From positions 22,255,001 through 22,319,000 of the forward strand of contig CM073321.1 of NCBI GenBank assembly GCA_037043015.1: a stretch of 64,000 bases of DNA, in the 5' to 3' direction. The notes under the pieces are model-generated. The model was not told the DNA's origin. It did not search any database and worked only from the letters and a program-made list of their open reading frames with translations. Source of the stretch: Bryum argenteum. Its lineage: Eukaryota > Streptophyta > Bryopsida > Bryales > Bryaceae. Below, piece after piece: positions 1 through 64,000 of the stretch. The number at the start of each line of letters is the position of its first letter. The first letter of the stretch is position 1. The position numbers and the translations under genes are program-made.

Positions 1-760
1 TCAAAAATATGCTTGTAAAATGGCACGTTTGCACAATATAGCACTTTAGCTCTGCTTAAATGGCACATGGTATAGTGCCATTTTAACAGAATTGAGGTTA
101 TACAGAATTTGTCTAAAGTCATTGATATGTAAATTAAGTGCATTTTGCAAGCTAGAATTAGGGGAAAGCAAACAAGGATGGCTCAAATCTTGTAGTTTTT
201 TCGCTTACATGCTCTAGTTGCATAACTCAAACAACTCTAGCCACTTCTTTGAAGATTTTTATGCCGTTGCATATCTGAACGCACATGTATCTACCTGTAT
301 TTCTGCGTCGGAGCATGATGTTACTGTAGTTTCTTTGACTACATCAGAAAAGACATGATTGTTTTATGCACTTATGTTCTCGGAGGTGATGCATCTGTTA
401 TTAACTAGTTATTTTCCACGATTGTAGCATAAGTAACAATATAATATCAATTGAAACGATGTCAAATGTCGAGTGCAGTACTTTGCAAGTGTTCATATTA
501 ATATAGCTTTAGGCATTCAGTTGAGCTCCTCTGTTCTCATACTCTCGGAAGCATTGGGCGAGATTTGAAGTTGAACTATGACCTGTACTTTATTTTTGTG
601 AAAGTATGCATGCCGCATTATGAGTCCTAGGTACTTGTAAGGAAGCTAGGCCTTATACTGTTTAACAAGGTAATACGACATAGGTCCTTACGCGATCAAA
701 GTTCACGAGGTTATACCTTATATTCTACATGTTAGTGTATTGAAGGTTACATTGGATGCA
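1..760. other. AT-rich DNA without a recognisable gene
   Basis: No reading frame, RNA gene or conserved domain is visible. The only recognisable item is a short hairpin repeat near position 60-100 that recurs at 16.45 kb and is listed separately. The stretch is probably heterochromatic flank leading into the satellite that follows. Confidence 0.5.
57..103 (+). repeat. End fragment of a small hairpin (MITE-like) element
   Basis: The segment contains AATGGCAC...GTGCCATTTTAAC followed by GAATTGAGGTT, a hairpin with about 9-bp arms. Almost the same sequence ends the small insertion at about 16.23-16.49 kb, so two loci of one non-autonomous family lie in this window. Only one end is recognisable here, so it is a truncated or diverged copy. 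Confidence 0.55.
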
Positions 761-2265
761 TAGGTAATTCGGGAAAAATACTTCCGTTGTTACCGTAGCC
801 CTAAGAGTCTTACCATATTTTTCATACTATATGAATCACCTAGGAAAATTATCATCATTCACTCCTTTTACTCCCTTTACGCCCACTTACTTCAAAACGT
901 ACCGACACAAATATTCCCATAAGTATAAGCACACGCATATAGTTCCCATTCTCCTATGAATTTCTTAACACTTCCATCACATTCATAGGGTTCTTATTAG
1001 CTTGTTTAAATGTTAGTATCACCTCTTCTACCCTCAGCTTTCATTCTTTATGTCCTTATTATTCAAAGTTCTGGTGGTTGCCATTAAAACAAGACATATA
1101 GATGAAATTCCCCTATGTTTTTTCTATGATTCCGTCATTTTAATAGGGTCATTATGAGTTAGACCAAGTGTTAAAATCATATTATCCTCACCTCTATCTA
1201 TTTAACCTTTATTTTTGAAATTTGTGGTGGTTTCGAATATTTGAACCAAAATCCACCATATGAATCCGTCACTCATATGAGTTTTCTTATCGTTGGATCA
1301 TGATCATAAGGTACTTATTAGCTAGTTTAAGATTTCAAATTATTTTTTCTCCCCTCTTTACTATTTCTCCTCTATTTTTCAAAGTTTTGGTCATTTCGAC
1401 CATTGTATAGTAATTCAGGAAAAATTGTTGTGATTTTATTTAAATTCTTTTGATGGGTCTCACATTTTAATATGGTCCTTATTAGCTTATCTAAACACAA
1501 ACCATTTTTCTCTCTTTTCCATCTTATACATCTGCACACAGTCACCACCAATTTGAAAATGTCTAATTAGATTTAGGTAATTCGAGAAAAATACTTCCCT
1601 TCTTCATGTGGCCTTAAGATTTTTACCATATTTTTTATATGATATGAATTACTTAGGAAAATTGTCAAGACTCCTTTTACTCCGTTCTTGTTTACATATT
1701 TGCATACGCTTCCTTACTTCAAACTCTCCCAATTTAAATATTCCCATGTAAGCTCAAGCACATAGTTGCCATTCTCCTATGATTTCCTTAACACTTCCAT
1801 CACATTCATAGGGTCCCTATTAGCTAATTCAAGTGTTATTATCACCTCTTTTACCCTTTCATTCTTTATCTCCTTATTATTCAAAGTTCTCGTGGGTGCA
1901 CCTATATTATAACATATAGATGCGATTCTCCCATGATTTTTTCCCATATTTTATTCCATCATTTTCATAGGGTTATAATTAGCTATAACTAGTATTAAAA
2001 TCATATTATCCCGCATATAGATGCGTTACTCGTATGATTTTTTTTATTCATCATGTTTATAAGGTAAATAATGTTTAGCTAATCCAAGATTAAGAATTAT
2101 TTTTACTCCCTTTTTTACTATTTTGCCTCTATTTCTCAAAGTTGTGTTCACTTGGACTATTCTGAAGTAATTCGAGAAAAATAGCTTCGATTTCTTTAAA
2201 AAAATTTGTGATGGTTCCAACATTTGTATGTGGTCCTTATTAGCTTATCTACACACTAAAACCAA
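761..2265 (+). repeat. Diverged tandem duplication, about 812-bp period
   Basis: A block opening TAGGTAATTCGGGAAAAATA at 761 recurs as TAGGTAATTCGAGAAAAATA at 1573. The following text also matches in order (TTACCATATTTTT, TCCATCACATTCATAGGG, TTATTATTCAAAGTTCT). Partial further units start near 1410 and 2166. The same family, in the same orientation, is found at 43.7-43.93 kb and 46.3-46.7 kb on the far side of the giant element. It appears non-coding. Confidence 0.75.
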
Positions 2266-3130
2266 ATTTCTAAATTCTAATCTTAGATTACTGCACTTCA
2301 AATAACACAATTATTATCTTGGAATATTTTGCTTAAAATATCTCAATCTTAAATTTAAAATTCTAACTACTTATAGAAATCTAAAATATTATACTTAGAA
2401 TATTAAGTTTAATTTACAAAACACTTATGTCAAAGTATTTCGTCTTAAATAACTCAATTAATATCATAGAGTATTTTGTTTCATTAATCCTAATTTTAGG
2501 ACACCAATTAGTTTTAAATTCATGAATACTATGTTTAGAATATTGGACTCAATTTACTAAATACTTATGATATAGTATTTTGTTTAAACAACTCAATTTG
2601 TATCTTTGAATACAACTTTTGGATTATTTGAGTACTATAGTTAGAATATCAGACCTAATTTAGTAAATAATCAAGTTAGAGTAGCTTACCTTATTTACTA
2701 GTAAGATACTAACCTTTGAGTATTTCACTTAAAACAATACAATTTTAATCTTAAAATTACACATTTAGAATTCTTGAATTACACTATATTCAGAATAATA
2801 GACATATTTTATCAGATACTTATTTTAAATAATTTCCCTTAGTTAACATAACTCAATATTAAATATAGAATACTACTTTAAGTATATATCAATATTGTAG
2901 TTAGAACACCACACCAAATCTAGTAAATAATCAAATTATAGTATCTTATCATATGTACTAGTAAGATATTAAGCTTAAGGTATTTCATCTAAAATAATAC
3001 AATTTTAAGCTTAAAATTCGACATATAGAATTCCTGAGTACCATACGCAGAATACTAGACATAATGTATTAAGTACTTATGTTAAATAATTTTGCTTAAC
3101 TTAACCCAATACTAAAGTTAGAATGCACAA
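2266..3130 (+). repeat. AT-rich satellite, about 256-bp monomers
   Basis: Degenerate monomers with the recurring phrase 'TAGTTAGAA-ACCAAATTTAGTAAATAAT...TTTACTAGTAAGATA' appear near 2638 and 2893, giving a spacing of about 256 bp. The same satellite fills 46.9-47.5 kb with a spacing near 255 bp. No coding potential is seen. Confidence 0.7.
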
Positions 3131-4065
3131 GGGGTTTGAAAAAAAACTTAGATGTTTTATAAAATATGGATACGGTAACCCTTATGAAGTAGTGCTTCAA
3201 AGACAGTTAGTATAAAAAACTTAATTCCTAAATTAGATTTGTACGCTTAAATTTCCTAAAATAGGTAAGATTAGTTTAATAATTAATTAAAGAGAGTATA
3301 ACTTTGAAAATCAGTCTAAAATGTAATTTTTGTAATTAGTATTTGGAAATTGTTATGATTGGTCAAAATCACATATTATATGATTAATTGGATAGGGGGC
3401 ACAAGGAACCTATGGAGAACCTTATCATTTTTCTAAAATAGAAAAATTTCTTATACTAAGAAAACTTTGGGCTGTTTGTTTTTGAAGGCTAATTCTGAAC
3501 AATCTATCAAACCAAATAAGGTACTGAAAATTGAATGTGGATGCGAATTTACCAAACTCATGGAATGTTTAAAAAAAATTTTAAAAATCTTTTTTTTATG
3601 CAGATAGAGCTCCTTCAAATTCGGGAACAACCATTAAATAGTTCATCTAGCACTTAGGAGTTAAATAAGACGAAAATAGTGCAGAAGAGTGTTGTGGAGG
3701 AGATTCTAACGCTTGGGGTAGCTAAATAGGTCGTTATGAAGGTAATGGGAGTGCAAAAAGAATCATATGAAAATATAATCTATGTGTTGGAGTGTTTAGA
3801 ATTTTTTGTGATGAGCGATCTCAGAATCTTCTAGAATCTTCTAGCGGATCTTATTATCCAGTTAGTTCCAGTTAAGTAAAAGTCTAAAGTGAAAGTATCT
3901 AAAATTAGTGCCCTAACAAGGGTATATACATATATGAACCATATACATATCTATCAATCTTTTTCGATACCATTTTATTGCTTCCACTTTCTTCTTTGTT
4001 CTCAGCAGTATGTTCCAAAATCTAGCATAATTTAAAAAGAATACATTAGAAAGCAGCTGTTTGAA
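3131..4065. other. AT-rich flank up to the left end of the giant element
   Basis: No gene is supported. The last 250 bases (doubled AATCTTCTAG motif, TATATACATATATGAACC, pyrimidine-rich tail) resemble the promoter end of a plant LTR, but no partner LTR or coding region exists, so no element is called. TTTGAA at 4060-4065 is a candidate target-site duplication matched at 43658-43663. Confidence 0.4.
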
Positions 4066-5270
4066 GCCATAGACCTAGAGCACCTTGGGGCAGCTGGGCA
4101 GCGGCCAAACGCTGTTAATTTATCACAGGGCAGCCCGGGCAGCCGGGCAGCGGCCACGTGCAGAGAAAAATTCGCAGGGCAACCTAGGCAGCGGGAGGTA
4201 GCTACGACATCTGCCGCGCGAGCTGCATTCCGGCAGTTCTGCTCTCCGACTCTGACAGCTCGTGCCGTGGTGCAGTCCGCTTGACCCTGTTCGCTCCTGC
4301 TGTGCTGCAATCCGCTTCCGCTCTTGTTTGTCGTTGCTCTGCTCTGCTTTTCGCCTTCAATGTTCTTCCGCTCTGCTTGTAGCTTTTGCTGCCTGTTCTA
4401 CTCCGCTCCTGCACCTCCTATCTAGCCGCTGTCGTGTCACTGTACCGACACACCTTCTTGTTCCGCTCCGCTCTTAGATTTGCTCAGTTTATGTGTTTCA
4501 GCTCCTCGTTTTGATTGGGGTTTTTCGCAGAGGGTGAACGATTGCAGCGTAGGGTTTTATTTAGAGATCTCTTGCAAACACACGCTTCAGCTACGCAGTT
4601 GTTAACGCATTTGCATTTGGAATTGAATTCGAATTGTGCGACATCCTTCGCGTGAGAATAGGTTTACAGTGTGCATTTTCCGTAACTAGGTTTAAAATGA
4701 GCATTTAGTTTGACGCCTGTGCATTTAGGTTCCAAAAATAGGTAATTTCATTTTGACGAGCTAAACGCAGAGTATTTAGGTGGCTGCCACCTAAACGCAC
4801 TGTATTGAGGTCCCTGATTCTAGACGCACAGGTTTGAGGTCCCTGCATGCTAGACGAATTGTATTGAGGATTTAAGTGGTTGCCTGCTAGACGCGGGGCA
4901 TTTAGGTGGCTGCCTGCTAAACGCACAGGTTGAGGTCCCTACATGCATGACGCATAATTTGAGTTCCTTACATGTTGGACGCATCGTATTGAGGATTTAG
5001 ATGGCTGCCTACTAAACGCATAGTTTGATGTCACTACATGCTAGACGCATAGTTTGAGGTCCCTACATGATTGGCGCATAGATTGAAATCCCTACATGCT
5101 AGACGTACGAATTGAGGTCCCTACACGCTAAACAAACAACTTGAGGTCCCTACATGCTAGACGCAAAGGATTTAGGTGGCAGCTTGCTAAACGCACACTA
5201 TTTATTTACAAACTGAAGCTTGTAGTCCAGCAGTACGCTTGGACAATAAGCTCGATTCGAAATAAGTCCA
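4066..5270 (+). repeat. Left terminal inverted repeat of element 1
   Basis: A GC-rich tip with repeated GGCAGC-type words (4080-4200) is followed by a pyrimidine-rich stretch. Then comes the block 4500-4780, best conserved with the inverted copy at 42.9-43.1 kb, then the ~30-bp array. The inner boundary at 5205-5270 matches 42.6-42.66 kb inverted. Open frames over this segment are by-products of GC-rich DNA. Confidence 0.65.
4705..5195 (+). repeat. Subterminal array of about 30-bp units (left)
   Basis: Roughly 15-17 imperfect units alternate two related forms, one with GAGGTCCCTACATGCTAGACGC and one with TAGGTGGCTGCCTGCTAAACGC wording. The mirror array at 42.66-42.9 kb carries GTGCGTTTAGCAGGCAGCGA units. 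Subterminal arrays of short units are typical transposase-binding regions in large plant DNA transposons. Here the array ends about 190 bp before the methyltransferase start codon. Confidence 0.75.
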
Positions 5271-5550
5271 GTGCAGTGTCAAAACCTAAATGCAAGGCTG
5301 CTTCGTGACAATACGAGCTAAGAAGCGGATGTGCATTCTGAAGGTACCGTTGGCACTTACAGTTTTTGTATTGAATTGCAGACATGGCTCGCATGAAGAG
5401 CAGTGATAGAATCGTTCCCGCCAACTTAGGGAGACCCATCGGATCTCCGAGTCAGCATGAACCTCGTGATCATGAGGTATGTTTACTTCGTGTAAACTCC
5501 ATTGGTTTGTTTTTAATTCATAAATTCTGTACGATACATTCCTGGTTAGG

Positions 5551-5575
5551 AATTTAGCTCGGTTCGAGCTAATTT
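5551..5575. promoter_or_regulatory. Palindrome P1 in intron 1 of gene A
   Basis: A near-perfect inverted repeat, AATTTAGCTCG and CGAGCTAA around a short centre, ends 23 bases before the exon 2 acceptor. It is one of about 20 such sites confined to element 1. Role unknown; a binding site for the element's own ParB-like or transposase protein is a reasonable guess. Confidence 0.6.
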
Positions 5576-7011
5576 CCCTTCTGTTCTCTTTATCTCAGGT
5601 GCAGTTCGACACATGTTCTATCGAAGGATACCTGGAGCGCCTAGACGTGGAGCAGTCAAATGTACTCGCTGCCGCTGCCGAGGACAACCAGCAATACGGA
5701 ATGTTGTGGGCTCCGAAGCCGCATTCGATCGAATCCTGGTCCTTATACACGAAGGAGAATGGAATTTTCCACCTTCTCCAACAGTGTGGAACTAATCCCG
5801 CGCATCTCCCCATCTGCAACGACACATTCATAAACTGTGTCAACTATGAGAAGTCGCACCTCTTGATCACGCCTTAGGTGACCTACTTCCCTGAGTTTGT
5901 AATCTCTATAGTCTTTCCTGAAAACGAAGTGCGATACTCGCACGACACTATCAGAAATTACATGGTGGGAAAGACAGAGGCGGGGCTCGTAGACCACATT
6001 GTCACAGGGCTACTAAATGTAAGCTTTCGCAAGAAATTCATTCAGACCTACCAGCAGTATTGCATGAATATCTAGAGTGCCTTAAATGATCACGAGTTAA
6101 ACAAGGCCAAAGGTAAAGCACCCGCACAGACGGCACTTGTGGCTGCGTTTGAAGAGGGTAGCGGGTCTGGAACAGCTCGATCGGGTATGGCTTCCATTGA
6201 GGCAACTCCTTCGGCTTTGAGGAAACGCCCCAACTCAAACCCATCCCCAGTTAAGAAGGGGAAGAGATCCAAGAGTAATTTGGGGGGCAGTACTCTTACT
6301 TACTTGAATCCTACTATAAAGCACGCCTCGACCGAGAAAGATATTGATTACAAAGGAGCAAGTAAGACCTTGAAGGATTTCTGGAAAAAGAGTGAGCCTT
6401 GTTACATTTTTGGGAAGGACTCTCCTCCAGTCAATGTGTCTATCGATCTCCTCGTGAAAGCTGATGTGCGGTGTACCGTCCGGAAGCATGAGGCTGCTAG
6501 AGTTGTGCATTACAAAAACATATTGACGAACGCAATCGATTTGAACTCGAGGCAGACCATCATCATCATGCCGGTGATGGATGAGGCCCTTGAGACATGG
6601 GACTGAGATGAACTACTCGCCTCAAAGTGCAACTTCCGTGTCATCGATGGGCAGCATCATGTTCAAGCCGCGAAGGAGCTGATCGCGGAGGCTAGAATCG
6701 CAGCTGATAAGATTACCGCCTTGAAGACTTGGCGCGCACAGATTATTTGGCATTCTGACGCGAAGATGATTATGGACGTGTCCATCATGGCATGATCAAC
6801 AACGCCGGAACGTTCACACCTTCATGGGGCACGAATATCTTGGGCCCGAGGAGTGTTTGGTTGGAATACGGGTTGCCCGCAAAGTGTGGTCCGAAGCCCA
6901 AGTCCGGTCGTGAAACGATCAAACAAACTATCGCCCGACGGAAGTATGAGGTATGTCCTGCAACATAGTTTTTCTCTATCTGCAACAATGTTTTCTTAGT
7001 AGCGGTGCACC

Positions 7012-7155
7012 TTTGAGCTCGACTCAAACTAAATGTTTGCAGTGAACCATTATAACGTCTGAATCTATGGCATTTAGCTCGATCCGAGCTAAATTCAGGG
7101 TGTTTAGCTCGAATCAAGCTAAAATTGCGTAGATTTTAGCTTGAGTTGAGCTAAA
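7012..7155. promoter_or_regulatory. Four P1 palindromes packed in intron 2 of gene A
   Basis: Copies lie at 7012-7034, 7072-7094, 7103-7123 and 7134-7155. The second is nearly perfect (TTTAGCTCGATCCGAGCTAA). The intron is only about 258 bp, so over a third of it consists of these sites. Confidence 0.65.
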
Positions 7156-8567
7156 CGATCACTATCATCACTTCATGTTTTTTAATGAAGTTGCTCTTTC
7201 TTCTTCAGAATTTTGAGGATGCTATGGTGAAATGCTTCATGAGCATCAACACCAAATAACACGACAAGCTCTTAAAGCCATCGGATTTCCTCAACGAATT
7301 GGAACTCATCACTGCTTCCGAGGAAGTATACCAACTGTGGTCCAATGTTATCATTGCAAACGGGCTAGGAGAACTGATTGACCCCGACACTTGCGAGCCT
7401 TTCAACCGGGCGCAAGACTGGGCCTCGAAATCCAAGGAGACTGTCTTGTTTCGCAATACCTTCAAGTGCATGTCAGGATTGGAGGAGCACGACTTGAAGA
7501 CTCTTGCGCAACATCTTCTGAATAAGACTCCCAATTGGGACCTACCGTATTCTAAAGTGTCCTTCAAGAAGCCAAAGGTCAAATACTGAGAGTGCGTTTC
7601 TATAAAGATGTGGATGGAGAAGTGCAAGAGGAAAAAGTGTGTTCTGAGAGAGTTCCACAACATCAAGCCTGCACTCGGGTTATTTGACAGTGCCGACAAC
7701 TTTGTTGTTGACAAGTGGAATCAGTTTAAGTGCGATTACAACGTCAACCTGCAGACTATGTCCATGCTCCTTTCCGTTCCCGGGGACAACTTCTTTAGCG
7801 ACTACTGCCAGAAGAGGACAAAGAACAAGAGTTCATAAGAGATCTCCGAGTACGTTGTGGAGTTCTTTAAGAAGTTCTTGGATGTCAACGGGGATTTTTT
7901 GCTGCCAACTCCGGCTCTTTGCACAAGAATGTTTGATGTTGAGACAATCCAATTTGGGGGCTGGGATAATGGGTACAATTGGGACGATGGTAGATGCGCG
8001 TTGGGCATCATCAACCTCAGATGCGTTCCGGGCCACAGTAGTAGAGTGGACGATACGTCCAATGTCTACTTCAATGACTTCTTGAATGCTTGGAGGGACT
8101 CGGTGTTTGATCCCTCCATCAAAAATTCTGACGCCTGGCTTATTATCACGTAGACCACCGATTGGAATTGCCAGGCCCTTGTGTATTTCAACGCATTCAA
8201 GGATGAGTAAAAGTCGAAGACTGTGAAGTACGCTCCTGCGAGCAATGAGCGTTTCAACGGTATCCAAGAGGGAAAATTTGTGGACAAACACCTCATTCCG
8301 CTCTTGTTTCTTGTGAAGAGGAGCCACTAGGTAGCCGATCTTATCGAATCTATTCCGGAGACGTTCTATGCCCCAGAATTGCCCCTTTACCAAAGATCAA
8401 GAGCGTACATGGAGTTTGATTTTAGCATCAACGAGAACGATTTGCGTTTAGAGTTCTACATTCGCATACTGCGAATGTTTACCATTCCAGGCAACAGATT
8501 TCTGTCGATTATGGCAGGCACAAAGCCCATGCTTGTAGAAATAGTAAGTTCTACATTCACCTAGGCG

Positions 8568-8662
8568 TTTAGCTTGATCCTACCTAAATGTCAATTTTTT
8601 TGTCGCTTACCCATCTGCTTTTTCTGTTTTACTTGTCAATTTAGCTCGGCTCGAGCTAAAAT
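8568..8662. promoter_or_regulatory. Two P1 palindromes in intron 3 of gene A
   Basis: A degenerate copy is at 8568-8588 and a near-perfect one at 8639-8662 (TTTAGCTCGGCTCGAGCTAA). All three introns of this gene therefore carry the motif. Confidence 0.65.
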
Positions 8663-9312
8663 ACCATAGCTTCACTGTACGTTCTTCTTACTTTACTTAC
8701 TCAGTGTTTTCATTTGTCAGATGCTTAATCTTCAGACTTATATTGTCTACGAAGACGAAGATGAGTTGGAGAAATACATAGCCGTCCAGGCAAATAGTTT
8801 TAATCTTGATCCCAACGACTTTTGTGTGGACGCCTATGTAAATCCAGCTTGGGTTCATGGTCCGAAGCCTAGGTGTTCGCCTGAGGTTGTGTTTACCCGT
8901 TCTGCTGGTCGTGGGCCTGGTGAGGCATCGTCCTCTGGTGGTCATGCTCGTCGTGGTGACACATCGGCTGCTCCTGTGGCTCGTGGTGACAAACCATCAT
9001 CTGCTGGTGGAGGCAATCTATCGTTGGGTAATCGTGCTCATGGTAATCATCCATCGTCTGGTGGTAGTGGAGGCGCTCCTTCATCCGCTGTTCCCAGTCG
9101 TGGAGGCGCTCCTTCATCCGGTGGTCGTGGTCGTGGTGGGCGTGCTCGTCCTCGACCATCCAGGGAGACTTCTGGTGGGCGGGCTTTAAGCGTTGAGCCC
9201 GTTCAGAATATTGGTGACGTTAAAAGGAATTTGATGGTAAATCTGTTCGCCGTTGACGACGACAATGATGTTCCACTGGTCGATCGACGACGATCTCTGA
9301 CTCGCGGTGGTG

Positions 9313-9335
9313 ATTTAGCTCGAGTCGAGCTAAAT
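9313..9335. promoter_or_regulatory. Perfect P1 palindrome inside the coding exon of gene A
   Basis: TTAGCTCGAGTCGAGCTAA is the core of a perfect inverted repeat with 11-base arms and a one-base centre, encoding DLARVELNP in exon 4. The copy at 19165 lies in the same reading register (NLAPVDLND) in another gene. Confidence 0.75.
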
Positions 9336-9431
9336 CCCCCTACGCTCCTTGAGGAGACACTTGCTTCCAACGGCCTCCCTGATACTCTTAGCAAAGACGA
9401 TGATAATGAAGATGATAATTGTGACCTATGA

Positions 9432-9719
9432 AAGTGGTATTCTTCATACCTTTCCAAATACCTTACCTATGATATTGTAACTCTCTGAAACCCTAGAAGT
9501 TCTATATACTGTCACTCAATACTCCTCCTGATACTGCTCTCAATACTGCTCCCAATACTGCTCTCAATACTGCTCTCAATACTGCTCCCAATACTGCTCC
9601 CAACACTAACACGGAAATCTCCACACTTGAGTTTAACACCTTTTACATACAAATCCATTCATAATGTCATTGAAAAAAAATAGGAGTGGTACAAATATTT
9701 CCTGCCTTGGCAGTGCTAC
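9432..9719. other. 3' flank of gene A with a 12-bp tandem repeat
   Basis: About eight units of CAATACTGCTCC/CAATACTGCTCT run from about 9508 to 9606, roughly 75 bases after the stop codon, likely in the 3' untranslated region. GCTAC at 9715-9719 is the left target duplication of the Gypsy element. Confidence 0.6.
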
Positions 9720-9950
9720 TGTCATAGGCCAAGGCCTCGATAAGCTCGGATGTTCACTCGCTATTAATTTTATAAATAGAACTTCGGCAGTAGAGCTAAA
9801 GTATAGCCTCGGCAGTAGAGCTAAAGTATAGCCTCGGCAGTTGAGCCAAGAGGTTAGTATATAAGGGACTCTTATTCATTGTAAATCAAAGTCTTGGATC
9901 AATATATTTCTTTTGTAGTTTTTGCTTGTTTTGACAGCTAGACTCTTACA
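9720..9950 (+). repeat. 5' LTR of the Gypsy element
   Basis: 231 bp, TG...CA ends. It contains a 25-bp-class direct repeat (CTTCGGCAGTAGAGCTAAAG / CCTCGGCAGTAGAGCTAAAG) and TATATAAGG near 9857, a likely TATA box. Confidence 0.9.
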
Positions 9951-10649
9951 TAATCCAAGACTTCTCTTGATTTTCTGAAGGGCTTCATCCTCCCTTGTTT
10001 TTTCAAACGACAAAAGTAGGACATTGATTAGATTGAGGAACTTATCCACCCTCGTGGTAGTGATTGAAGATAGCCACAGAACCGGGACGCATTTGAAGGC
10101 TTTGCGAAGCCTGAAGAGTTGATTGAGAGGTGTTGCTTTTTGAGATGGAGAACGCCCAGATGATCGATGATGAGATCTTGCAGCAGCAGCAGCAGCAGGC
10201 GCAAGGAGAAATTACGGCGGAAGACTATCAACAGAGATCATGAGGTTGCGCACACACTTTCAAGCTTCTCGCCAGTCGAGAAGTTGGCTATCGAGCGATT
10301 GGTTGCACAACAATCGCAGTGGCTCCAAAGGGCCGGACAATTCACGAGTTTAGAGGTCCGTCTTCATCGCAGATGATGCCGCAATCGATGCAAAGAACAA
10401 TATGGAGGAACTGCCGTCGCATTGCGCAAGCGATTGCCGATATTTCAAAGTTTGACGGAGTCGCAAGGGCTACCCGATATGGAAGGTCGAAGCGGATAAC
10501 AAGCTTCAATTGATGGAGTCAGATTTGGTACACCTCAAGATCAAGCCGCATACTTGTTTTCGAGGATGGACGCGAAGGCGCAGATGATGGTAGTATCTTT
10601 CTACCAAAATCAACGTGGTTGCAATGCGGCGACTTTTATTCAACATCTT

Positions 10650-13600
10650 GACAAATGTTTACATCGACCCGAATGCAAAGAAATACAAGATTGAATCGGC
10701 TTCAAGCAATGAAGCAGGGTAGGGAGTCATTCGCAACATTCTTGCCCAAGTTTGAGAAGGAGCTTGGTAAGAGTCAACTTACCATGGTTCCGGATATGGT
10801 GAAGATAGGATATCTTCGCGGTGCTCTCAACTCAGAGATGCAACGCGCGATGATTAGACCTGTGACAGACATCGATTATGGTATGTTTGTCCAAGCTTTG
10901 TTGGCGGTCGGCTCTCAACTTGATTGCTTGCAATATCAGAAGGGTCGTGCAGCTCCGATCGCGACATCAAATCGCGTATGGCCAGATGGAGATGAGATGG
11001 ATTGGATGCCTACAGTCCAAATAAGCAAGCTTCGGAGACGTTTGACTTTGGAGGAACAACAACGGTGTCGCCAAGAGGGACACTGTTTTTTATGTTTGAA
11101 GCGAGGCCACCGTGCAAATGACTGTTCATCCAAGCAAGGTGAAGGCAATGAAAAGAAGAAGAAAGAGAGCGCGGACAAAACTTCGATAGTGCGCGCAGTG
11201 AGAAATAAGAGCAATGTCAAGACAGAGGAGGTCAAAGAGATGGAGAGTTGTGACTCTGATGTAGAGTCGGGAAAACGAGCAGCTTCCGGCATAAGACTCA
11301 GTCGGAGGCGTGGAGGCAGGTTGTCAAAGTTGAAGAATCTAGGAGACAGCTTAGACACGGGTGGTATGTATGTTGATGTTTTAATAAACTCAACTATATC
11401 TACTCGTGCTTTGTGTGATTCTGGATGCCAATGCTTTGCAACTGTGTCTGAGCAATTTGTTCGACGGAGAGGGTTGAATGCGTCATCTATTCAACCTAGA
11501 TCTTTGGAGCAAGTTACGACAACGAAGAAGCGGCGTATGATTTGCCAAATTGCAAATTTTATGGCCGATATTGATGGTATGGAGGAGAAGATTGTTGCCT
11601 ATGTTATTCTAGGACAGATAGATGATATAATCTTGAGAAAATGTTGGATGGAGTTACATGATGCAAGTGTTCGACCTGCTAAAGAAGAGGTTTGCATTCG
11701 AAAACCTTTCAAGATGATTGTGAAGACTCGACCGATTACGTTGGAGCCAATGCAAGAGATACGTGTATCAGTGATTCAAACTTTGCAGAGAAGCGCTGAA
11801 CCAGTAGAGGTTTTTAGTGTCAGCTTGGTTGACATCCAGAAGGCACTACAACAGAAGGTGTATAGGGACCCGGCACAACATGCTCCTGACTGGCTCATGC
11901 CAGTTATTGACGCTTTTAATCGACAAGATGCAAAGTCGTTGCCCCCGCATAGGAAAGGGATTGATCACGAGATCAATCTTATTGAAGGGAAGACTAATGA
12001 TGACATCCCTGCCATGCCGCTGTATCAGATGTCCAAGGATCAATTATTAGTTTTGCGCAAGACCCTTACGGAGTTGTTGGATAATGGATTTATTCGCGTA
12101 AGTAATTCACCTGCAGCAGCTCCGGTCATATTTGTGAAGAAACCTGGCGGAGGATTGCGATTCTGTGTTGACTATCGGCGATTGAACGAGATGAGTCGGA
12201 AGGACAGCTATCCGATTCCGCGCATTGATGAGACGTTAAGATCCATTGCTGCAGCCAAATATATCTCCAAGGTTGATGTAATCTCTGCGTTTCATCGGAT
12301 ACGTGTGAAAGAAGGTGACGAGTGGAAGACGGCGTTCAAAACACGCTTTGGCTTATATGAGTGGTTGGTCACACCGTTTGGACTGACGGGCGCACCTGCA
12401 ACTTTTCAGCGATATATTAATTGGATACTTCGCGACGAATTGGATATATGCTGCTCCGCATATATTGATGACGTGGTGATCTATAGTGATACTCAAAAAG
12501 AACATCGTGGTGCAGTTCTCAGGATCATCCGTAAGCTTGCTAACGCAGGGCTTCAACTTGATTTTGATAAGAGCGAGTTTGAAGCAGGCACTATTAAGTA
12601 TCTTGGATATTTGGTGAAGACCGGTTGGGGTTTGCAGGCTGATCCAGCAAAACTTGAGGCAATTCGTCAATGGGAGCCGCCAACAAAAGTGAAAGGAGTT
12701 CGTGGATTTTTAGGTTTCTGCAATTATTATCGACAATTCATAGATGGATATTCTAACATTGCAGAACCTCTTACTCGACTAACGCGGAAAGATCAACCTT
12801 TCCATTGGACATCGAAATGTCAACATGCCTTTGATCGATTGAAGGAGGCATTAATTCATGCGCCGGTGCTCGTTAAATGGACTCCAGGTTTGGAAACAAC
12901 CATTGAATGTGATTCCTCTGGTTATGCTGTTGGTGGCACCTTAATGCAAAAGGTGGACGGACTTTGGCATGCGGTTGCTTATTTCTCGAAGAAACACAGT
13001 CCAGCGGAGTCCAATTATCCGATTCATGACAAGGAAATGCTAGCAGTTGTACATTGCATCCGCGAGTGGCGTACATTACTTGTTGGCCAACATTTTGAAG
13101 TAAGTTCAGATCATCGCAATTTGGCTTATTTTTAGAAGAAGCAACATTTGAGCGAGAGGCAAATGCGTTGGGCCTACGAGTTGAATGATTTTGACTTTGA
13201 GATCGTGCACAAGCTTGGCAAGGATCAAGTTCAATCGGATGCACTTTCTCGTCGGGAACAGGATCTTCCCCAACACGCAGATGATGATCGAATCATGAAT
13301 CGATATCATCAGCTTTTGGACGGAGATGATGGCGCTTTGAAGGTTGTCGCTAAATCCGCATGGATCACGATGGGTGATGCGTATTTCGAGAAAGAGACTC
13401 ACTTTCTGAGTCGATAATGACCCCGCGTCCCATATGTCCATTTATTGACGCAGAGATGATTGCATTATGGGATGTTGCCCTGCAAACAAATCATCGTTAT
13501 TGGAAGATGCAAAAGGCGGTTATGGATGGTGAGCGCCGACTACCTAAAGAATGGGGCTTACCTATCACGATTAGTGAGTGTTCTGTAGATTCAGGTCATC

Positions 13601-14970
13601 GATTGCGTTGGCGTGGACGAATATGGATTCCGGCGCACGAATCTCTTCGGACGTGTTTGATCCAATCTACTCATGATTCACTACTAGCAGGACATCCAGG
13701 TCGTGAGGGTACGCGTGACTTGATTGCACGTGAATATACGTGGCCTGGGTTGACACAAGATGTTCGGAGATTTGTACGGAACTGCAACGTGTGTGGAAAA
13801 TCGAAGATTTGGCGGGAGCAGAAGCAATGGTTGCTAAAACCTTTGCCAATTCCGGCACGGATGTGGACTGAGCTCTCCATTGATTTTATTACCGGATTGG
13901 CACCAAGCAAATGATCGCAAAATATCATGGTTGTGACGCACCGTTTGTCCAAATCTATCATTCTTTGTGCCTATGAAGACAATTCGTGCACTTGATGTGG
14001 CTCACAAACATTTAGAGCAAGTTTTTCAAGATCACGGATTGCCCGCAGCATTGTGTCGGATCGCGGTAGTCAATTTGTTAGTCCGCTTTGAATGTATATG
14101 CAGATTGATGAAGATTACGCGTCGGTTGTCGACAGCTTTCCATCCGGAGACAGATGGTGCAACAGAGAGGGCGAATCAAGAGCTTGAAACATATCTTCGT
14201 ATTTTCACGACATTTGAGCAAGATTGGGCTTTTCAGTTGCCGATCGCGATGATGGCGTTGAATAATCGTGTGTCGCAGTCTATAGGTATGTCTGCATTTT
14301 TTATGACTCACGGTTATCATCATTCGGTCATGAATATTACTATACCCGAGGAGGCAGGTTCTTCGTTGTCACCGGCGGAAAAAGGACGCAAGCTTGTTGA
14401 GCACTAGCGTAATTCAAGTGAACTGGCAACAACGGCAATGGCCATTGCGCAAGAGACTCAAGAACGTCAGTCAAATACACGACGCTCGGTGGCCGAGGAT
14501 TTTCGTCCGGGTGATCGTGTGTGGTTGAAGTTGAAGAACATCAACACGTCCCGGCCAATCAAGAAGCTTGATTGGATTGCTCTTCCTTATCGTGTATTGG
14601 AGTGCGTAGGTACACATGCGGTTCGTTTGAATACACCGTCAAGTATTCATCCTGTTTTTCATGTGAGTTTAGTGAAGAAGGCAGCTGAGGATCCGTTGCC
14701 TTCCCAACTACCTCATGATAATGAGCCCGGTGTTGTTTTGAGCAATCCCGCTTTCGAGGCATCCACTAGCGAGGACGAGTATGCTGTTGAAAGAGTGTTG
14801 CAACATCGACGTCGTGGGCGCGGTTGGCAAGTACTTGTAAAGTGGACAGGATGGCCGGAGCCTACTTGGGAACCTGTTTGCCAATTACAAAATGTCATGG
14901 CCTTAGACGATTACGAGGGCTTGTTGCGCGCGTCTGGTACTGATATTCCTTGGGCACATTCTCTTGTATG
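10650..14970 (+). pseudogene. Gag-pol remnants of the Gypsy element
   Basis: Recognisable parts with rounded positions: gag zinc knuckle CFLCLKRGHRANDC near 11.09 kb; protease around LCDSGCQCFAT near 11.41 kb; reverse transcriptase 12.0-12.6 kb with YIDDVVIYS near 12.46 kb; RNase H 12.85-13.25 kb; integrase zinc-binding region near 13.68 kb with the catalytic core following; chromodomain near 14.78-14.92 kb. The order is standard for Ty3/Gypsy. The reading frame is broken in several places, so this copy is a fossil. Confidence 0.9.
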
Positions 14971-15017
14971 ACATTTGTTAATTCATCAGCACAGGAGGAG
15001 GAGGAGGAGGAGGCATT

Positions 15018-15251
15018 TGTCATGGGCCAAGGCCTCGTTGATAAGCTCGGATGTTCACTCGCTATTAATTTTATAAATAGAACTTCGGCAGTAGAGCTAA
15101 AGTATAGCCTCGGCAGTAGAGCTAAAGTATAGCCTCGGCAGTTGAGCCAAGAGGTTAGTATATAAGGGACTCTTATTCATTGTAAACCTAAGTCTTGGAT
15201 CAATATATTTCTTTTGTAGTTTTTGCTTGTTTTGACAGCTAGACTCTTACA
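15018..15251 (+). repeat. 3' LTR of the Gypsy element
   Basis: 234 bp, nearly identical to the 5' LTR, preceded by a GGAGGA-type polypurine tract (about 14995-15013) and followed by the GCTAC target duplication. Confidence 0.9.
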
Positions 15252-15628
15252 GCTACCTGGTCCTTCCAGGTACCATGAACTGACCTAAGCAGTAGTTCCT
15301 GTCACTATCCAACACTCCACACACACACCACACACACGCTCCTAGCTCCAGCACGAGAGAGAGAGAGAGAGAGCTTCAAAAAAAAACTCCTCCAAACCCT
15401 GGCCGCCAAACCCTAATCTGCAACCCTAGCTGCCTTCATCCATCCACAGGATTTCATTCCAGGACAGGATTCTATCCCAGGGCAGGATTTCATCCCAGAA
15501 CGGGATTTCATCCCAGAACAGGATTTCATCCTACAACAGGATTTCATCCCAGGACTCTAAAGTCTAGTGGTCTTAATAGGCTACTAGCAGATTTACTCTT
15601 TTACTGGCTAGGTAAATCCCCGGTTAAC
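15252..15628 (+). promoter_or_regulatory. Probable leader region of gene B with simple repeats
   Basis: Holds a CA-rich run (about 15310-15340), a GA microsatellite (about 15354-15373), telo-box-like AAACCCTA near 15408, and about six 19-20-bp tandem units of the type ATTTCATCCCAGAACAGG (about 15447-15560). CA/GA tracts and telo-boxes are common in plant 5' untranslated leaders. No start site can be fixed. Confidence 0.4.
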
Positions 15629-16227
15629 ATGACCATCGTCGAGAGACCCGCACGAAGGCGGTAAACGATGTTTTTGAATCTACGTCAGATGAGGAGGTCG
15701 TCTCGGACAAGAGAGGATGCCCAGGGATGCGGCTACCTCGGATAGTTCTGACGAGGAGAACGCCGACGATGATTGTGAAGGTTCTGACGAGGATGACACT
15801 ATTGATCCCTCGCCCATGAATTTGGGTGATCATGTCGTCTCTTCTCCGACTCCTATGTTGGCCCCATCGTCAGCAGCAGAACTTGTAAGAGTATCATTGC
15901 CACCTCCTGCAATTAGAAGGGAGTCATCGCCGCCTCTGCCAGTTGCAATGGTGTCATCAGCGCCTCCGGCGCCTGTGGTGCATCCTTTACCTGCTCCTGC
16001 CCCTGTAAGCGGACGGTACCTTCCTTTGTTGAAGAAGGGCGTTTGCAATACTCACGCAGACGAACCTGATGAGAAGATGGAGACTACATTTTTCAATTTT
16101 TCGGGTGAGCTGGATTCTCCCACGCCTGCGGAGGGTGCTGCTAATCCCCTTATAAGTTTGGATTTGGGTCCGCAGGAGGAAGGGGAACCTTCACAACCGC
16201 GAGTGAAAATTGATACGAACATTGCCC

Positions 16228-16487
16228 TAAATCCCAATTCCGTTAAAATGGCATTATTCTGGTAAAATAACACACCTCAACTTTCTGAACTGTGGTTTAA
16301 AAACCATGTGATATAACAGAATTTTAAGGTGATATTAGGGAAAATTACTGAAAATTTATATAAAGGATTGATATTACAAAAAAATTTGTGATATTACAGA
16401 ATATACCATTTTACATGAGCACAAATATAAGATCTAGTGTGAGAAAATGGCACATGACATAGTGCCATTTTAACACAATTGAGGTTC
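16228..16487 (+). mobile_element. Small hairpin (MITE-like) insertion in gene B
   Basis: GTTAAAATGGCA occurs near the left end and, inverted, near the right end (GTGCCATTTTAAC). The right end itself forms the hairpin AATGGCACATGACATAGTGCCATT. The body is AT-rich without coding capacity, in contrast to the flanking coding DNA, which resumes on both sides. The right end matches positions 57-103. Exact ends and target duplication are not resolved. Confidence 0.6.
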
Positions 16488-17285
16488 CTTCCACTCTCAA
16501 AGGATGCCAAGCGAGCACAGCATGAGAAGGAAAAGGAGGAGAGAAGGGCCGCCAAACGAGCTGAAGAGGAAGCTGTAAATGCAAGACGCGAGGCGCTTGG
16601 GCTTGGAGATCTTACTAGGTTGGAGGAGCAACGGCGGGCGGATCATGCTAGGTTAGGAGAGCAACGGCAGGCAGATCAACTTGCCGTCCAATCCAAGTTG
16701 TCGAGTTTGGAGAGCTCAAATTCGAGAGTTCTGGGCGATTTGAGCGAGATGAGGACGTTGATGACACAGATCGCACAGATGGCTATTCCCCTTGCCTCTT
16801 ACGACCCTGACAATTAGCCTCCTTTGGTTATCTGTGCGCCGTCGACTTCCACTTCCCATACTCCACCCCAAGGCTCTGCATCCTTGATTCCTCCAATTTC
16901 TGCCGCCATTCCTCCTGCGCAGTCTCTCGCACTACCGGACGTCGTTATTGAGGAGAAGCATCTCTTCCAGAAGCTGATATCAACGATGGCGTTCATCCGC
17001 TCGAGGAGCCCGACCACCAAAATGACAATGTTGACTACGAAGTCAGCGATCACGGGCCAGCGGATGAAGATGTTCGTGACGGCGCATCCTCGCTGTTGGT
17101 GACCCCGTCTCGATTGGTGCGGCGTTTGCGCATGAGGCTTCTTAGGGTGTTGAGAAGTTGCAAGAAGATGCAGAGAGAGTGGTTCATAGTGTCCCAATGT
17201 CCCTTGACTCTACCAACGACGAACCTGACTCAGTACTCGCAACTAATCCCACGGTGAGGTTTTGACTCAACTGAAGGAAAGCTTG

Positions 17286-17306
17286 TTTAGCTCGGGTCGA
17301 GCTAAA
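17286..17306. promoter_or_regulatory. P1 palindrome in an intron of gene B
   Basis: TTTAGCTCGGGTCGAGCTAA lies about 33 bases after the exon donor at 17254. It ties gene B to the same palindrome family as gene A and the right end of element 1. Confidence 0.7.
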
Positions 17307-19164
17307 TTTCTGTACATGTCTGCGTGTTTGACTAGTTGATGAGCATTTGCTCATACTTTTGCTCGGCTTGTATGCTGTTTGATCTCTGTAGGAATCTTAA
17401 AGCTGGCGCTCCTTATTTTACAGGAGTCCGGCATTGAAGGCAGCGAGTAGGTCCTGCGAGTTAGTCTTTGAATTATTGGATGGTGTGCCACGTTTTGTTG
17501 ATAGTACCATTTAGTCACATCATTCAATAAAATGAGGACTTTTTATTATATCACTTGCGTCTGGACTGCGTCCGCGTCATTCTCCTCACCACCTGGCGCT
17601 AAACATCGTCATTTCTCTATCAGGTCGCGCCTATGAGTACCTTATTCCGTCTGCTTGCCACCAGAACCCCCACCGACCACCTTGTCCTGTGCGTCGGTGT
17701 GGTGGTCCGGTCCTCAATCACTCCGAGCAGTCATTTGCATGCTTCAGCATTTCACAAGGTAACACTCTTGTTTTAATATCGTCCGCAATTGTCACTTGGC
17801 GTGCTGCACGCTAGATTGTCCAAATCTTCAAGCAGGACTTTCCCTACATCCCTCGGTCAACCCCTACCGCTTGTGCCATCACTCAATGGACACCGGTCCA
17901 TGCCCAAGTGGTTGAATGTGGTGTTGGAGTTGAACGGCGTCCTTTGTTCCACTACCCCTATGTCCAAGCGCCATCTCAGTAACTTATCTTTTCGGATCCC
18001 CTACACCCTCCTGTTCTTTCCTCCGCTATCCCCACCGTAGTATACTGTCGCCCAGTACTTAACTCCTTCCTTAATGTGTTAGACCGTTTTTGCCACATCC
18101 ATGTTTGGAGTACCCTTCATCGTGAGGTTGTTCACGATCTTTGCACCTTTCTTTTCTCTAGAACTTCTGCCGTCCCTCAAATAATATTAGCTTCAAACTC
18201 TTGCGATAGACTTTTGTTGAAGAATTACTCGAAGGCCATGTATCCTGGCACAACTAATCCCATCCTACTTAAATATCCTCGTCAATGTCTCTTCACTAGA
18301 AGGGATGCTAATTTCAACGCCTTGAACTTTATTATGGTCTATAGCAATCCCGCTCCTTGTATGGTTGTTCCTCCAGTGAACACTCTCTTTCCCGATCCTT
18401 GGGTCCATTCACATCTGGGTCCACGCACAGACTCTTATCCACTAAAATAAATCCACGAGTTTTGTTTGCCGTACATTTGAGAGGTCCTCAGAACTTCCGT
18501 CAAGTTATGAGTGGTAGACCCTCTCACAATGACCTCTCCAAGGACTCCGAGTTGTACGGCATAATGTCCCGGAATCTGCCCTATGTTTGGAACCAGCTCC
18601 CTGTAAATGGGAAAACAATGTCGTGATTCCTTTCTTTTACCGTATTAATTTAAATTTTTTGTTTTACATTTTGCCTCAGTATAGCTTAATTGCAATGCTT
18701 TTGTTCTAATTGCTTGCCAGATCATTACTATTTGCTAGTCACGAATTTGCAAAGTGCAAGTTGTTCCAACTGCCAGTTGTATCATAAGAATGAGTTTTAC
18801 TGCTTGAATGTTTGTTTATATGATATTCAGGTTTTCAGCGATCGACAACAAAGTTCTTCGCTCGATGATATTTGCCCTATTGGTCACTCTACGGTTTCGG
18901 ATGCCTCTTACAATAGTGAGGGGTCCAGGACACTGTCGGAGTTGCAGCGAGGGCGGTACATATATCCTGCTCGAGAGGAAGCATCCGCTGTGGACTACAC
19001 CAAAGAGGTCCTGGATGATGATGATGATGTCGTTGATAGTTATGTCAATGTACGGAATCGAATTGTCGCGGCTTCATGTCATGACATCCCGTTGAGGACG
19101 ACAAGTACCGTGGCACGGATTAGTGACACTCCAATTCATTCCACGGACCCGGATGTACCTTGCA

Positions 19165-19187
19165 ATTTAGCTCCTGTCGACCTAAAT
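19165..19187. promoter_or_regulatory. Imperfect P1 palindrome in the last exon of gene B
   Basis: ATTTAGCTCC and GACCTAAAT arms encode NLAPVDLND, the same register as DLARVELNP in gene A (9313). The match in register suggests the site was tolerated or kept as a short peptide module. Confidence 0.5.
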
Positions 19188-19319
19188 GATCCTTTGCGAA
19201 CTACAATCGCCCGTGTGGGACTGTCCTCTGCAGCAGAAGCTCGCCGAGCTCTTGGAAAGCGAGACAGAAATGACGCTTTTGGTGATGCACGTATGTATGT
19301 GCTGATCTATACATACCAT

Positions 19320-22300
19320 GGCAGGTAGGTACTTTTAAAAAAAAAAAAAAAAACTTCAGGGGTCATGATGCCACCAACACTCATACTCCAGAATCCAGCC
19401 CGTGCGCCATGTGCTCTGCCTCGACGATCAGCTTACGGAAGTCACATCATGACCTTTATTGCCATCCTAGAGCCCTTCGACACGCGCACGGACTGCCTCA
19501 TGTCAAGCTAGAGGGACCATCATCGACATCCTGGAGTACTTTCGCACTCACAAAGGAGGCCTCAAGTTGAGCAAGTGGGAGACATACTTGTCAAACCTCA
19601 TTTTTTCGTTTGTTGCCCAAGTGAGTCCGGATAGCGGTTAGTAATAGCTAATTAGAGGAAATAAACGCCCATATCCTGGCCTACCCGGGTAATGACCGGG
19701 TAAGGTTAGCTCGGCCAGGAAACGGCCCACCCAGGAGCATCCTTAGGCTTAGTGGACGGGGTGGGGTAGTACTACCTTTTTGAATTTTCTTTTGCTTTGT
19801 ATCCCCTGTTCTCGAGCCAGGGTCCTGCCTAGTCGTATCCCGTCGGCCCGCTGCGGACCCGGATAACGCGTAGCGGCTCTTCGCGGGTTGACTCCTACCC
19901 GGGAAAGGACTGCCCCAACCGGGTATACCTCAACCAAGTATGGTCAGCCGGGTATGGCTCGACCGGTTGAGGCCCGGTCGGGTGTCGAAGACCGGGGAAG
20001 GCAGCGGCCGGGTCGGTAGCCACGAACGGGTCGGGCGGGGAAAACCCTGGCGGCGGCGCCGACAGTCCCGGGCTGACAAAAGCCCGTGATTAATGCTGCG
20101 CCGCCATCCACCTCCCCACTCCGTTGTCTTTAGCGGCCAATTTTGGCCGTTGCCCTCCTTTTGCTCCTCCTCGGTTTTCGTGCTCCTCGCAGACGCTTCT
20201 GCTCCCGCGATTCGTGCACGCACGCCCCTGCTCCTCGCGGCCGTCCTGTACGCCATAGCCCGGAGAAGGAGAGTACGGAACCATGGCCGGAGAGCGAGCT
20301 TCGCGAACCCGGAGTAAGATCATCCAGGCTGGCATTCCGATGGCGGAGGATGCCCGAGCACAATTGGTGCAGGATCTGACACGAATGGGGTGCGCGGGGT
20401 TGTATTGGGTGCCCTGGAACATGGAGGATGCAGAGATCATTGAGGAGGCCGCGTCCGGACAGGATCCACCGACCTTTGCAGACAATCCCGTCCGAGCCAA
20501 GCCGCACTTCTGGCAGGAGGCTTGTTGGAGAGCGACCTATGGCTTCCCGGACTCCCCCACCGGATACATTCAGGTGAAGAACGACCCCTCCCTGATCGGG
20601 AAGTTCCACAACCCGGCACACGAGCATGATGGATTCCGGGTGGAGGACTGCGTGAATGCGAGGGAGCGACGCCTTCTCCGATTTCTAGTTCCGATGCTGA
20701 ACCCCGAGAAGCCACAGACAGTGTCGAACCGGCTCCTGAAGGCGATCATGGAGTCTTACCTGGGCAGGAGGCAGATAGGGTGGGGACATATCCTCGAGGA
20801 GGTGGTTACCCGCGCAGCGAAGAAGACCACCAGTGCAAAGGGGTGCCCCCTGGCGCCGTACATGTACCATTTGTACGCACAGTACGAATGCCTGCACCCC
20901 GGGGAGATCACGCACCTCCGAATGCTCATGGAGAAGAGGAGAGACATGTTTCTAGGAGAGGAGATTCCCGGAGACGGAGTCCCCGCCGCAGCCAAGTTCC
21001 TCCCCAGGGTGGCTAACCCCGGAGCCGGAGCACTCCCACCGCCTCCGCCACCAGCCCCACCAGGACCACCTGGTCCAGGGGAGCAGAGGCCTCGACGGAC
21101 AGGGGCAGCACCTCAACCCGGAGAGGGTGGGGCACTAGGGTCTAGCACAGGAGGAGTGGCCACCCTCAGACCGAGAGAAGCAGCTCAGCTACCCCTCCCG
21201 GAGGGAGACACTCCACCCCCGGCCGGCCCCCACTCACCGGATGGCAACCCGGAGTGTGGCTGCCACCGGGCCGAGCCATCCGGGTCCAATTGTGTCCGGA
21301 CCGGAGGAAGACTCCCCGGTCGCCATGGCGACCCCTCCGGCCCCCGTAGTTGTCTCGCCCCCACCCCTCAGGCCGGTGCAGGGAAATGACAGTGAGGGGG
21401 AGGAGGCCCCCGTCCTGCACCGGAGAAAGTCGGGAAGAGTCCTGAGGTTCGTAGAGAGCGAACCTTCCTCCTTACCAGGAGAACAGGGGGTAGAAGCCTC
21501 GGCCCCGCCAGGAGAGACCGAGGCTGTGGGAGCTCCGCAGCAAGGAGATCCTACCCCGGAAATGCAGACCCCGACCCGGGGAGTGCCAGTGGGGGACATA
21601 CCTACTGAGGTCCTCCTCCTGGCGGATAGCCCGGCAGAAGGTCCCGGACAGCCTGCAGCCACGGGAGGGATAGAGTGGGGAGACCCGCAGTATGCGAAGA
21701 AGAGGAAGGCGGACCTCCCCGCCGAGAGTCCTCGCCCGCGAACCCGGAGAAAGCTCACGAAGCTCAGGGCGGACACTTCACCAACCCCGGCCGCCTCTCC
21801 TGTTGCCCGGGCCGAACCCCTCGAACCGGTAATCCGAGCAATCCCAGCAGCGTTCAGCGGACCTCACCTCCCGGGGAGGGAGAAATCCGGAGGAAGGGGA
21901 AGAAGGTGCTGGAGGAGTCCTCTGAGTCAGAGGACGGAGAGGCCACCGCACCGCATTCGCCTGCCCACGCTACCCGGGTACACGCAGAGGCGGCACCCTC
22001 CAACTCACCTGGTGCTGGTGGGACGACTTCACCCGCGGGAGGCCGAGTTCGATCCCGGTCTCCCTGTACCCCCATTCCGGATAACGAGGAGCACCCTCTC
22101 GCAGCCAATTGCGCATGCACCGCATGTATGCACGCAGAGCACCTCCGGATGCACAAGGCCTGCGCGGGATATCAGTGGCACTCCGAACCGGCCAAGTGGA
22201 GCGGTACCCCGACATGGTGAGGGATTTAGTCCGCGAAAATGCTGCAGCCCGGGCAAGTATCAGTGAGGGATCCCTCATCATCCTGCGCCAAGCCCGGGAA

Positions 22301-25300
22301 ATTAAGCAGCTGGAGGAGGAGTTGACCAAGCAGCAGGGGTACGCTCGGCAAAGATCTTTTCGGGCTCGGGAGGTTCCTCGTATGCACCCGGAGAGAGCGC
22401 GGTGAAGGCCCACCGCTCAACGCCCAATTCCAGGCCTCAGGATCGGACCTCCCAACCCGGATGGCGGCGTACATGAAGAAGGCCGCGGAAAGGATGGAAG
22501 GAGCTCTCCAGGAGATGAGAGACCTCATCGGGGAGATGGCCCGGACTTTTCCCGGGGAGGCACCTCCCCTCGCAGTAGTAGAGGATGTCCCCGCTCAGGG
22601 CAACCCCGAAGTGACCGAGGATGCCAGGGCCGAGGAGGAAGAGCCCACCGACCCTGTGGCAATCGAGGAGCCGGCCCTGCCCACGAACCTGAGCCCGGAG
22701 AAGACCTCGAGAGAGACAGGGACTTTGCACCCCCTCAGCAAGGACATTCCGGAGAGCGCTGAGGCGAGCCTGAAGGGCATACCCCCAGTCGAAGAGAAGA
22801 TTTCCCGGATAGTCGGAGAGGAGGTTTCCCGGGCAGTGGAGGGGGATACCCGGGCAAGGAATCCCTCCCCCATTCCACCGGTCCGGACTGTGGACCCCGA
22901 GGACAGGAGTCCTATTCCTGCCCAAGAGGCCACAATCCAACCAGGACAGGAGGGGGAGGCCGATACCCGGACAACCGGATTGAGAACGGAGGAGCCGCGG
23001 ACACCTCGCTGTCCGGGTTTAGCCGTTCCATCAGAGCCCTCGGACCTCGAGGCCCTCCCCGAGAAGGTGCTGACCGCGGAGGTCGCCCCCCTCATCCCCG
23101 AGGACTTGATCGATATCCCGGAGATCGGAGAGGCACTCCCGGACACCTTAGCCCCGATGCCTTCCGGGGATACTGAGATTCTAGGAAGCGGAGGGACCGC
23201 TCCAGTGCTCCAAGAGACAGGGAACGAAGAGGAGGAGGTCACCTCCCAACCCGGGCCAAGGGCGCGTGAAGACGGCGCTTCCGAGACTGCTGAGGCGCTG
23301 TGACCATCAGGATGGAGGAGGACGGTCAAGACTGAGATAACGGTGGGCGGATATCCCGGATCGAGATTAGGTTAGAAGTAGTACTTTTAATTGCAGATAG
23401 GAGAATGACGGCGCTAGGCTGACAGAGGGATAGATTTAGAAAGATTCCCTGGCAAGGAGTTTTTGTCCTCTTCTGGGATGCCAGGGAGGACCTGCTACTT
23501 AGCCAAGGGGAGGATACCTCCTCGGGGTCTTTTTGTGATTTTGCAATACCCTAATCCAGTGCAAGTACGCCCCTTTCTTCCATTCCCCTTGTGTATGTGT
23601 GTGTGTGAGTGAGTGTGTGGGTGTGAGTTTGCGTATCCTTTCCAGCTTCCTGCCTTGTATGCGGTGTCGGGGTTATTGCGGAGTCCAGGAGGCCCTTGCT
23701 GTCCGGGCAAGAGGTAACGGTTCCGTCTTTGAACGGAGAGTAGTAAGGAGGGTAGAGAAGCTGGCAGGAGAGGAGTGCGGCCAACGAACGGCACCTCTTA
23801 CTTACTCTTACAGCGTCCAGGAGTACAGCGGCCAGGAAGGGATTCCGGCCGCTTAACCGACTCCCGAGGCCGCACTCGGTTGAGTCCCCCTGGGTGCTGA
23901 AGTCCGGGTAGGCGGGTTGGTGTCTAGGTAATCGCGGTGAACTCCGGGTCAGTCACACCACCCCCAGTCCAGTAACCCGGGATCTACTAACCCGGGTAGT
24001 GAGTTGCGATAACCGGACCATAGGAGAACCGGATACCGACCTTTGTGACATGCGCGTGGATGTAGAGTCCGGGCGTAGAGGGAGGTATAAGGGAAGTTCC
24101 TAACAGGGTAAGGAGAGAGAGAGTCTCGGTGACCTTTCCGGTCACGTTAATCAACGGGAAAAGTGGTCTAATTCCCCCACTTATCTAAACGCGGGAAAAC
24201 CCCTCTGAGGTGAATACAGAGGCTAAACTAAACCACAAAGACCAAACCCCCTCCTTTCTCCTGTCCGGGTAGCTTTTTCCAGGACAGGATACAGGGTACA
24301 GGGGTGATAGGACAGTACCCGGATAGCACAAATCCGGGTTGGCTAACTGGTGGAAATTGTTGTCCCTGCACTTCACTGGATCTCCGTGGACGAATACTCG
24401 GGTTCTTGTTTGGGAAACCTCTTTTACTACGAAAAAGGGTTATCCGGGCACGAATCGGGAAAGCACGTTATGACAATACTTTCCCGTCTCGAACTGTGCA
24501 ACCTGGAACTAAAAAGAATCACACCAAGCCGGGAAAAAAATGACGAGGAAATCAAACGGGAATGGCGAATCGATCATTACACCTCCAGACTTGCATCCAC
24601 GCAAGTCGAGCAGGTAGGTGCTTTTTTTTTCATATAACTTGAGGAGTCATGATGCCACCAACACTCATACTCCAGAATCCAGCCCGTGCGGCATGTGCTC
24701 TGCCTTGAGGATCAGCACACAAAATCCACATCATGACCTTCATCGTCAACCTAGAGCCCTTCACCACGCACAGCAGTGGCCTCTTGTTGAGCAAGGGTAA
24801 CCATCATTGGCATCCTTGAGCCCTTTAGCACTCACAGGAGAGGCCTCAAGTTGAGCAAGTAGGAGACATACTTCCCCATCGCAAACAGCGCAACCTTGAA
24901 CTCAACACAATCACACCAAGCCGGGAAACAAAGATGACGAAGAAATCAAACGGGAATGGCAAATCGATCATCACACCTCCAAACTTGCGTCGACGCAAGT
25001 CTGGCAGGTAGGTGCTTTTTCTTATGAAGAACTTGAAGGGTCATGATGCCACCAACACTCATTCTCCAGAATCCAGCCCCAGCGGCAAGTTCTCAGCCTC
25101 GACGATCAGCACACGGAAGCCACATCATGACCTTCATCGGCATCCTAGAGCCCTTCGGCCCGCACAACGGTAGCCTCTTTTCCAGCAAGGGGGACAATCA
25201 TCGGCATCCTTGAGCCCTTCGGCACTCACAAGGGAGGCCTCAAGTCAGGCAAGTAGGGGGCATACTTTTCCTTCGCGGACTGTGCAACGTGGAACTCAAC

Positions 25301-27175
25301 AGAATAACACCAAGCCGGGAAAAAAATAACGAGGAAATCAAGCGGGAATGGCAAATCGATTATCACACCTCCAGACGTGCGACGACGCATGTCTCGCACG
25401 TAGGTGTTTTTTTTTGAAAAAAACTAGAGGGCCCATGATGCCACCAACACTCATACTCTAGAATCCAGCCTCAGCAGCACGTGCTCTGCCTTGACGATCA
25501 GCACACGGAAGCCTCAACATGACCTTCATCGGCATCCAAGAGCCCTTCGGCGTGTACACGGGTGGCCTCACGTCGAGCTGGGAGGACCATCATTGGCATT
25601 CTGGAGCCTTTTGGCACTCACAACGAAGGCCTCAGGTCAAGCAAGTAGGGGACATACTTCCCAATCCCGACCTGTGCAACCAGGAACTCAACAGAATCAC
25701 ACCATGCCGGGAAAAAGATGACAAGGAAATCAAACGGGAATGGCGAATAGATCATCACACCTCCAGACTTGCGTCCATGCAAGTCTGGCACAAAGGTGCT
25801 TTTTTTTTTATAAAAACCTTGAGGGGTCATGATGCCACAAACACTCATACTCCACAATCTAGCCCCAGCAGCAGGTGCTGAGCCTTGACAATTAGCACAC
25901 GAAAGCCACAACTTGACCTTCATCAACATCCTCGAGGCTTGAGCCCTTTGGCGCACACAGGGGCGGCCTCACGTCGAGCTTATAGACCATCGTCGGCATT
26001 CTCGAGCCCTTTGGCACTCACAAGAGAGGCCTCAGGTCGAGCAAGTAGGGGACATACTTCACCTTCCCGGACTCTGCAACCTAGAACCCAATAGAATCAC
26101 ACCAAGCCGGGAAACAAAAATGACGAAGAAATCAAACGGGAATGGCAAATCGATCATCACACCTCCAGACTTGCATCCACGAAAGTCGAGCAGGAAGGTG
26201 CTTTTTTAATCAAAAAAACTTGAAGGGTCATGATGCCACCAACACTAATACTCTAAAATCCAGCCCCAGTGGCAGCTGCTCAGCCTCGACGATCAGCACA
26301 CAGAAGCCACATCATGACCTTCATCGGCATCCTAGAGCCCTTCGGCACGCACACCGATAGCCTCTCCTTGAGAAAGGGGGACCATTATCGGCATCCTCGA
26401 GCCCTTCGGTACTCACAAGAGAGGCCTCTGGTCGAGCAAGTAGGGGACATACTTCCCCATCGCGGACTGTGCAACGTGGAACTCAACAGAATCACACCAA
26501 GGCGTGAAAGAAAATGACGAAGAAATCAAACGGGAATGGCGAATCGATCATCACATCTCCAGACCTGTGTTGATGCAAGTCTGGCAGGTAGGTGTTTTTT
26601 TTAATAAAAACTTGAGGGATCATGATGCCAACAACACTCATACTCCAGAATCCTGCTCCAGCGGGAGTTGCTCTGCCTCAACAATGAGCACACCTTAGCC
26701 ACACTTGACCATCATTGACATTGTGGAGCCCTTTGGCACTTACAAGGGAGGCCTTTGGCCGAGCAAGTAGGGGACGTAATTCACCTTCGCGGACTATGCA
26801 ACCTGGAAGTGAACTTAATCTTACCAAGGTGGGAAAGAAAATGACGAAGAAATCAAACGGGAATGGCGATCGATCATCACACCTCCTAACTTGCGTTGAT
26901 GCAAGTCTGGCAGGTAGGTGATTTTTTTTAAAAAAAACTTGAGGGGTCATGATTCCTCCAGCACTCAAACTCCAGAACCAAGCCCTAGCCAAAGGTGCTA
27001 TGCCTCGACGATTAGCACACGGAAGCTACAGCGTGACCTTCATCGGCATCCTGGAGCCCTTCGGCACGCATAGGGGTGGCCTCAGGTCGAGCTAGGAGGA
27101 CCATCATCGGCATCCAGGAGCCCTTTAGCACTCACAAGGAAAACCTCAGGTCGAGCAAGTAGGGGACGTACTTAA
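19320..27175 (+). repeat. Array 1: eight units of about 393 bp, interrupted by a retroelement-like insertion
   Basis: Units start at a GGTCATGATGCC-type motif near 19362, 24645, 25041, 25431, 25826, 26226, 26617 and 26944. Each unit runs through two in-line copies of CATCGGCATCCTAGAGCCC, then GAGCAAGTAGGGGACATACTT, AATCAAACGGGAATGGC, the palindrome CTTGCGTCGACGCAAG, CAGGTAGGTGC (like an exon end plus donor) and a T/A homopolymer. The last unit runs directly into the methyltransferase exon of gene C (EQVGDVLNETTPKKF), so the array probably grew from an exon-intron piece of that gene. Short open frames inside units are not credible genes. The first unit is split by the insertion at 19589-24475. 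Confidence 0.8.
19589..24475. mobile_element. 4.9-kb TG...CA retroelement-like insertion, possibly a very long solo LTR
   Basis: Ends are TGTCAAACC and TTATGACA (TGTCA/TGACA inverted), flanked by a perfect 5-bp duplication ATACT (19584-19588, 24476-24480). Removing it restores the array unit exactly. I found no direct terminal repeats inside, so it is either a solo LTR of unusual length or an LTR-derived non-autonomous element. The body is GC-rich with recurring CCGGGTA words. It carries gag-like or captured coding remnants between about 20.28 and 23.30 kb: a globular N-terminal part with YMYHLYAQYECL, a long Pro-rich part, a Cys/His cluster (CACTACMHAEHLRMH) and coiled coils. The coding region appears broken a few times. 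No reverse transcriptase or integrase is present. A TG-rich microsatellite sits at about 23.59-23.63 kb. Confidence 0.7.
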
Positions 27176-27476
27176 CGAGACAACTCCAAAAAAGTTTGCA
27201 AATTACATCTGCCCGATATACCTATTCAGAAAGGGAGATTCCCACGCCGATAGCTTCAAGAACACGATCAAACCTGAGTACAAGCCTGCGTCGGTTCCAT
27301 ACTATTCGGAGGCTGGGTTGTTTGCTGAGATGAAATGGATATCGAAACAATTAGAACTCAGGATGGAGTTCTACATCAACCTCGTTCACAAGTACTGCCA
27401 GATTGGAGATTCAACATTAGGAATCTTCGCCGATTCAAAGCTCATGGTCGCGTTCGTTGTAAGTGCCTATCATGTA

Positions 27477-27666
27477 TTATCCCAGGACCGGAGTTAATTC
27501 TTCACAATCCTATTTTGCTTTTATAGCTCTAAGTAAAATAGCTTTGTTTTCATATTCCTATAGTTATCACCGGTCCTGAGATAACTACCCACTATCAAGA
27601 AATATATCTGTGCTTTGCCTAACTTCATAATCACCTTCATTCATATTATCCTTGACAAGGGGATAA
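27477..27666. promoter_or_regulatory. Three P3 palindromes in the intron of gene C
   Basis: TTATCCCAGGACCGGAGTT (27477-27497), TTATCACCGGTCCTGAGAT (27564-27584) and TTATCCTTGACAAGGGGAT (27646-27666) are imperfect copies of the P3 motif TATCCCCGACCCGGGGATA found perfect at 29709. The P1 motif of element 1 is not seen in gene C. Confidence 0.55.
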
Positions 27667-29420
27667 TTTCTCAAATGTCATTGCAGAGTATGCCACTCTC
27701 TTTTTCAGATCCAGGGGCATGGACATTACGGTTTGGTTGACTCCCTTTACCTAGACCGACATGTCGCGACGCTTAAGAAAGCGGCAGGGGTTGACTGGCG
27801 CGATTTTGTGCACTGCGGTTGCCCGTATGACAGGATTGCGGTAGATTCTTCCGAAGAGGAGGCAAAGGCTAGCCTGCTAACGACCACCAGTTCAGAGGAG
27901 AGCGATCGTGCATCTAGGTTTGCGGCGGATCAATCAGACAATACTTTGCAGTCTCTTGGTGCAGAGACGACATCCAACCTGGCCCATTCACATGTTGATG
28001 AAGATGTCGACAAAGGTGACGAGGAGGAGGAGAAGGAGGACGACGAGGAGGAAGACCAGGAGGACGACGAGGACGAAGAGTTGGTTGAGGATATGGGAGA
28101 GGATTATGACATAAGTGGTCAAGGGGACAATCTCGTCGTTGACGACTATGCACATCCCGAGTTTTTTGATCCTAATATGCCATCTCAGTTGTAGGAGGAG
28201 TCCTTGCAACCGGCTCTTGTAGAACTGGATGCCCCTACGCCACTTTCGGCTATTGCGCCGCCTGCGGCCACTTCGAGTTCTTTGTCTGCAATACATCCCG
28301 TAGCTCCGTTATCAGAAGAGCGGGATCCTAATGACGCATCTAAGAACCCAACCATCATCACAGGGTCTATAATGGGTCAAGTTATTCCTAGGTTGGAGAT
28401 AAATCCTAGGCAGCTGACAGAGGGCGACTAATCCCCCGCGGTAGAGATTGGTTCTTCTCGAGGGACAGAAGGCACTTCGGAGGTTAGGCAACCACTCAAG
28501 CGGCGCCTGGAGCTTAGTCCATGTGGCGAGGTTGCTGGTGTTACTGGCAATGGGGCATCTTCTGCAATGCCAACTTTATTAGTGGCACATGCAGTCTCCA
28601 CTCCTCAGAGCAAAAAATTGAATGAGCGGGGGAAGCCTATCTTCGCGATAGTTGCCCTAGATCGCGTGTGGATTGACCTTGGTAGCAACTTTGACAATGA
28701 CAATGAGGTGATGAATCTTATTGCCACCCCCGCCTCAGAGCTGGAAATTGCCAATCCTGCCTCACAGCTAGATACAACGCCATTGACGGATGTGAAGGAG
28801 GAGATGGTTGCGGTTTGTGCTGCAGGCCCTTCTGCAGGTCCCTCTCCAAGTCCCTCCGCAGGTCCCGCTACAGTTCCCCTCCGCAGTCTCAGCTACGGTT
28901 CCGCCTCCACTTCGCTCTACAGTCCCAACTACGGGTCCCCCTACAGTTCCCGTTGCAGTTCCCGCTCAAATTCTTACTCAAGCTTCCGCTGCAATTCCTA
29001 TAATTTTTGAACCAGCAGGTTTCCTGGAAAATGCCGCTGGGCAAGCTCCTGATCCATTGCAGGTGGGGAGAAGGTCGCTCAGCACTACTGAGAGGTGAGG
29101 AAGCTCAGAGCAGAACAAAAGAGAGCTGAGGATAAGAAGAATCGCCGACTAGAGGAATCTAATCGCCGATTGGAGGAAAATGAGCGCATGTGCCAAGTGT
29201 AAGCCGAGGTGTTCGCATATTTTGCGAGAACTAATCTCCCTCTCTCTAACCACCTTTACGAGATTGACTTAGCGCCAACTCAGCCAGAGACTCCTATGAC
29301 TGTAGCGGAGGAGTCTGTTCCAGTGCAGACTCTTGTGACTGTAGCGGAGGAGTCTGTCCTAGTGCACACTATTGAGCCTAGTTTTCCCTGTGCTCCTCTT
29401 CTCCAAGATGATGGAGATAT

Positions 29421-29882
29421 TTATCCACAACCCCGGGATGTTTTGGCCCCTCCTTTGAGCTTCCTTCCTGCCTCCCTCGACATCGGCGTTGCAGCCTCCC
29501 CTACGGGAGCTGCTCAGATTCATTCCCGACCCCGGAATGCTTGTATGTCAGCTGCATCCGAGCCTGTCTCATTGCAGCAGTCAGCGCTTAGGGACCCGGA
29601 TCTTGAGGATTCATAAGAGGTCATCATTGGTGGTTCTAAGGCCGCATTTGAGGAGTGCCCAACTGATATGAATAATTCAGTGGGTGTACTAGTTGCTGAC
29701 ACCGAGATTTATCCCCGACCCGGGGATAATCTTCCTCCTCCTTCACCGGTTCGTCCGGCTGAAGGTACTAGTGCGACTATTGGCGAGGTTGGCGCCAACG
29801 TAATGCTAGGGTCGTTGACCGATTTTGGGCTCGAGTTCTCCTAGTACAACGCCTTCGTGAATCATCCCCGACCCGGGGATGA
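29421..29882. promoter_or_regulatory. Four in-register P3 palindromes within an exon of gene C
   Basis: Copies lie at 29421-29441, 29519-29540, 29709-29729 (perfect, 9-base arms around ACC) and 29862-29882 (perfect). All are read in one frame as DIYPQPRD, QIHSRPRN, EIYPRPGD and NHPRPGDD. The result is a DNA palindrome and a peptide repeat at once. Confidence 0.7.
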
Positions 29883-31766
29883 TATTGACATGAGGATGCT
29901 CAAGAAGACCAGCTTCCAAGAAGACCAAGAGGTCGTGAATGACTAGCCTGCAGACAACACTGCTTGCACTATAGACGCAGAACCTCAGGAAGAAAATGTT
30001 ATTGCTGGCGATGATGAGGAGCGTTTGGATTACTTGGAGAGTCTGTCGTCAAGACAATAGCGAGAGCACACGACGGACGTTGTAAGTACTTCACCTCATG
30101 AGTCATGAATAATATTTTTCAAGACTTGCATGAATTTGATTGATCTTTGATTGGCTGCCTTTGAAAGTTTGATTCTGTTTGTTTGAATGTGGTTTATACG
30201 ACTATTATCTTCTAGAGCACATGGACGATCCCTCCGAAAGTAGATTTAATCGAAGTCGTTCACCATCCTCGTAGCGCGTCTGGTGTTGTAGATTATTTTC
30301 TGACAAATGCAGCCTTTAGGAGTCGGTTATTGACTTTGAATAGCACACATTTACATGTTGTATATCACTTTTGATGTATAATATACACACAAATTTTTCT
30401 CAACCTTTGTTATTGTCATTTGATTTTCTTGTATTTGTTTGTTAGCCCTCTCGTATAGAAATTGTTCTGCGCCCACGGGCCGTGAGAACGCCTATCAATC
30501 CCAGTGCTCTGCCCCCAATAGCTCGGATGCAATGCATTCCGTCATTGAGGATTTTTACAAATCCCACTGTCCCTGCATTCAATCAGGTATCCTCAATTTA
30601 TTGTTTTCTTTGTTTGCGAGGTAGAATCAATGACGAACTTCCCATGTATTTCACGGCCCATGTCTGCCATCGAGTCAGAGCCGGTTAAGTGGCTGAATGT
30701 TGTCATCAACATCAACGGAATCCTTTGTAAGTGTGTGCACATGCCAACACTGAAGAAGATTTTCGCCATAGCCGATCCTCGCGACCGGCTCTAGGGGTTA
30801 GACATCCCAACCAGGATACCTCTCAAGTTGGTGTAGTGCCGACCGGGGGTTTGGGGCTTCCTGGAGTCCATGCCTACTTATGTTGCGAGGATTGTGATAT
30901 ATAGGTCCATGAAGAGGTCCATAGTAGAGGGTGTTGTTGACTTTCTCTTCGGTGGACTTCCAAGGCCCTTTGAAATCCTTGGGCAAGAGTCTTGTACCTC
31001 AATGGAGGTTAGCGAAGACGCCTTCTTGGTTTCCCCAACCAACAGTAGCAATAGTATATTTTTAAAAACCTTGTGCTCTGCGGTTTTTCCCCTTTCTTGC
31101 GGACGGGTTGTTTTCAACATGGACAACACTCTCCTCATAGACGATAGTCCTGAGAAGAGTATTTGCAACCACACACGCAACTTAATCTTTGTTCAACCTT
31201 TGTCGAGGTCGAACGAGAACGATGATGTCCTGTCGACGTTACTCCCACCCTGGCTCCTTGCCCTCCAGGCCAATTGCAGGCCGGGCAATCTTCGAGCTTA
31301 TGTGGACTCCAATAGGATAGATGTCCCGCCTCAGCAGCCTTGGAAGTTACATTTTGGATGGGATCAACCGGTCTACTAGGAACTTAGGATTAACATACGA
31401 GACGCCAAATTTTCCCCACTTCACCTCCAGATGACTTCCGCGCTTTCTTTGTTTTGTAAACCACTTGTACATAGGATCTCGAATTACAGTCCTAATTTTC
31501 ATAATAAAGTTTATATGATAAATAAAACATTTTTCATTGTTCATGAATTCTCACATTATCCTTCTTCTCCTATACATTGTTTATTTGAACCAATTGTATT
31601 TTCATATTATGAGTAGCATAATTTTCGATTTGTTTGGTGTTCACATTTATTTCCTCTTGATATTTGTTATGTAGTTGTTGTTCTGCTTCGTAGTCACTCT
31701 CAAAATGCCAGGCCCATGGATATTCATGTTGCTTCCTCGTTGCTTCTGCATACGTGTACCCGTTTT

Positions 31767-31789
31767 TTTATCCCCAGACCTTGGATAAA
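31767..31789. promoter_or_regulatory. P3 palindrome in a late intron of gene C
   Basis: TTTATCCCCAGACCTTGGAT is an imperfect copy of the P3 motif, about 65 bases before a coding exon that starts near 31.85 kb. Confidence 0.5.
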
Positions 31790-32706
31790 TTGTAGTATTC
31801 GTTTGATTACCACTCCCTATTTATACTTTGTTGTTGTGGGTAATTCTTGATCAGGTCACAGCAAGCTTACCCGCCCCAGAGTCAGGTGATAACGGTGAGT
31901 CGTTATACGAAACTTCAATCAATTGTTCCATGTTACTTTCAGAAAGTTTGGCCATTTCTCTTGCGTCAAGGCATTTTGATATGTACACAGCCACGGATGC
32001 GGCGTCGGCGACAATGGATTTTACGAAAGAAGGTGTAGATGAGGATGTTGTGGATAGCCCTCCAAGTAGAGGTCTTGTAAGGACCCCCGTATGCTCTCCG
32101 TCTCCTCTGAAGCGCATTTGTACATCCCCATCTCGTAGGCGATCTATGTCGCCTACGCTTCCTTCTTGCATGACACCCTAGAGGCAGTTGTACTCTCATT
32201 TGGAGAGTCCGGATCCACTTCAGCTTGTTTCAACTTCGACACCTAAGGTGGTAAATGCAGCAAGAATGACGATTCCCGCTCAACCTCGGAATAAAGCCCT
32301 CAACACTTGTTTTACAAGGACTACACGTTCCCTTGGTTGTGTGCCATGTTTCGATGTAGCAAGAGGGAACTTCTAGCCTCATCCAAACTCAGTTGGAATG
32401 CGCCGCCCTCCCTCAAGGGGAGCATCATGCACTATGCGTCCGCATCCTGCCCCCGACGCGTCCGCCTTACCTCTCCTTTCTCGTCCCTCGCGTTCTCTTG
32501 ATTCAATCAGTAGGCGTGAGAGAGAAGGTTCTGACACTTGGCTTGCACGTCGGAGTGAATTTTTAGGTACTACTAGTTGCATGGCCTCCTCCCGTCGCAA
32601 TGATCTTATTTGCGGAATCATGCAGCAACAGGAGGGGGATGGAGAGTTGTTAGAGAAATCTTCCAAGTCTAATGACTCAGAGTCCAAGGAGAAGGGGCTT
32701 CGATAA

Positions 32707-34080
32707 TATATGTTCATTTTTGATATTGTGAATAAACAATACAGAAGACGTAGCTCCTACGTTATCCTCTCAGTATAGAAAACGTCATCCGTATAATTAG
32801 TATATATTGTTTCTACTTCACTAATTGGTATATCCTTCTACTTGTAGGCCTACACTTCATATTTGTGTACAAATGTATGTACCTTTTAATATTGAAATAT
32901 TATTCCTATTGTTTTTACAGAATGACAATTTGAATTTTATACGTACTATAAGATATGAATGCTCCACTTTGTCTAGTTCAGTCCAAATAAATGTACTTTA
33001 TATAATATACTCGGGTTACTATTTTTAGTATTAGTAAATGGTTAGTTTACAATTTACCTTATTCTATTTAGAGTAGTTTATACATGAGTAGTTTCATTTC
33101 CATCCCTTGGTGAATTGGGGATCTTGATTGCTCAATTGGAATGTCGTACTAATTTGCAAGTCATGATCATAGTACTTTTCAACAACTATTAGTACAATTT
33201 AGTAAATTTTGAGTGTGTGAAAATCTCAAAATGTGCATTTTGTCTCAATTTAATGAATACATCCTTTTTAGTTGTTGTTCCAAACAATGACGATTGGATA
33301 TTTACCATCTCACAAATTGTTCAGGAAATATTTGTAGTACATAGCCTAGGCTATCTTTTGTATAGTCTATACCTGAAATATATAGACCCGGCACGAAATA
33401 TCCGGTAGTATTAGCACGTCGGTTATTTGTTTTTCTTATTTAGAGTCTTAGACTCATTTTGGCACCCAAATGTTTTGGTTGATGTGGCACTTAGGTCGGC
33501 TGACCTCTAATGATCAGTTGGATGAGACATTCATTCACAAGCAGACGACTATATGTATTACACCCTCCTATGTGAGAGTCGTTGCTAGGTATACACTCTT
33601 GTTTCCTAAAATACATAACTCCTTGTCGTCTCCAACTTCTCATCTTTTGCAATGAAGACCATATTCATTGAAATGAGAGGATACCGCAATAATGAGAGTA
33701 TTGCTCACTCCAAAGAGAAATGATAATTAGCCGAATATGCAAGTAAAAATGGTCCATTTGAAGACGTGCTCTATGAACAAATAACCATACCATTAAAAGA
33801 AATATACATAAATATATGTAGATCTATAGACATTGTGTACACCAATTGACACACTCATAGGAATTTTGATAATTGAAATTTAAGAGAGAGCTCTAGTTAC
33901 ATTAGATTAAGCTCAATGAATAATGGTAAATACGACATTTTAATAACAATGGTATTGTACACTATCGTGACCTGTAGTATCCAACAAGAACTAAGCGAAT
34001 GTCTACTAAAGCTTATAAAGACTACTTCTATATCACAAGAACGTACGACTCTAAAGATTTGCTAATGCCTTCCACACTTT
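32707..34080. other. AT-rich DNA without a gene
   Basis: Both strands are stop-rich and no domain, RNA gene or clear repeat is seen. It may hide the right end of a nested element that carries gene C, but no terminal repeat could be identified. Confidence 0.45.
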
Positions 34081-34459
34081 AGGGCGACAACTGTAGCATG
34101 TATATGATGAAGACGGATAACTCAGTTTTGCTTGTGCCTATAACTCTAATATCCATTGCTCCCATGCATAGAAAACTAGAGGACAAGAGACTCTGGGTTG
34201 AAATCCATCTTGTGATTGAGTTAGACCGTGAACCTCGTGCAATAGCAAGGACATAGTACAAAAAGACACACGCAAAGGATTATTGGCATGTGCAACAATT
34301 GGTGCAGGTGGCGCTATTGATTCTGTCATGCAATCTCCAAATCTCATGACCGACTCTAAAGATCTTTGTGGAGAAGGCGACGCAAAGGAATTTGATCTCG
34401 AAGCAAGAGATTTATTCAGTGACAATGCCGAACGGGGTGAAACATTCATGGAGAAACGT

Positions 34460-34870
34460 TGAGGCGTGAGCATAGAGCGCAGAGCGGTAAGCAGTGAGCG
34501 TACAGCGGTGACGGGACAATTTTGACCATTTTATAACATTTTTTTTACAAAGTAAAGTACCCTTTTACCACTTAATTTTGTATTGTTCTATTTTGAAATG
34601 TCTATTTTTAGAGTTTAGGGTTCCTAATTCCGTGGGTTAGGGTCTTCTTTAAATGTGAGTCCCACCTCGTAGAAATATTTCATTTGCATTGTCTTGAAGA
34701 TTTTATCGGAATATATTGAAATTAGGGTTGATGTCATCATATTGATGAACCTGTGAATTGGATACAAGACTATTTAAAGGTTAAATTGAACATATGTTTA
34801 GGTAATTCTAAAAATTGTTTTTGGGTTTAGGGTTAAGGGATAAATTAGGGCTGACGTCATCATGAAAATA
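34460..34870. repeat. Intergenic module shared with element 2
   Basis: GCGGTAAGCAGTGAGCGTAC-type words (34475-34505) and two copies of TTAGGG(C/T)TGA(C/T)GTCATCAT (34721-34740 and 34843-34864) match 52.69-52.72 kb and 52.95-53.13 kb. In element 2 this module separates the methyltransferase from the transposase. TGACGTCA is the plant bZIP (CRE-like) core, so this may be a promoter block. Confidence 0.55.
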
Positions 34871-34939
34871 CAACAAAAACTCAACGAAAGCAAAGAACCC
34901 TAGAGATCCATACTACATCCTCGGATGCTACCTCTTATA

Positions 34940-35345
34940 TAATGCGCTGCTCACACGAGCCCGACGAGGGTCGAACCCGCACCTTTGCTATGCAAACATA
35001 GTGTCTTCTCATCCCCCTTGTGAGATTCCATGGAGTGTTGACATTCTAGGATTCGTTACTTTCGCCGCGTGCACTTCACTCTACAAATTCTTCTTCAGGG
35101 CGTAGCTCATGATTACAATTCATGACCAACTCAATATAAAATTATTGAATACTGCGCATGTTGTAAAACAATAATGATAAAGAAGAAAACATATATGGCA
35201 AAAGGTTATATAATTCAATTTTTAGTGATAGAAAATGTCCCATTGTTTTATCTAATGATGTCGACGCTTTAGACATTACGATGGCATAGCGGAGGTTTGG
35301 GTTCAATCCCCATCGGGCTCGAATGAGCATCGCATTGCGCACAAG
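34940..35345. repeat. Pair of inverted tRNA-like relics (possible SINE fragments)
   Basis: On the minus strand near 34.95-35.02 kb, TTTGCATAGCAAAGG is followed by GCGGGTTCGACCCTCGTCGG. On the plus strand near 35.28-35.33 kb, CATAGCGGAGG is followed by GGGTTCAATCCCCATCGG, both then reading GCTCG. GGTTCGACCC is a B-box/T-loop sequence, and the upstream part resembles the anticodon arm of tRNA-Ala(TGC). Neither forms a complete cloverleaf, so these are tRNA-derived remnants rather than working tRNA genes. Confidence 0.35.
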
Positions 35346-35689
35346 GCAACTATCCTGATCTAATAGGGAATAAATAAAAGCCCCTACAGACATTGACAAG
35401 TATAGAATAGCGATGACCTATAAGAACTTGTATACGTTTTAAAATTTTATATGTCATTTGAAATAGTGGAGTGTGACAAGTTAACCCAACATATAGATCA
35501 AGTACAGAATTGGGCATTGACATTGTTCAATATGGTTAAAGGCTTTGATACTAGCAAACACACATATACATAAACGTAAAAAATATCAAAGAAATGTTTG
35601 ATAGGGTAAGGGACCTCATGAGAGTTGGCCCTACATAGTCAACTCTAAAATAGTAAAAAAAATAAACACACTACAATGAAGGTGAAGCA

Positions 35690-38500
35690 CCATTAAAATG
35701 ATGATCACATCGATCTGCCTCTAAGTCAATGTACATAAGGACACCAGATCGAAAGAGTCGGCGTGAAGAATTCGGTACAGGAGGAGTTGGAGCCGCGACG
35801 AATGCCCGAGCAACATGCTCCGCATAGGAAGGTAGAACAAGTGTGGGAGGTGGGCTATTGAAGAGATGAGCGTTTTGAGTCAAGTACCTTGAGATGCCTG
35901 CATATCTTAAAATTCATAACCAATCAATGCTCTGAATGCAGTACGGACTTTGGATTCACAAAAAGTCATTGAATCAAATTGACTACACACCAATATAAGT
36001 GAGTGGCTTCTTTGGATACGGTTCATCCAAGTCGTAGTCGTCACCAGAGGCTGTGAGGTTAAATTCCGGTATTCCGGTTCTAACTCACAAGTTGGGCCGT
36101 GGGGATGGGTGCAAACAAAACAACCTTCCAAGCAATGGACATCCTAGCAACACTCTAGCCAATCTTCTCAACCTAAACTTTGAAGTTTGGAGGTAGATTG
36201 GGTAGTGCTTTCGCACTTGGTCCCAAATTTCCGAATTTTTAACCTAAATTTATGAATTCAGCCTAAAGTCTGGGCAGCGCTTCCGCACTACCCTTACTCG
36301 GGTGCACACTAGCATCTACTCATCCCAATCAGCAAGGCAAGCAAGGCACAACATTCCAATCCAAGGCAAACATCAAGACCAAAGCATACAACACAATTTC
36401 AATTATCACAACCAATTTTTGGGCAAGGAATTTGCCATTTTCTTAGGAAAAAGCTCTCAAACTCAAACAACCTATCTAATGAGCAAACATGCATGAATAA
36501 AAGCAAGAAAAAAGAGGGGAGGAGGCTCCCTCTCTAATATCCCGTGTTAACGTAATTTCCCTCCGTATCGCTCCGTATTTCCCAACCCAGCGGTGCTGCC
36601 GACCTCAAACCAGATCAGGCCTGGCCGATCGGGCTGCCCCTCCGCCCACTCTGCTGCTGGTAGCCTTCGGACAGCCTTCGAGCTGCTACCGTCCGTTGGT
36701 GGGTGTCGATCGCAGGAGCGGCAGTCTGTCTGTTGCCTCGGTCGCTCGGCCCTCCTCCTTGTTGACTCTGATCGCCCTCTCCGTCTCAGCAGCTTGCCGG
36801 TGCTGGTACGATGATGACCTCCGCGGTTGATGTTGGTGCCGGGGAAACCGCCTTTCCGTTGCTGTCGATCCGATGTTGTACCGCGCCTCCTCCAGCGCTG
36901 AGCGCCTCGCCTTCGATCGGTGCTGCCGCATGCTGGTCTTCAGACGTGGTGCCAGTGCCAGATCCGCCGAGCTGCTTCCGTCCTCGTGCTGGTGCGGTGG
37001 TGGTTGTCGGCGCCACTACGAATCGGCTCCGCCGATCCTCTGTTTCGTCGCCGTGCTGATCGTCGAGTCGGTGAAGGCGGCCGTGCCGGTCCTGCTGCCG
37101 AACGGGCCCTCGTCGCTCCGAAAATTGGTACCTCCGCCCTGGTTTGCGAGGCTGCCCCTCCTCCGAGGTTTCACGTCCGAGGTGCTGACCCCTTCGGTGC
37201 TCCTCTTGTTGACGGCGACGCCCCGCTTCCCGTCCTGCTCGATCCGGCGCAGTGGCCGGTGTTGGGGCTGGATTGCAGCCCTTCTATCACACACCAGAAG
37301 CTCCGTTCCTACTTCCTTCGCACACCACTCTCCAAACTCACACCAAAAAAACTACTAACCCTAACTCCCACCAGATCTATCGTCACAACCCGATCAAGCA
37401 ACCATCCCTCGATTCATATGCCAAAAAATGAAAAACAAGCAACACCCAAAAAAACTAGCCTAGCAGCTCCTCTTCCGACTCACTCCCTCCCTGGCTGATC
37501 CAGGGAGGTTGAAGCAAAAAGCTTCATCCGTCCAGGTGGACGGACTTCCATCCATAGCTTTTCCTAAACAATTAGGCAAGATAAGGGCACCAAACTTCAT
37601 ACTAGGTGTTTTGTAGAAGGTAAGGGCAAAATGGGGCACCCCAACCCCTACTTAGAAATACGTAATCGCTAAACCACACTAAAAACTCGCCATTTAATAT
37701 ATTGGCGTTCATCAGAAATACCAATTTGGTATAAATTAGAGCAAGAACGGGCCGCTTGTGCCAAAACCCCCTTTGAGACCACGGGTATTCCGTGAATCCA
37801 CGAAATGAGCTAAAAAGTCTAATTAAACCATGGAAACATGACAATTACGCGCTAAACCTTGCGGGAATGCATTCCCGCTCGAGTGAACCGTTTCGCGGGT
37901 TCACAGAGGCTGATTCCCCACATGAGTATTGAAAATATGAATTTGCAAACTGCTGATAAATGAGAACTTGAAGTTTTACATGTACTAGCGCTGAAGTCAA
38001 ACACTATTCTCCCATCGTTCGTGAGGCAATTTACGAAGCACTGCAAAAACAATGGATCCTTCTCACGTGAGTTGCGCCACGGCTTCCTGTTAGTGCGGTA
38101 GGTAATGGAACCCGCGTCAGAAAAGTTACTGACCATGTCATCTTCGTCAGATATGATGGCGACTCCTGCGTATGCTTGCGCCACCTATCGTTTATTGAAA
38201 ATCACGAAGTCCTTACGAGCATAGACCTTGATGGTAAAATTATAGGTCTGCAATAAGCAATTCGAATTAAGAAAACGTAATATTGAAATGAGAGAAAGAT
38301 TAAATCAAGTGCAATATTTGAAGTATACCTCTCTTGCGGTAGCGCGAGGTTTAACCAAAGGAAGGGGGTAATAGGCCCAACACTCTCACACAATCTGGAA
38401 ATTTTAAGTATTAGCACGATTGTGCAGGATGCGGTCAATTTTGACGTCCTTGGGTGCATAATAAGGATAGTTCCAAGGTCAGTCAAATGGTATAAGGACC
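35690..38500 (-). pseudogene. Methyltransferase C-terminal fragment in element 1, split by a solo LTR
   Basis: Reading leftward: LTDLGTILIMHP (38.48 kb); VAQAYAGVAIISDEDD and REKDPLFLQCFVNCLTNDGRIVFD (38.19-37.99 kb); after the solo LTR, DDYDLDEPYPKKPLTYIG (36.04-35.98 kb) and the last exon NAHLFNSPPPTLVLPSYAEHV to HFNGASPSL (35.88-35.69 kb). Each piece matches the element 2 methyltransferase (54.4-53.3 kb). The stretch corresponding to ASVIACARSNRHLIAMERDE in element 2, the end of the AdoMet-binding region, is missing. No ParB portion lies upstream; the transposase is there instead. A broken duplicate rather than a working enzyme. Confidence 0.6.
36052..37905. mobile_element. Solo LTR, family S, copy 1 (1,854 bp)
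   Basis: Begins TGTGAGGTTAAATTCCGG and ends GTTTCGCGGGTTCACA, with a perfect 5-bp target duplication GAGGC (36047-36051, 37906-37910). The same ends bound the copy at 43933-46315, which has a different duplication, so the two inserted independently. The middle is GC-rich and has diverged strongly from copy 2; the outer parts, including GCTGATCCAGGGAGGTTG, are well conserved. Open frames inside are fortuitous. It interrupts the methyltransferase fragment, so it is younger than that duplication. Confidence 0.88.
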
Positions 38501-38579
38501 AAAAAGCAATGTCTTGAATGATCTCAAATTTTATTCCTCCTCGGCCTCAAAACGCAGAATACTTTGTTTGATGATAGTA

Positions 38580-41500
38580 ACTTGTTGCTCAGATATTGAG
38601 ATTGTTGGACGTTGCGTCATAAGTCTCTTGAACAACAGCTCGCTTCCTAAAAGGTTTAAAAAGTTGCATTTGAATACATCCCGGATTGTTGCGATCAACA
38701 TCAAAATTGGTCAAAGCCCTCGCAATCCAAGAGGGTCGAGCATCTCTATCTGCATGACGTAAAGCTCAAAAGTAGCCAGCAAAAACATCTTGACCAACGC
38801 GAAATGACTCTCTAGGTTTATCACACAATCGGCCAATAAAATAAGGATCTTGCCCATATTCCTCGCGTAATTCGCCCGTGTTAAGAAATTCTCGAGTCAA
38901 AGGTACTCGGGTTAAAGGCTAACATCCATTCCTCAAAGAAGAAACTTCCATGGGAGCCACCAATGAAACATTGATTGCACGCCAATTGCGTAAGACATAA
39001 TCGTCTCGTCGACGATTTTCTCCAGATAGGTCTTGAGCACATGAAGTTCCCCACAATTTAATGAAATCTGATATACCTTTCACAGTTTCATCATGATTCT
39101 TCATAGGAATTGACGCTAGAGGCTTCATTTCTCCTGTGGGCAATATAGGCATACCAGTAATTTCATTTTCTGTCCACAATTTTATTCCTTCATTGGTCGA
39201 TGGAAGCCACTCATTGTCAGAACATAACATCTTGTACTTCATCATAGGCCACCCATTGTCATGTTTGAAAAACTTAAATTGTTGCCCTTCGGAATGGCCA
39301 ACAAGTATTTCGTCTTCAGAAGCAATGAAATCCTTGATATATGCCTCAAAATCAGGAATCTCCTCAATCAGATGAGGAATAACTGGGAGTGCCTCAGCGT
39401 CCATGAATGACTTCATCAAAAGAGGAATTGTCAAATAGTCATTCTTTTTTAACCCCTAAACGCCCAAGGGGGGGTAAAGCTCCTAACAATTGGTAATAAT
39501 GCTGATTTTTTCAAAACTGTGTAAAAGCAATTAAAAGATGAAAATGGAAAATCCAACCGTAGGATCTTCTTTGGAGCATGGCAATTAGTATGACTGCCGA
39601 GTTGCATGCCCTTTGGAGGTATGGATTTCAAGATCCATGCAAAAAAGGAGAGAAGATCACACCACCAAAACTTTCATGAAAAATCTCTTTTGCCCACTCT
39701 CACAAATTGAGGATCAAGGTTTTTACTATTTATCCAATGAAGGAGTAGAGTAAACCCACCGAGGAGTTGAGCAAAAGAAACGGCGGATGAAAAATCGATG
39801 GAATGAAAGCGGGGTTGTGCACCAAAGACGGAGCCTCACATCCAAAATGTCGAAAAACGACACTGTGGGCGCTTAAGGTTCAATATCATACTCCAACGTC
39901 CGAAAAGAGCGTCAATATCTTCATGAGTATGTCCAACTAAAAGAAAATTGACATAAATTTCACTGAAAACGCCCATATGTACCAGAAGGTACCAAAAAGC
40001 AAAACATGAACCGACTCTTGTTATTAGAGGCGGCGTTGTCAAGTTGAATATGTAAAACCGGAAGTAAGGATTCCGTAGCTCCTCTTGACTCACTCTTAGG
40101 TAAAAGAAAGTTCAAACAACCATCTTTTCCGGTAAGCAATGCCTCAAACAAGGGATGCGTTCTAGATCCAGCAAACAATGACTTGGAATGCGATATCGGA
40201 ACTTGCTCTAGATCTTGCAGAAGCTTCTGAATAGAACCAACTGTGTGATTGCAATCACTCGGATAACTGTCAAGCCCGTAATGAGCATAACGAACATCGC
40301 AATGCGCATGAGCAATCATTCCAATCACAGCAATGGGAAGTTTCATCGGCGCATCATTAGTTTTTGTTTCGTGAGAAAACAAAGGACAAGCGGTCTTCGC
40401 ATGATCCATTTTGTCATGGATAATGCAAAGAACATCTTTTGGCCTTTGAATAGATAAAGAGCAGTTCGTATAATAATATCCACGATGTGTTTGCTAATGG
40501 TCCAAGTGGAGTTTAAGCTTCTTGATCCACATATTATCTTCAGTTGAATCTGGCACCATAGACTTGATCATAGTCTCAAGTTTATCACACGTTGCGCATC
40601 GCGCAAAATTATCTCCGAGTGCTTTCTTGAAATACTCAGAGAATATTGTTCGCCTGATCTTGTTGAGAGTGCTTTGGGCGATGAATTTCAGCCCCTACCT
40701 CTCATTGATGAGATTGATATCTGGGATCGTATCCTTCGATTTGAAGGACGAAGGCAATGGCTGTGAAACTACTTTCAGCCCATTACTGAGCATCTTGGCA
40801 TTGTGCGGCATATGATCAGCTGCGTTTTCGATTAACACCTTAAGAGTTGCAGCAGCTTGCTTCACATGAAGTCTTGGTTTCTTGGATCCGACATTCCCGT
40901 GATGTCGAGCACGTTAACCAGCAGCCGCCTCCGCTTTCTTCCTGTAGAACGTAGCAGGAGGAACTCTAGTAATATTCTGCCAAGCTTAAGCACAAATATC
41001 AATACCTTCCGTTGTAACCATCATACTCTCGTCCGTAGTTTGATGAAATCGATGATGTACATCAATCTTGAAGTGCGCCTTTAACTTAAAATCACAAGAC
41101 TCGTACATCTGCTTTCGCAAGGCCATAATCTTTTGGCGGGGGAATGGCTCAGAGCAATTCTTATTGCAGCACTTCATTCTTGCAACCATATTGACAGACT
41201 CAATCGTTAATAATCGCTCTTCTCTCCTAGTTCTCAAGATCTGAGGATGTCTTTGTCCCAAAGTATATGGGCAAACTCCTTTCCTCTTTGGTTGATCACG
41301 AGCATAAACCGCAATATTGTATTCCTCGCGATGCAAATGATCAAGTAATGACCAACCGTTGTGAATGGGGTGGCTGAGATCCCATTTCAATGGCTAGAAT
41401 ATAGTATCAAAAGGCACAAACTCTAAATCCAAGCACTTTACGATCTGAACAACTACTTGATCATCTCGCAAAGGCTCGTCATCGGAGCCCAGTACAAAAT

Positions 41501-41665
41501 CAGACCTCACACTTTGACAAATACCTCTGCAACAATGGCCCCTCAAGGATTCAATAGTGTCACAAATTTGGTTGTTCATTTGCATCTCGAAAGTCCAGGA
41601 CAATCCTTCAAATGATCCGGCAGAACGAGCTCAACAACTTTCGAATCCTTATGACCAGAAAACAA
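38580..41665 (-). pseudogene. DUF7869-type RNase H-fold transposase of element 1 (near complete, decayed)
   Basis: Reading leftward: an N-terminal region to about 41.2 kb; a Cys cluster CCNKNCSEPFPRQKIMALRK (about 41.16 kb); CATCDKLE with downstream His residues (about 40.58 kb), a probable zinc site; IHDKMDHAKT (40.42 kb); IQLDNAASNNKSR (40.04 kb); LLVGHTHEDIDALF (39.93 kb). Then FKFFKHDNGWPMMKYKMLCS and LSGENRRRDDYVLRNWRA (39.3-39.0 kb), and the C-terminal domain PYFIGRLCDKPRESFRVGQD to IQMQLFKPFRKR (38.88-38.65 kb). D-x-M, LDN and HEDID supply the acidic triad expected of a DDE/D nuclease. I recognise the family as DUF7869, common in plant genomes; the transposase role is inferred from the fold-like motifs and position beside the terminal repeat. 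It has a frame change near 40.0 kb and several stops. Confidence 0.65.
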
Positions 41666-41669
41666 TTAT

Positions 41670-42640
41670 GTTAAAGACGGAACCACCATAAATGTCAAAA
41701 CAAACAAAGTCGTAAAAATTATATTACCTCTGAAGAAATACTTTGATTGTCCCACGCACTAGTAGGACGCACTAGTCACCATGTAGAGTGGTCACTCCTC
41801 GAGTAAAGCTGATTATAAGCTCCGTGAATATGCTACACAACATTACAAAAAATTCTAATATCCATTAGCGGAAAAGAAGACGCAAACATGAAACCTCAGA
41901 ACAAGCTCAGTCATACTTAAACAATATGGAAGTAGTATTTAGCTGAAGTGGACCTAATTCCCCACCTAATTTACTAGCTTAGAAATAATCATCTGGCATT
42001 ACTATTACTATATGGATGTTACTATACAAGACAGTTTAGTTCGTACCAAGCTAAGTGAGGCTATACCGGAAATTCTATTTAGCTCGACTCGAGCTAATTG
42101 ACCCATAGAGTTCTAAAACATCTATGGCTCAATGTAGAGGAATTAAGCAGATTCGGCAGTATATTTAGATTCAGATTCAGAAGTATAAACCCCAGCATAG
42201 AAAAATGAACTAGCTTTGGACTTAGCTTGCCTCGAGCTAAATTAATTTTCAAAATCATGTGGCATTACTATAACTAAATAGAATTTACTATACAGGACAA
42301 TTTAGCTCGCATCGGGCTTAATCCCTACACATATTATGTCCCTACACAATTGTGGACTTAGGTCAACTCGAGCTAATTCCCCATATAGTTTTAGTATATC
42401 TGAAGCAAATTGCAGTAGTATGCCGCAGATTGAGTAGTATACTAAGCTCGACTCGATCTAAACCCCTAGTGTAAATTACTGGACTGAGGACTTAGCTCGA
42501 CTCGAGCTAAATCCGTGCGTATGGTCAAGAAGCAGTCGTGCATTTTAGCTTGAGTCGAGCTAAATCCCTAAGCAGATTATGACACGCTATAGACTTAGGA
42601 GGACTCGAGCTAATTGCTCAAGCGGACTGCTGAACTTCAA
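41670..42640. promoter_or_regulatory. Right subterminal zone with about a dozen P1 palindromes
   Basis: Copies of the TTAGCTCGA-n-TCGAGCTAA type lie near 41937, 42035, 42077, 42219, 42299, 42356, 42441, 42490, 42542 and 42594, at 40-100-base intervals. Those at 42077-42099 and 42490-42512 are the best preserved. The zone lies between the transposase 5' end and the ~30-bp array, so it may hold the transposase promoter as well as binding sites. No gene is visible. Confidence 0.7.
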
Positions 42641-43657
42641 GCTTCATTTCGTAACAAATTAAATACTGTGCGTTTAGCAGGCAGCGACATAAATATTGTG
42701 CGTTTAGCAGCAGAGACCTAAACACTGCGTTTAGTTGGCAGCGACCTAAACGTTGTGCGTTTAGCAGGCAGCGACCTAAACACCGCCCGTTTAGTAGGCA
42801 GCGACCTAAACGCTGTGCGTTTAGCAGGCAGCGACCTAAACACTGTGAGTTTAGCAGGCAGCGACCTAATACTTTGCGTTTAGCTCGTAGAATTGAAAAT
42901 ACCTGTTTTGCGACCTAAATGCACAGGCATCGAGCTAAATGCACACTGTTAACCTAGTTACGAAAAATGAATCACGCGGAGAGGTCGCAAAATGCAAGTT
43001 CAAATGCAAATGCGTATGGTAATGGCGTACTTGATGCGAATGTTTGCAAGTGAGATCACGAACAAACCCTATTGCAGTCGAGCAAACAAGCCGAAAAACA
43101 AACCGGAGTAACAAGAGCAGAATGGCAAATGTGAACGTGCAAAGGAGCTGCTGTAGCTAATGCGGAAAGAAGGTTTGCACGAGGAAAATCGACCACGAAG
43201 CTGTTGTGGCTACTGCAACGAAGAGCAGGAGCCGGAGGGCGAGGAGCGTTCGCGCGCGGAGGAAGATGGAGGCGCGGGAGTAGTGGGAGGAGGAAAGGCA
43301 GGAGAGGCTGGCCGGAGCGGGAGAGGAACGCGAGGGGGAGGAACGGCAAGCAAGGCGGGAAGCTGGATGGAGGGGGGGCAAACGGTAGGGGAGTCTTAGC
43401 AGGCGAGGCGGGAAGCTGGCTCGGGAGGGCAAACAGCAGGGGAGCTCTGGCCGGCGGGCGGGAAGCTGGTTGGGGGGGCGGGGAGCTCAAGCCAATGGGC
43501 GGCGGGCTGCCCAGCGCCTTGATGGCGGCGTGGGGCCGCTGCACAGACTGCCTTGCGCAAGATGGCGGCGTGTGGCCGCTGCCCGGGGTGCCCGCTGCCC
43601 CAGATGTATGGGGCGCCACTGCCCAGGTGTCCGGGTGCCCAAGTACCCGCGTGGCCT
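42600..43657 (-). repeat. Right terminal inverted repeat of element 1, including about 30-bp array
   Basis: Reverse complement of the left terminal region. About eight GTGCGTTTAGCAGGCAGCGA units (42665-42900) are followed by the block 42.9-43.1 kb and a GC-rich tip with GGCGGCGTGGGGCCGCTGC-like words to about 43.65 kb. The tip is longer and more GC-rich than the left one, so the ends have diverged. Apparent long open frames here (for example 43056-43619 on the minus strand) are low-complexity. Confidence 0.65.
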
Positions 43658-43932
43658 TTTGAAATTTCTTTTATATTTCTAAATTTTGTATTTATCTAAA
43701 TCCTCAAGCACATTGATTATATTCTCATATTACTTTCTTTGCACTTACAGTACGTTCATCACATCCTTACTAGCTACCGCATGTGTTAAAATATTGTGAA
43801 CACCCCTTTTGTGCTCTAATCTTGTCTTATTCAAAGTTCTTGTGATTGCATGTAAATTACAACAGATAGATACAATACTTGTATCCATATTTTTAAAATT
43901 CTATTGTTTTCATATGATTATTATATACTAGG
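43658..43932 (+). repeat. AT-rich satellite resuming after element 1
   Basis: CTTATTCAAAGTTCTTGTGATTGC and GTTTTCATATGATTATTATA wording matches the ~812-bp family at 1.0-2.1 kb in the same orientation. It continues at 46.32 kb after the solo LTR. Confidence 0.65.
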
Positions 43933-46315
43933 TGTGAGGTCAAATCCCGGTGTCCCGGTTTCTAACTCACAAGTGGGCCGTGGAGATGGGTGCACACAAG
44001 ACAATCCTTCCAAGCAATGGACAATAAAATTCATACAAGCATAAAATTCCTACTTTGCATTCAACATAGAAGCACAATCATTCAATCAACCCTCAATTTA
44101 ATCCCTATAAATTGCAATTCCATGAGTGACTCAAGCCCCAAAACCCATCAAAAATTGAGCCTAGGAAGCTACAATTGCATCCCTTGAGCCACTAGGGCCT
44201 TGGGCTCAATTATGGGGTCAAATAGGACCTAAACTCAAGCAAAAGCCCCCAAAATGCATCAAACTATACTACTACAGCACACTTTCTAAGCTCACAAAAA
44301 TGGTAGATTCAATTGTAAACCCCCATTTCTCGGTTCCAAGGCAATCAAAACCCATACACATGCTCATAACTCATTCCTACAATGCAAGATACACTTGAAT
44401 GAGACACTAGGGTTTCCTAGGAAAAAATTGGACAGCGCTTCCGCGCTTGACCCAATACTTCCAAATCAAGCCCTAATTCAAAATGAACAAAACTTTGAAC
44501 AACAAGAACCTAGTGAAACTCGGACAGTAACTTCAAGACCGATTACAAATTCCCGAATTTTTACCTATCTTTTATAATTTCATTAAATTTGGGCAAAGAC
44601 TTCCGCACTACCCTTTACACACGGAACACCCTACTTACACCTCTAACATTCCAAAGACACTCATTCATTCAATTAGACAACCATCACACACATAAGATAA
44701 CATGAATCACACCAACAACAAACAATCAATTTTTTGGCAATTAGTTTTGCCGTTTTCAAAATAGAGGTCCACAATTTCTATCAAAGCATTCTACAACCAA
44801 CCATAAGCAACACAAACAATAAAGGAGGAGGGGGGCTCCCTCTATATTAGCACCCTGTCTACCCTCCGTAGTATCACGGGGAGGAACAGGGGTCTTTGCT
44901 GCTTCTTCCCGTGGCTCTCCTTCCCGGCCATTGCTGGCTCTCTTGTCCGTCGGGCCGCTCACGTACTTATCGCCGATGGTCGAATCGCCGCGGCTCTGTC
45001 GCCGCTCACTCACCGTCGCCCCGTTCAACGCTGTCGATAGCCGCAGCTCCTACTCGCCGTGGTCCGGCCAGCGACGTCGGTAACTCTTCCACCGACTGAC
45101 TGCCTGCGGCGCTGCAGATTCTCTGCGCCACACCGATCAACGCCGTGGCGGGCGCGACTCGTCCGTCGTCCGAGGCTCCGCCCTCCGCAACTCATTCGGC
45201 CGCCTCGTCGGTGGCTCGCGACTACCTCCACCGACATCGCTTGCTCACCGATCCTCGTTCAGATCGCCGGTTCTCCTCTGTTCGACCGTGCCGGTGCCGT
45301 CCTCGTGCGAGGTCGCCGTATTGATCGCCGTCCTTGGCGGGTCACAACCTTCCTGATCTCTCCGACCCCTGGCTGCGGTGTCAGCACCCTCCGCCGTTCA
45401 TATCACGATGCTCCGCCTCGAGCTGCTGGCCGGAGTGTTGCCAGAGTCGGTGGAGGTTGCTGTCCCGCGTCGCCGGTCCTGCAGGCTGCCGCTCCTCCAC
45501 AGTGCCGCCGAACTAGCTGCCTTGCTGGTTGCCGCCACGCCGTTGTTGCCCGATCTGCAGCTCCCAGTCGCTGTTGATCGGCCTCGCGTCGTTACCGTCA
45601 CCCTTCCAGCCTCCGATCTCCCCACGCGATCGATTTCTGAACAGGAATCCACTCAAAATCCCCTAAAACTCCAATCACACATTTCCAAAGAAGAAAGATC
45701 CAACCTAATCTTCCGAGTTTTCCTTGGCAATTTACTGCTCTAGGGTTTCATACCCTAGATCCAATGCCACAGAACACTACACACACCAAAAACTTGAATC
45801 TCCACGCAAAAAACTCCAACAATTGCACACAACCCAAAAAAACTAGCCTAACGGCTTCTCTTCCAATTCCCCTCCTCCCTGGCTGATCCAGAGAGGTTGA
45901 AGCAAAAGCTTCATCCGTCCAATTGGGCGGATTTCATCCGTCCAGTTGGACGGACTTCCATCCATAGTATTTCCTAACCCATTGGGCAAGATAAAGGCAC
46001 CCCACCTCGTACTAGGAGTTTTGTAGAAGGTAAAGGCAAAAACGGGGCAACCCGACTCCTACTTAGGAATACATAATCGCTAAAACCTACTAAAACTCGC
46101 CATTTAATATATTGGCATTTATCAAAAATACTAATTAGGTATAAATTAGAGCAAGAACGGCCGCTTGTGCCAAAACTCCTTATGAGACCATGGGTATTCC
46201 GTGAATCTACGAAATGAGCTAAAACGACTAATTAAACCATGAAAACTTGATAATTACGCGCTAAACTTTGCGGGGAACGTATTCCCGCTAGAGTGAACCG
46301 TTTTGCGGGTTCACA
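43933..46315. mobile_element. Solo LTR, family S, copy 2 (2,383 bp)
   Basis: Begins TGTGAGGTCAAATCCCGG and ends GTTTTGCGGGTTCACA, with a perfect 5-bp target duplication CTAGG (43928-43932, 46316-46320). The order of conserved blocks is the same as in copy 1. It lies in satellite outside element 1. The GC-rich centre (about 44.88-45.64 kb) has long open frames on both strands but no recognisable protein. Confidence 0.88.
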
Positions 46316-46320
46316 CTAGG

Positions 46321-48230
46321 ACGCGTGTAACTCTCTATTTACTTATGCATTTGCAATAACACCCTTACTTGTATTCTTATCAATATAAAAGATTATAAAT
46401 AAAATAAGCTACATAGTTTTAATTTTCATATTGATTTTTGAACACTTTAACACATACCTTTGGTTCATTTAGCTAATTTAAGTGTTATTATTAATTCTTC
46501 TATTCTTTTGTTCTTTATTTCTTTATTATTAAAAGTTATAATCATTGCGTGTAAATCATGATTGATGTATAAATGAAATTTTCCTAGAATTATCTTTGTG
46601 TTTCCATAATCTCCATAAAGTGATAATTACTAAGCTCAAGAATTAAAATCATATTATGCTTGCGTCTATCTATATTTCCACTGTTTTTCGATATTATGAT
46701 AAATTTGAAAACTATAAATCCAATAAATAAAATAAATTACGAATGAAAATTAATTCAATTAAAAACTTAAAAACTAATTCCGTAATGCAACTAACTTATT
46801 TGTTTCAAAATCATCTATTTAGATTTTAATTATACATAGGCTGATAAAATATTTGTTACTCTTTCTATCACACTTTGTAACAATGACCTAAATAATTCAC
46901 TACAGATCAATCTTAAAATAGATCAATTAAAATAACTCAATTAGAATCTCAGAATAACACATTCAAAATAATTGAATACTATACCTAGAATAGTCTGGAG
47001 ATATAATTTACGAGATAATAATCTTGCAATATTTAACATCAAATAACTCATTTATTATTTTAGAATATTTCGCTTAAGATATCTCAATTCTAATCTCAAT
47101 GAATAAAACCACTAATAAAATTCTTGAATACTATACCTATTATACTAAACGTAATTTACTTAATATTTATTCTAGTCTACCACACCAAATTTAGTAAATT
47201 ATTAAGTTAATGAGCCTCAACTTATTTAGTACTAAAGTACTGAACTTAGAATATTTTAGTTAAAAAAATATTAATTCTAAAATACCTCTGTTAAGAATTG
47301 TTAGTACAAAACGCAAAATACTAGACGTAATTTTCCAAATACTAATGTTGGAATAATTTGCTTAAAATAAATAAACTGAAAAATTAGAATACTACTTTTA
47401 GAATGTTTTAATACTATTCTTATACTACTAGACTAAATTTAGTAAAGAATTTTGTTATAAATCCTCACTTTATTTACTAAATACTAACCTTGGTATACTT
47501 TACTTTAAATATAATCCACTAATATCTTTATTTAAGAATCAATTATTTTAATAATATTTTCATATTGGAAACGATGTAAGAAATATTATATTAAATGTTA
47601 TTAGCATATTAAGATTATTAAGGCTATAAATAGAATTTAAATATTTATTCTTATAATTTTTTTGAAAACTATAACATTTATATATCTTTAAAATAAGCAA
47701 TAATATTTTTGGAAGAGAATTCATTTGATAAAGTTTACTTTAATATAGACCTTAGCTTGTTACGTATCCGTTGATATAAATTTTACATAGATGTAACATT
47801 TTACATGTTGAAATTATGAAAAAACTTATTTATTCACATGAACTAAGAGTTATAATTCAAAGTATATTTTGAATACATAGTCCATTTATTGATAATGAAA
47901 TTGAGCATAAACTATTCTATAATGTGATTAAAATCAACGAAAAAAAATTTATTTAGAAAGCATTTTAATTTAAATAAAGTTAAGAAGTAATTATAATATA
48001 TCTCTATAGATTAAATTCGTACGCAGTCTTTAGGGATCTGTTATGATGGCCTACTCACCAAGCAAATATCGTATCAATATGTTTGTTATGTGAAAATAAT
48101 ACTTTATCTCTCAAAAATATACAAACATAGAATATTATTATATTTGAATCAAATCATTTTAATAATTATTCTTATGTTTTTATGTATTCTAAAAGTATAC
48201 AATTATAATGTTATTCTTATATAAATGCAC
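46321..48230 (+). repeat. AT-rich satellite, right flank
   Basis: 46.4-46.7 kb repeats the ~812-bp family text (TTTAGCTAATTTAAGTGTTA, ATTAAAATCATATTATGC). 46.9-47.5 kb holds ~255-bp monomers matching 2.3-3.1 kb (AATTTAGTAAA...ACTAAAGTACTGAAC). The remainder to 48.2 kb is AT-rich and decays into unique sequence. An 11-base-arm hairpin (AAATATGGAC/GTCCATATTT) sits at about 48.24-48.27 kb. Confidence 0.65.
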
Positions 48231-49430
48231 TATTTAACTAAATATGGACAATCCACAGTCCATATTTAACTACCACCAAAAGTGGCATGAATGGATGGAT
48301 CACCTGATGCAATGGTAGTGAGGAAGCCTGAGGCACTGAGCTCGTAAATTTAGGAAGTAATTCAATGAGGAATTGGTTTGGTTAACAAGAGAAAGAAAAA
48401 ATTCAAGGGATAGATCGAGATATCCACCAATCTGTAATTATGGTTGGAGGAGTAAATTACAATAGTGGATAGTCTTAATTAAGAAGAAGACTAGAAAAAT
48501 TAAAACTTTTATTCTGCACATAGGAAAGTGGGAAAAATAAAGTTACGACATTATGAAGACGAAAGAGTAAAGAACCAAATCCATAGCATCGGTGGGTTCC
48601 GAGAACTATGAGTGAAACATCGAAAAGATACAAAAATACGAGAACCCATTTCGCGAAGCACGAAATACCGATCTTCTGCACAAAATCAAATGCATAATAA
48701 CAGAAAAGAAAGGCAATCAGAGAAGGAAAACAAAAAATGACCATTAAACCTGATACACATAGGTCAATCCCCCAACATAGATAAGGAAATTGGCATCATT
48801 AACTATTCAAAAAATGTGGGAACAAAAACAAAAGCAGGGGGTCCAACACAGCTAGCTATAATACATCAACTGCATGAGTGGGGTAAAAAGAAAATGCCAT
48901 CTTCTAGGCGAAAGATAACTAGTACGAAAGATAATCAGTACGAGAGAAAAAAGAATGCAAATTTAAATTACATGACATCGGGCGATCGCCCGATGGCAAG
49001 TGTTATTTTAATCTTTAACTATTGGAGCCATCAAATTGCCTTGAGCAAGTCGCGTCATCTGACTGGAAGCAACTGCGGTCACAGAAGCAAACGTAGTCTA
49101 CAGTTGACATGGGGGGATCCACCGATGCAGTATAGTATAATAGAGTTAGGAAAAGTTAAAAAATTCATTGGAACGAAACAGAAAGTGCACATTACATATG
49201 GGTGGATCCCCCTATGTATAAGTGAGACTCTAGAGCATGAATTTATTGTCATTCATTGTACTAAAATACGGTGGATTTCACTTGAATACGTTATACGAAT
49301 GGATAGAGCGGGACTAAGTATGCATATGAAAATTACAGAAACCAATATCCATGTAACAGTTTGGGCATTGAACAAATAACAAAGTTTGATGGCTACTTAT
49401 AAGCTATCTATACAAACGGAAATGAAATTC
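48231..49430. other. Left zone of element 2, no credible gene
   Basis: A plus-strand open frame at 48816-49379 is not supported: it has no domain, runs through two palindrome sites and has unbiased composition. Contents of note are P2 sites at 48976-48995 (perfect) and imperfect ones at 49108-49127 and 49195-49217. Confidence 0.45.
48976..48995. promoter_or_regulatory. Perfect 20-bp P2 palindrome
   Basis: CATCGGGCGATCGCCCGATG is fully self-complementary. It is the outermost site of the P2 family and gives the family consensus. Confidence 0.75.
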
Positions 49431-49434
49431 ATTA

Positions 49435-49713
49435 CACTGATCGCTTTAACTCTTCATGGAGTGACATGAGCTCTTCAGGGCTGATTTCAGCTAATGGCTT
49501 GTGAACGTAGACTCTTCGATAGAAGGCAGCTTGAGGACCACACTGCAACTTCTTGAAGTCAGACCATATCGTCCGCACCTGGAAGACGACTTGTTGAGCT
49601 GGCGAAACCCAATATAGAACCTGCGATATTGCTGCATAATAAACGGCTAATTTCAGAGCAAAATACTCCACACGGGTGTGAAGGTACATCTCGAAAAGTG
49701 CGAGTTTGGTCAT
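49435..49713 (-). CDS. Possible terminal exon or small gene of element 2
   Basis: A 93-residue open frame ends ISPEELMSLHEELKRSV and contains VRTIWSDFKKLQCGPQAAFY. Composition looks protein-like and it follows the transposase on the same strand. It could be a last exon after an intron of about 1 kb or a separate small gene. No family is recognised. Confidence 0.35.
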
Positions 49714-50568
49714 CTCCTCTCAAAGGAATGAACAAGAGAACTAGAAAGAGAAATAGTAGAATTCTAGACGGACTGCAAAGGAGTGAGGAAAATCACAATG
49801 AAGCATATCCTAAATGGCAGCATGGATTTGGGAAGAGAAGCTCCAAATATACAGAAAGGTCGACTCCAACATCAGGCAGTATGAGAACCACTCCAGGTTC
49901 GAAGACGGCAGCAGGCGGCACGCGTAATCATGGGAGCCATCATAAGGACTGAAGTACTTAAGGAGAAGATTGCTCATGATGAGTATTCACGTAATTGAAG
50001 TGGACAATGCTAAACAATGGATTATTAGGCGCAGCCATTGTTAGTGGGCCTTAAAATATTGCAATTCCATATTATAATAAGTGATCGGTGGACGCCCCGA
50101 AGGACAATAGTAGAGAAGTCCTTGAAGAGAGAAATACGTATTAAATAAAACACTACCATTGCATTAGGGACAGAAAACAACACTAACTTAGCTAATCATC
50201 ATTTTTGATCATAAGAAGGACATAGACGAATCTGGCCTGAGATCATATCATTCGTACGATATGAACATTTGACGCTCTCAAAGACTTTGACAAAGATGTA
50301 AAGTCAAACTTACCGCGACATATAAGATCGTCACGCATGAATACGTCAAGAAAATGAATTTCATACAGATAAGACTCATGTACTGAGCTATGACAAAAAG
50401 TATAATCTTTATAAAGTCGATTCGGAAAAACAAGTCCAAAAAATGATCTGTAGGACGGATTGATCTATATCAAACTAAAACTATAGCCGAACCTCGTCAG
50501 CTCATAAGAAGAAACAAGACATATCGCAGATGTAGACAAAGGCAGTGAACCAGAAAGAAATATATTTG
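49714..50568. other. Spacer in element 2, nothing recognised
   Basis: Both strands carry frequent stops. No repeat, RNA gene or domain was recognised. Confidence 0.4.
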
Positions 50569-50763
50569 TCATCGGGGGATTGCCCGATGGTGCACTTCAG
50601 TCAGCCCCACAAAGAAATGCCTCCATTACGAGTCAGCAACGAGAAGTAAATCTGACATGGGGGGATTGCCCGATGATGCATATCACTCAGCCCCACAAAG
50701 AAATGCCTGCATTGGGGGTCAGCATTGAGAAGAATATCTATCATCGGGGGATCGCCCGATGAT
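50569..50763. repeat. Tandem 86-bp units each carrying a P2 palindrome
   Basis: Sites at 50569-50590, 50656-50675 and 50740-50763 (ATCATCGGGGGATCGCCCGA) are spaced 86-87 bases apart. Between them the phrase CAGCCCCACAAAGAAATGCC is repeated. The last unit abuts the transposase stop codon (about 50772). Confidence 0.75.
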
Positions 50764-50771
50764 GCACTTCA

Positions 50772-52700
50772 CTATGGGTCAGCAACGTTGGCTCTTATTA
50801 AGTTGTTCAGGGCACGAGCTTTATCTTTCTTGGAAATAGTACGAGACTTCGGGTTACTAATCTTAGAATATGACGCGTACAATACGGCGCCAACGTCGAT
50901 CCTTTCAGGACAACGGTCCTCCACAATCCACTTAGCAGACCAACAATTCTTGTACTTCTTTGCCATGTCTTGTGCTGCGTTCTGGGGCTCCCAATACTGG
51001 ATAAGAAACTTCCTGTACTTAGCAACACCCTTGTCTCTACAAACAGCGGACACTGCCCAAACTAGCCACACAGGGCATACTACTGGGTTTTCAGGTATGA
51101 GGAGGACCCACCAAAGGGGAGCGATCTGGCGCTAGGGATTGAATCTTTCTTCAGGCCTCTCATTAGCAGGCCCGCAGTATGCCTCGATTTCTTCGTCCTT
51201 CGGAGTAACGTTCACTCGTAGCAAAGTCACGCTTGGAACGGGGAACAAGGGCCCTCGCCAATCGTGAAGTGGCTAGAAGCCCTCAACTAATTGAGACGGT
51301 GTGGGGGGCAAAGGCTTCTGGATTTTTGTCAGCACCCGAGACCAGTACTCGACATATGGTTCAAATGCAACAATAAACATTGAGCACCTCCTCCGACCCT
51401 TGACGTAAGACTTGAAATCTACAACTTCCTGTACAAACTCCGGCATGAACGACAATTCTTGAGACTGCATGAAAGCTTTCATAAGGTCTGCAAGCACGAA
51501 GGTATTCTTGCTCTTAAGAGCCTTCGCGAGATGGCTAAAGTACGCATCAATATCCTCATGGGTATGTCCGACTAAAAGAAACCCAGCCTGAATGTCCTCG
51601 AATACCCCCTTGGCTGTGAGCAGTAAGAGAAATGACATCAGGTACTTGTTCTTGTTGTCCTTCGCGGAATGTTCTAACTGAAGATACAGTTTCTTAGGCA
51701 GTGGAGGCGCGCCAGTAAACTTGTTCGGATCCATGACCGTTAGGGCATCAATGCACCTGGATTTTCCACGTAACAATGCTTCAAAGAGAGAATTAGCTGG
51801 AGGATGAGGAAAGAGCGCCCTCGATTCTCGAAGTGGAGGCTCCAAAAGCTGCCTAAACAACTTTGCAAGAGAGGTTATCGTGGCATTGGCATTAGAGGGC
51901 CAGCAGTTCGGTGAGTAATGCGCATGGGCGCCGTCACTGTGGCCATGAGCAACCATTCCCATCACGTTCATTGGAAGCTGGCCCAAGCCAGAGGTTGTCT
52001 TCGTTGTAGTCCTCATCCGTGAAAGAGTTGTCTTCGCGGTATGCATTTTATCATGAATCACACATAGATATTCTTGAGGATTCCGCTTTGACTCCTCACG
52101 CCAAGATGCATATAGCCGACGACAGGATGCCTCGTGATGCAAATGAGAAAGTTTCTGCTTCATGAATGAAACATACTCAAGAGTGCCATTCGAACTCCTT
52201 GAAATAAACTGCTGAATGGTGTCGCACTCGGTACATTTTGTGAAACTACTCCCAACGGGTTTAATAGCAACATTATTGTATATGCCCGTCTTGATTCGGC
52301 TAATCGCAGACTGACTGACCGGCGGCAGGCTGTAGGAAAGGTTCGTCTGCGGAACAATTCAAGTAAATCCGGTTAGATAAAAATCTACTCATTTACAAAT
52401 CCAAGCGAAGCAGAGAAATTATTACGCAGACGTAGACCTAAGAAACCTCGCTTAGGCATGGGGCGATCGCCCCATCCCAACCTAACATACATGTCAATGC
52501 GAAGGTCGGAATTTACCTAATTAACATCGAAGTGAACTTTCGTCTAGTTGTTAAGGGCCGGAAGATACTTCAATGTGTCGATTCGGAGGGGTTTTCCGGT
52601 TCCGCGCATTTGATTAGGCATCTCATCAGCGTTCTCAGACACAATTGCTGCAATTGTGCCCATAGCTTGAACCGGGGGAATGTAGAGGTGTCAGCGGTGA
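50772..52700 (-). CDS. DUF7869-type transposase of element 2
   Basis: The longest exon (52163-51273, 296 residues, uninterrupted) has IHDKM at residues 36-40, LYLQLEHSAKDNKNKY near 159-174 and GHTHEDID at 199-206. The middle acidic position is Glu (LEH) where the element 1 copy has LDN. Upstream in the same frame is CTECDTIQQF with later His residues, a likely zinc site; a further exon at about 52.69-52.53 kb reads IVSENADEMPNQM, matching LIENAADHMPH in the element 1 protein. The C-terminal domain (51.07-50.77 kb) reads VAKYRKFLIQYWEPQN and AKWIVEDRCPERIDVGAVLY. Compared with element 1 the N-terminal Cys-rich region is missing, so the gene is 5'-truncated at the shared intergenic module. A P2 palindrome lies in an intron (52457). 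A stop near 51.27 kb separates core and C-terminal domain. Confidence 0.65.
52457..52475. promoter_or_regulatory. P2 palindrome in a transposase intron
   Basis: ATGGGGCGATCGCCCCAT is an 18-base perfect palindrome sharing the GGCGATCGCC core with the other P2 sites. Confidence 0.7.
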
Positions 52701-53140
52701 GCGTAGAGCGGTGAGCGGTGAGGTCCAAGATGGCATGGGTTTAGGTGAACATTTTTAAAAAATTCTGTAAAACATAGGAACCCTATGACCATTGATTTTA
52801 GAGTTTTTAAAATTTTTAGGGATTACTTTAGTCCAATTGAGAACCCCAAATCCGTGGATTTAGATCCTATTTCCATGTCAATGTGATCATGGCTCCATTT
52901 TATGAATCATTAAGGAGGGGATCATGGCCCCGTATTTTATTGTTGTGTAGAAATTAGGGCTGACGTCATCGATCCCAAATCACACGAAATTGGAGGTCAC
53001 CATTGTCGCTCAATATGATTTAATATTTTTTACACACTTTTATTTGAACTATGGGATTGAAATTATATTTTATTTTAGTGACATTTAAATTGGAGTAATG
53101 ATTTTTACATTAGAATTAGGGCTGACGTCATCATTTTCCA
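52680..53140. repeat. Intergenic module shared with element 1
   Basis: GCGGTGAGCGTAGAGCGGTG at about 52.69 kb and two TTAGGGCTGACGTCATC copies (52953-52970, 53113-53134) match 34.47-34.87 kb. The module sits between the 3' end of the methyltransferase and the 5' part of the transposase on the same strand, so it is a candidate promoter with bZIP-type TGACGTCA sites. Confidence 0.6.
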
Positions 53141-53316
53141 TTACAGTGTATTGACTTTCGTGAAGCACTTAGTGTAGGTTTAGCTATCAACGTTAAACAT
53201 GATAAGTAATAATCAATACCAAATTCAAGGAGACATTAATAAATAGTATATTATGGCAATCACGAATACATGATGCTACCAAGTCGAGTACCTATCGGAA
53301 AACAAAGCACATACTA

Positions 53317-56300
53317 CGCTGAAGGTGTAGTACCATTGAAGTGCAGGTCACACTCATCAGCCTCGACGTCTATATACTTAAGCACACTATTACTATATCG
53401 TGGACGTGTAGTTTCAGACAATTTGGGAGATGAAGCTTGAACAAACTCTTGAGCAAGACGCTCAGCGTACGATGGTAGGATGAATTTTGATGGAGGGCTA
53501 TTGTAGAGATGAGCGTTGCGAGTCAATTGTTCTTTTAGACCTGCGATGCTAAAAGTACAAAGAAAGTCAATACAATATGTTTGTAAGAGCAGAATACGAA
53601 ATTGAGAAAGAAAATAGACGATAATACTACGCACCAATAAACTTCTGTGGCTTCTTCACGGGCACTTCGTCCGAGTCATAATCTGCGGGTGGGGCCGATT
53701 CTTCACTTTCTTCATCACCGGGAGGACGATTCTTGTAATCCGCCAGTACACCATCAAAGATTTCTTCGTCACGTTCCATGGCGATGAGGTGTCGGTTTGA
53801 GCGCGCGCAAGCAATTACAGATGCACCCAAAAAATCAAGAGCCGACGTTAGGAATGCGAAATGTATTAACGAATTCTAAAGTTGCGTTTACGGATACATT
53901 AACTGTACTTGCTCTCCAATCGAAGACTATACCCCCGTCCTCCGTGAGACAATCCACGAAACATTGAATGAAGGAGGGGTCCTTCTCTCGCGAGCCCCGC
54001 CATGGCGTACCGTCCGGACGATAACGTAATGTCTCTTTGTCTGCAAAGTTACAGAGGTGGGCTTCCTCATCAGGTACGACTGCCACACCCGCGTATGCGT
54101 GTGCCACTTGCCGAATTTGGAACTTCGAAAGATACTCTTTACGAACATAAACTTTAATGTGGAAGCAGTGAGTCTGCAAAACACAAGTATAAATACACTA
54201 ACATTGAAGCATAGAAAGAAATAACCATGAAATGTGAAATTGGAAACTGGAATGTGTTCCGTACGTCTTTTAGTTTAGGTACGGTAGAGGCCATAGGGAG
54301 GGGATTATATCCCCACCAGTATTGAACAAGACGAAAACTATATGTATGCGACATAGAATCAAGAGTACGCTCGATTCTACGACATTTGGGATGCATCAAA
54401 AGAATGGCTCCAACGTCAGTCAAGTGGTATGCGGCAAAGATAAAGGGTTCTCAAAGTAGTTTTTATCACGCCGGTTCCATGTTGGAATTTCCGTAGGAGA
54501 CACACGAGGCACAGGCAAGTTCTCTGGAGCGTCTGCAAAAATGAGATCAATCCATGGATGCTTGGGATTATATTCCATCGCCGTACACGTGTACTTCCGA
54601 TCTTTTCCAATCTGAGATACAAGTGAATAATTAGATAGTGGATGATAGATTTATAAGTTCAGAATGTAAGTAGGGAGATTATAAATGACAAAGTTACGAA
54701 ATAGTACCTTCTTGATGTGCTGGACGATATCGAGAATTTGCGAATCCCAGTTTCCAGTCTTCGACGATTGATGAACCAAATCTCCAATGTTCCCCTTCTT
54801 GAGATACATAGGCAGAGTGACAGATATTTTGGAGGACGAGTTGCTACCAATGTGATTGGGTTTTGGAAGAAGGCGTTCGGCGAATTTTGGCTGACTGAGA
54901 CGGAGAGGAGACTGCGGAGACTTGTGGTCAACAGTAAAGGATACGGGAGGGGATCCCGCATTCGTAAGTCCACCTCCGGAAACCTGAGTCAGTCGTGCAC
55001 CACGTCGAACGACATTGACTGTAGCACCATGTGAAGTTTGAGTAAGATTAGGGTCTTCAGGACCTTCCAGTTGGAGAGGAGCGATTTCTCCGGAATCTTG
55101 TTGAGGTTCTTCTAGAGGGTCCGCAACAGCGTTGCGTCGCTTCTTCTTTGCTCGAGCTTTAGGCCGTGCAGCTGGGGACAGTGGTGGAGAACTTGAGACA
55201 GGTGCGCTTGGTAGAATCGAGAGGTCGTTGTAGTCATCATCATCAATCTCCATAGGTGCATCGCCAACTCCAAGTGAACCGAGGTTTCGAACAAGTTCTT
55301 TCTCCTCTTTGTGCACAAAGTTAGCCTAACACTCAAGGAACCAACCCCCATCATCAACTGTGCGTTAGTAAATTGCCTCTGTTGGGATTCGGAGAAGATG
55401 TTGGAGGGGTCGTTTGTGACTGCAACGTCTTCCAACTCCAAAGGAATGGACCATGAAGCTAATGCTCCCTTCGCAACAAGCTCTTGCTTCAAGTACCTAC
55501 AAACAGAAGAGCAAATTAGAACATTGGAATTGCATATGTGAAACAGAAATTGTTGGTAGATGGCATACCGGAATAACAATCGTTTGATGGTGACTTTGCT
55601 ACCCCCAATCTTATGAATATCTGTGCCTTTGATGAATTTTGGGCTGGCATTTGGAGCAAGGTAGTTGGCGAATGTCTTCTCCCAGTATAGCAACCTCCAC
55701 TTCTCGACATATGCGGATGGCTTGAGGACAGCGTCCAACCACTGAATGTTGAAATTCACTTTCTCAATAAGCTTCTCCAATTTACTTTCAAGAGATTTCT
55801 CCAACTGCACGTACATAGAACGCGTTGAAAAATGTATTACTCAGATGGCAATAGTAAGGTAAACACAGAAGTAGAGACCAAATTACTTGTGCCCACAGAG
55901 AAGCGCAATGGAGAAATGTACTCAAACTTTTATCCTTCATAGGGCGGTCCTGCGGGAAGTGGACTGATCGATGAACATCGTTTGGTGAGTTCCGCCATTG
56001 CAACCACTTTGTCTTGAAATCGAAGTGAACATTGGTAGTTGCTACCATGTCCAAGCGATTGATTGTCATATCTGGTTTGAGGTTTTTGCTGTAGTGTGCA
56101 TAAATCTGCACTCAATACGGATTGAAATACAGAATTTAATATTGTAAAGCAATAATGTATAGGCGCAAAAGGAACCTTAAAATATTGACATACACACCTC
56201 TTTCGGGATTACTCTTCCAAGATTGTAATTCGCCACTGCGACCATCTTGTCGAAATTTTTGCCATGGATTGCTTTTATTTCTGCTTTGATCGCATTATCC

Positions 56301-58062
56301 ATGGCACTCCATACTCCCGGCCCTGATTGCACTCCATACTCCCGGCTCTTTTGGGACAGTGGCGTAGTAAGCAGTCTCGGCATAGTCCGATGCTTTGGCT
56401 AACCTCCTCTGCAAAAAACAACGCAGAGATAAAAAGATGTGAAAAATTAGACATTATGTACAAGAGACAAGCCCGTGTAACGAGAACTTACCGAGAATAA
56501 AAACTTAACAAAAACGTCTAGGGTGACTGGGTACCAAGCTTCTTTCTTCGCCTTGGCGTTCTTGCACATTCTGTAGTCCTCTGGACTTATGAGATCTTTG
56601 AAATCATGCAGTTTCAGCTTACCAAATATCCTCATGCGTTGAAGTTTAGCACAAAGGCTGTCTTCAACATGGTCATGTTCAGTAGACCTACAGATCAGAA
56701 TCAGAAATTAGTAACGTTAAAGAGAGATAAATTATAGAACAAATTCAAGTTTAAGAATGAGATTTCCTCTTACCAGTTGATGTCATTCATAACGTCCAGG
56801 AGCAAACTACTCTCCCCGCGAGCATCAAAGATGATACAGTTGACCGAAATATGCACGAAGCATTCAGCTTATGGTACCTTTCAATGTGCCGCATCCACGC
56901 CGTAACACGATGGTTACCTTCGTAAACATAAAAGTACTTGCCGATGAGATGATGGAGATCCGGATCCGAGCGCAACGTCTTGTCAAACTCGTCATTCGCC
57001 TCTCTCCAAAGCGTATCCGTAAACACATCATCTCCAGCATCAACAATTTTTTTTCTCCCTTTCCTATCGTAAGGAGAAACGTACATGACCCGGTCGCCCT
57101 CGCCATAGCCTCTGTTGAACTCATTCTCCAATTTTCTGACGTCTTGTTTCGATATTGGTCAAACCTTAGGATAGCAAACAAGGCGACATAGTGGAATCAT
57201 CATACGAGATTTCTGAACAGGTTTGAAACGCAACCTGTTGATGATGGCGATTGGATCACTCTTGTGAATCATTCGCATCTCGTTTGCACTCCAGTCTGGA
57301 TCTTTGTTTTGGAGATGAGGGGGCATCTGAACAATCCCGACGTTGACACCTCCCGGCAATGCAGGTTCCTCATGATCGAAAAGAGAATCGTGTCCATCAT
57401 CAGCATCGAATGTTTGAGGGAGTTGGGCAATTTCCGACGGACTTTCGTGGGGAACAGCATCGCTCGAGCCTTCTAGTATTTGTTGCTCAGGAACTACCTC
57501 GTCATCACCGACGATATTTTCATTTCGGTCGGTAAGAGGAGTTTGGACATCTTCTTCTTCCCCTAGCGGAGAAGCTGGTGATAATTTCATCAGGCAAGAA
57601 AAACAACCAAGTAGAACAACGCACATACATAATAAGAATATGTCAAGAAGGAAATGAAAGATGAATAGAATCATAAAATTGATATATGACAAAGTTAATA
57701 AATAAGTAACATATATTGTATATAATAATCTATTCAGACTTGGACTTTGCTGCGAGTCGAGGTGAACGTCGGGGAGCAAGTCTGGCCAATGCCTTGGCTT
57801 CGAGACAACGTGCTTTTCCTTGTGCGAAATAGTTACGCATGTAACTTGCTCGTGCGACCCGATCAACATCATCACTCGAAGTGTGACGGACAGGAGAAGC
57901 AGGAGGGGGCGTTACTGGAACCGACGACAAAGGTACGGCTAAACGCTGAGACTCAACTACTTTCTGGACATAAGATCTAATTTCTCATAAGTCGCTATCC
58001 GCGTCAGATTTTTCTTCCTCCACAATGGGACATCTCTTCAGAACGTTGTCAGAATCCTGCAT
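53317..58062 (-). CDS. ParB-like domain fused to beta-class DNA amino-methyltransferase (element 2)
   Basis: Multi-exon, read leftward. Exon 1 (58062-57732) is basic and ends RRSPRLAAKSKSE. An acidic linker (57.58-57.3 kb) leads to DPDWSANEMRMIHKSDPIAI, then the ParB-like core ending YFYVYEGNHRVTAWMRHIER (about 56.9 kb). After linker exons (56.65-54.65 kb) comes IDLIFADAPENLPVP (54.55-54.51 kb), in the place and form of catalytic motif IV (DPPY-like, here DAPE). Next are LTDVGAILLMHP and VAHAYAGVAVVPDEE. Motif I follows as CLTEDGGIVFDWRAST (53.98-53.91 kb) and GASVIACARSNRHLIAMERD (53.83-53.77 kb), then a C-terminal exon ending ADECDLHFNGTTPSA. Motif IV before motif I defines the beta class of N4/N6 methyltransferases. 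Exon limits are approximate and a few stops suggest decay. The most convincing methyltransferase in the window. Confidence 0.65.
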
Positions 58063-58189
58063 TTCCACGTACCAAAACTTAGCAAAGCAAATATCAACAA
58101 AGAAATTAAATTAGCCCTTACATGGAAAACAAACTTAAGTCAACATAATCATTATTTTAGTCTACACAATGACCAATGTGATGTCAGCC

Positions 58190-59650
58190 TTGTGACGGGC
58201 TCAATAAGCAACCACAGAGTGACAGGGGAGTGCGTGAAAAAAAATGATTAGCACGTTCATCCTCCGAGGTTAGCCTTGCGTGGACGCAAGGCAGAGCCCC
58301 TTCCCAGGACTCCAACCAAAATGCTTCACTTCTCGAGCGAGACCAGTTCACGACGGGACCAACCACGACCATGACAGCACGAGCAACAGAGGATGATCAA
58401 ATGAAGAATGACGGGAGTGCGTGACGGGGAGTGCGTGAAAAAAAATTTAGCAGGTTCATCCTCCGAGGTCAGCCTTGCGTGGACGCAAGGCTGAGCTCCT
58501 TCCCACGATTCCAACCAAAATGCTTCACTTCCGAGGGAGACCAGTTCACGACCATGACCAGCAGGTTCAACACGAGGAACAGAGGATAACCAACACGTTC
58601 ACCATGAGCATGACCAGCAGGTTCAGCACGAGCAACCACGAGCAGGACCAGCAGGCTCAGCACTAGCAACCACGACCATGACGAGCATGTTCAGCACAAG
58701 CGAGCAACAGAGGATGATCAAATGATACGACGAGAGTGCGTGAAGAAAATAAATTAGAATGTTCATCCTCCGAGGTCAGCCTTGCGTGGATGCAAGGCTG
58801 AGCCCCTTTCCAGGATTCCAACGAAAATGCTTCACTTCTCGAGGGAGACCAGTTCAGGACGCGACCAACCACGACCACGACCAGCAGGTTTAGCACGAGC
58901 GATAGAAGATGATCAAATGAAAAATGACGGGGAGTGCGTGAAGAAGAAAAATTAGCAGGTTCTTCCTCCGAGGTCAGCCTTGCGAGGACGCAAGGCTGAG
59001 CCCCTTCCTAGGATTCCAACGAAAATGCTTCACTTCCGAGGGAGACCAGTTCACGACCATGACCAGCAGGTTCAGCACAAGCAACAGAGAATGACCAGGA
59101 GGTTCAGCACGAGCAACCACGAGCATGACCTGCAGGCTCAACACGAGCAACCATGACCATGACCAGCATGTTCAGCACGAGCGAGCAACAGAGGATGATC
59201 AAATAAATACGACGGGAGTGCGTGACGGGAGTGCGTGAAGAAAAAAAATTAGAATGTTCATCCTCCGAGGTCAGCCTTGCGTAGACGCAAGGCTGAGCCC
59301 CTTCCCAAGGTTCCGACGAAAATGCTTCACTTCTCGAGGGAGACCAGTTCAGGACCCGACCAACCACGACCACGACCAGCAGGTTTAGCACGAGCGATAG
59401 AAGATGATCAAATGAAAAACGACGGGAGTGCGCGACGGGGAGTGCGTGAAGAAGAAAAATTAGCAGATTCATCCTCCGAGGTCAGACTTGCACGGACGCA
59501 AGGCTGAGCTCCTTCCCACGATTCCAACAAAAATGCTTCACTTTCGAGGGAGACCAGTTCAAGACCATGACCAGCAGGTTCAGCACGAGCAACAGAAGAT
59601 GACCAGCAGGTTCACTACGAGCATGACCAGCAGGTTCAGCATGATTTTAT
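58190..59650. repeat. Array 2: six units of 200-300 bp upstream of the element 2 methyltransferase
   Basis: Each unit has a GACGGGGAGTGCGTGAA stretch, TTCATCCTCCGAGGTCAG, the palindrome GCCTTGCGTGGACGCAAGGC, then AAAATGCTTCACTTC and strings of GACCAGCAGGTTCAGCACGA. Palindromes lie near 58270, 58480, 58776, 58973, 59270 and 59489. The core CTTGCGT-2n-ACGCAAG is also the palindrome core of array 1 (24.6-26.9 kb). Open frames here are artefacts of the repeat. Confidence 0.8.
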
Positions 59651-60370
59651 GTCCATATGGTTTTGTTTTTATGTGTTGTTTCTTTTTTATGTTCTAAAAC
59701 AAGATTTCTCTACACAGACAAGATGTTGAGAAGCGTTCATCAAAAGTATTTCATAGTATTGTATGGTTCTCATTATTTGATTCTACTTATTATGGAAAAT
59801 CATATTTTAGGTTTCTTTTTTTTGAACTAAAATTGAAACTTGACATAGATCACTTTGTAATTTTTCACAAATTCACACCATCTTATCTTTAGAATCCATT
59901 TTGTACAAATGGTATTCAACTATCACAAGAATTTGAAAAATAAAGAAGTGCATATGGAACATCACTTTCCTTCCAAAAAAGAAGCTACTTAAACTCATCT
60001 GGCATCAGATTCTCGACACGGGCGCCTCAAAGGTTAAAGAAGCATGCTAACAACTATAAGAGTGAGTGGCTATGCACAAAAGTAATTGTACTTTTCTAGT
60101 TGTGATTCTAGTTTTTAATCAAACCTTTTGTATTACATCTTTAATGAACCACCTTTAAACTACTATTTTTTATAAATAAATTACTATTTTTATTTTTTAA
60201 ATTTAAGTAATTTTAAAAATCATATTTTTTTAAAATAGAGAATTTCTTATTTTTAAAAGGAAAATAAAGAAGAGAAAAGGAAAGAGATTAAAGTTTTTTG
60301 TAATTTCCAATCAAGCTTTGAGAATCCAAGAGCGCACATAAATTGCAAATTCGTCCCCAAAATCAGGCCC
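59651..60370. other. AT-rich DNA, nothing recognised
   Basis: Highly AT-rich with homopolymer runs. No gene, RNA or repeat structure is visible. Confidence 0.45.
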
Positions 60371-60956
60371 TAAGGCCTTACATTACTTGGGACCAAAGTG
60401 CTTAATTGAATATCCGGACTTCAATCCGGCCTCAAGGCTTTATATTTCTTGGGGTTGGATGGAAGAATTTAAAGAATTTGGGGCCGGATTGGGGAACGCA
60501 TTGAAGCCAAATCCGGCCAACCTTCGATCCGGCCCCAGACCCAATGTAAACTGGGCCCAAGGCCCGGTTCAGACTGGGACGTCCAGTGGAGGCGGACGAA
60601 ATTCTCCGGCCTTCCATTGGGCAATGTGGAGGTTTCATCCGGTGGGGCTTTCACACTCGAAGGACGTCCGGTTTACGGTTTTGCCACATAGGCACCTTTC
60701 CCGCCAAAATTCCAATGTATCCTTTTGTCCACTGGACAAGATTTGGGGTCACCTTGGGAGGTGACCCCAAATCTTGTTCAGTGGACAAACCAAGGTCTTC
60801 TTGCCTCCTCCTCCCCTCCTTGCATGCACCACTTTTGCGTCATCATCATAGGGTTTTGCCACATAGGCGCCTTTCCCTCCACAATGTAGTGGACAAAATG
60901 GTGGACATCCGGTTTTGTCCGCCTCCACCGGACGTCCCAGTCTGAACCGGGCCTAA
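60371..60956. mobile_element. Fold-back element upstream of the PB1 gene
   Basis: CGGTTCAGACTGGGACGTCC at about 60565 recurs reverse-complemented at about 60933-60952. The match extends to some 37 bases with one mismatch (60561-60598 and 60917-60955). Inside is a near-perfect hairpin at about 60727-60787 with arms of about 27 bases (GACAAGATTTGGGGTCACC and its complement), plus a direct repeat of TTTTGCCACATAGGC (about 60680 and 60851). A 5' part (60371-60560) has further CCGG-rich repeats. This looks like a non-autonomous inverted-repeat DNA transposon; no target duplication is clear. Confidence 0.65.
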
Positions 60957-61646
60957 CTGCCCCATGATGTGATTGTGACGAATGTTCTTGCTGCTGGTAC
61001 GTAGCTATGAAGAAGTGCGCTGGTGTATGAACCTTGAAGAGGTCTTGAGTTATCCGGAAGGACATACATTTCCTGATTCGTCGCACATCGGCTGGAGTTC
61101 CCCAGTTCATGTATTTCGATACTTCGTCACATCGCGGTTGCGACACTCGGAATCCAGTCAGAACTGTGTGTTTTATCCCTAGTTTCATCGTTGTGCTTCT
61201 GTCTCCAGTAGATTGTGATTATACTGTTTAGAATCACGCTGATTATTTTTGCGGTCGTTTACTGATGTGAAGCAGGGATGTGTCAGGGAATAATCGAGGC
61301 TGGCCGCTGACTACCGTGTTCCCTCAATCTGTTGGTTCTGCACAACCTTGGGGCTTTATTGCCCTGTATAGTGTGATTATTCGGTATATCGCGATACTGT
61401 GAAGCTTGAGTACTCCTCTCCTGTGCATCCGCTGTCTAAATTTGTTGGTCAGACATAGTAGTAGTCAGGCAAGGGGGTTCCATTCGTAAAGACTTGTCTG
61501 TTGGTAACGGATCATAAAAAATGCTACAGAGCTGATGCAGCGGAATCTGGCTCTAGTAGGTTCGGAACGAAGTAGACAGCTTATGTTAAGAATTTTGCAT
61601 TTCGTTGCGTAGGTACCAGTACGATGCCCTGTTGTGTAGCACGGCT
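60957..61646 (+). promoter_or_regulatory. Upstream region and probable leader of the PB1 gene
   Basis: No clear TATA box is identified. A pyrimidine/TAG acceptor-like site (TTTCGTTGCGTAG) near 61612 suggests that a leader intron ends just before the coding exon. Short open frames in this stretch show no domain. Confidence 0.35.
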
Positions 61647-62354
61647 ATGATTCTGCTGATGGCGCGGGAAGGAGATGTCATTTCGCGAATTGGAGTGCAT
61701 CTTCTAGAGCATTCGGGGGATCGGTCTCTGCGGTCTCCGTCGACAGACCAGAATACGAAGGATTCACTAGATGTTGACTCGAAGAATAGGCGTTATTCAT
61801 TTTTATCTTGGCAGCCAGGTGTAGACGAGGCTTTTCCTTCATCTAGAGAGAGCATAGCCGCTAATCACCTGCTTACGAATGCGGATGTATCACTACCCAC
61901 ATTTCAGAAATTGAGGGGTCTTACTCATCTAGCAGACATGACTCCATTTTCAGAAGATGAGGATGTCCTTGACGGGACTCAAGATCTTTCCCCTGTATCT
62001 CACGGCAGACGAAGGAAGCATGCTGGTCATTCAGTTGCACATTTGAACTTGCCTTCCAATACCAATGATGGTAAGTAATCTTGTCGAGTCCTTCCTGCCA
62101 AGAAAAGTCAAGAATGGTAGGTTTGCCGTCGAGGGTGGATGATTATACTTTAAAAAAAAAATCTATTTAGCTAATTGCTTTCCTTTTCGATTTTATTTCG
62201 TTTATATATTTTTCTCTAGCCAATTCGAATCTGCATTGTCTGAAGGTCAACCAACTTCCTCATTAGTTGCTTGGAACTTCGTGTATATTTTTATCTCTTT
62301 TTTACTTGTATTTATTTACTGATTGATTGATTGATTTATTGATTGATTTATTTA

Positions 62355-62416
<62 letters not shown>

Positions 62417-64000
62417 TTGTTTTTGTATTGCGTAGAGCGAGTAGTGATTGGCTGGGCTACATGATGAGGCACCGTCTTTCGATCAATTTGGGTGTTAATG
62501 TTGACCTAAATTTGGCTGAAGTAATCTTTCTTGAGTTTGAGTGAGCGTAGTATATTCAGATTCTTGTTCCCTTTGAACAACAGGTAATGACCTTGCCAGC
62601 GAGGAATTAGCAAATTTTTGGGATGCACGAACACAATGAGGTACTGACGTCGGCTTTGATTTTTGTTTGGTGGAAGCAGCGACTCCAGATGAAACGTCTA
62701 CGCATTCGGAGGAACATTCTTTGCATCGAGTGAAATTGTTGTGCAGCTATGGCGGTAGAATTTTACCAAGACCCATTGACAATCAGCTACGTTACGTGGG
62801 AGGTGACACTAGACTGATAACAGTGAGTAGAGATATCCACTATCACGAACTGCTGCAGAAGATGGCGGAACTATATTCCTTAACATACTCAATCAAGTAC
62901 AAGCTACCTGAAGAAGACCTTGATGCGTTGGTTTCCGTTTCATCAGATGAAGATGTTGCTAATATGATGGAGGAGTATGACCGGCTTCAATCATCAGAAG
63001 CTTCTCCACGTCTGCGGCTCTTTCTTTTTACCGACATGGACCATGAGTTCGTGCATCTTAGTGAGCCCTTGGGGGACCAAAGGAGTTGCGAGCAACGTTA
63101 TGTCGATGCTGTTAACGGCCTTTCAGCGACTGCTCATAAGAAACATTCAGGAGATGAAGGCTCGCTTGCCATTGCGCCTGTTGTAATCGAGAGCTCGGTT
63201 GACGTCGGTGACACTTGGGGCTTCAACCGGCAACAAGACATCGTACCTGTGGCTATGTTGGCTCCTCAGATTTCTCACGATGTAGCCTCCTTGATCCAAT
63301 CTGTGCCAGTTGCGTTACCTGTTTCGTCCATTTCAACTGTGTCTGCTCCATCATCTGCTCCCTCGTCTCCACCACTTCTATCAAGGGTTCTGAAGCAAGG
63401 ATCATTACCTGACATGCGGCTTCCTGATCATCATTCTCAAACTTATGGGCATCAATGCAATAATGTTCAAGCTGATGAAGTGGTTCCAGAGGAAGACAAT
63501 TGTGGAATTGACGTTGCTATCTCCAGTAATGTATATGAACACCTGCATGTTATTTCTGATATGCGAAGGGGATTGGAGTCTTCCGAGAAGCTGCAACATG
63601 ATTGTGATAGATTGGGTGGTCATCAGGACCTTGGTTATCGCGATGATTTACGCCGTCTTCCTGAGGTTCGGATGACCCGCGTTCCTTCTCACGGTAAATT
63701 GACACGCCTTTCGGAGCATCCTGGAGCCACTCCATCGCCCAGACAGCGTCAAAGTTACCAGCAGCTAGAACAGTCTCAGCACCAGGGGTGTTGGCCACCG
63801 CACTTACTCGAGGAACAGATGCACATCTACAGCAGGCGCGTGGAACTCATTCAGCCTATGGGTGATGCAGTTGTGCAGCCGGTTTCGCCTAGGCAGCAGC
63901 CCGAATTGCCCACAAGGGGTAATTTTCGAAGTGTGATTTCGACTGCGACCACTGATCAGCCCATGTATCGGCCAGTTGACGAGGTAGGGGACGAGGTTTT
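61647..64000 (+). CDS. Plant PB1-domain protein, 5' portion (runs off the window)
   Basis: Exon 1 from ATG at 61647 (or 61659) ends at 62070 with donor GTAAGT; exon 2 starts at 62680 after acceptor CAG, and the junction joins in phase 1. About 16 residues into exon 2 a PB1 domain begins: HRVKLLCSYGGRILPRPID, LRYVGGDTRLITVSRDIHYH, YSIKYKLPEEDLDALVSVSS, DEDVANMMEEYDRL, LRLFLF. The basic K in VKLLCSYGG and the acidic cluster DEDV are the two binding faces, so it can bind head-to-tail. A Ser/Pro- and His/Gln-rich region without known domains follows to the window edge. Plant proteins of this layout are either PB1-only or end in a Raf-like kinase; the C-terminus is outside the window, so I do not choose. 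Unlike the surroundings it has no stops and normal splicing: an ordinary host gene. Confidence 0.85.
62358..62415. repeat. AT dinucleotide microsatellite in the PB1 gene intron
   Basis: About 28 AT repeats preceded by GATT-type tetranucleotide repeats (about 62318-62350), within the single visible intron (62071-62679). Confidence 0.95.

What the first reader, a model, noticed from the sequence alone, without database searches (positions are those of the whole stretch)
5551..42615. About twenty copies of a palindrome (P1) spread through element 1, mostly in introns and subterminal DNA
TTAGCTCGAGTCGAGCTAA-type sites lie in all three introns of gene A, an intron of gene B, two exons and about a dozen times at 41.9-42.6 kb. 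They are not seen in element 2 or the flanks. Inference: operator or parS-like sites read by the element's ParB-like protein, or methylation targets.
Basis: partly seen in the sequence, partly recalled or inferred. Interest (0 to 1): 0.9.

Follow-up and report, generated by a model that had tools for sequence, protein, structure and literature searches.

The report
Moss transposons with family-specific palindrome sites
Large mobile DNA units in a moss-like genome carry many copies of a 21-letter mirror-image DNA word in front of their genes and inside introns of one of them, and related units carry a different word at the same spots, as if each family used its own address tag for a protein that it makes.

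Summary
The palindrome is real: 18 sites at up to 3 mismatches in the window, 0.03 expected. Its core is TTTAGCTCGASTCGAGCTAAA; 9659 sites genome-wide, reversed pattern 0. It lies in tandem arrays upstream of genes and in introns of 'gene A', whose 8 database relatives are Physcomitrium proteins. In nine gene A loci outside the window, 40 sites fall in 3,208 bp between coding matches, 1 in 17,897 bp of coding matches. Related units carry other palindromes at the same introns: P1' (L036/L037) and P4 (L039, L041; expected before fetching); a few introns have none. Element 2 has its own palindrome, P3. On contig C1 motif and gene A lineage segregate: P4 12 sites near one lineage, 0 near the other; P1' 0 and 23, most listed sites being near no scored copy. 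Best reading: dimer-binding sites for an element-encoded protein, co-evolving with it, as in VANDAL/VANC anti-silencing but in unrelated elements. Binding and function are not shown.

The parts
4674..5204 (.). upstream array of the gene A unit: ~30-bp repeats holding the variant palindrome P1' (TTTAGGTGGCTGCCACCTAAA at 4775 and weaker copies at 4901, 4996)
5247..5265 (.). P1 site, 3 mismatches, upstream of gene A
5384..5476 (+). gene A exon 1 (boundaries read by eye from GT/AG and from relatives)
5554..5572 (.). P1 site in gene A intron 1 (5477-5598)
5599..6950 (+). gene A exon 2 with the DGQHR-like motif (VIDGQHHVQAA); several in-frame stops, so a pseudogene copy
7014..7154 (.). four P1 sites (7014, 7074, 7104, 7136) in gene A intron 2 (6951-7208)
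7209..8543 (+). gene A exon 3 (in-frame stops)
8569..8659 (.). two P1 sites (8569 at 4 mismatches, 8641) in gene A intron 3 (8544-8720)
8721..9428 (+). gene A exon 4, start of the low-complexity C-terminal part
9315..9333 (.). perfect P1 site inside exon 4, read in frame as LARVELN; an open frame of L015 reads the same
9739..15251 (+). Ty3-type LTR retrotransposon nested in gene A (LTRs 9739-9950 and 15040-15251, 99% identical); not part of the system
17287..17305 (.). P1 site between the gene A C-terminal part and gene B (as in L018 at 6064)
17891..18471 (+). gene B remnant (FCP1/NIF-like HAD domain; Pfam hit was for its L018 relative)
19167..19185 (.). P1 site, 3 mismatches, in an open frame after gene B (read in frame as LAPVDLN)
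27129..27494 (+). end of exon 3 of a second, diverged gene A-like gene
27564..31788 (.). palindrome P2 (consensus TTATCCCCGANTCGGGGATAA): 29709 (1 mismatch), 29862 (3), and weak copies 27646 (4), 27564 (5), 31768 (5) in this second gene A/gene B set
30690..31376 (+). gene B-like (FCP1/NIF-like) of the second set
37972..38454 (-). degenerate methyltransferase-like remnant downstream of the D remnant
38922..40727 (-). D gene remnant (DUF7869; putative DDE-type transposase), frameshifted; most likely of a unit other than that of gene A at 5.4 kb
41939..42613 (.). P1 array upstream of the D remnant: 8 sites at <=3 mismatches, 10 at <=4
42641..42877 (.). 30-bp repeats with P1'-type palindromes (TTTAG..GGCAGCGACCTAAA)
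48976..52476 (.). palindrome P3 of element 2 (CATCGGGCGATCGCCCGATG) at 48976, 49108, 50570, 50656, 50742, 52457 (up to 5 mismatches); 334 sites genome-wide with up to 1 mismatch, control 0
51273..52358 (-). D gene (DUF7869) of element 2
53744..57911 (-). element 2 gene with a ParB-like motif (YEGNHRVTAW) and a C-terminal N6A/N4C-methyltransferase-like domain (DPPY replaced by DAPE); outer limits approximate

Best explanation
The palindromes are recognition sites for a homodimeric DNA-binding protein that the element itself encodes, most likely the gene A product (alone or joined to the FCP1-like domain). Each element family has its own site. The protein binds the arrays upstream of both divergent genes and the sites in its own introns, so that it can dress the whole unit and mark it as self, most likely to keep it transcribed in spite of host cytosine methylation (VANC-like anti-silencing), with the FCP1-like part touching the RNA polymerase II tail. 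Shown here: the sites, their arrays, their concentration between coding stretches, their change with gene A lineage at the same introns, and CpG decay. Inferred: that a protein binds, that it is gene A's, and that the outcome is anti-silencing.
For: Genome-wide enrichment over the reversed pattern: P1 9659 against 0; P1' 122+133 against 1+0; P4 94 against 0; P3 334 against 0; P5 33 against 0. Placement: 40 P1 sites in 3,208 bp between coding matches and 1 in 17,897 bp of coding matches, nine gene A loci, window row left out. Same positions, other word: L036/L037 carry P1' in introns 2-3; L039 carries P4 upstream and in introns 1, 2, 3; L041, 55% like L039, carries P4-like sites in introns 2 and 3. 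I expected both before fetching, but recorded the first only afterwards. Lineage segregation on C1: P4 12 sites at 9 copies of one lineage and 0 in the other; P1' 0 and 23 sites at 9 copies (circular-shift means 0.35-0.84, maxima 8-10). The window gene A is sister to L036/L037 (support 0.988) and carries P1 in introns with P1' upstream, an intermediate. Half-sites differ by small steps (CTCGA, GTCGA, GTGGC, GTAGC); in L036/L037 17 of 17 sites pair unlike halves. Array cores 78-95% identical, spacers 33-57%, ten arrays.
Against: No binding, chromatin or expression data. Some introns lack a site under the criteria used: intron 1 of L036 and L037 and intron 3 of L035. Most listed P4 and P1' places (34 of 46, 66 of 89) are near no scored gene A copy (only best copies are scored). 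The gene A model is too poor to show a DNA-binding fold (pLDDT 38.8), and no library finds a ParB or helix-turn-helix domain. D or the methyltransferase-like protein could be the binder. CpG decay suggests that many copies were methylated, so any protection is not general. Core conservation is raised by choosing sites on the core. The loose site criterion has a background of 50 in reversed sequence against 297. Sites within an array are not independent.
Confidence: 0.55

Rival explanations
1. Transposase sites: the palindromes are bound by the element's own transposition proteins (D, or D with gene A) to build the transpososome, like the subterminal motif repeats of CACTA/Spm elements (recalled).
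Against: Sites are kept in most gene A introns examined and in an exon; the arrays seen flank a centre of about 4-9 kb between divergent genes, not known outer ends. The true ends of the units were not found, so this is open.
Confidence: 0.2
2. parS-like nucleation: gene A or the ParB-methyltransferase is a CTP-dependent clamp that loads at the palindrome and spreads along the unit, so that many loading sites in introns make the coat continuous.
For: DGQHR-like and NHR-like motifs in the two proteins (motif names recalled); in gene A, palindromic sites lie about every 1-1.5 kb, one cluster per intron.
Against: No ParB domain by Pfam or NCBIfam; no structural model of quality.
Confidence: 0.12
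3. Self-methylation targets: the element's methyltransferase-like protein modifies its own palindromes.
For: Some units carry a gene with an N6A/N4C methyltransferase-like domain (PF01555, E 1.6e-05, just under the curated cut-off; further matches).
Against: The catalytic DPPY motif reads DAHE or DAPE in the two copies read; a 21-bp site is long for a methyltransferase (general knowledge); the decay is at CpG, the usual host mark.
Confidence: 0.06
4. RNA-level function: the palindromes act as hairpins in pre-mRNA introns.
For: Intron location in gene A; complementary double changes are twice as common as independence predicts (18 against 9.3), though 8 of the 18 are at position 6, which is also the P1-to-P1' change.
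Against: The same sites fill upstream arrays; most changes are on one arm (271 single and 72 wobble against 18 complementary and 17 other double changes); mixed half-sites in L036/L037 break the pairing.
Confidence: 0.03
5. Neutral tandem-repeat turnover: a satellite-like repeat that spreads by slippage, with no function.
For: Array periods vary (33, 35, 46, 53, 80, 104 bp).
Against: Core conserved more than spacers; sites kept in introns of genes 30-55% identical; lineage-specific word at the same places.
Confidence: 0.04

Closest known systems
VANDAL elements and VANC anti-silencing proteins of Arabidopsis (passages of PMC5735166; abstract of PMC10398659)
   Same: An element-encoded factor with short motifs that accumulate as tandem repeats in noncoding parts of the element, introns included; related elements have different motifs; motif and protein evolve together (passages, abstract).
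   Different: The VANC21 motif is a short YAGTATTAY; here it is a 21-bp palindrome. The encoded proteins differ: DUF7869, a gene A/FCP1-like protein and a ParB/methyltransferase-like protein. Anti-silencing is not tested here.
CACTA/Spm subterminal motifs read by TnpA (recalled, no paper seen)
   Same: Many short motifs near element ends and promoters read by an element protein.
   Different: Those are not long palindromes and are not known to me to fill the introns of the element's own gene.
Bacterial ParB-parS partition (recalled)
   Same: Palindromic sites in multiple copies with a DGQHR/ParB-like protein encoded nearby.
   Different: No ParB domain detected; the host is eukaryotic; sites sit inside a mobile unit in its own introns.
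KDZ (Kyakuja-Dileera-Zisupton) elements that carry TET/JBP (search listing and start of abstract only, PMC12730594)
   Same: Eukaryotic DNA transposons with an epigenetic passenger gene.
   Different: None of the frames scanned with Pfam matched TET/JBP; relation of DUF7869 to KDZ transposases not tested.

Membership tests
VANDAL/VANC system | motif arrays in noncoding regions, introns and upstream, differing between related elements | tested here: met
   some introns without a site
VANDAL/VANC system | MULE-type VANA transposase and VANC protein (recalled) | tested here: not met
   Pfam scans of the frames given found reverse transcriptase domains of the nested Ty3 element, DUF7869, NIF and a sub-threshold N6_N4_Mtase, nothing MULE-like; the 120 listed relatives of D all bear PF25273. 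Not every frame of a unit was scanned. Not filed as a VANDAL
VANDAL/VANC system | loss of DNA methylation caused in trans by the protein | not testable with these tools
   no methylation data
ParB-parS | ParB N-terminal CTPase domain and HTH | tested here: inconclusive
   no Pfam/NCBIfam hit; motif-level likeness only; model unusable
ParB-parS | palindromic sites in several copies near the gene | tested here: met
   that they are loading sites is not tested
DDE transposase (D, DUF7869) | RNase H-like fold with Asp/Glu triad | tested here: inconclusive
N6A/N4C DNA methyltransferase | PF01555 domain | tested here: inconclusive
   E 1.6e-05, 25.4 bits against a cut-off of 26.7
N6A/N4C DNA methyltransferase | catalytic DPPY-type motif | tested here: not met
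   DAHE in L031 and DAPE in the window, judged by eye in these two copies only
FCP1/NIF phosphatase (gene B) | PF03031 domain | tested here: met
   L018 gene B E 9.1e-13, 48.6 bits over cut-off 21.8; four of eight Physcomitrium proteins listed (P0002-P0005) carry it with gene A in one chain; DLNG in place of the usual DxD motif (usual motif recalled)

The most novel reading that the evidence does not exclude
This would be a second, independent origin of VANC-like sequence-specific anti-silencing, with a prokaryote-like loading mechanism.
Probability: 0.2. Interest if true: 0.9.

Novelty: new variant of a known kind. Interest (0 to 1): 0.76.

Why it matters
Sequence-specific anti-silencing by transposons is known to me mainly from VANDALs (recalled). 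Here an unrelated class of elements in a moss-like plant shows the same anatomy with sites that are long, palindromic, easy to score and present in tens to thousands of copies per family, with visible intermediates (the window itself is one). That makes the co-evolution of a DNA-binding protein with its site directly testable by swapping half-sites, and the palindromes give a simple bar code for sorting these elements into families.

Tried and rejected
Thought unlikely: RNA hairpin selection (with a two-fold excess of complementary double changes that speaks for it). No sign of a prokaryotic source: the exact 21-mer is in 1 bacterial contig and no viral contig. Rejected: the inverted repeats at 4.67 and 42.97 kb as the ends of one 38-kb element, because gene A has a divergent D outside the window and 50 of the 58 gene A places with a listed D within 40 kb have it upstream and opposite (37 of 95 have none listed; both lists are capped). 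Against that rule: gene A of L015 has a D on each side (L014 and L016). Led nowhere: AlphaFold of gene A; ParB by Pfam/NCBIfam; Foldseek of D (none at E<=0.001). Parts of D outside residues 173-527 are barely tested. Paper searches for such elements: DUF7869, 0 papers; transposon+ParB+methyltransferase+eukaryot+moss, 4, none on topic by title; three of Physcomitri, transposon, ParB, FCP1, 2, none on topic by title; transposable element+palindrom+intron+moss+giant, 16, of which 10 listed, none on topic by title; Physcomitrium DNA transposons, PMC7466625, passages seen, no occurrence of palindrom or FCP1; Ceratodon sex chromosome with transposons, 1, off topic. TnpA/Spm search gave 0.
Full report
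OBSERVATION. The window lies in a 258.8-Mb genome of 25 contigs (C1:22255001-22319000). Genome-wide it occurs 9659 times at up to 1 mismatch; the pattern read backwards occurs 0 times. A 21-bp word, TTTAGCTCGASTCGAGCTAAA, is by far the commonest near-perfect palindrome in 20 sampled 10-kb pieces plus the window (half-site TTTAGCTCGA 128 times, next 7; AT repeats aside; 17 of the 20 pieces were chosen in or beside hits of the pattern, 3 were not).

WHAT CARRIES IT. Gene A is a four-exon gene, a pseudogene in the window with several in-frame stops. Better copies are at L015 and L018. Its relatives by search are Physcomitrium patens proteins (1 hit with L015 gene A; 8 with P0001 as query, itself included), four of which continue into an FCP1/NIF domain; gene B of the window matches that domain's gene in L018 (PF03031). 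So the genome is moss-like; the DUF7869 search also lists Ceratodon purpureus proteins. Gene A is a large family: 97 matches, with 95 of 1045 first-look candidates scored. D (DUF7869) gave 143 matches, with 142 of 1740 candidates scored.

THE UNIT. Sampled loci showed <-D, array, gap, array, A-> several times, so I looked left of the window for a D. L038 holds an open D frame of 746 codons on the minus strand with a P1 array before it. I then paired 95 listed gene A places with 142 listed D places. Of the 58 gene A places with a listed D within 40 kb, 50 have it upstream and in the opposite orientation, 37 of these 50 at 8-15 kb; 8 of the 58 do not fit, and 37 of 95 have no listed D within 40 kb. 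On C1, 32 of 79 gene A places have a D within 15 kb, against a mean of 6.1 and a maximum of 12 for random places. Gene A of L015 has a D on each side, so the other arrangement also occurs. The common arrangement is <-D, array, a centre of about 4-9 kb, array, A->.

WHERE THE SITES SIT. In nine gene A loci outside the window, P1 sites (up to 4 mismatches) number 40 in 3,208 bp between coding matches (introns and any unaligned coding) and 1 in 17,897 bp of coding matches; I left the window row out because its span there wrongly joined two genes. Two window sites in open frames, 9315 and 19167, are read in frame as LARVELN and LAPVDLN. Arrays lie upstream of A and of D with periods from about 33 to 104 bp. 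In ten arrays core identity is 78-95% and spacer identity 33-57% (the core figure is raised by selection on the core, but mismatch counts fall steeply: 87, 71, 35, 20, 11, 11 sites for 0-5).

OTHER FAMILIES, SAME PLACES. L035 (50-60% like the L015 group) has P1 in introns 1 and 2 and variants in an upstream array, none in the intron 3 stretch examined. L036 and L037 (gene A 50-56% like L015) have in introns 2 and 3 the variant P1' (TTTAGGT...ACCTAAA), mixed with P1-like halves in intron 2, P1'-type repeats upstream, and no site in intron 1. The loose criterion gives 297 sites and 50 in reversed sequence. In the gene A tree the window is the sister of L036/L037 (support 0.988) and carries P1 in its introns with P1' in its upstream array, an intermediate state. 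Half-sites differ by small steps, and 17 of 17 sites in L036/L037 pair unlike halves. P4 (TTATCGTCGGSCCGACGATAA) was first seen as an array in L011, with 94 sites genome-wide, control 0, in clusters some 5-7 kb apart. I expected a diverged gene A to the right of the second cluster near C1:231.5 kb with P4 in its introns; this was in my working and was written down only afterwards. L039 shows it: P4 at 161 upstream (2 mismatches), 511 (0) and 584 (6) in intron 1, 2099 (2) in intron 2, 3515 (2) and 3644 (5) in intron 3, in a gene 27-29% identical to the P1-type and Physcomitrium proteins. For a copy 55% like L039 I expected a palindrome in introns 2 and 3, P4-like or new (not recorded beforehand); L041 has P4-like sites at 289 (5 mismatches) in intron 2 and at 1721 (3) and 1783 (2) in intron 3. 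On contig C1, of 46 listed P4 places 12 lie around 9 of the 49 gene A places at least 44% like L039 and 0 around the other 56; of 89 listed P1' places, 0 and 23 (9 places) (circular-shift means 0.35-0.84, maxima 8-10). Offsets from the exon 3 start cluster at introns 2 and 3 (about -70 to -150, +1180 to +1370, +1490 to +1505), at -1.65 to -2.65 kb and near +2.25 kb. The remaining listed places (34 of 46 and 66 of 89) are not near a scored copy; only the best copies are scored by the tool, and arrays lie on the D side too.

ELEMENT 2 has palindrome P3 (6 sites; 334 genome-wide, control 0). L026, one of the three pieces not chosen by the pattern, has P5 (10 sites; 33 genome-wide, control 0) upstream of a gene like that of element 2; in the other two, L027 and L028, no such family was seen. 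That gene carries a ParB-like motif and a methyltransferase-like domain (PF01555, E 1.6e-05, 25.4 bits against a cut-off of 26.7) whose DPPY reads DAHE or DAPE. P3 was not found inside that gene in the window; its sites lie next to and beyond the D gene. So 'sites in the gene's own introns' is shown for gene A only.

LIMITS. 

Noticed in passing
G000 contig C1: C1 (44 of 259 Mb) holds 79 of 95 listed gene A places and 112 of 142 listed D places. It may be a sex chromosome: D relatives include Ceratodon purpureus proteins with KC19_VG locus tags on a 110-Mb contig.
   Followed up: no
window 9739-15251: Ty3-type LTR retrotransposon with LTRs 99% identical nested in gene A.
   Followed up: partly
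window 24476-27221 and 58223-59644: Tandem repeats of about 392 bp and about 500 bp, many holding a related GCGTSGACGC-type palindrome.
   Followed up: no
window 27129-32756: A second, diverged gene A/gene B set with its own palindrome P2 in the last intron and beyond.
   Followed up: partly
L026 4007-6284: A 10-kb piece not chosen by the pattern has ten palindromes of yet another kind (P5) upstream of a ParB/methyltransferase-like gene.
   Followed up: partly
L038 4910-5036 and window 4672-4796: Inverted repeat of about 125 bp (74%) on the two inner edges of the arrays that face the centre between D and gene A.
   Followed up: no
L018 6515-7321; P0002: The FCP1-like domain reads DLNG where DxD is usual (recalled), so its phosphatase activity is in doubt.
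   Followed up: no
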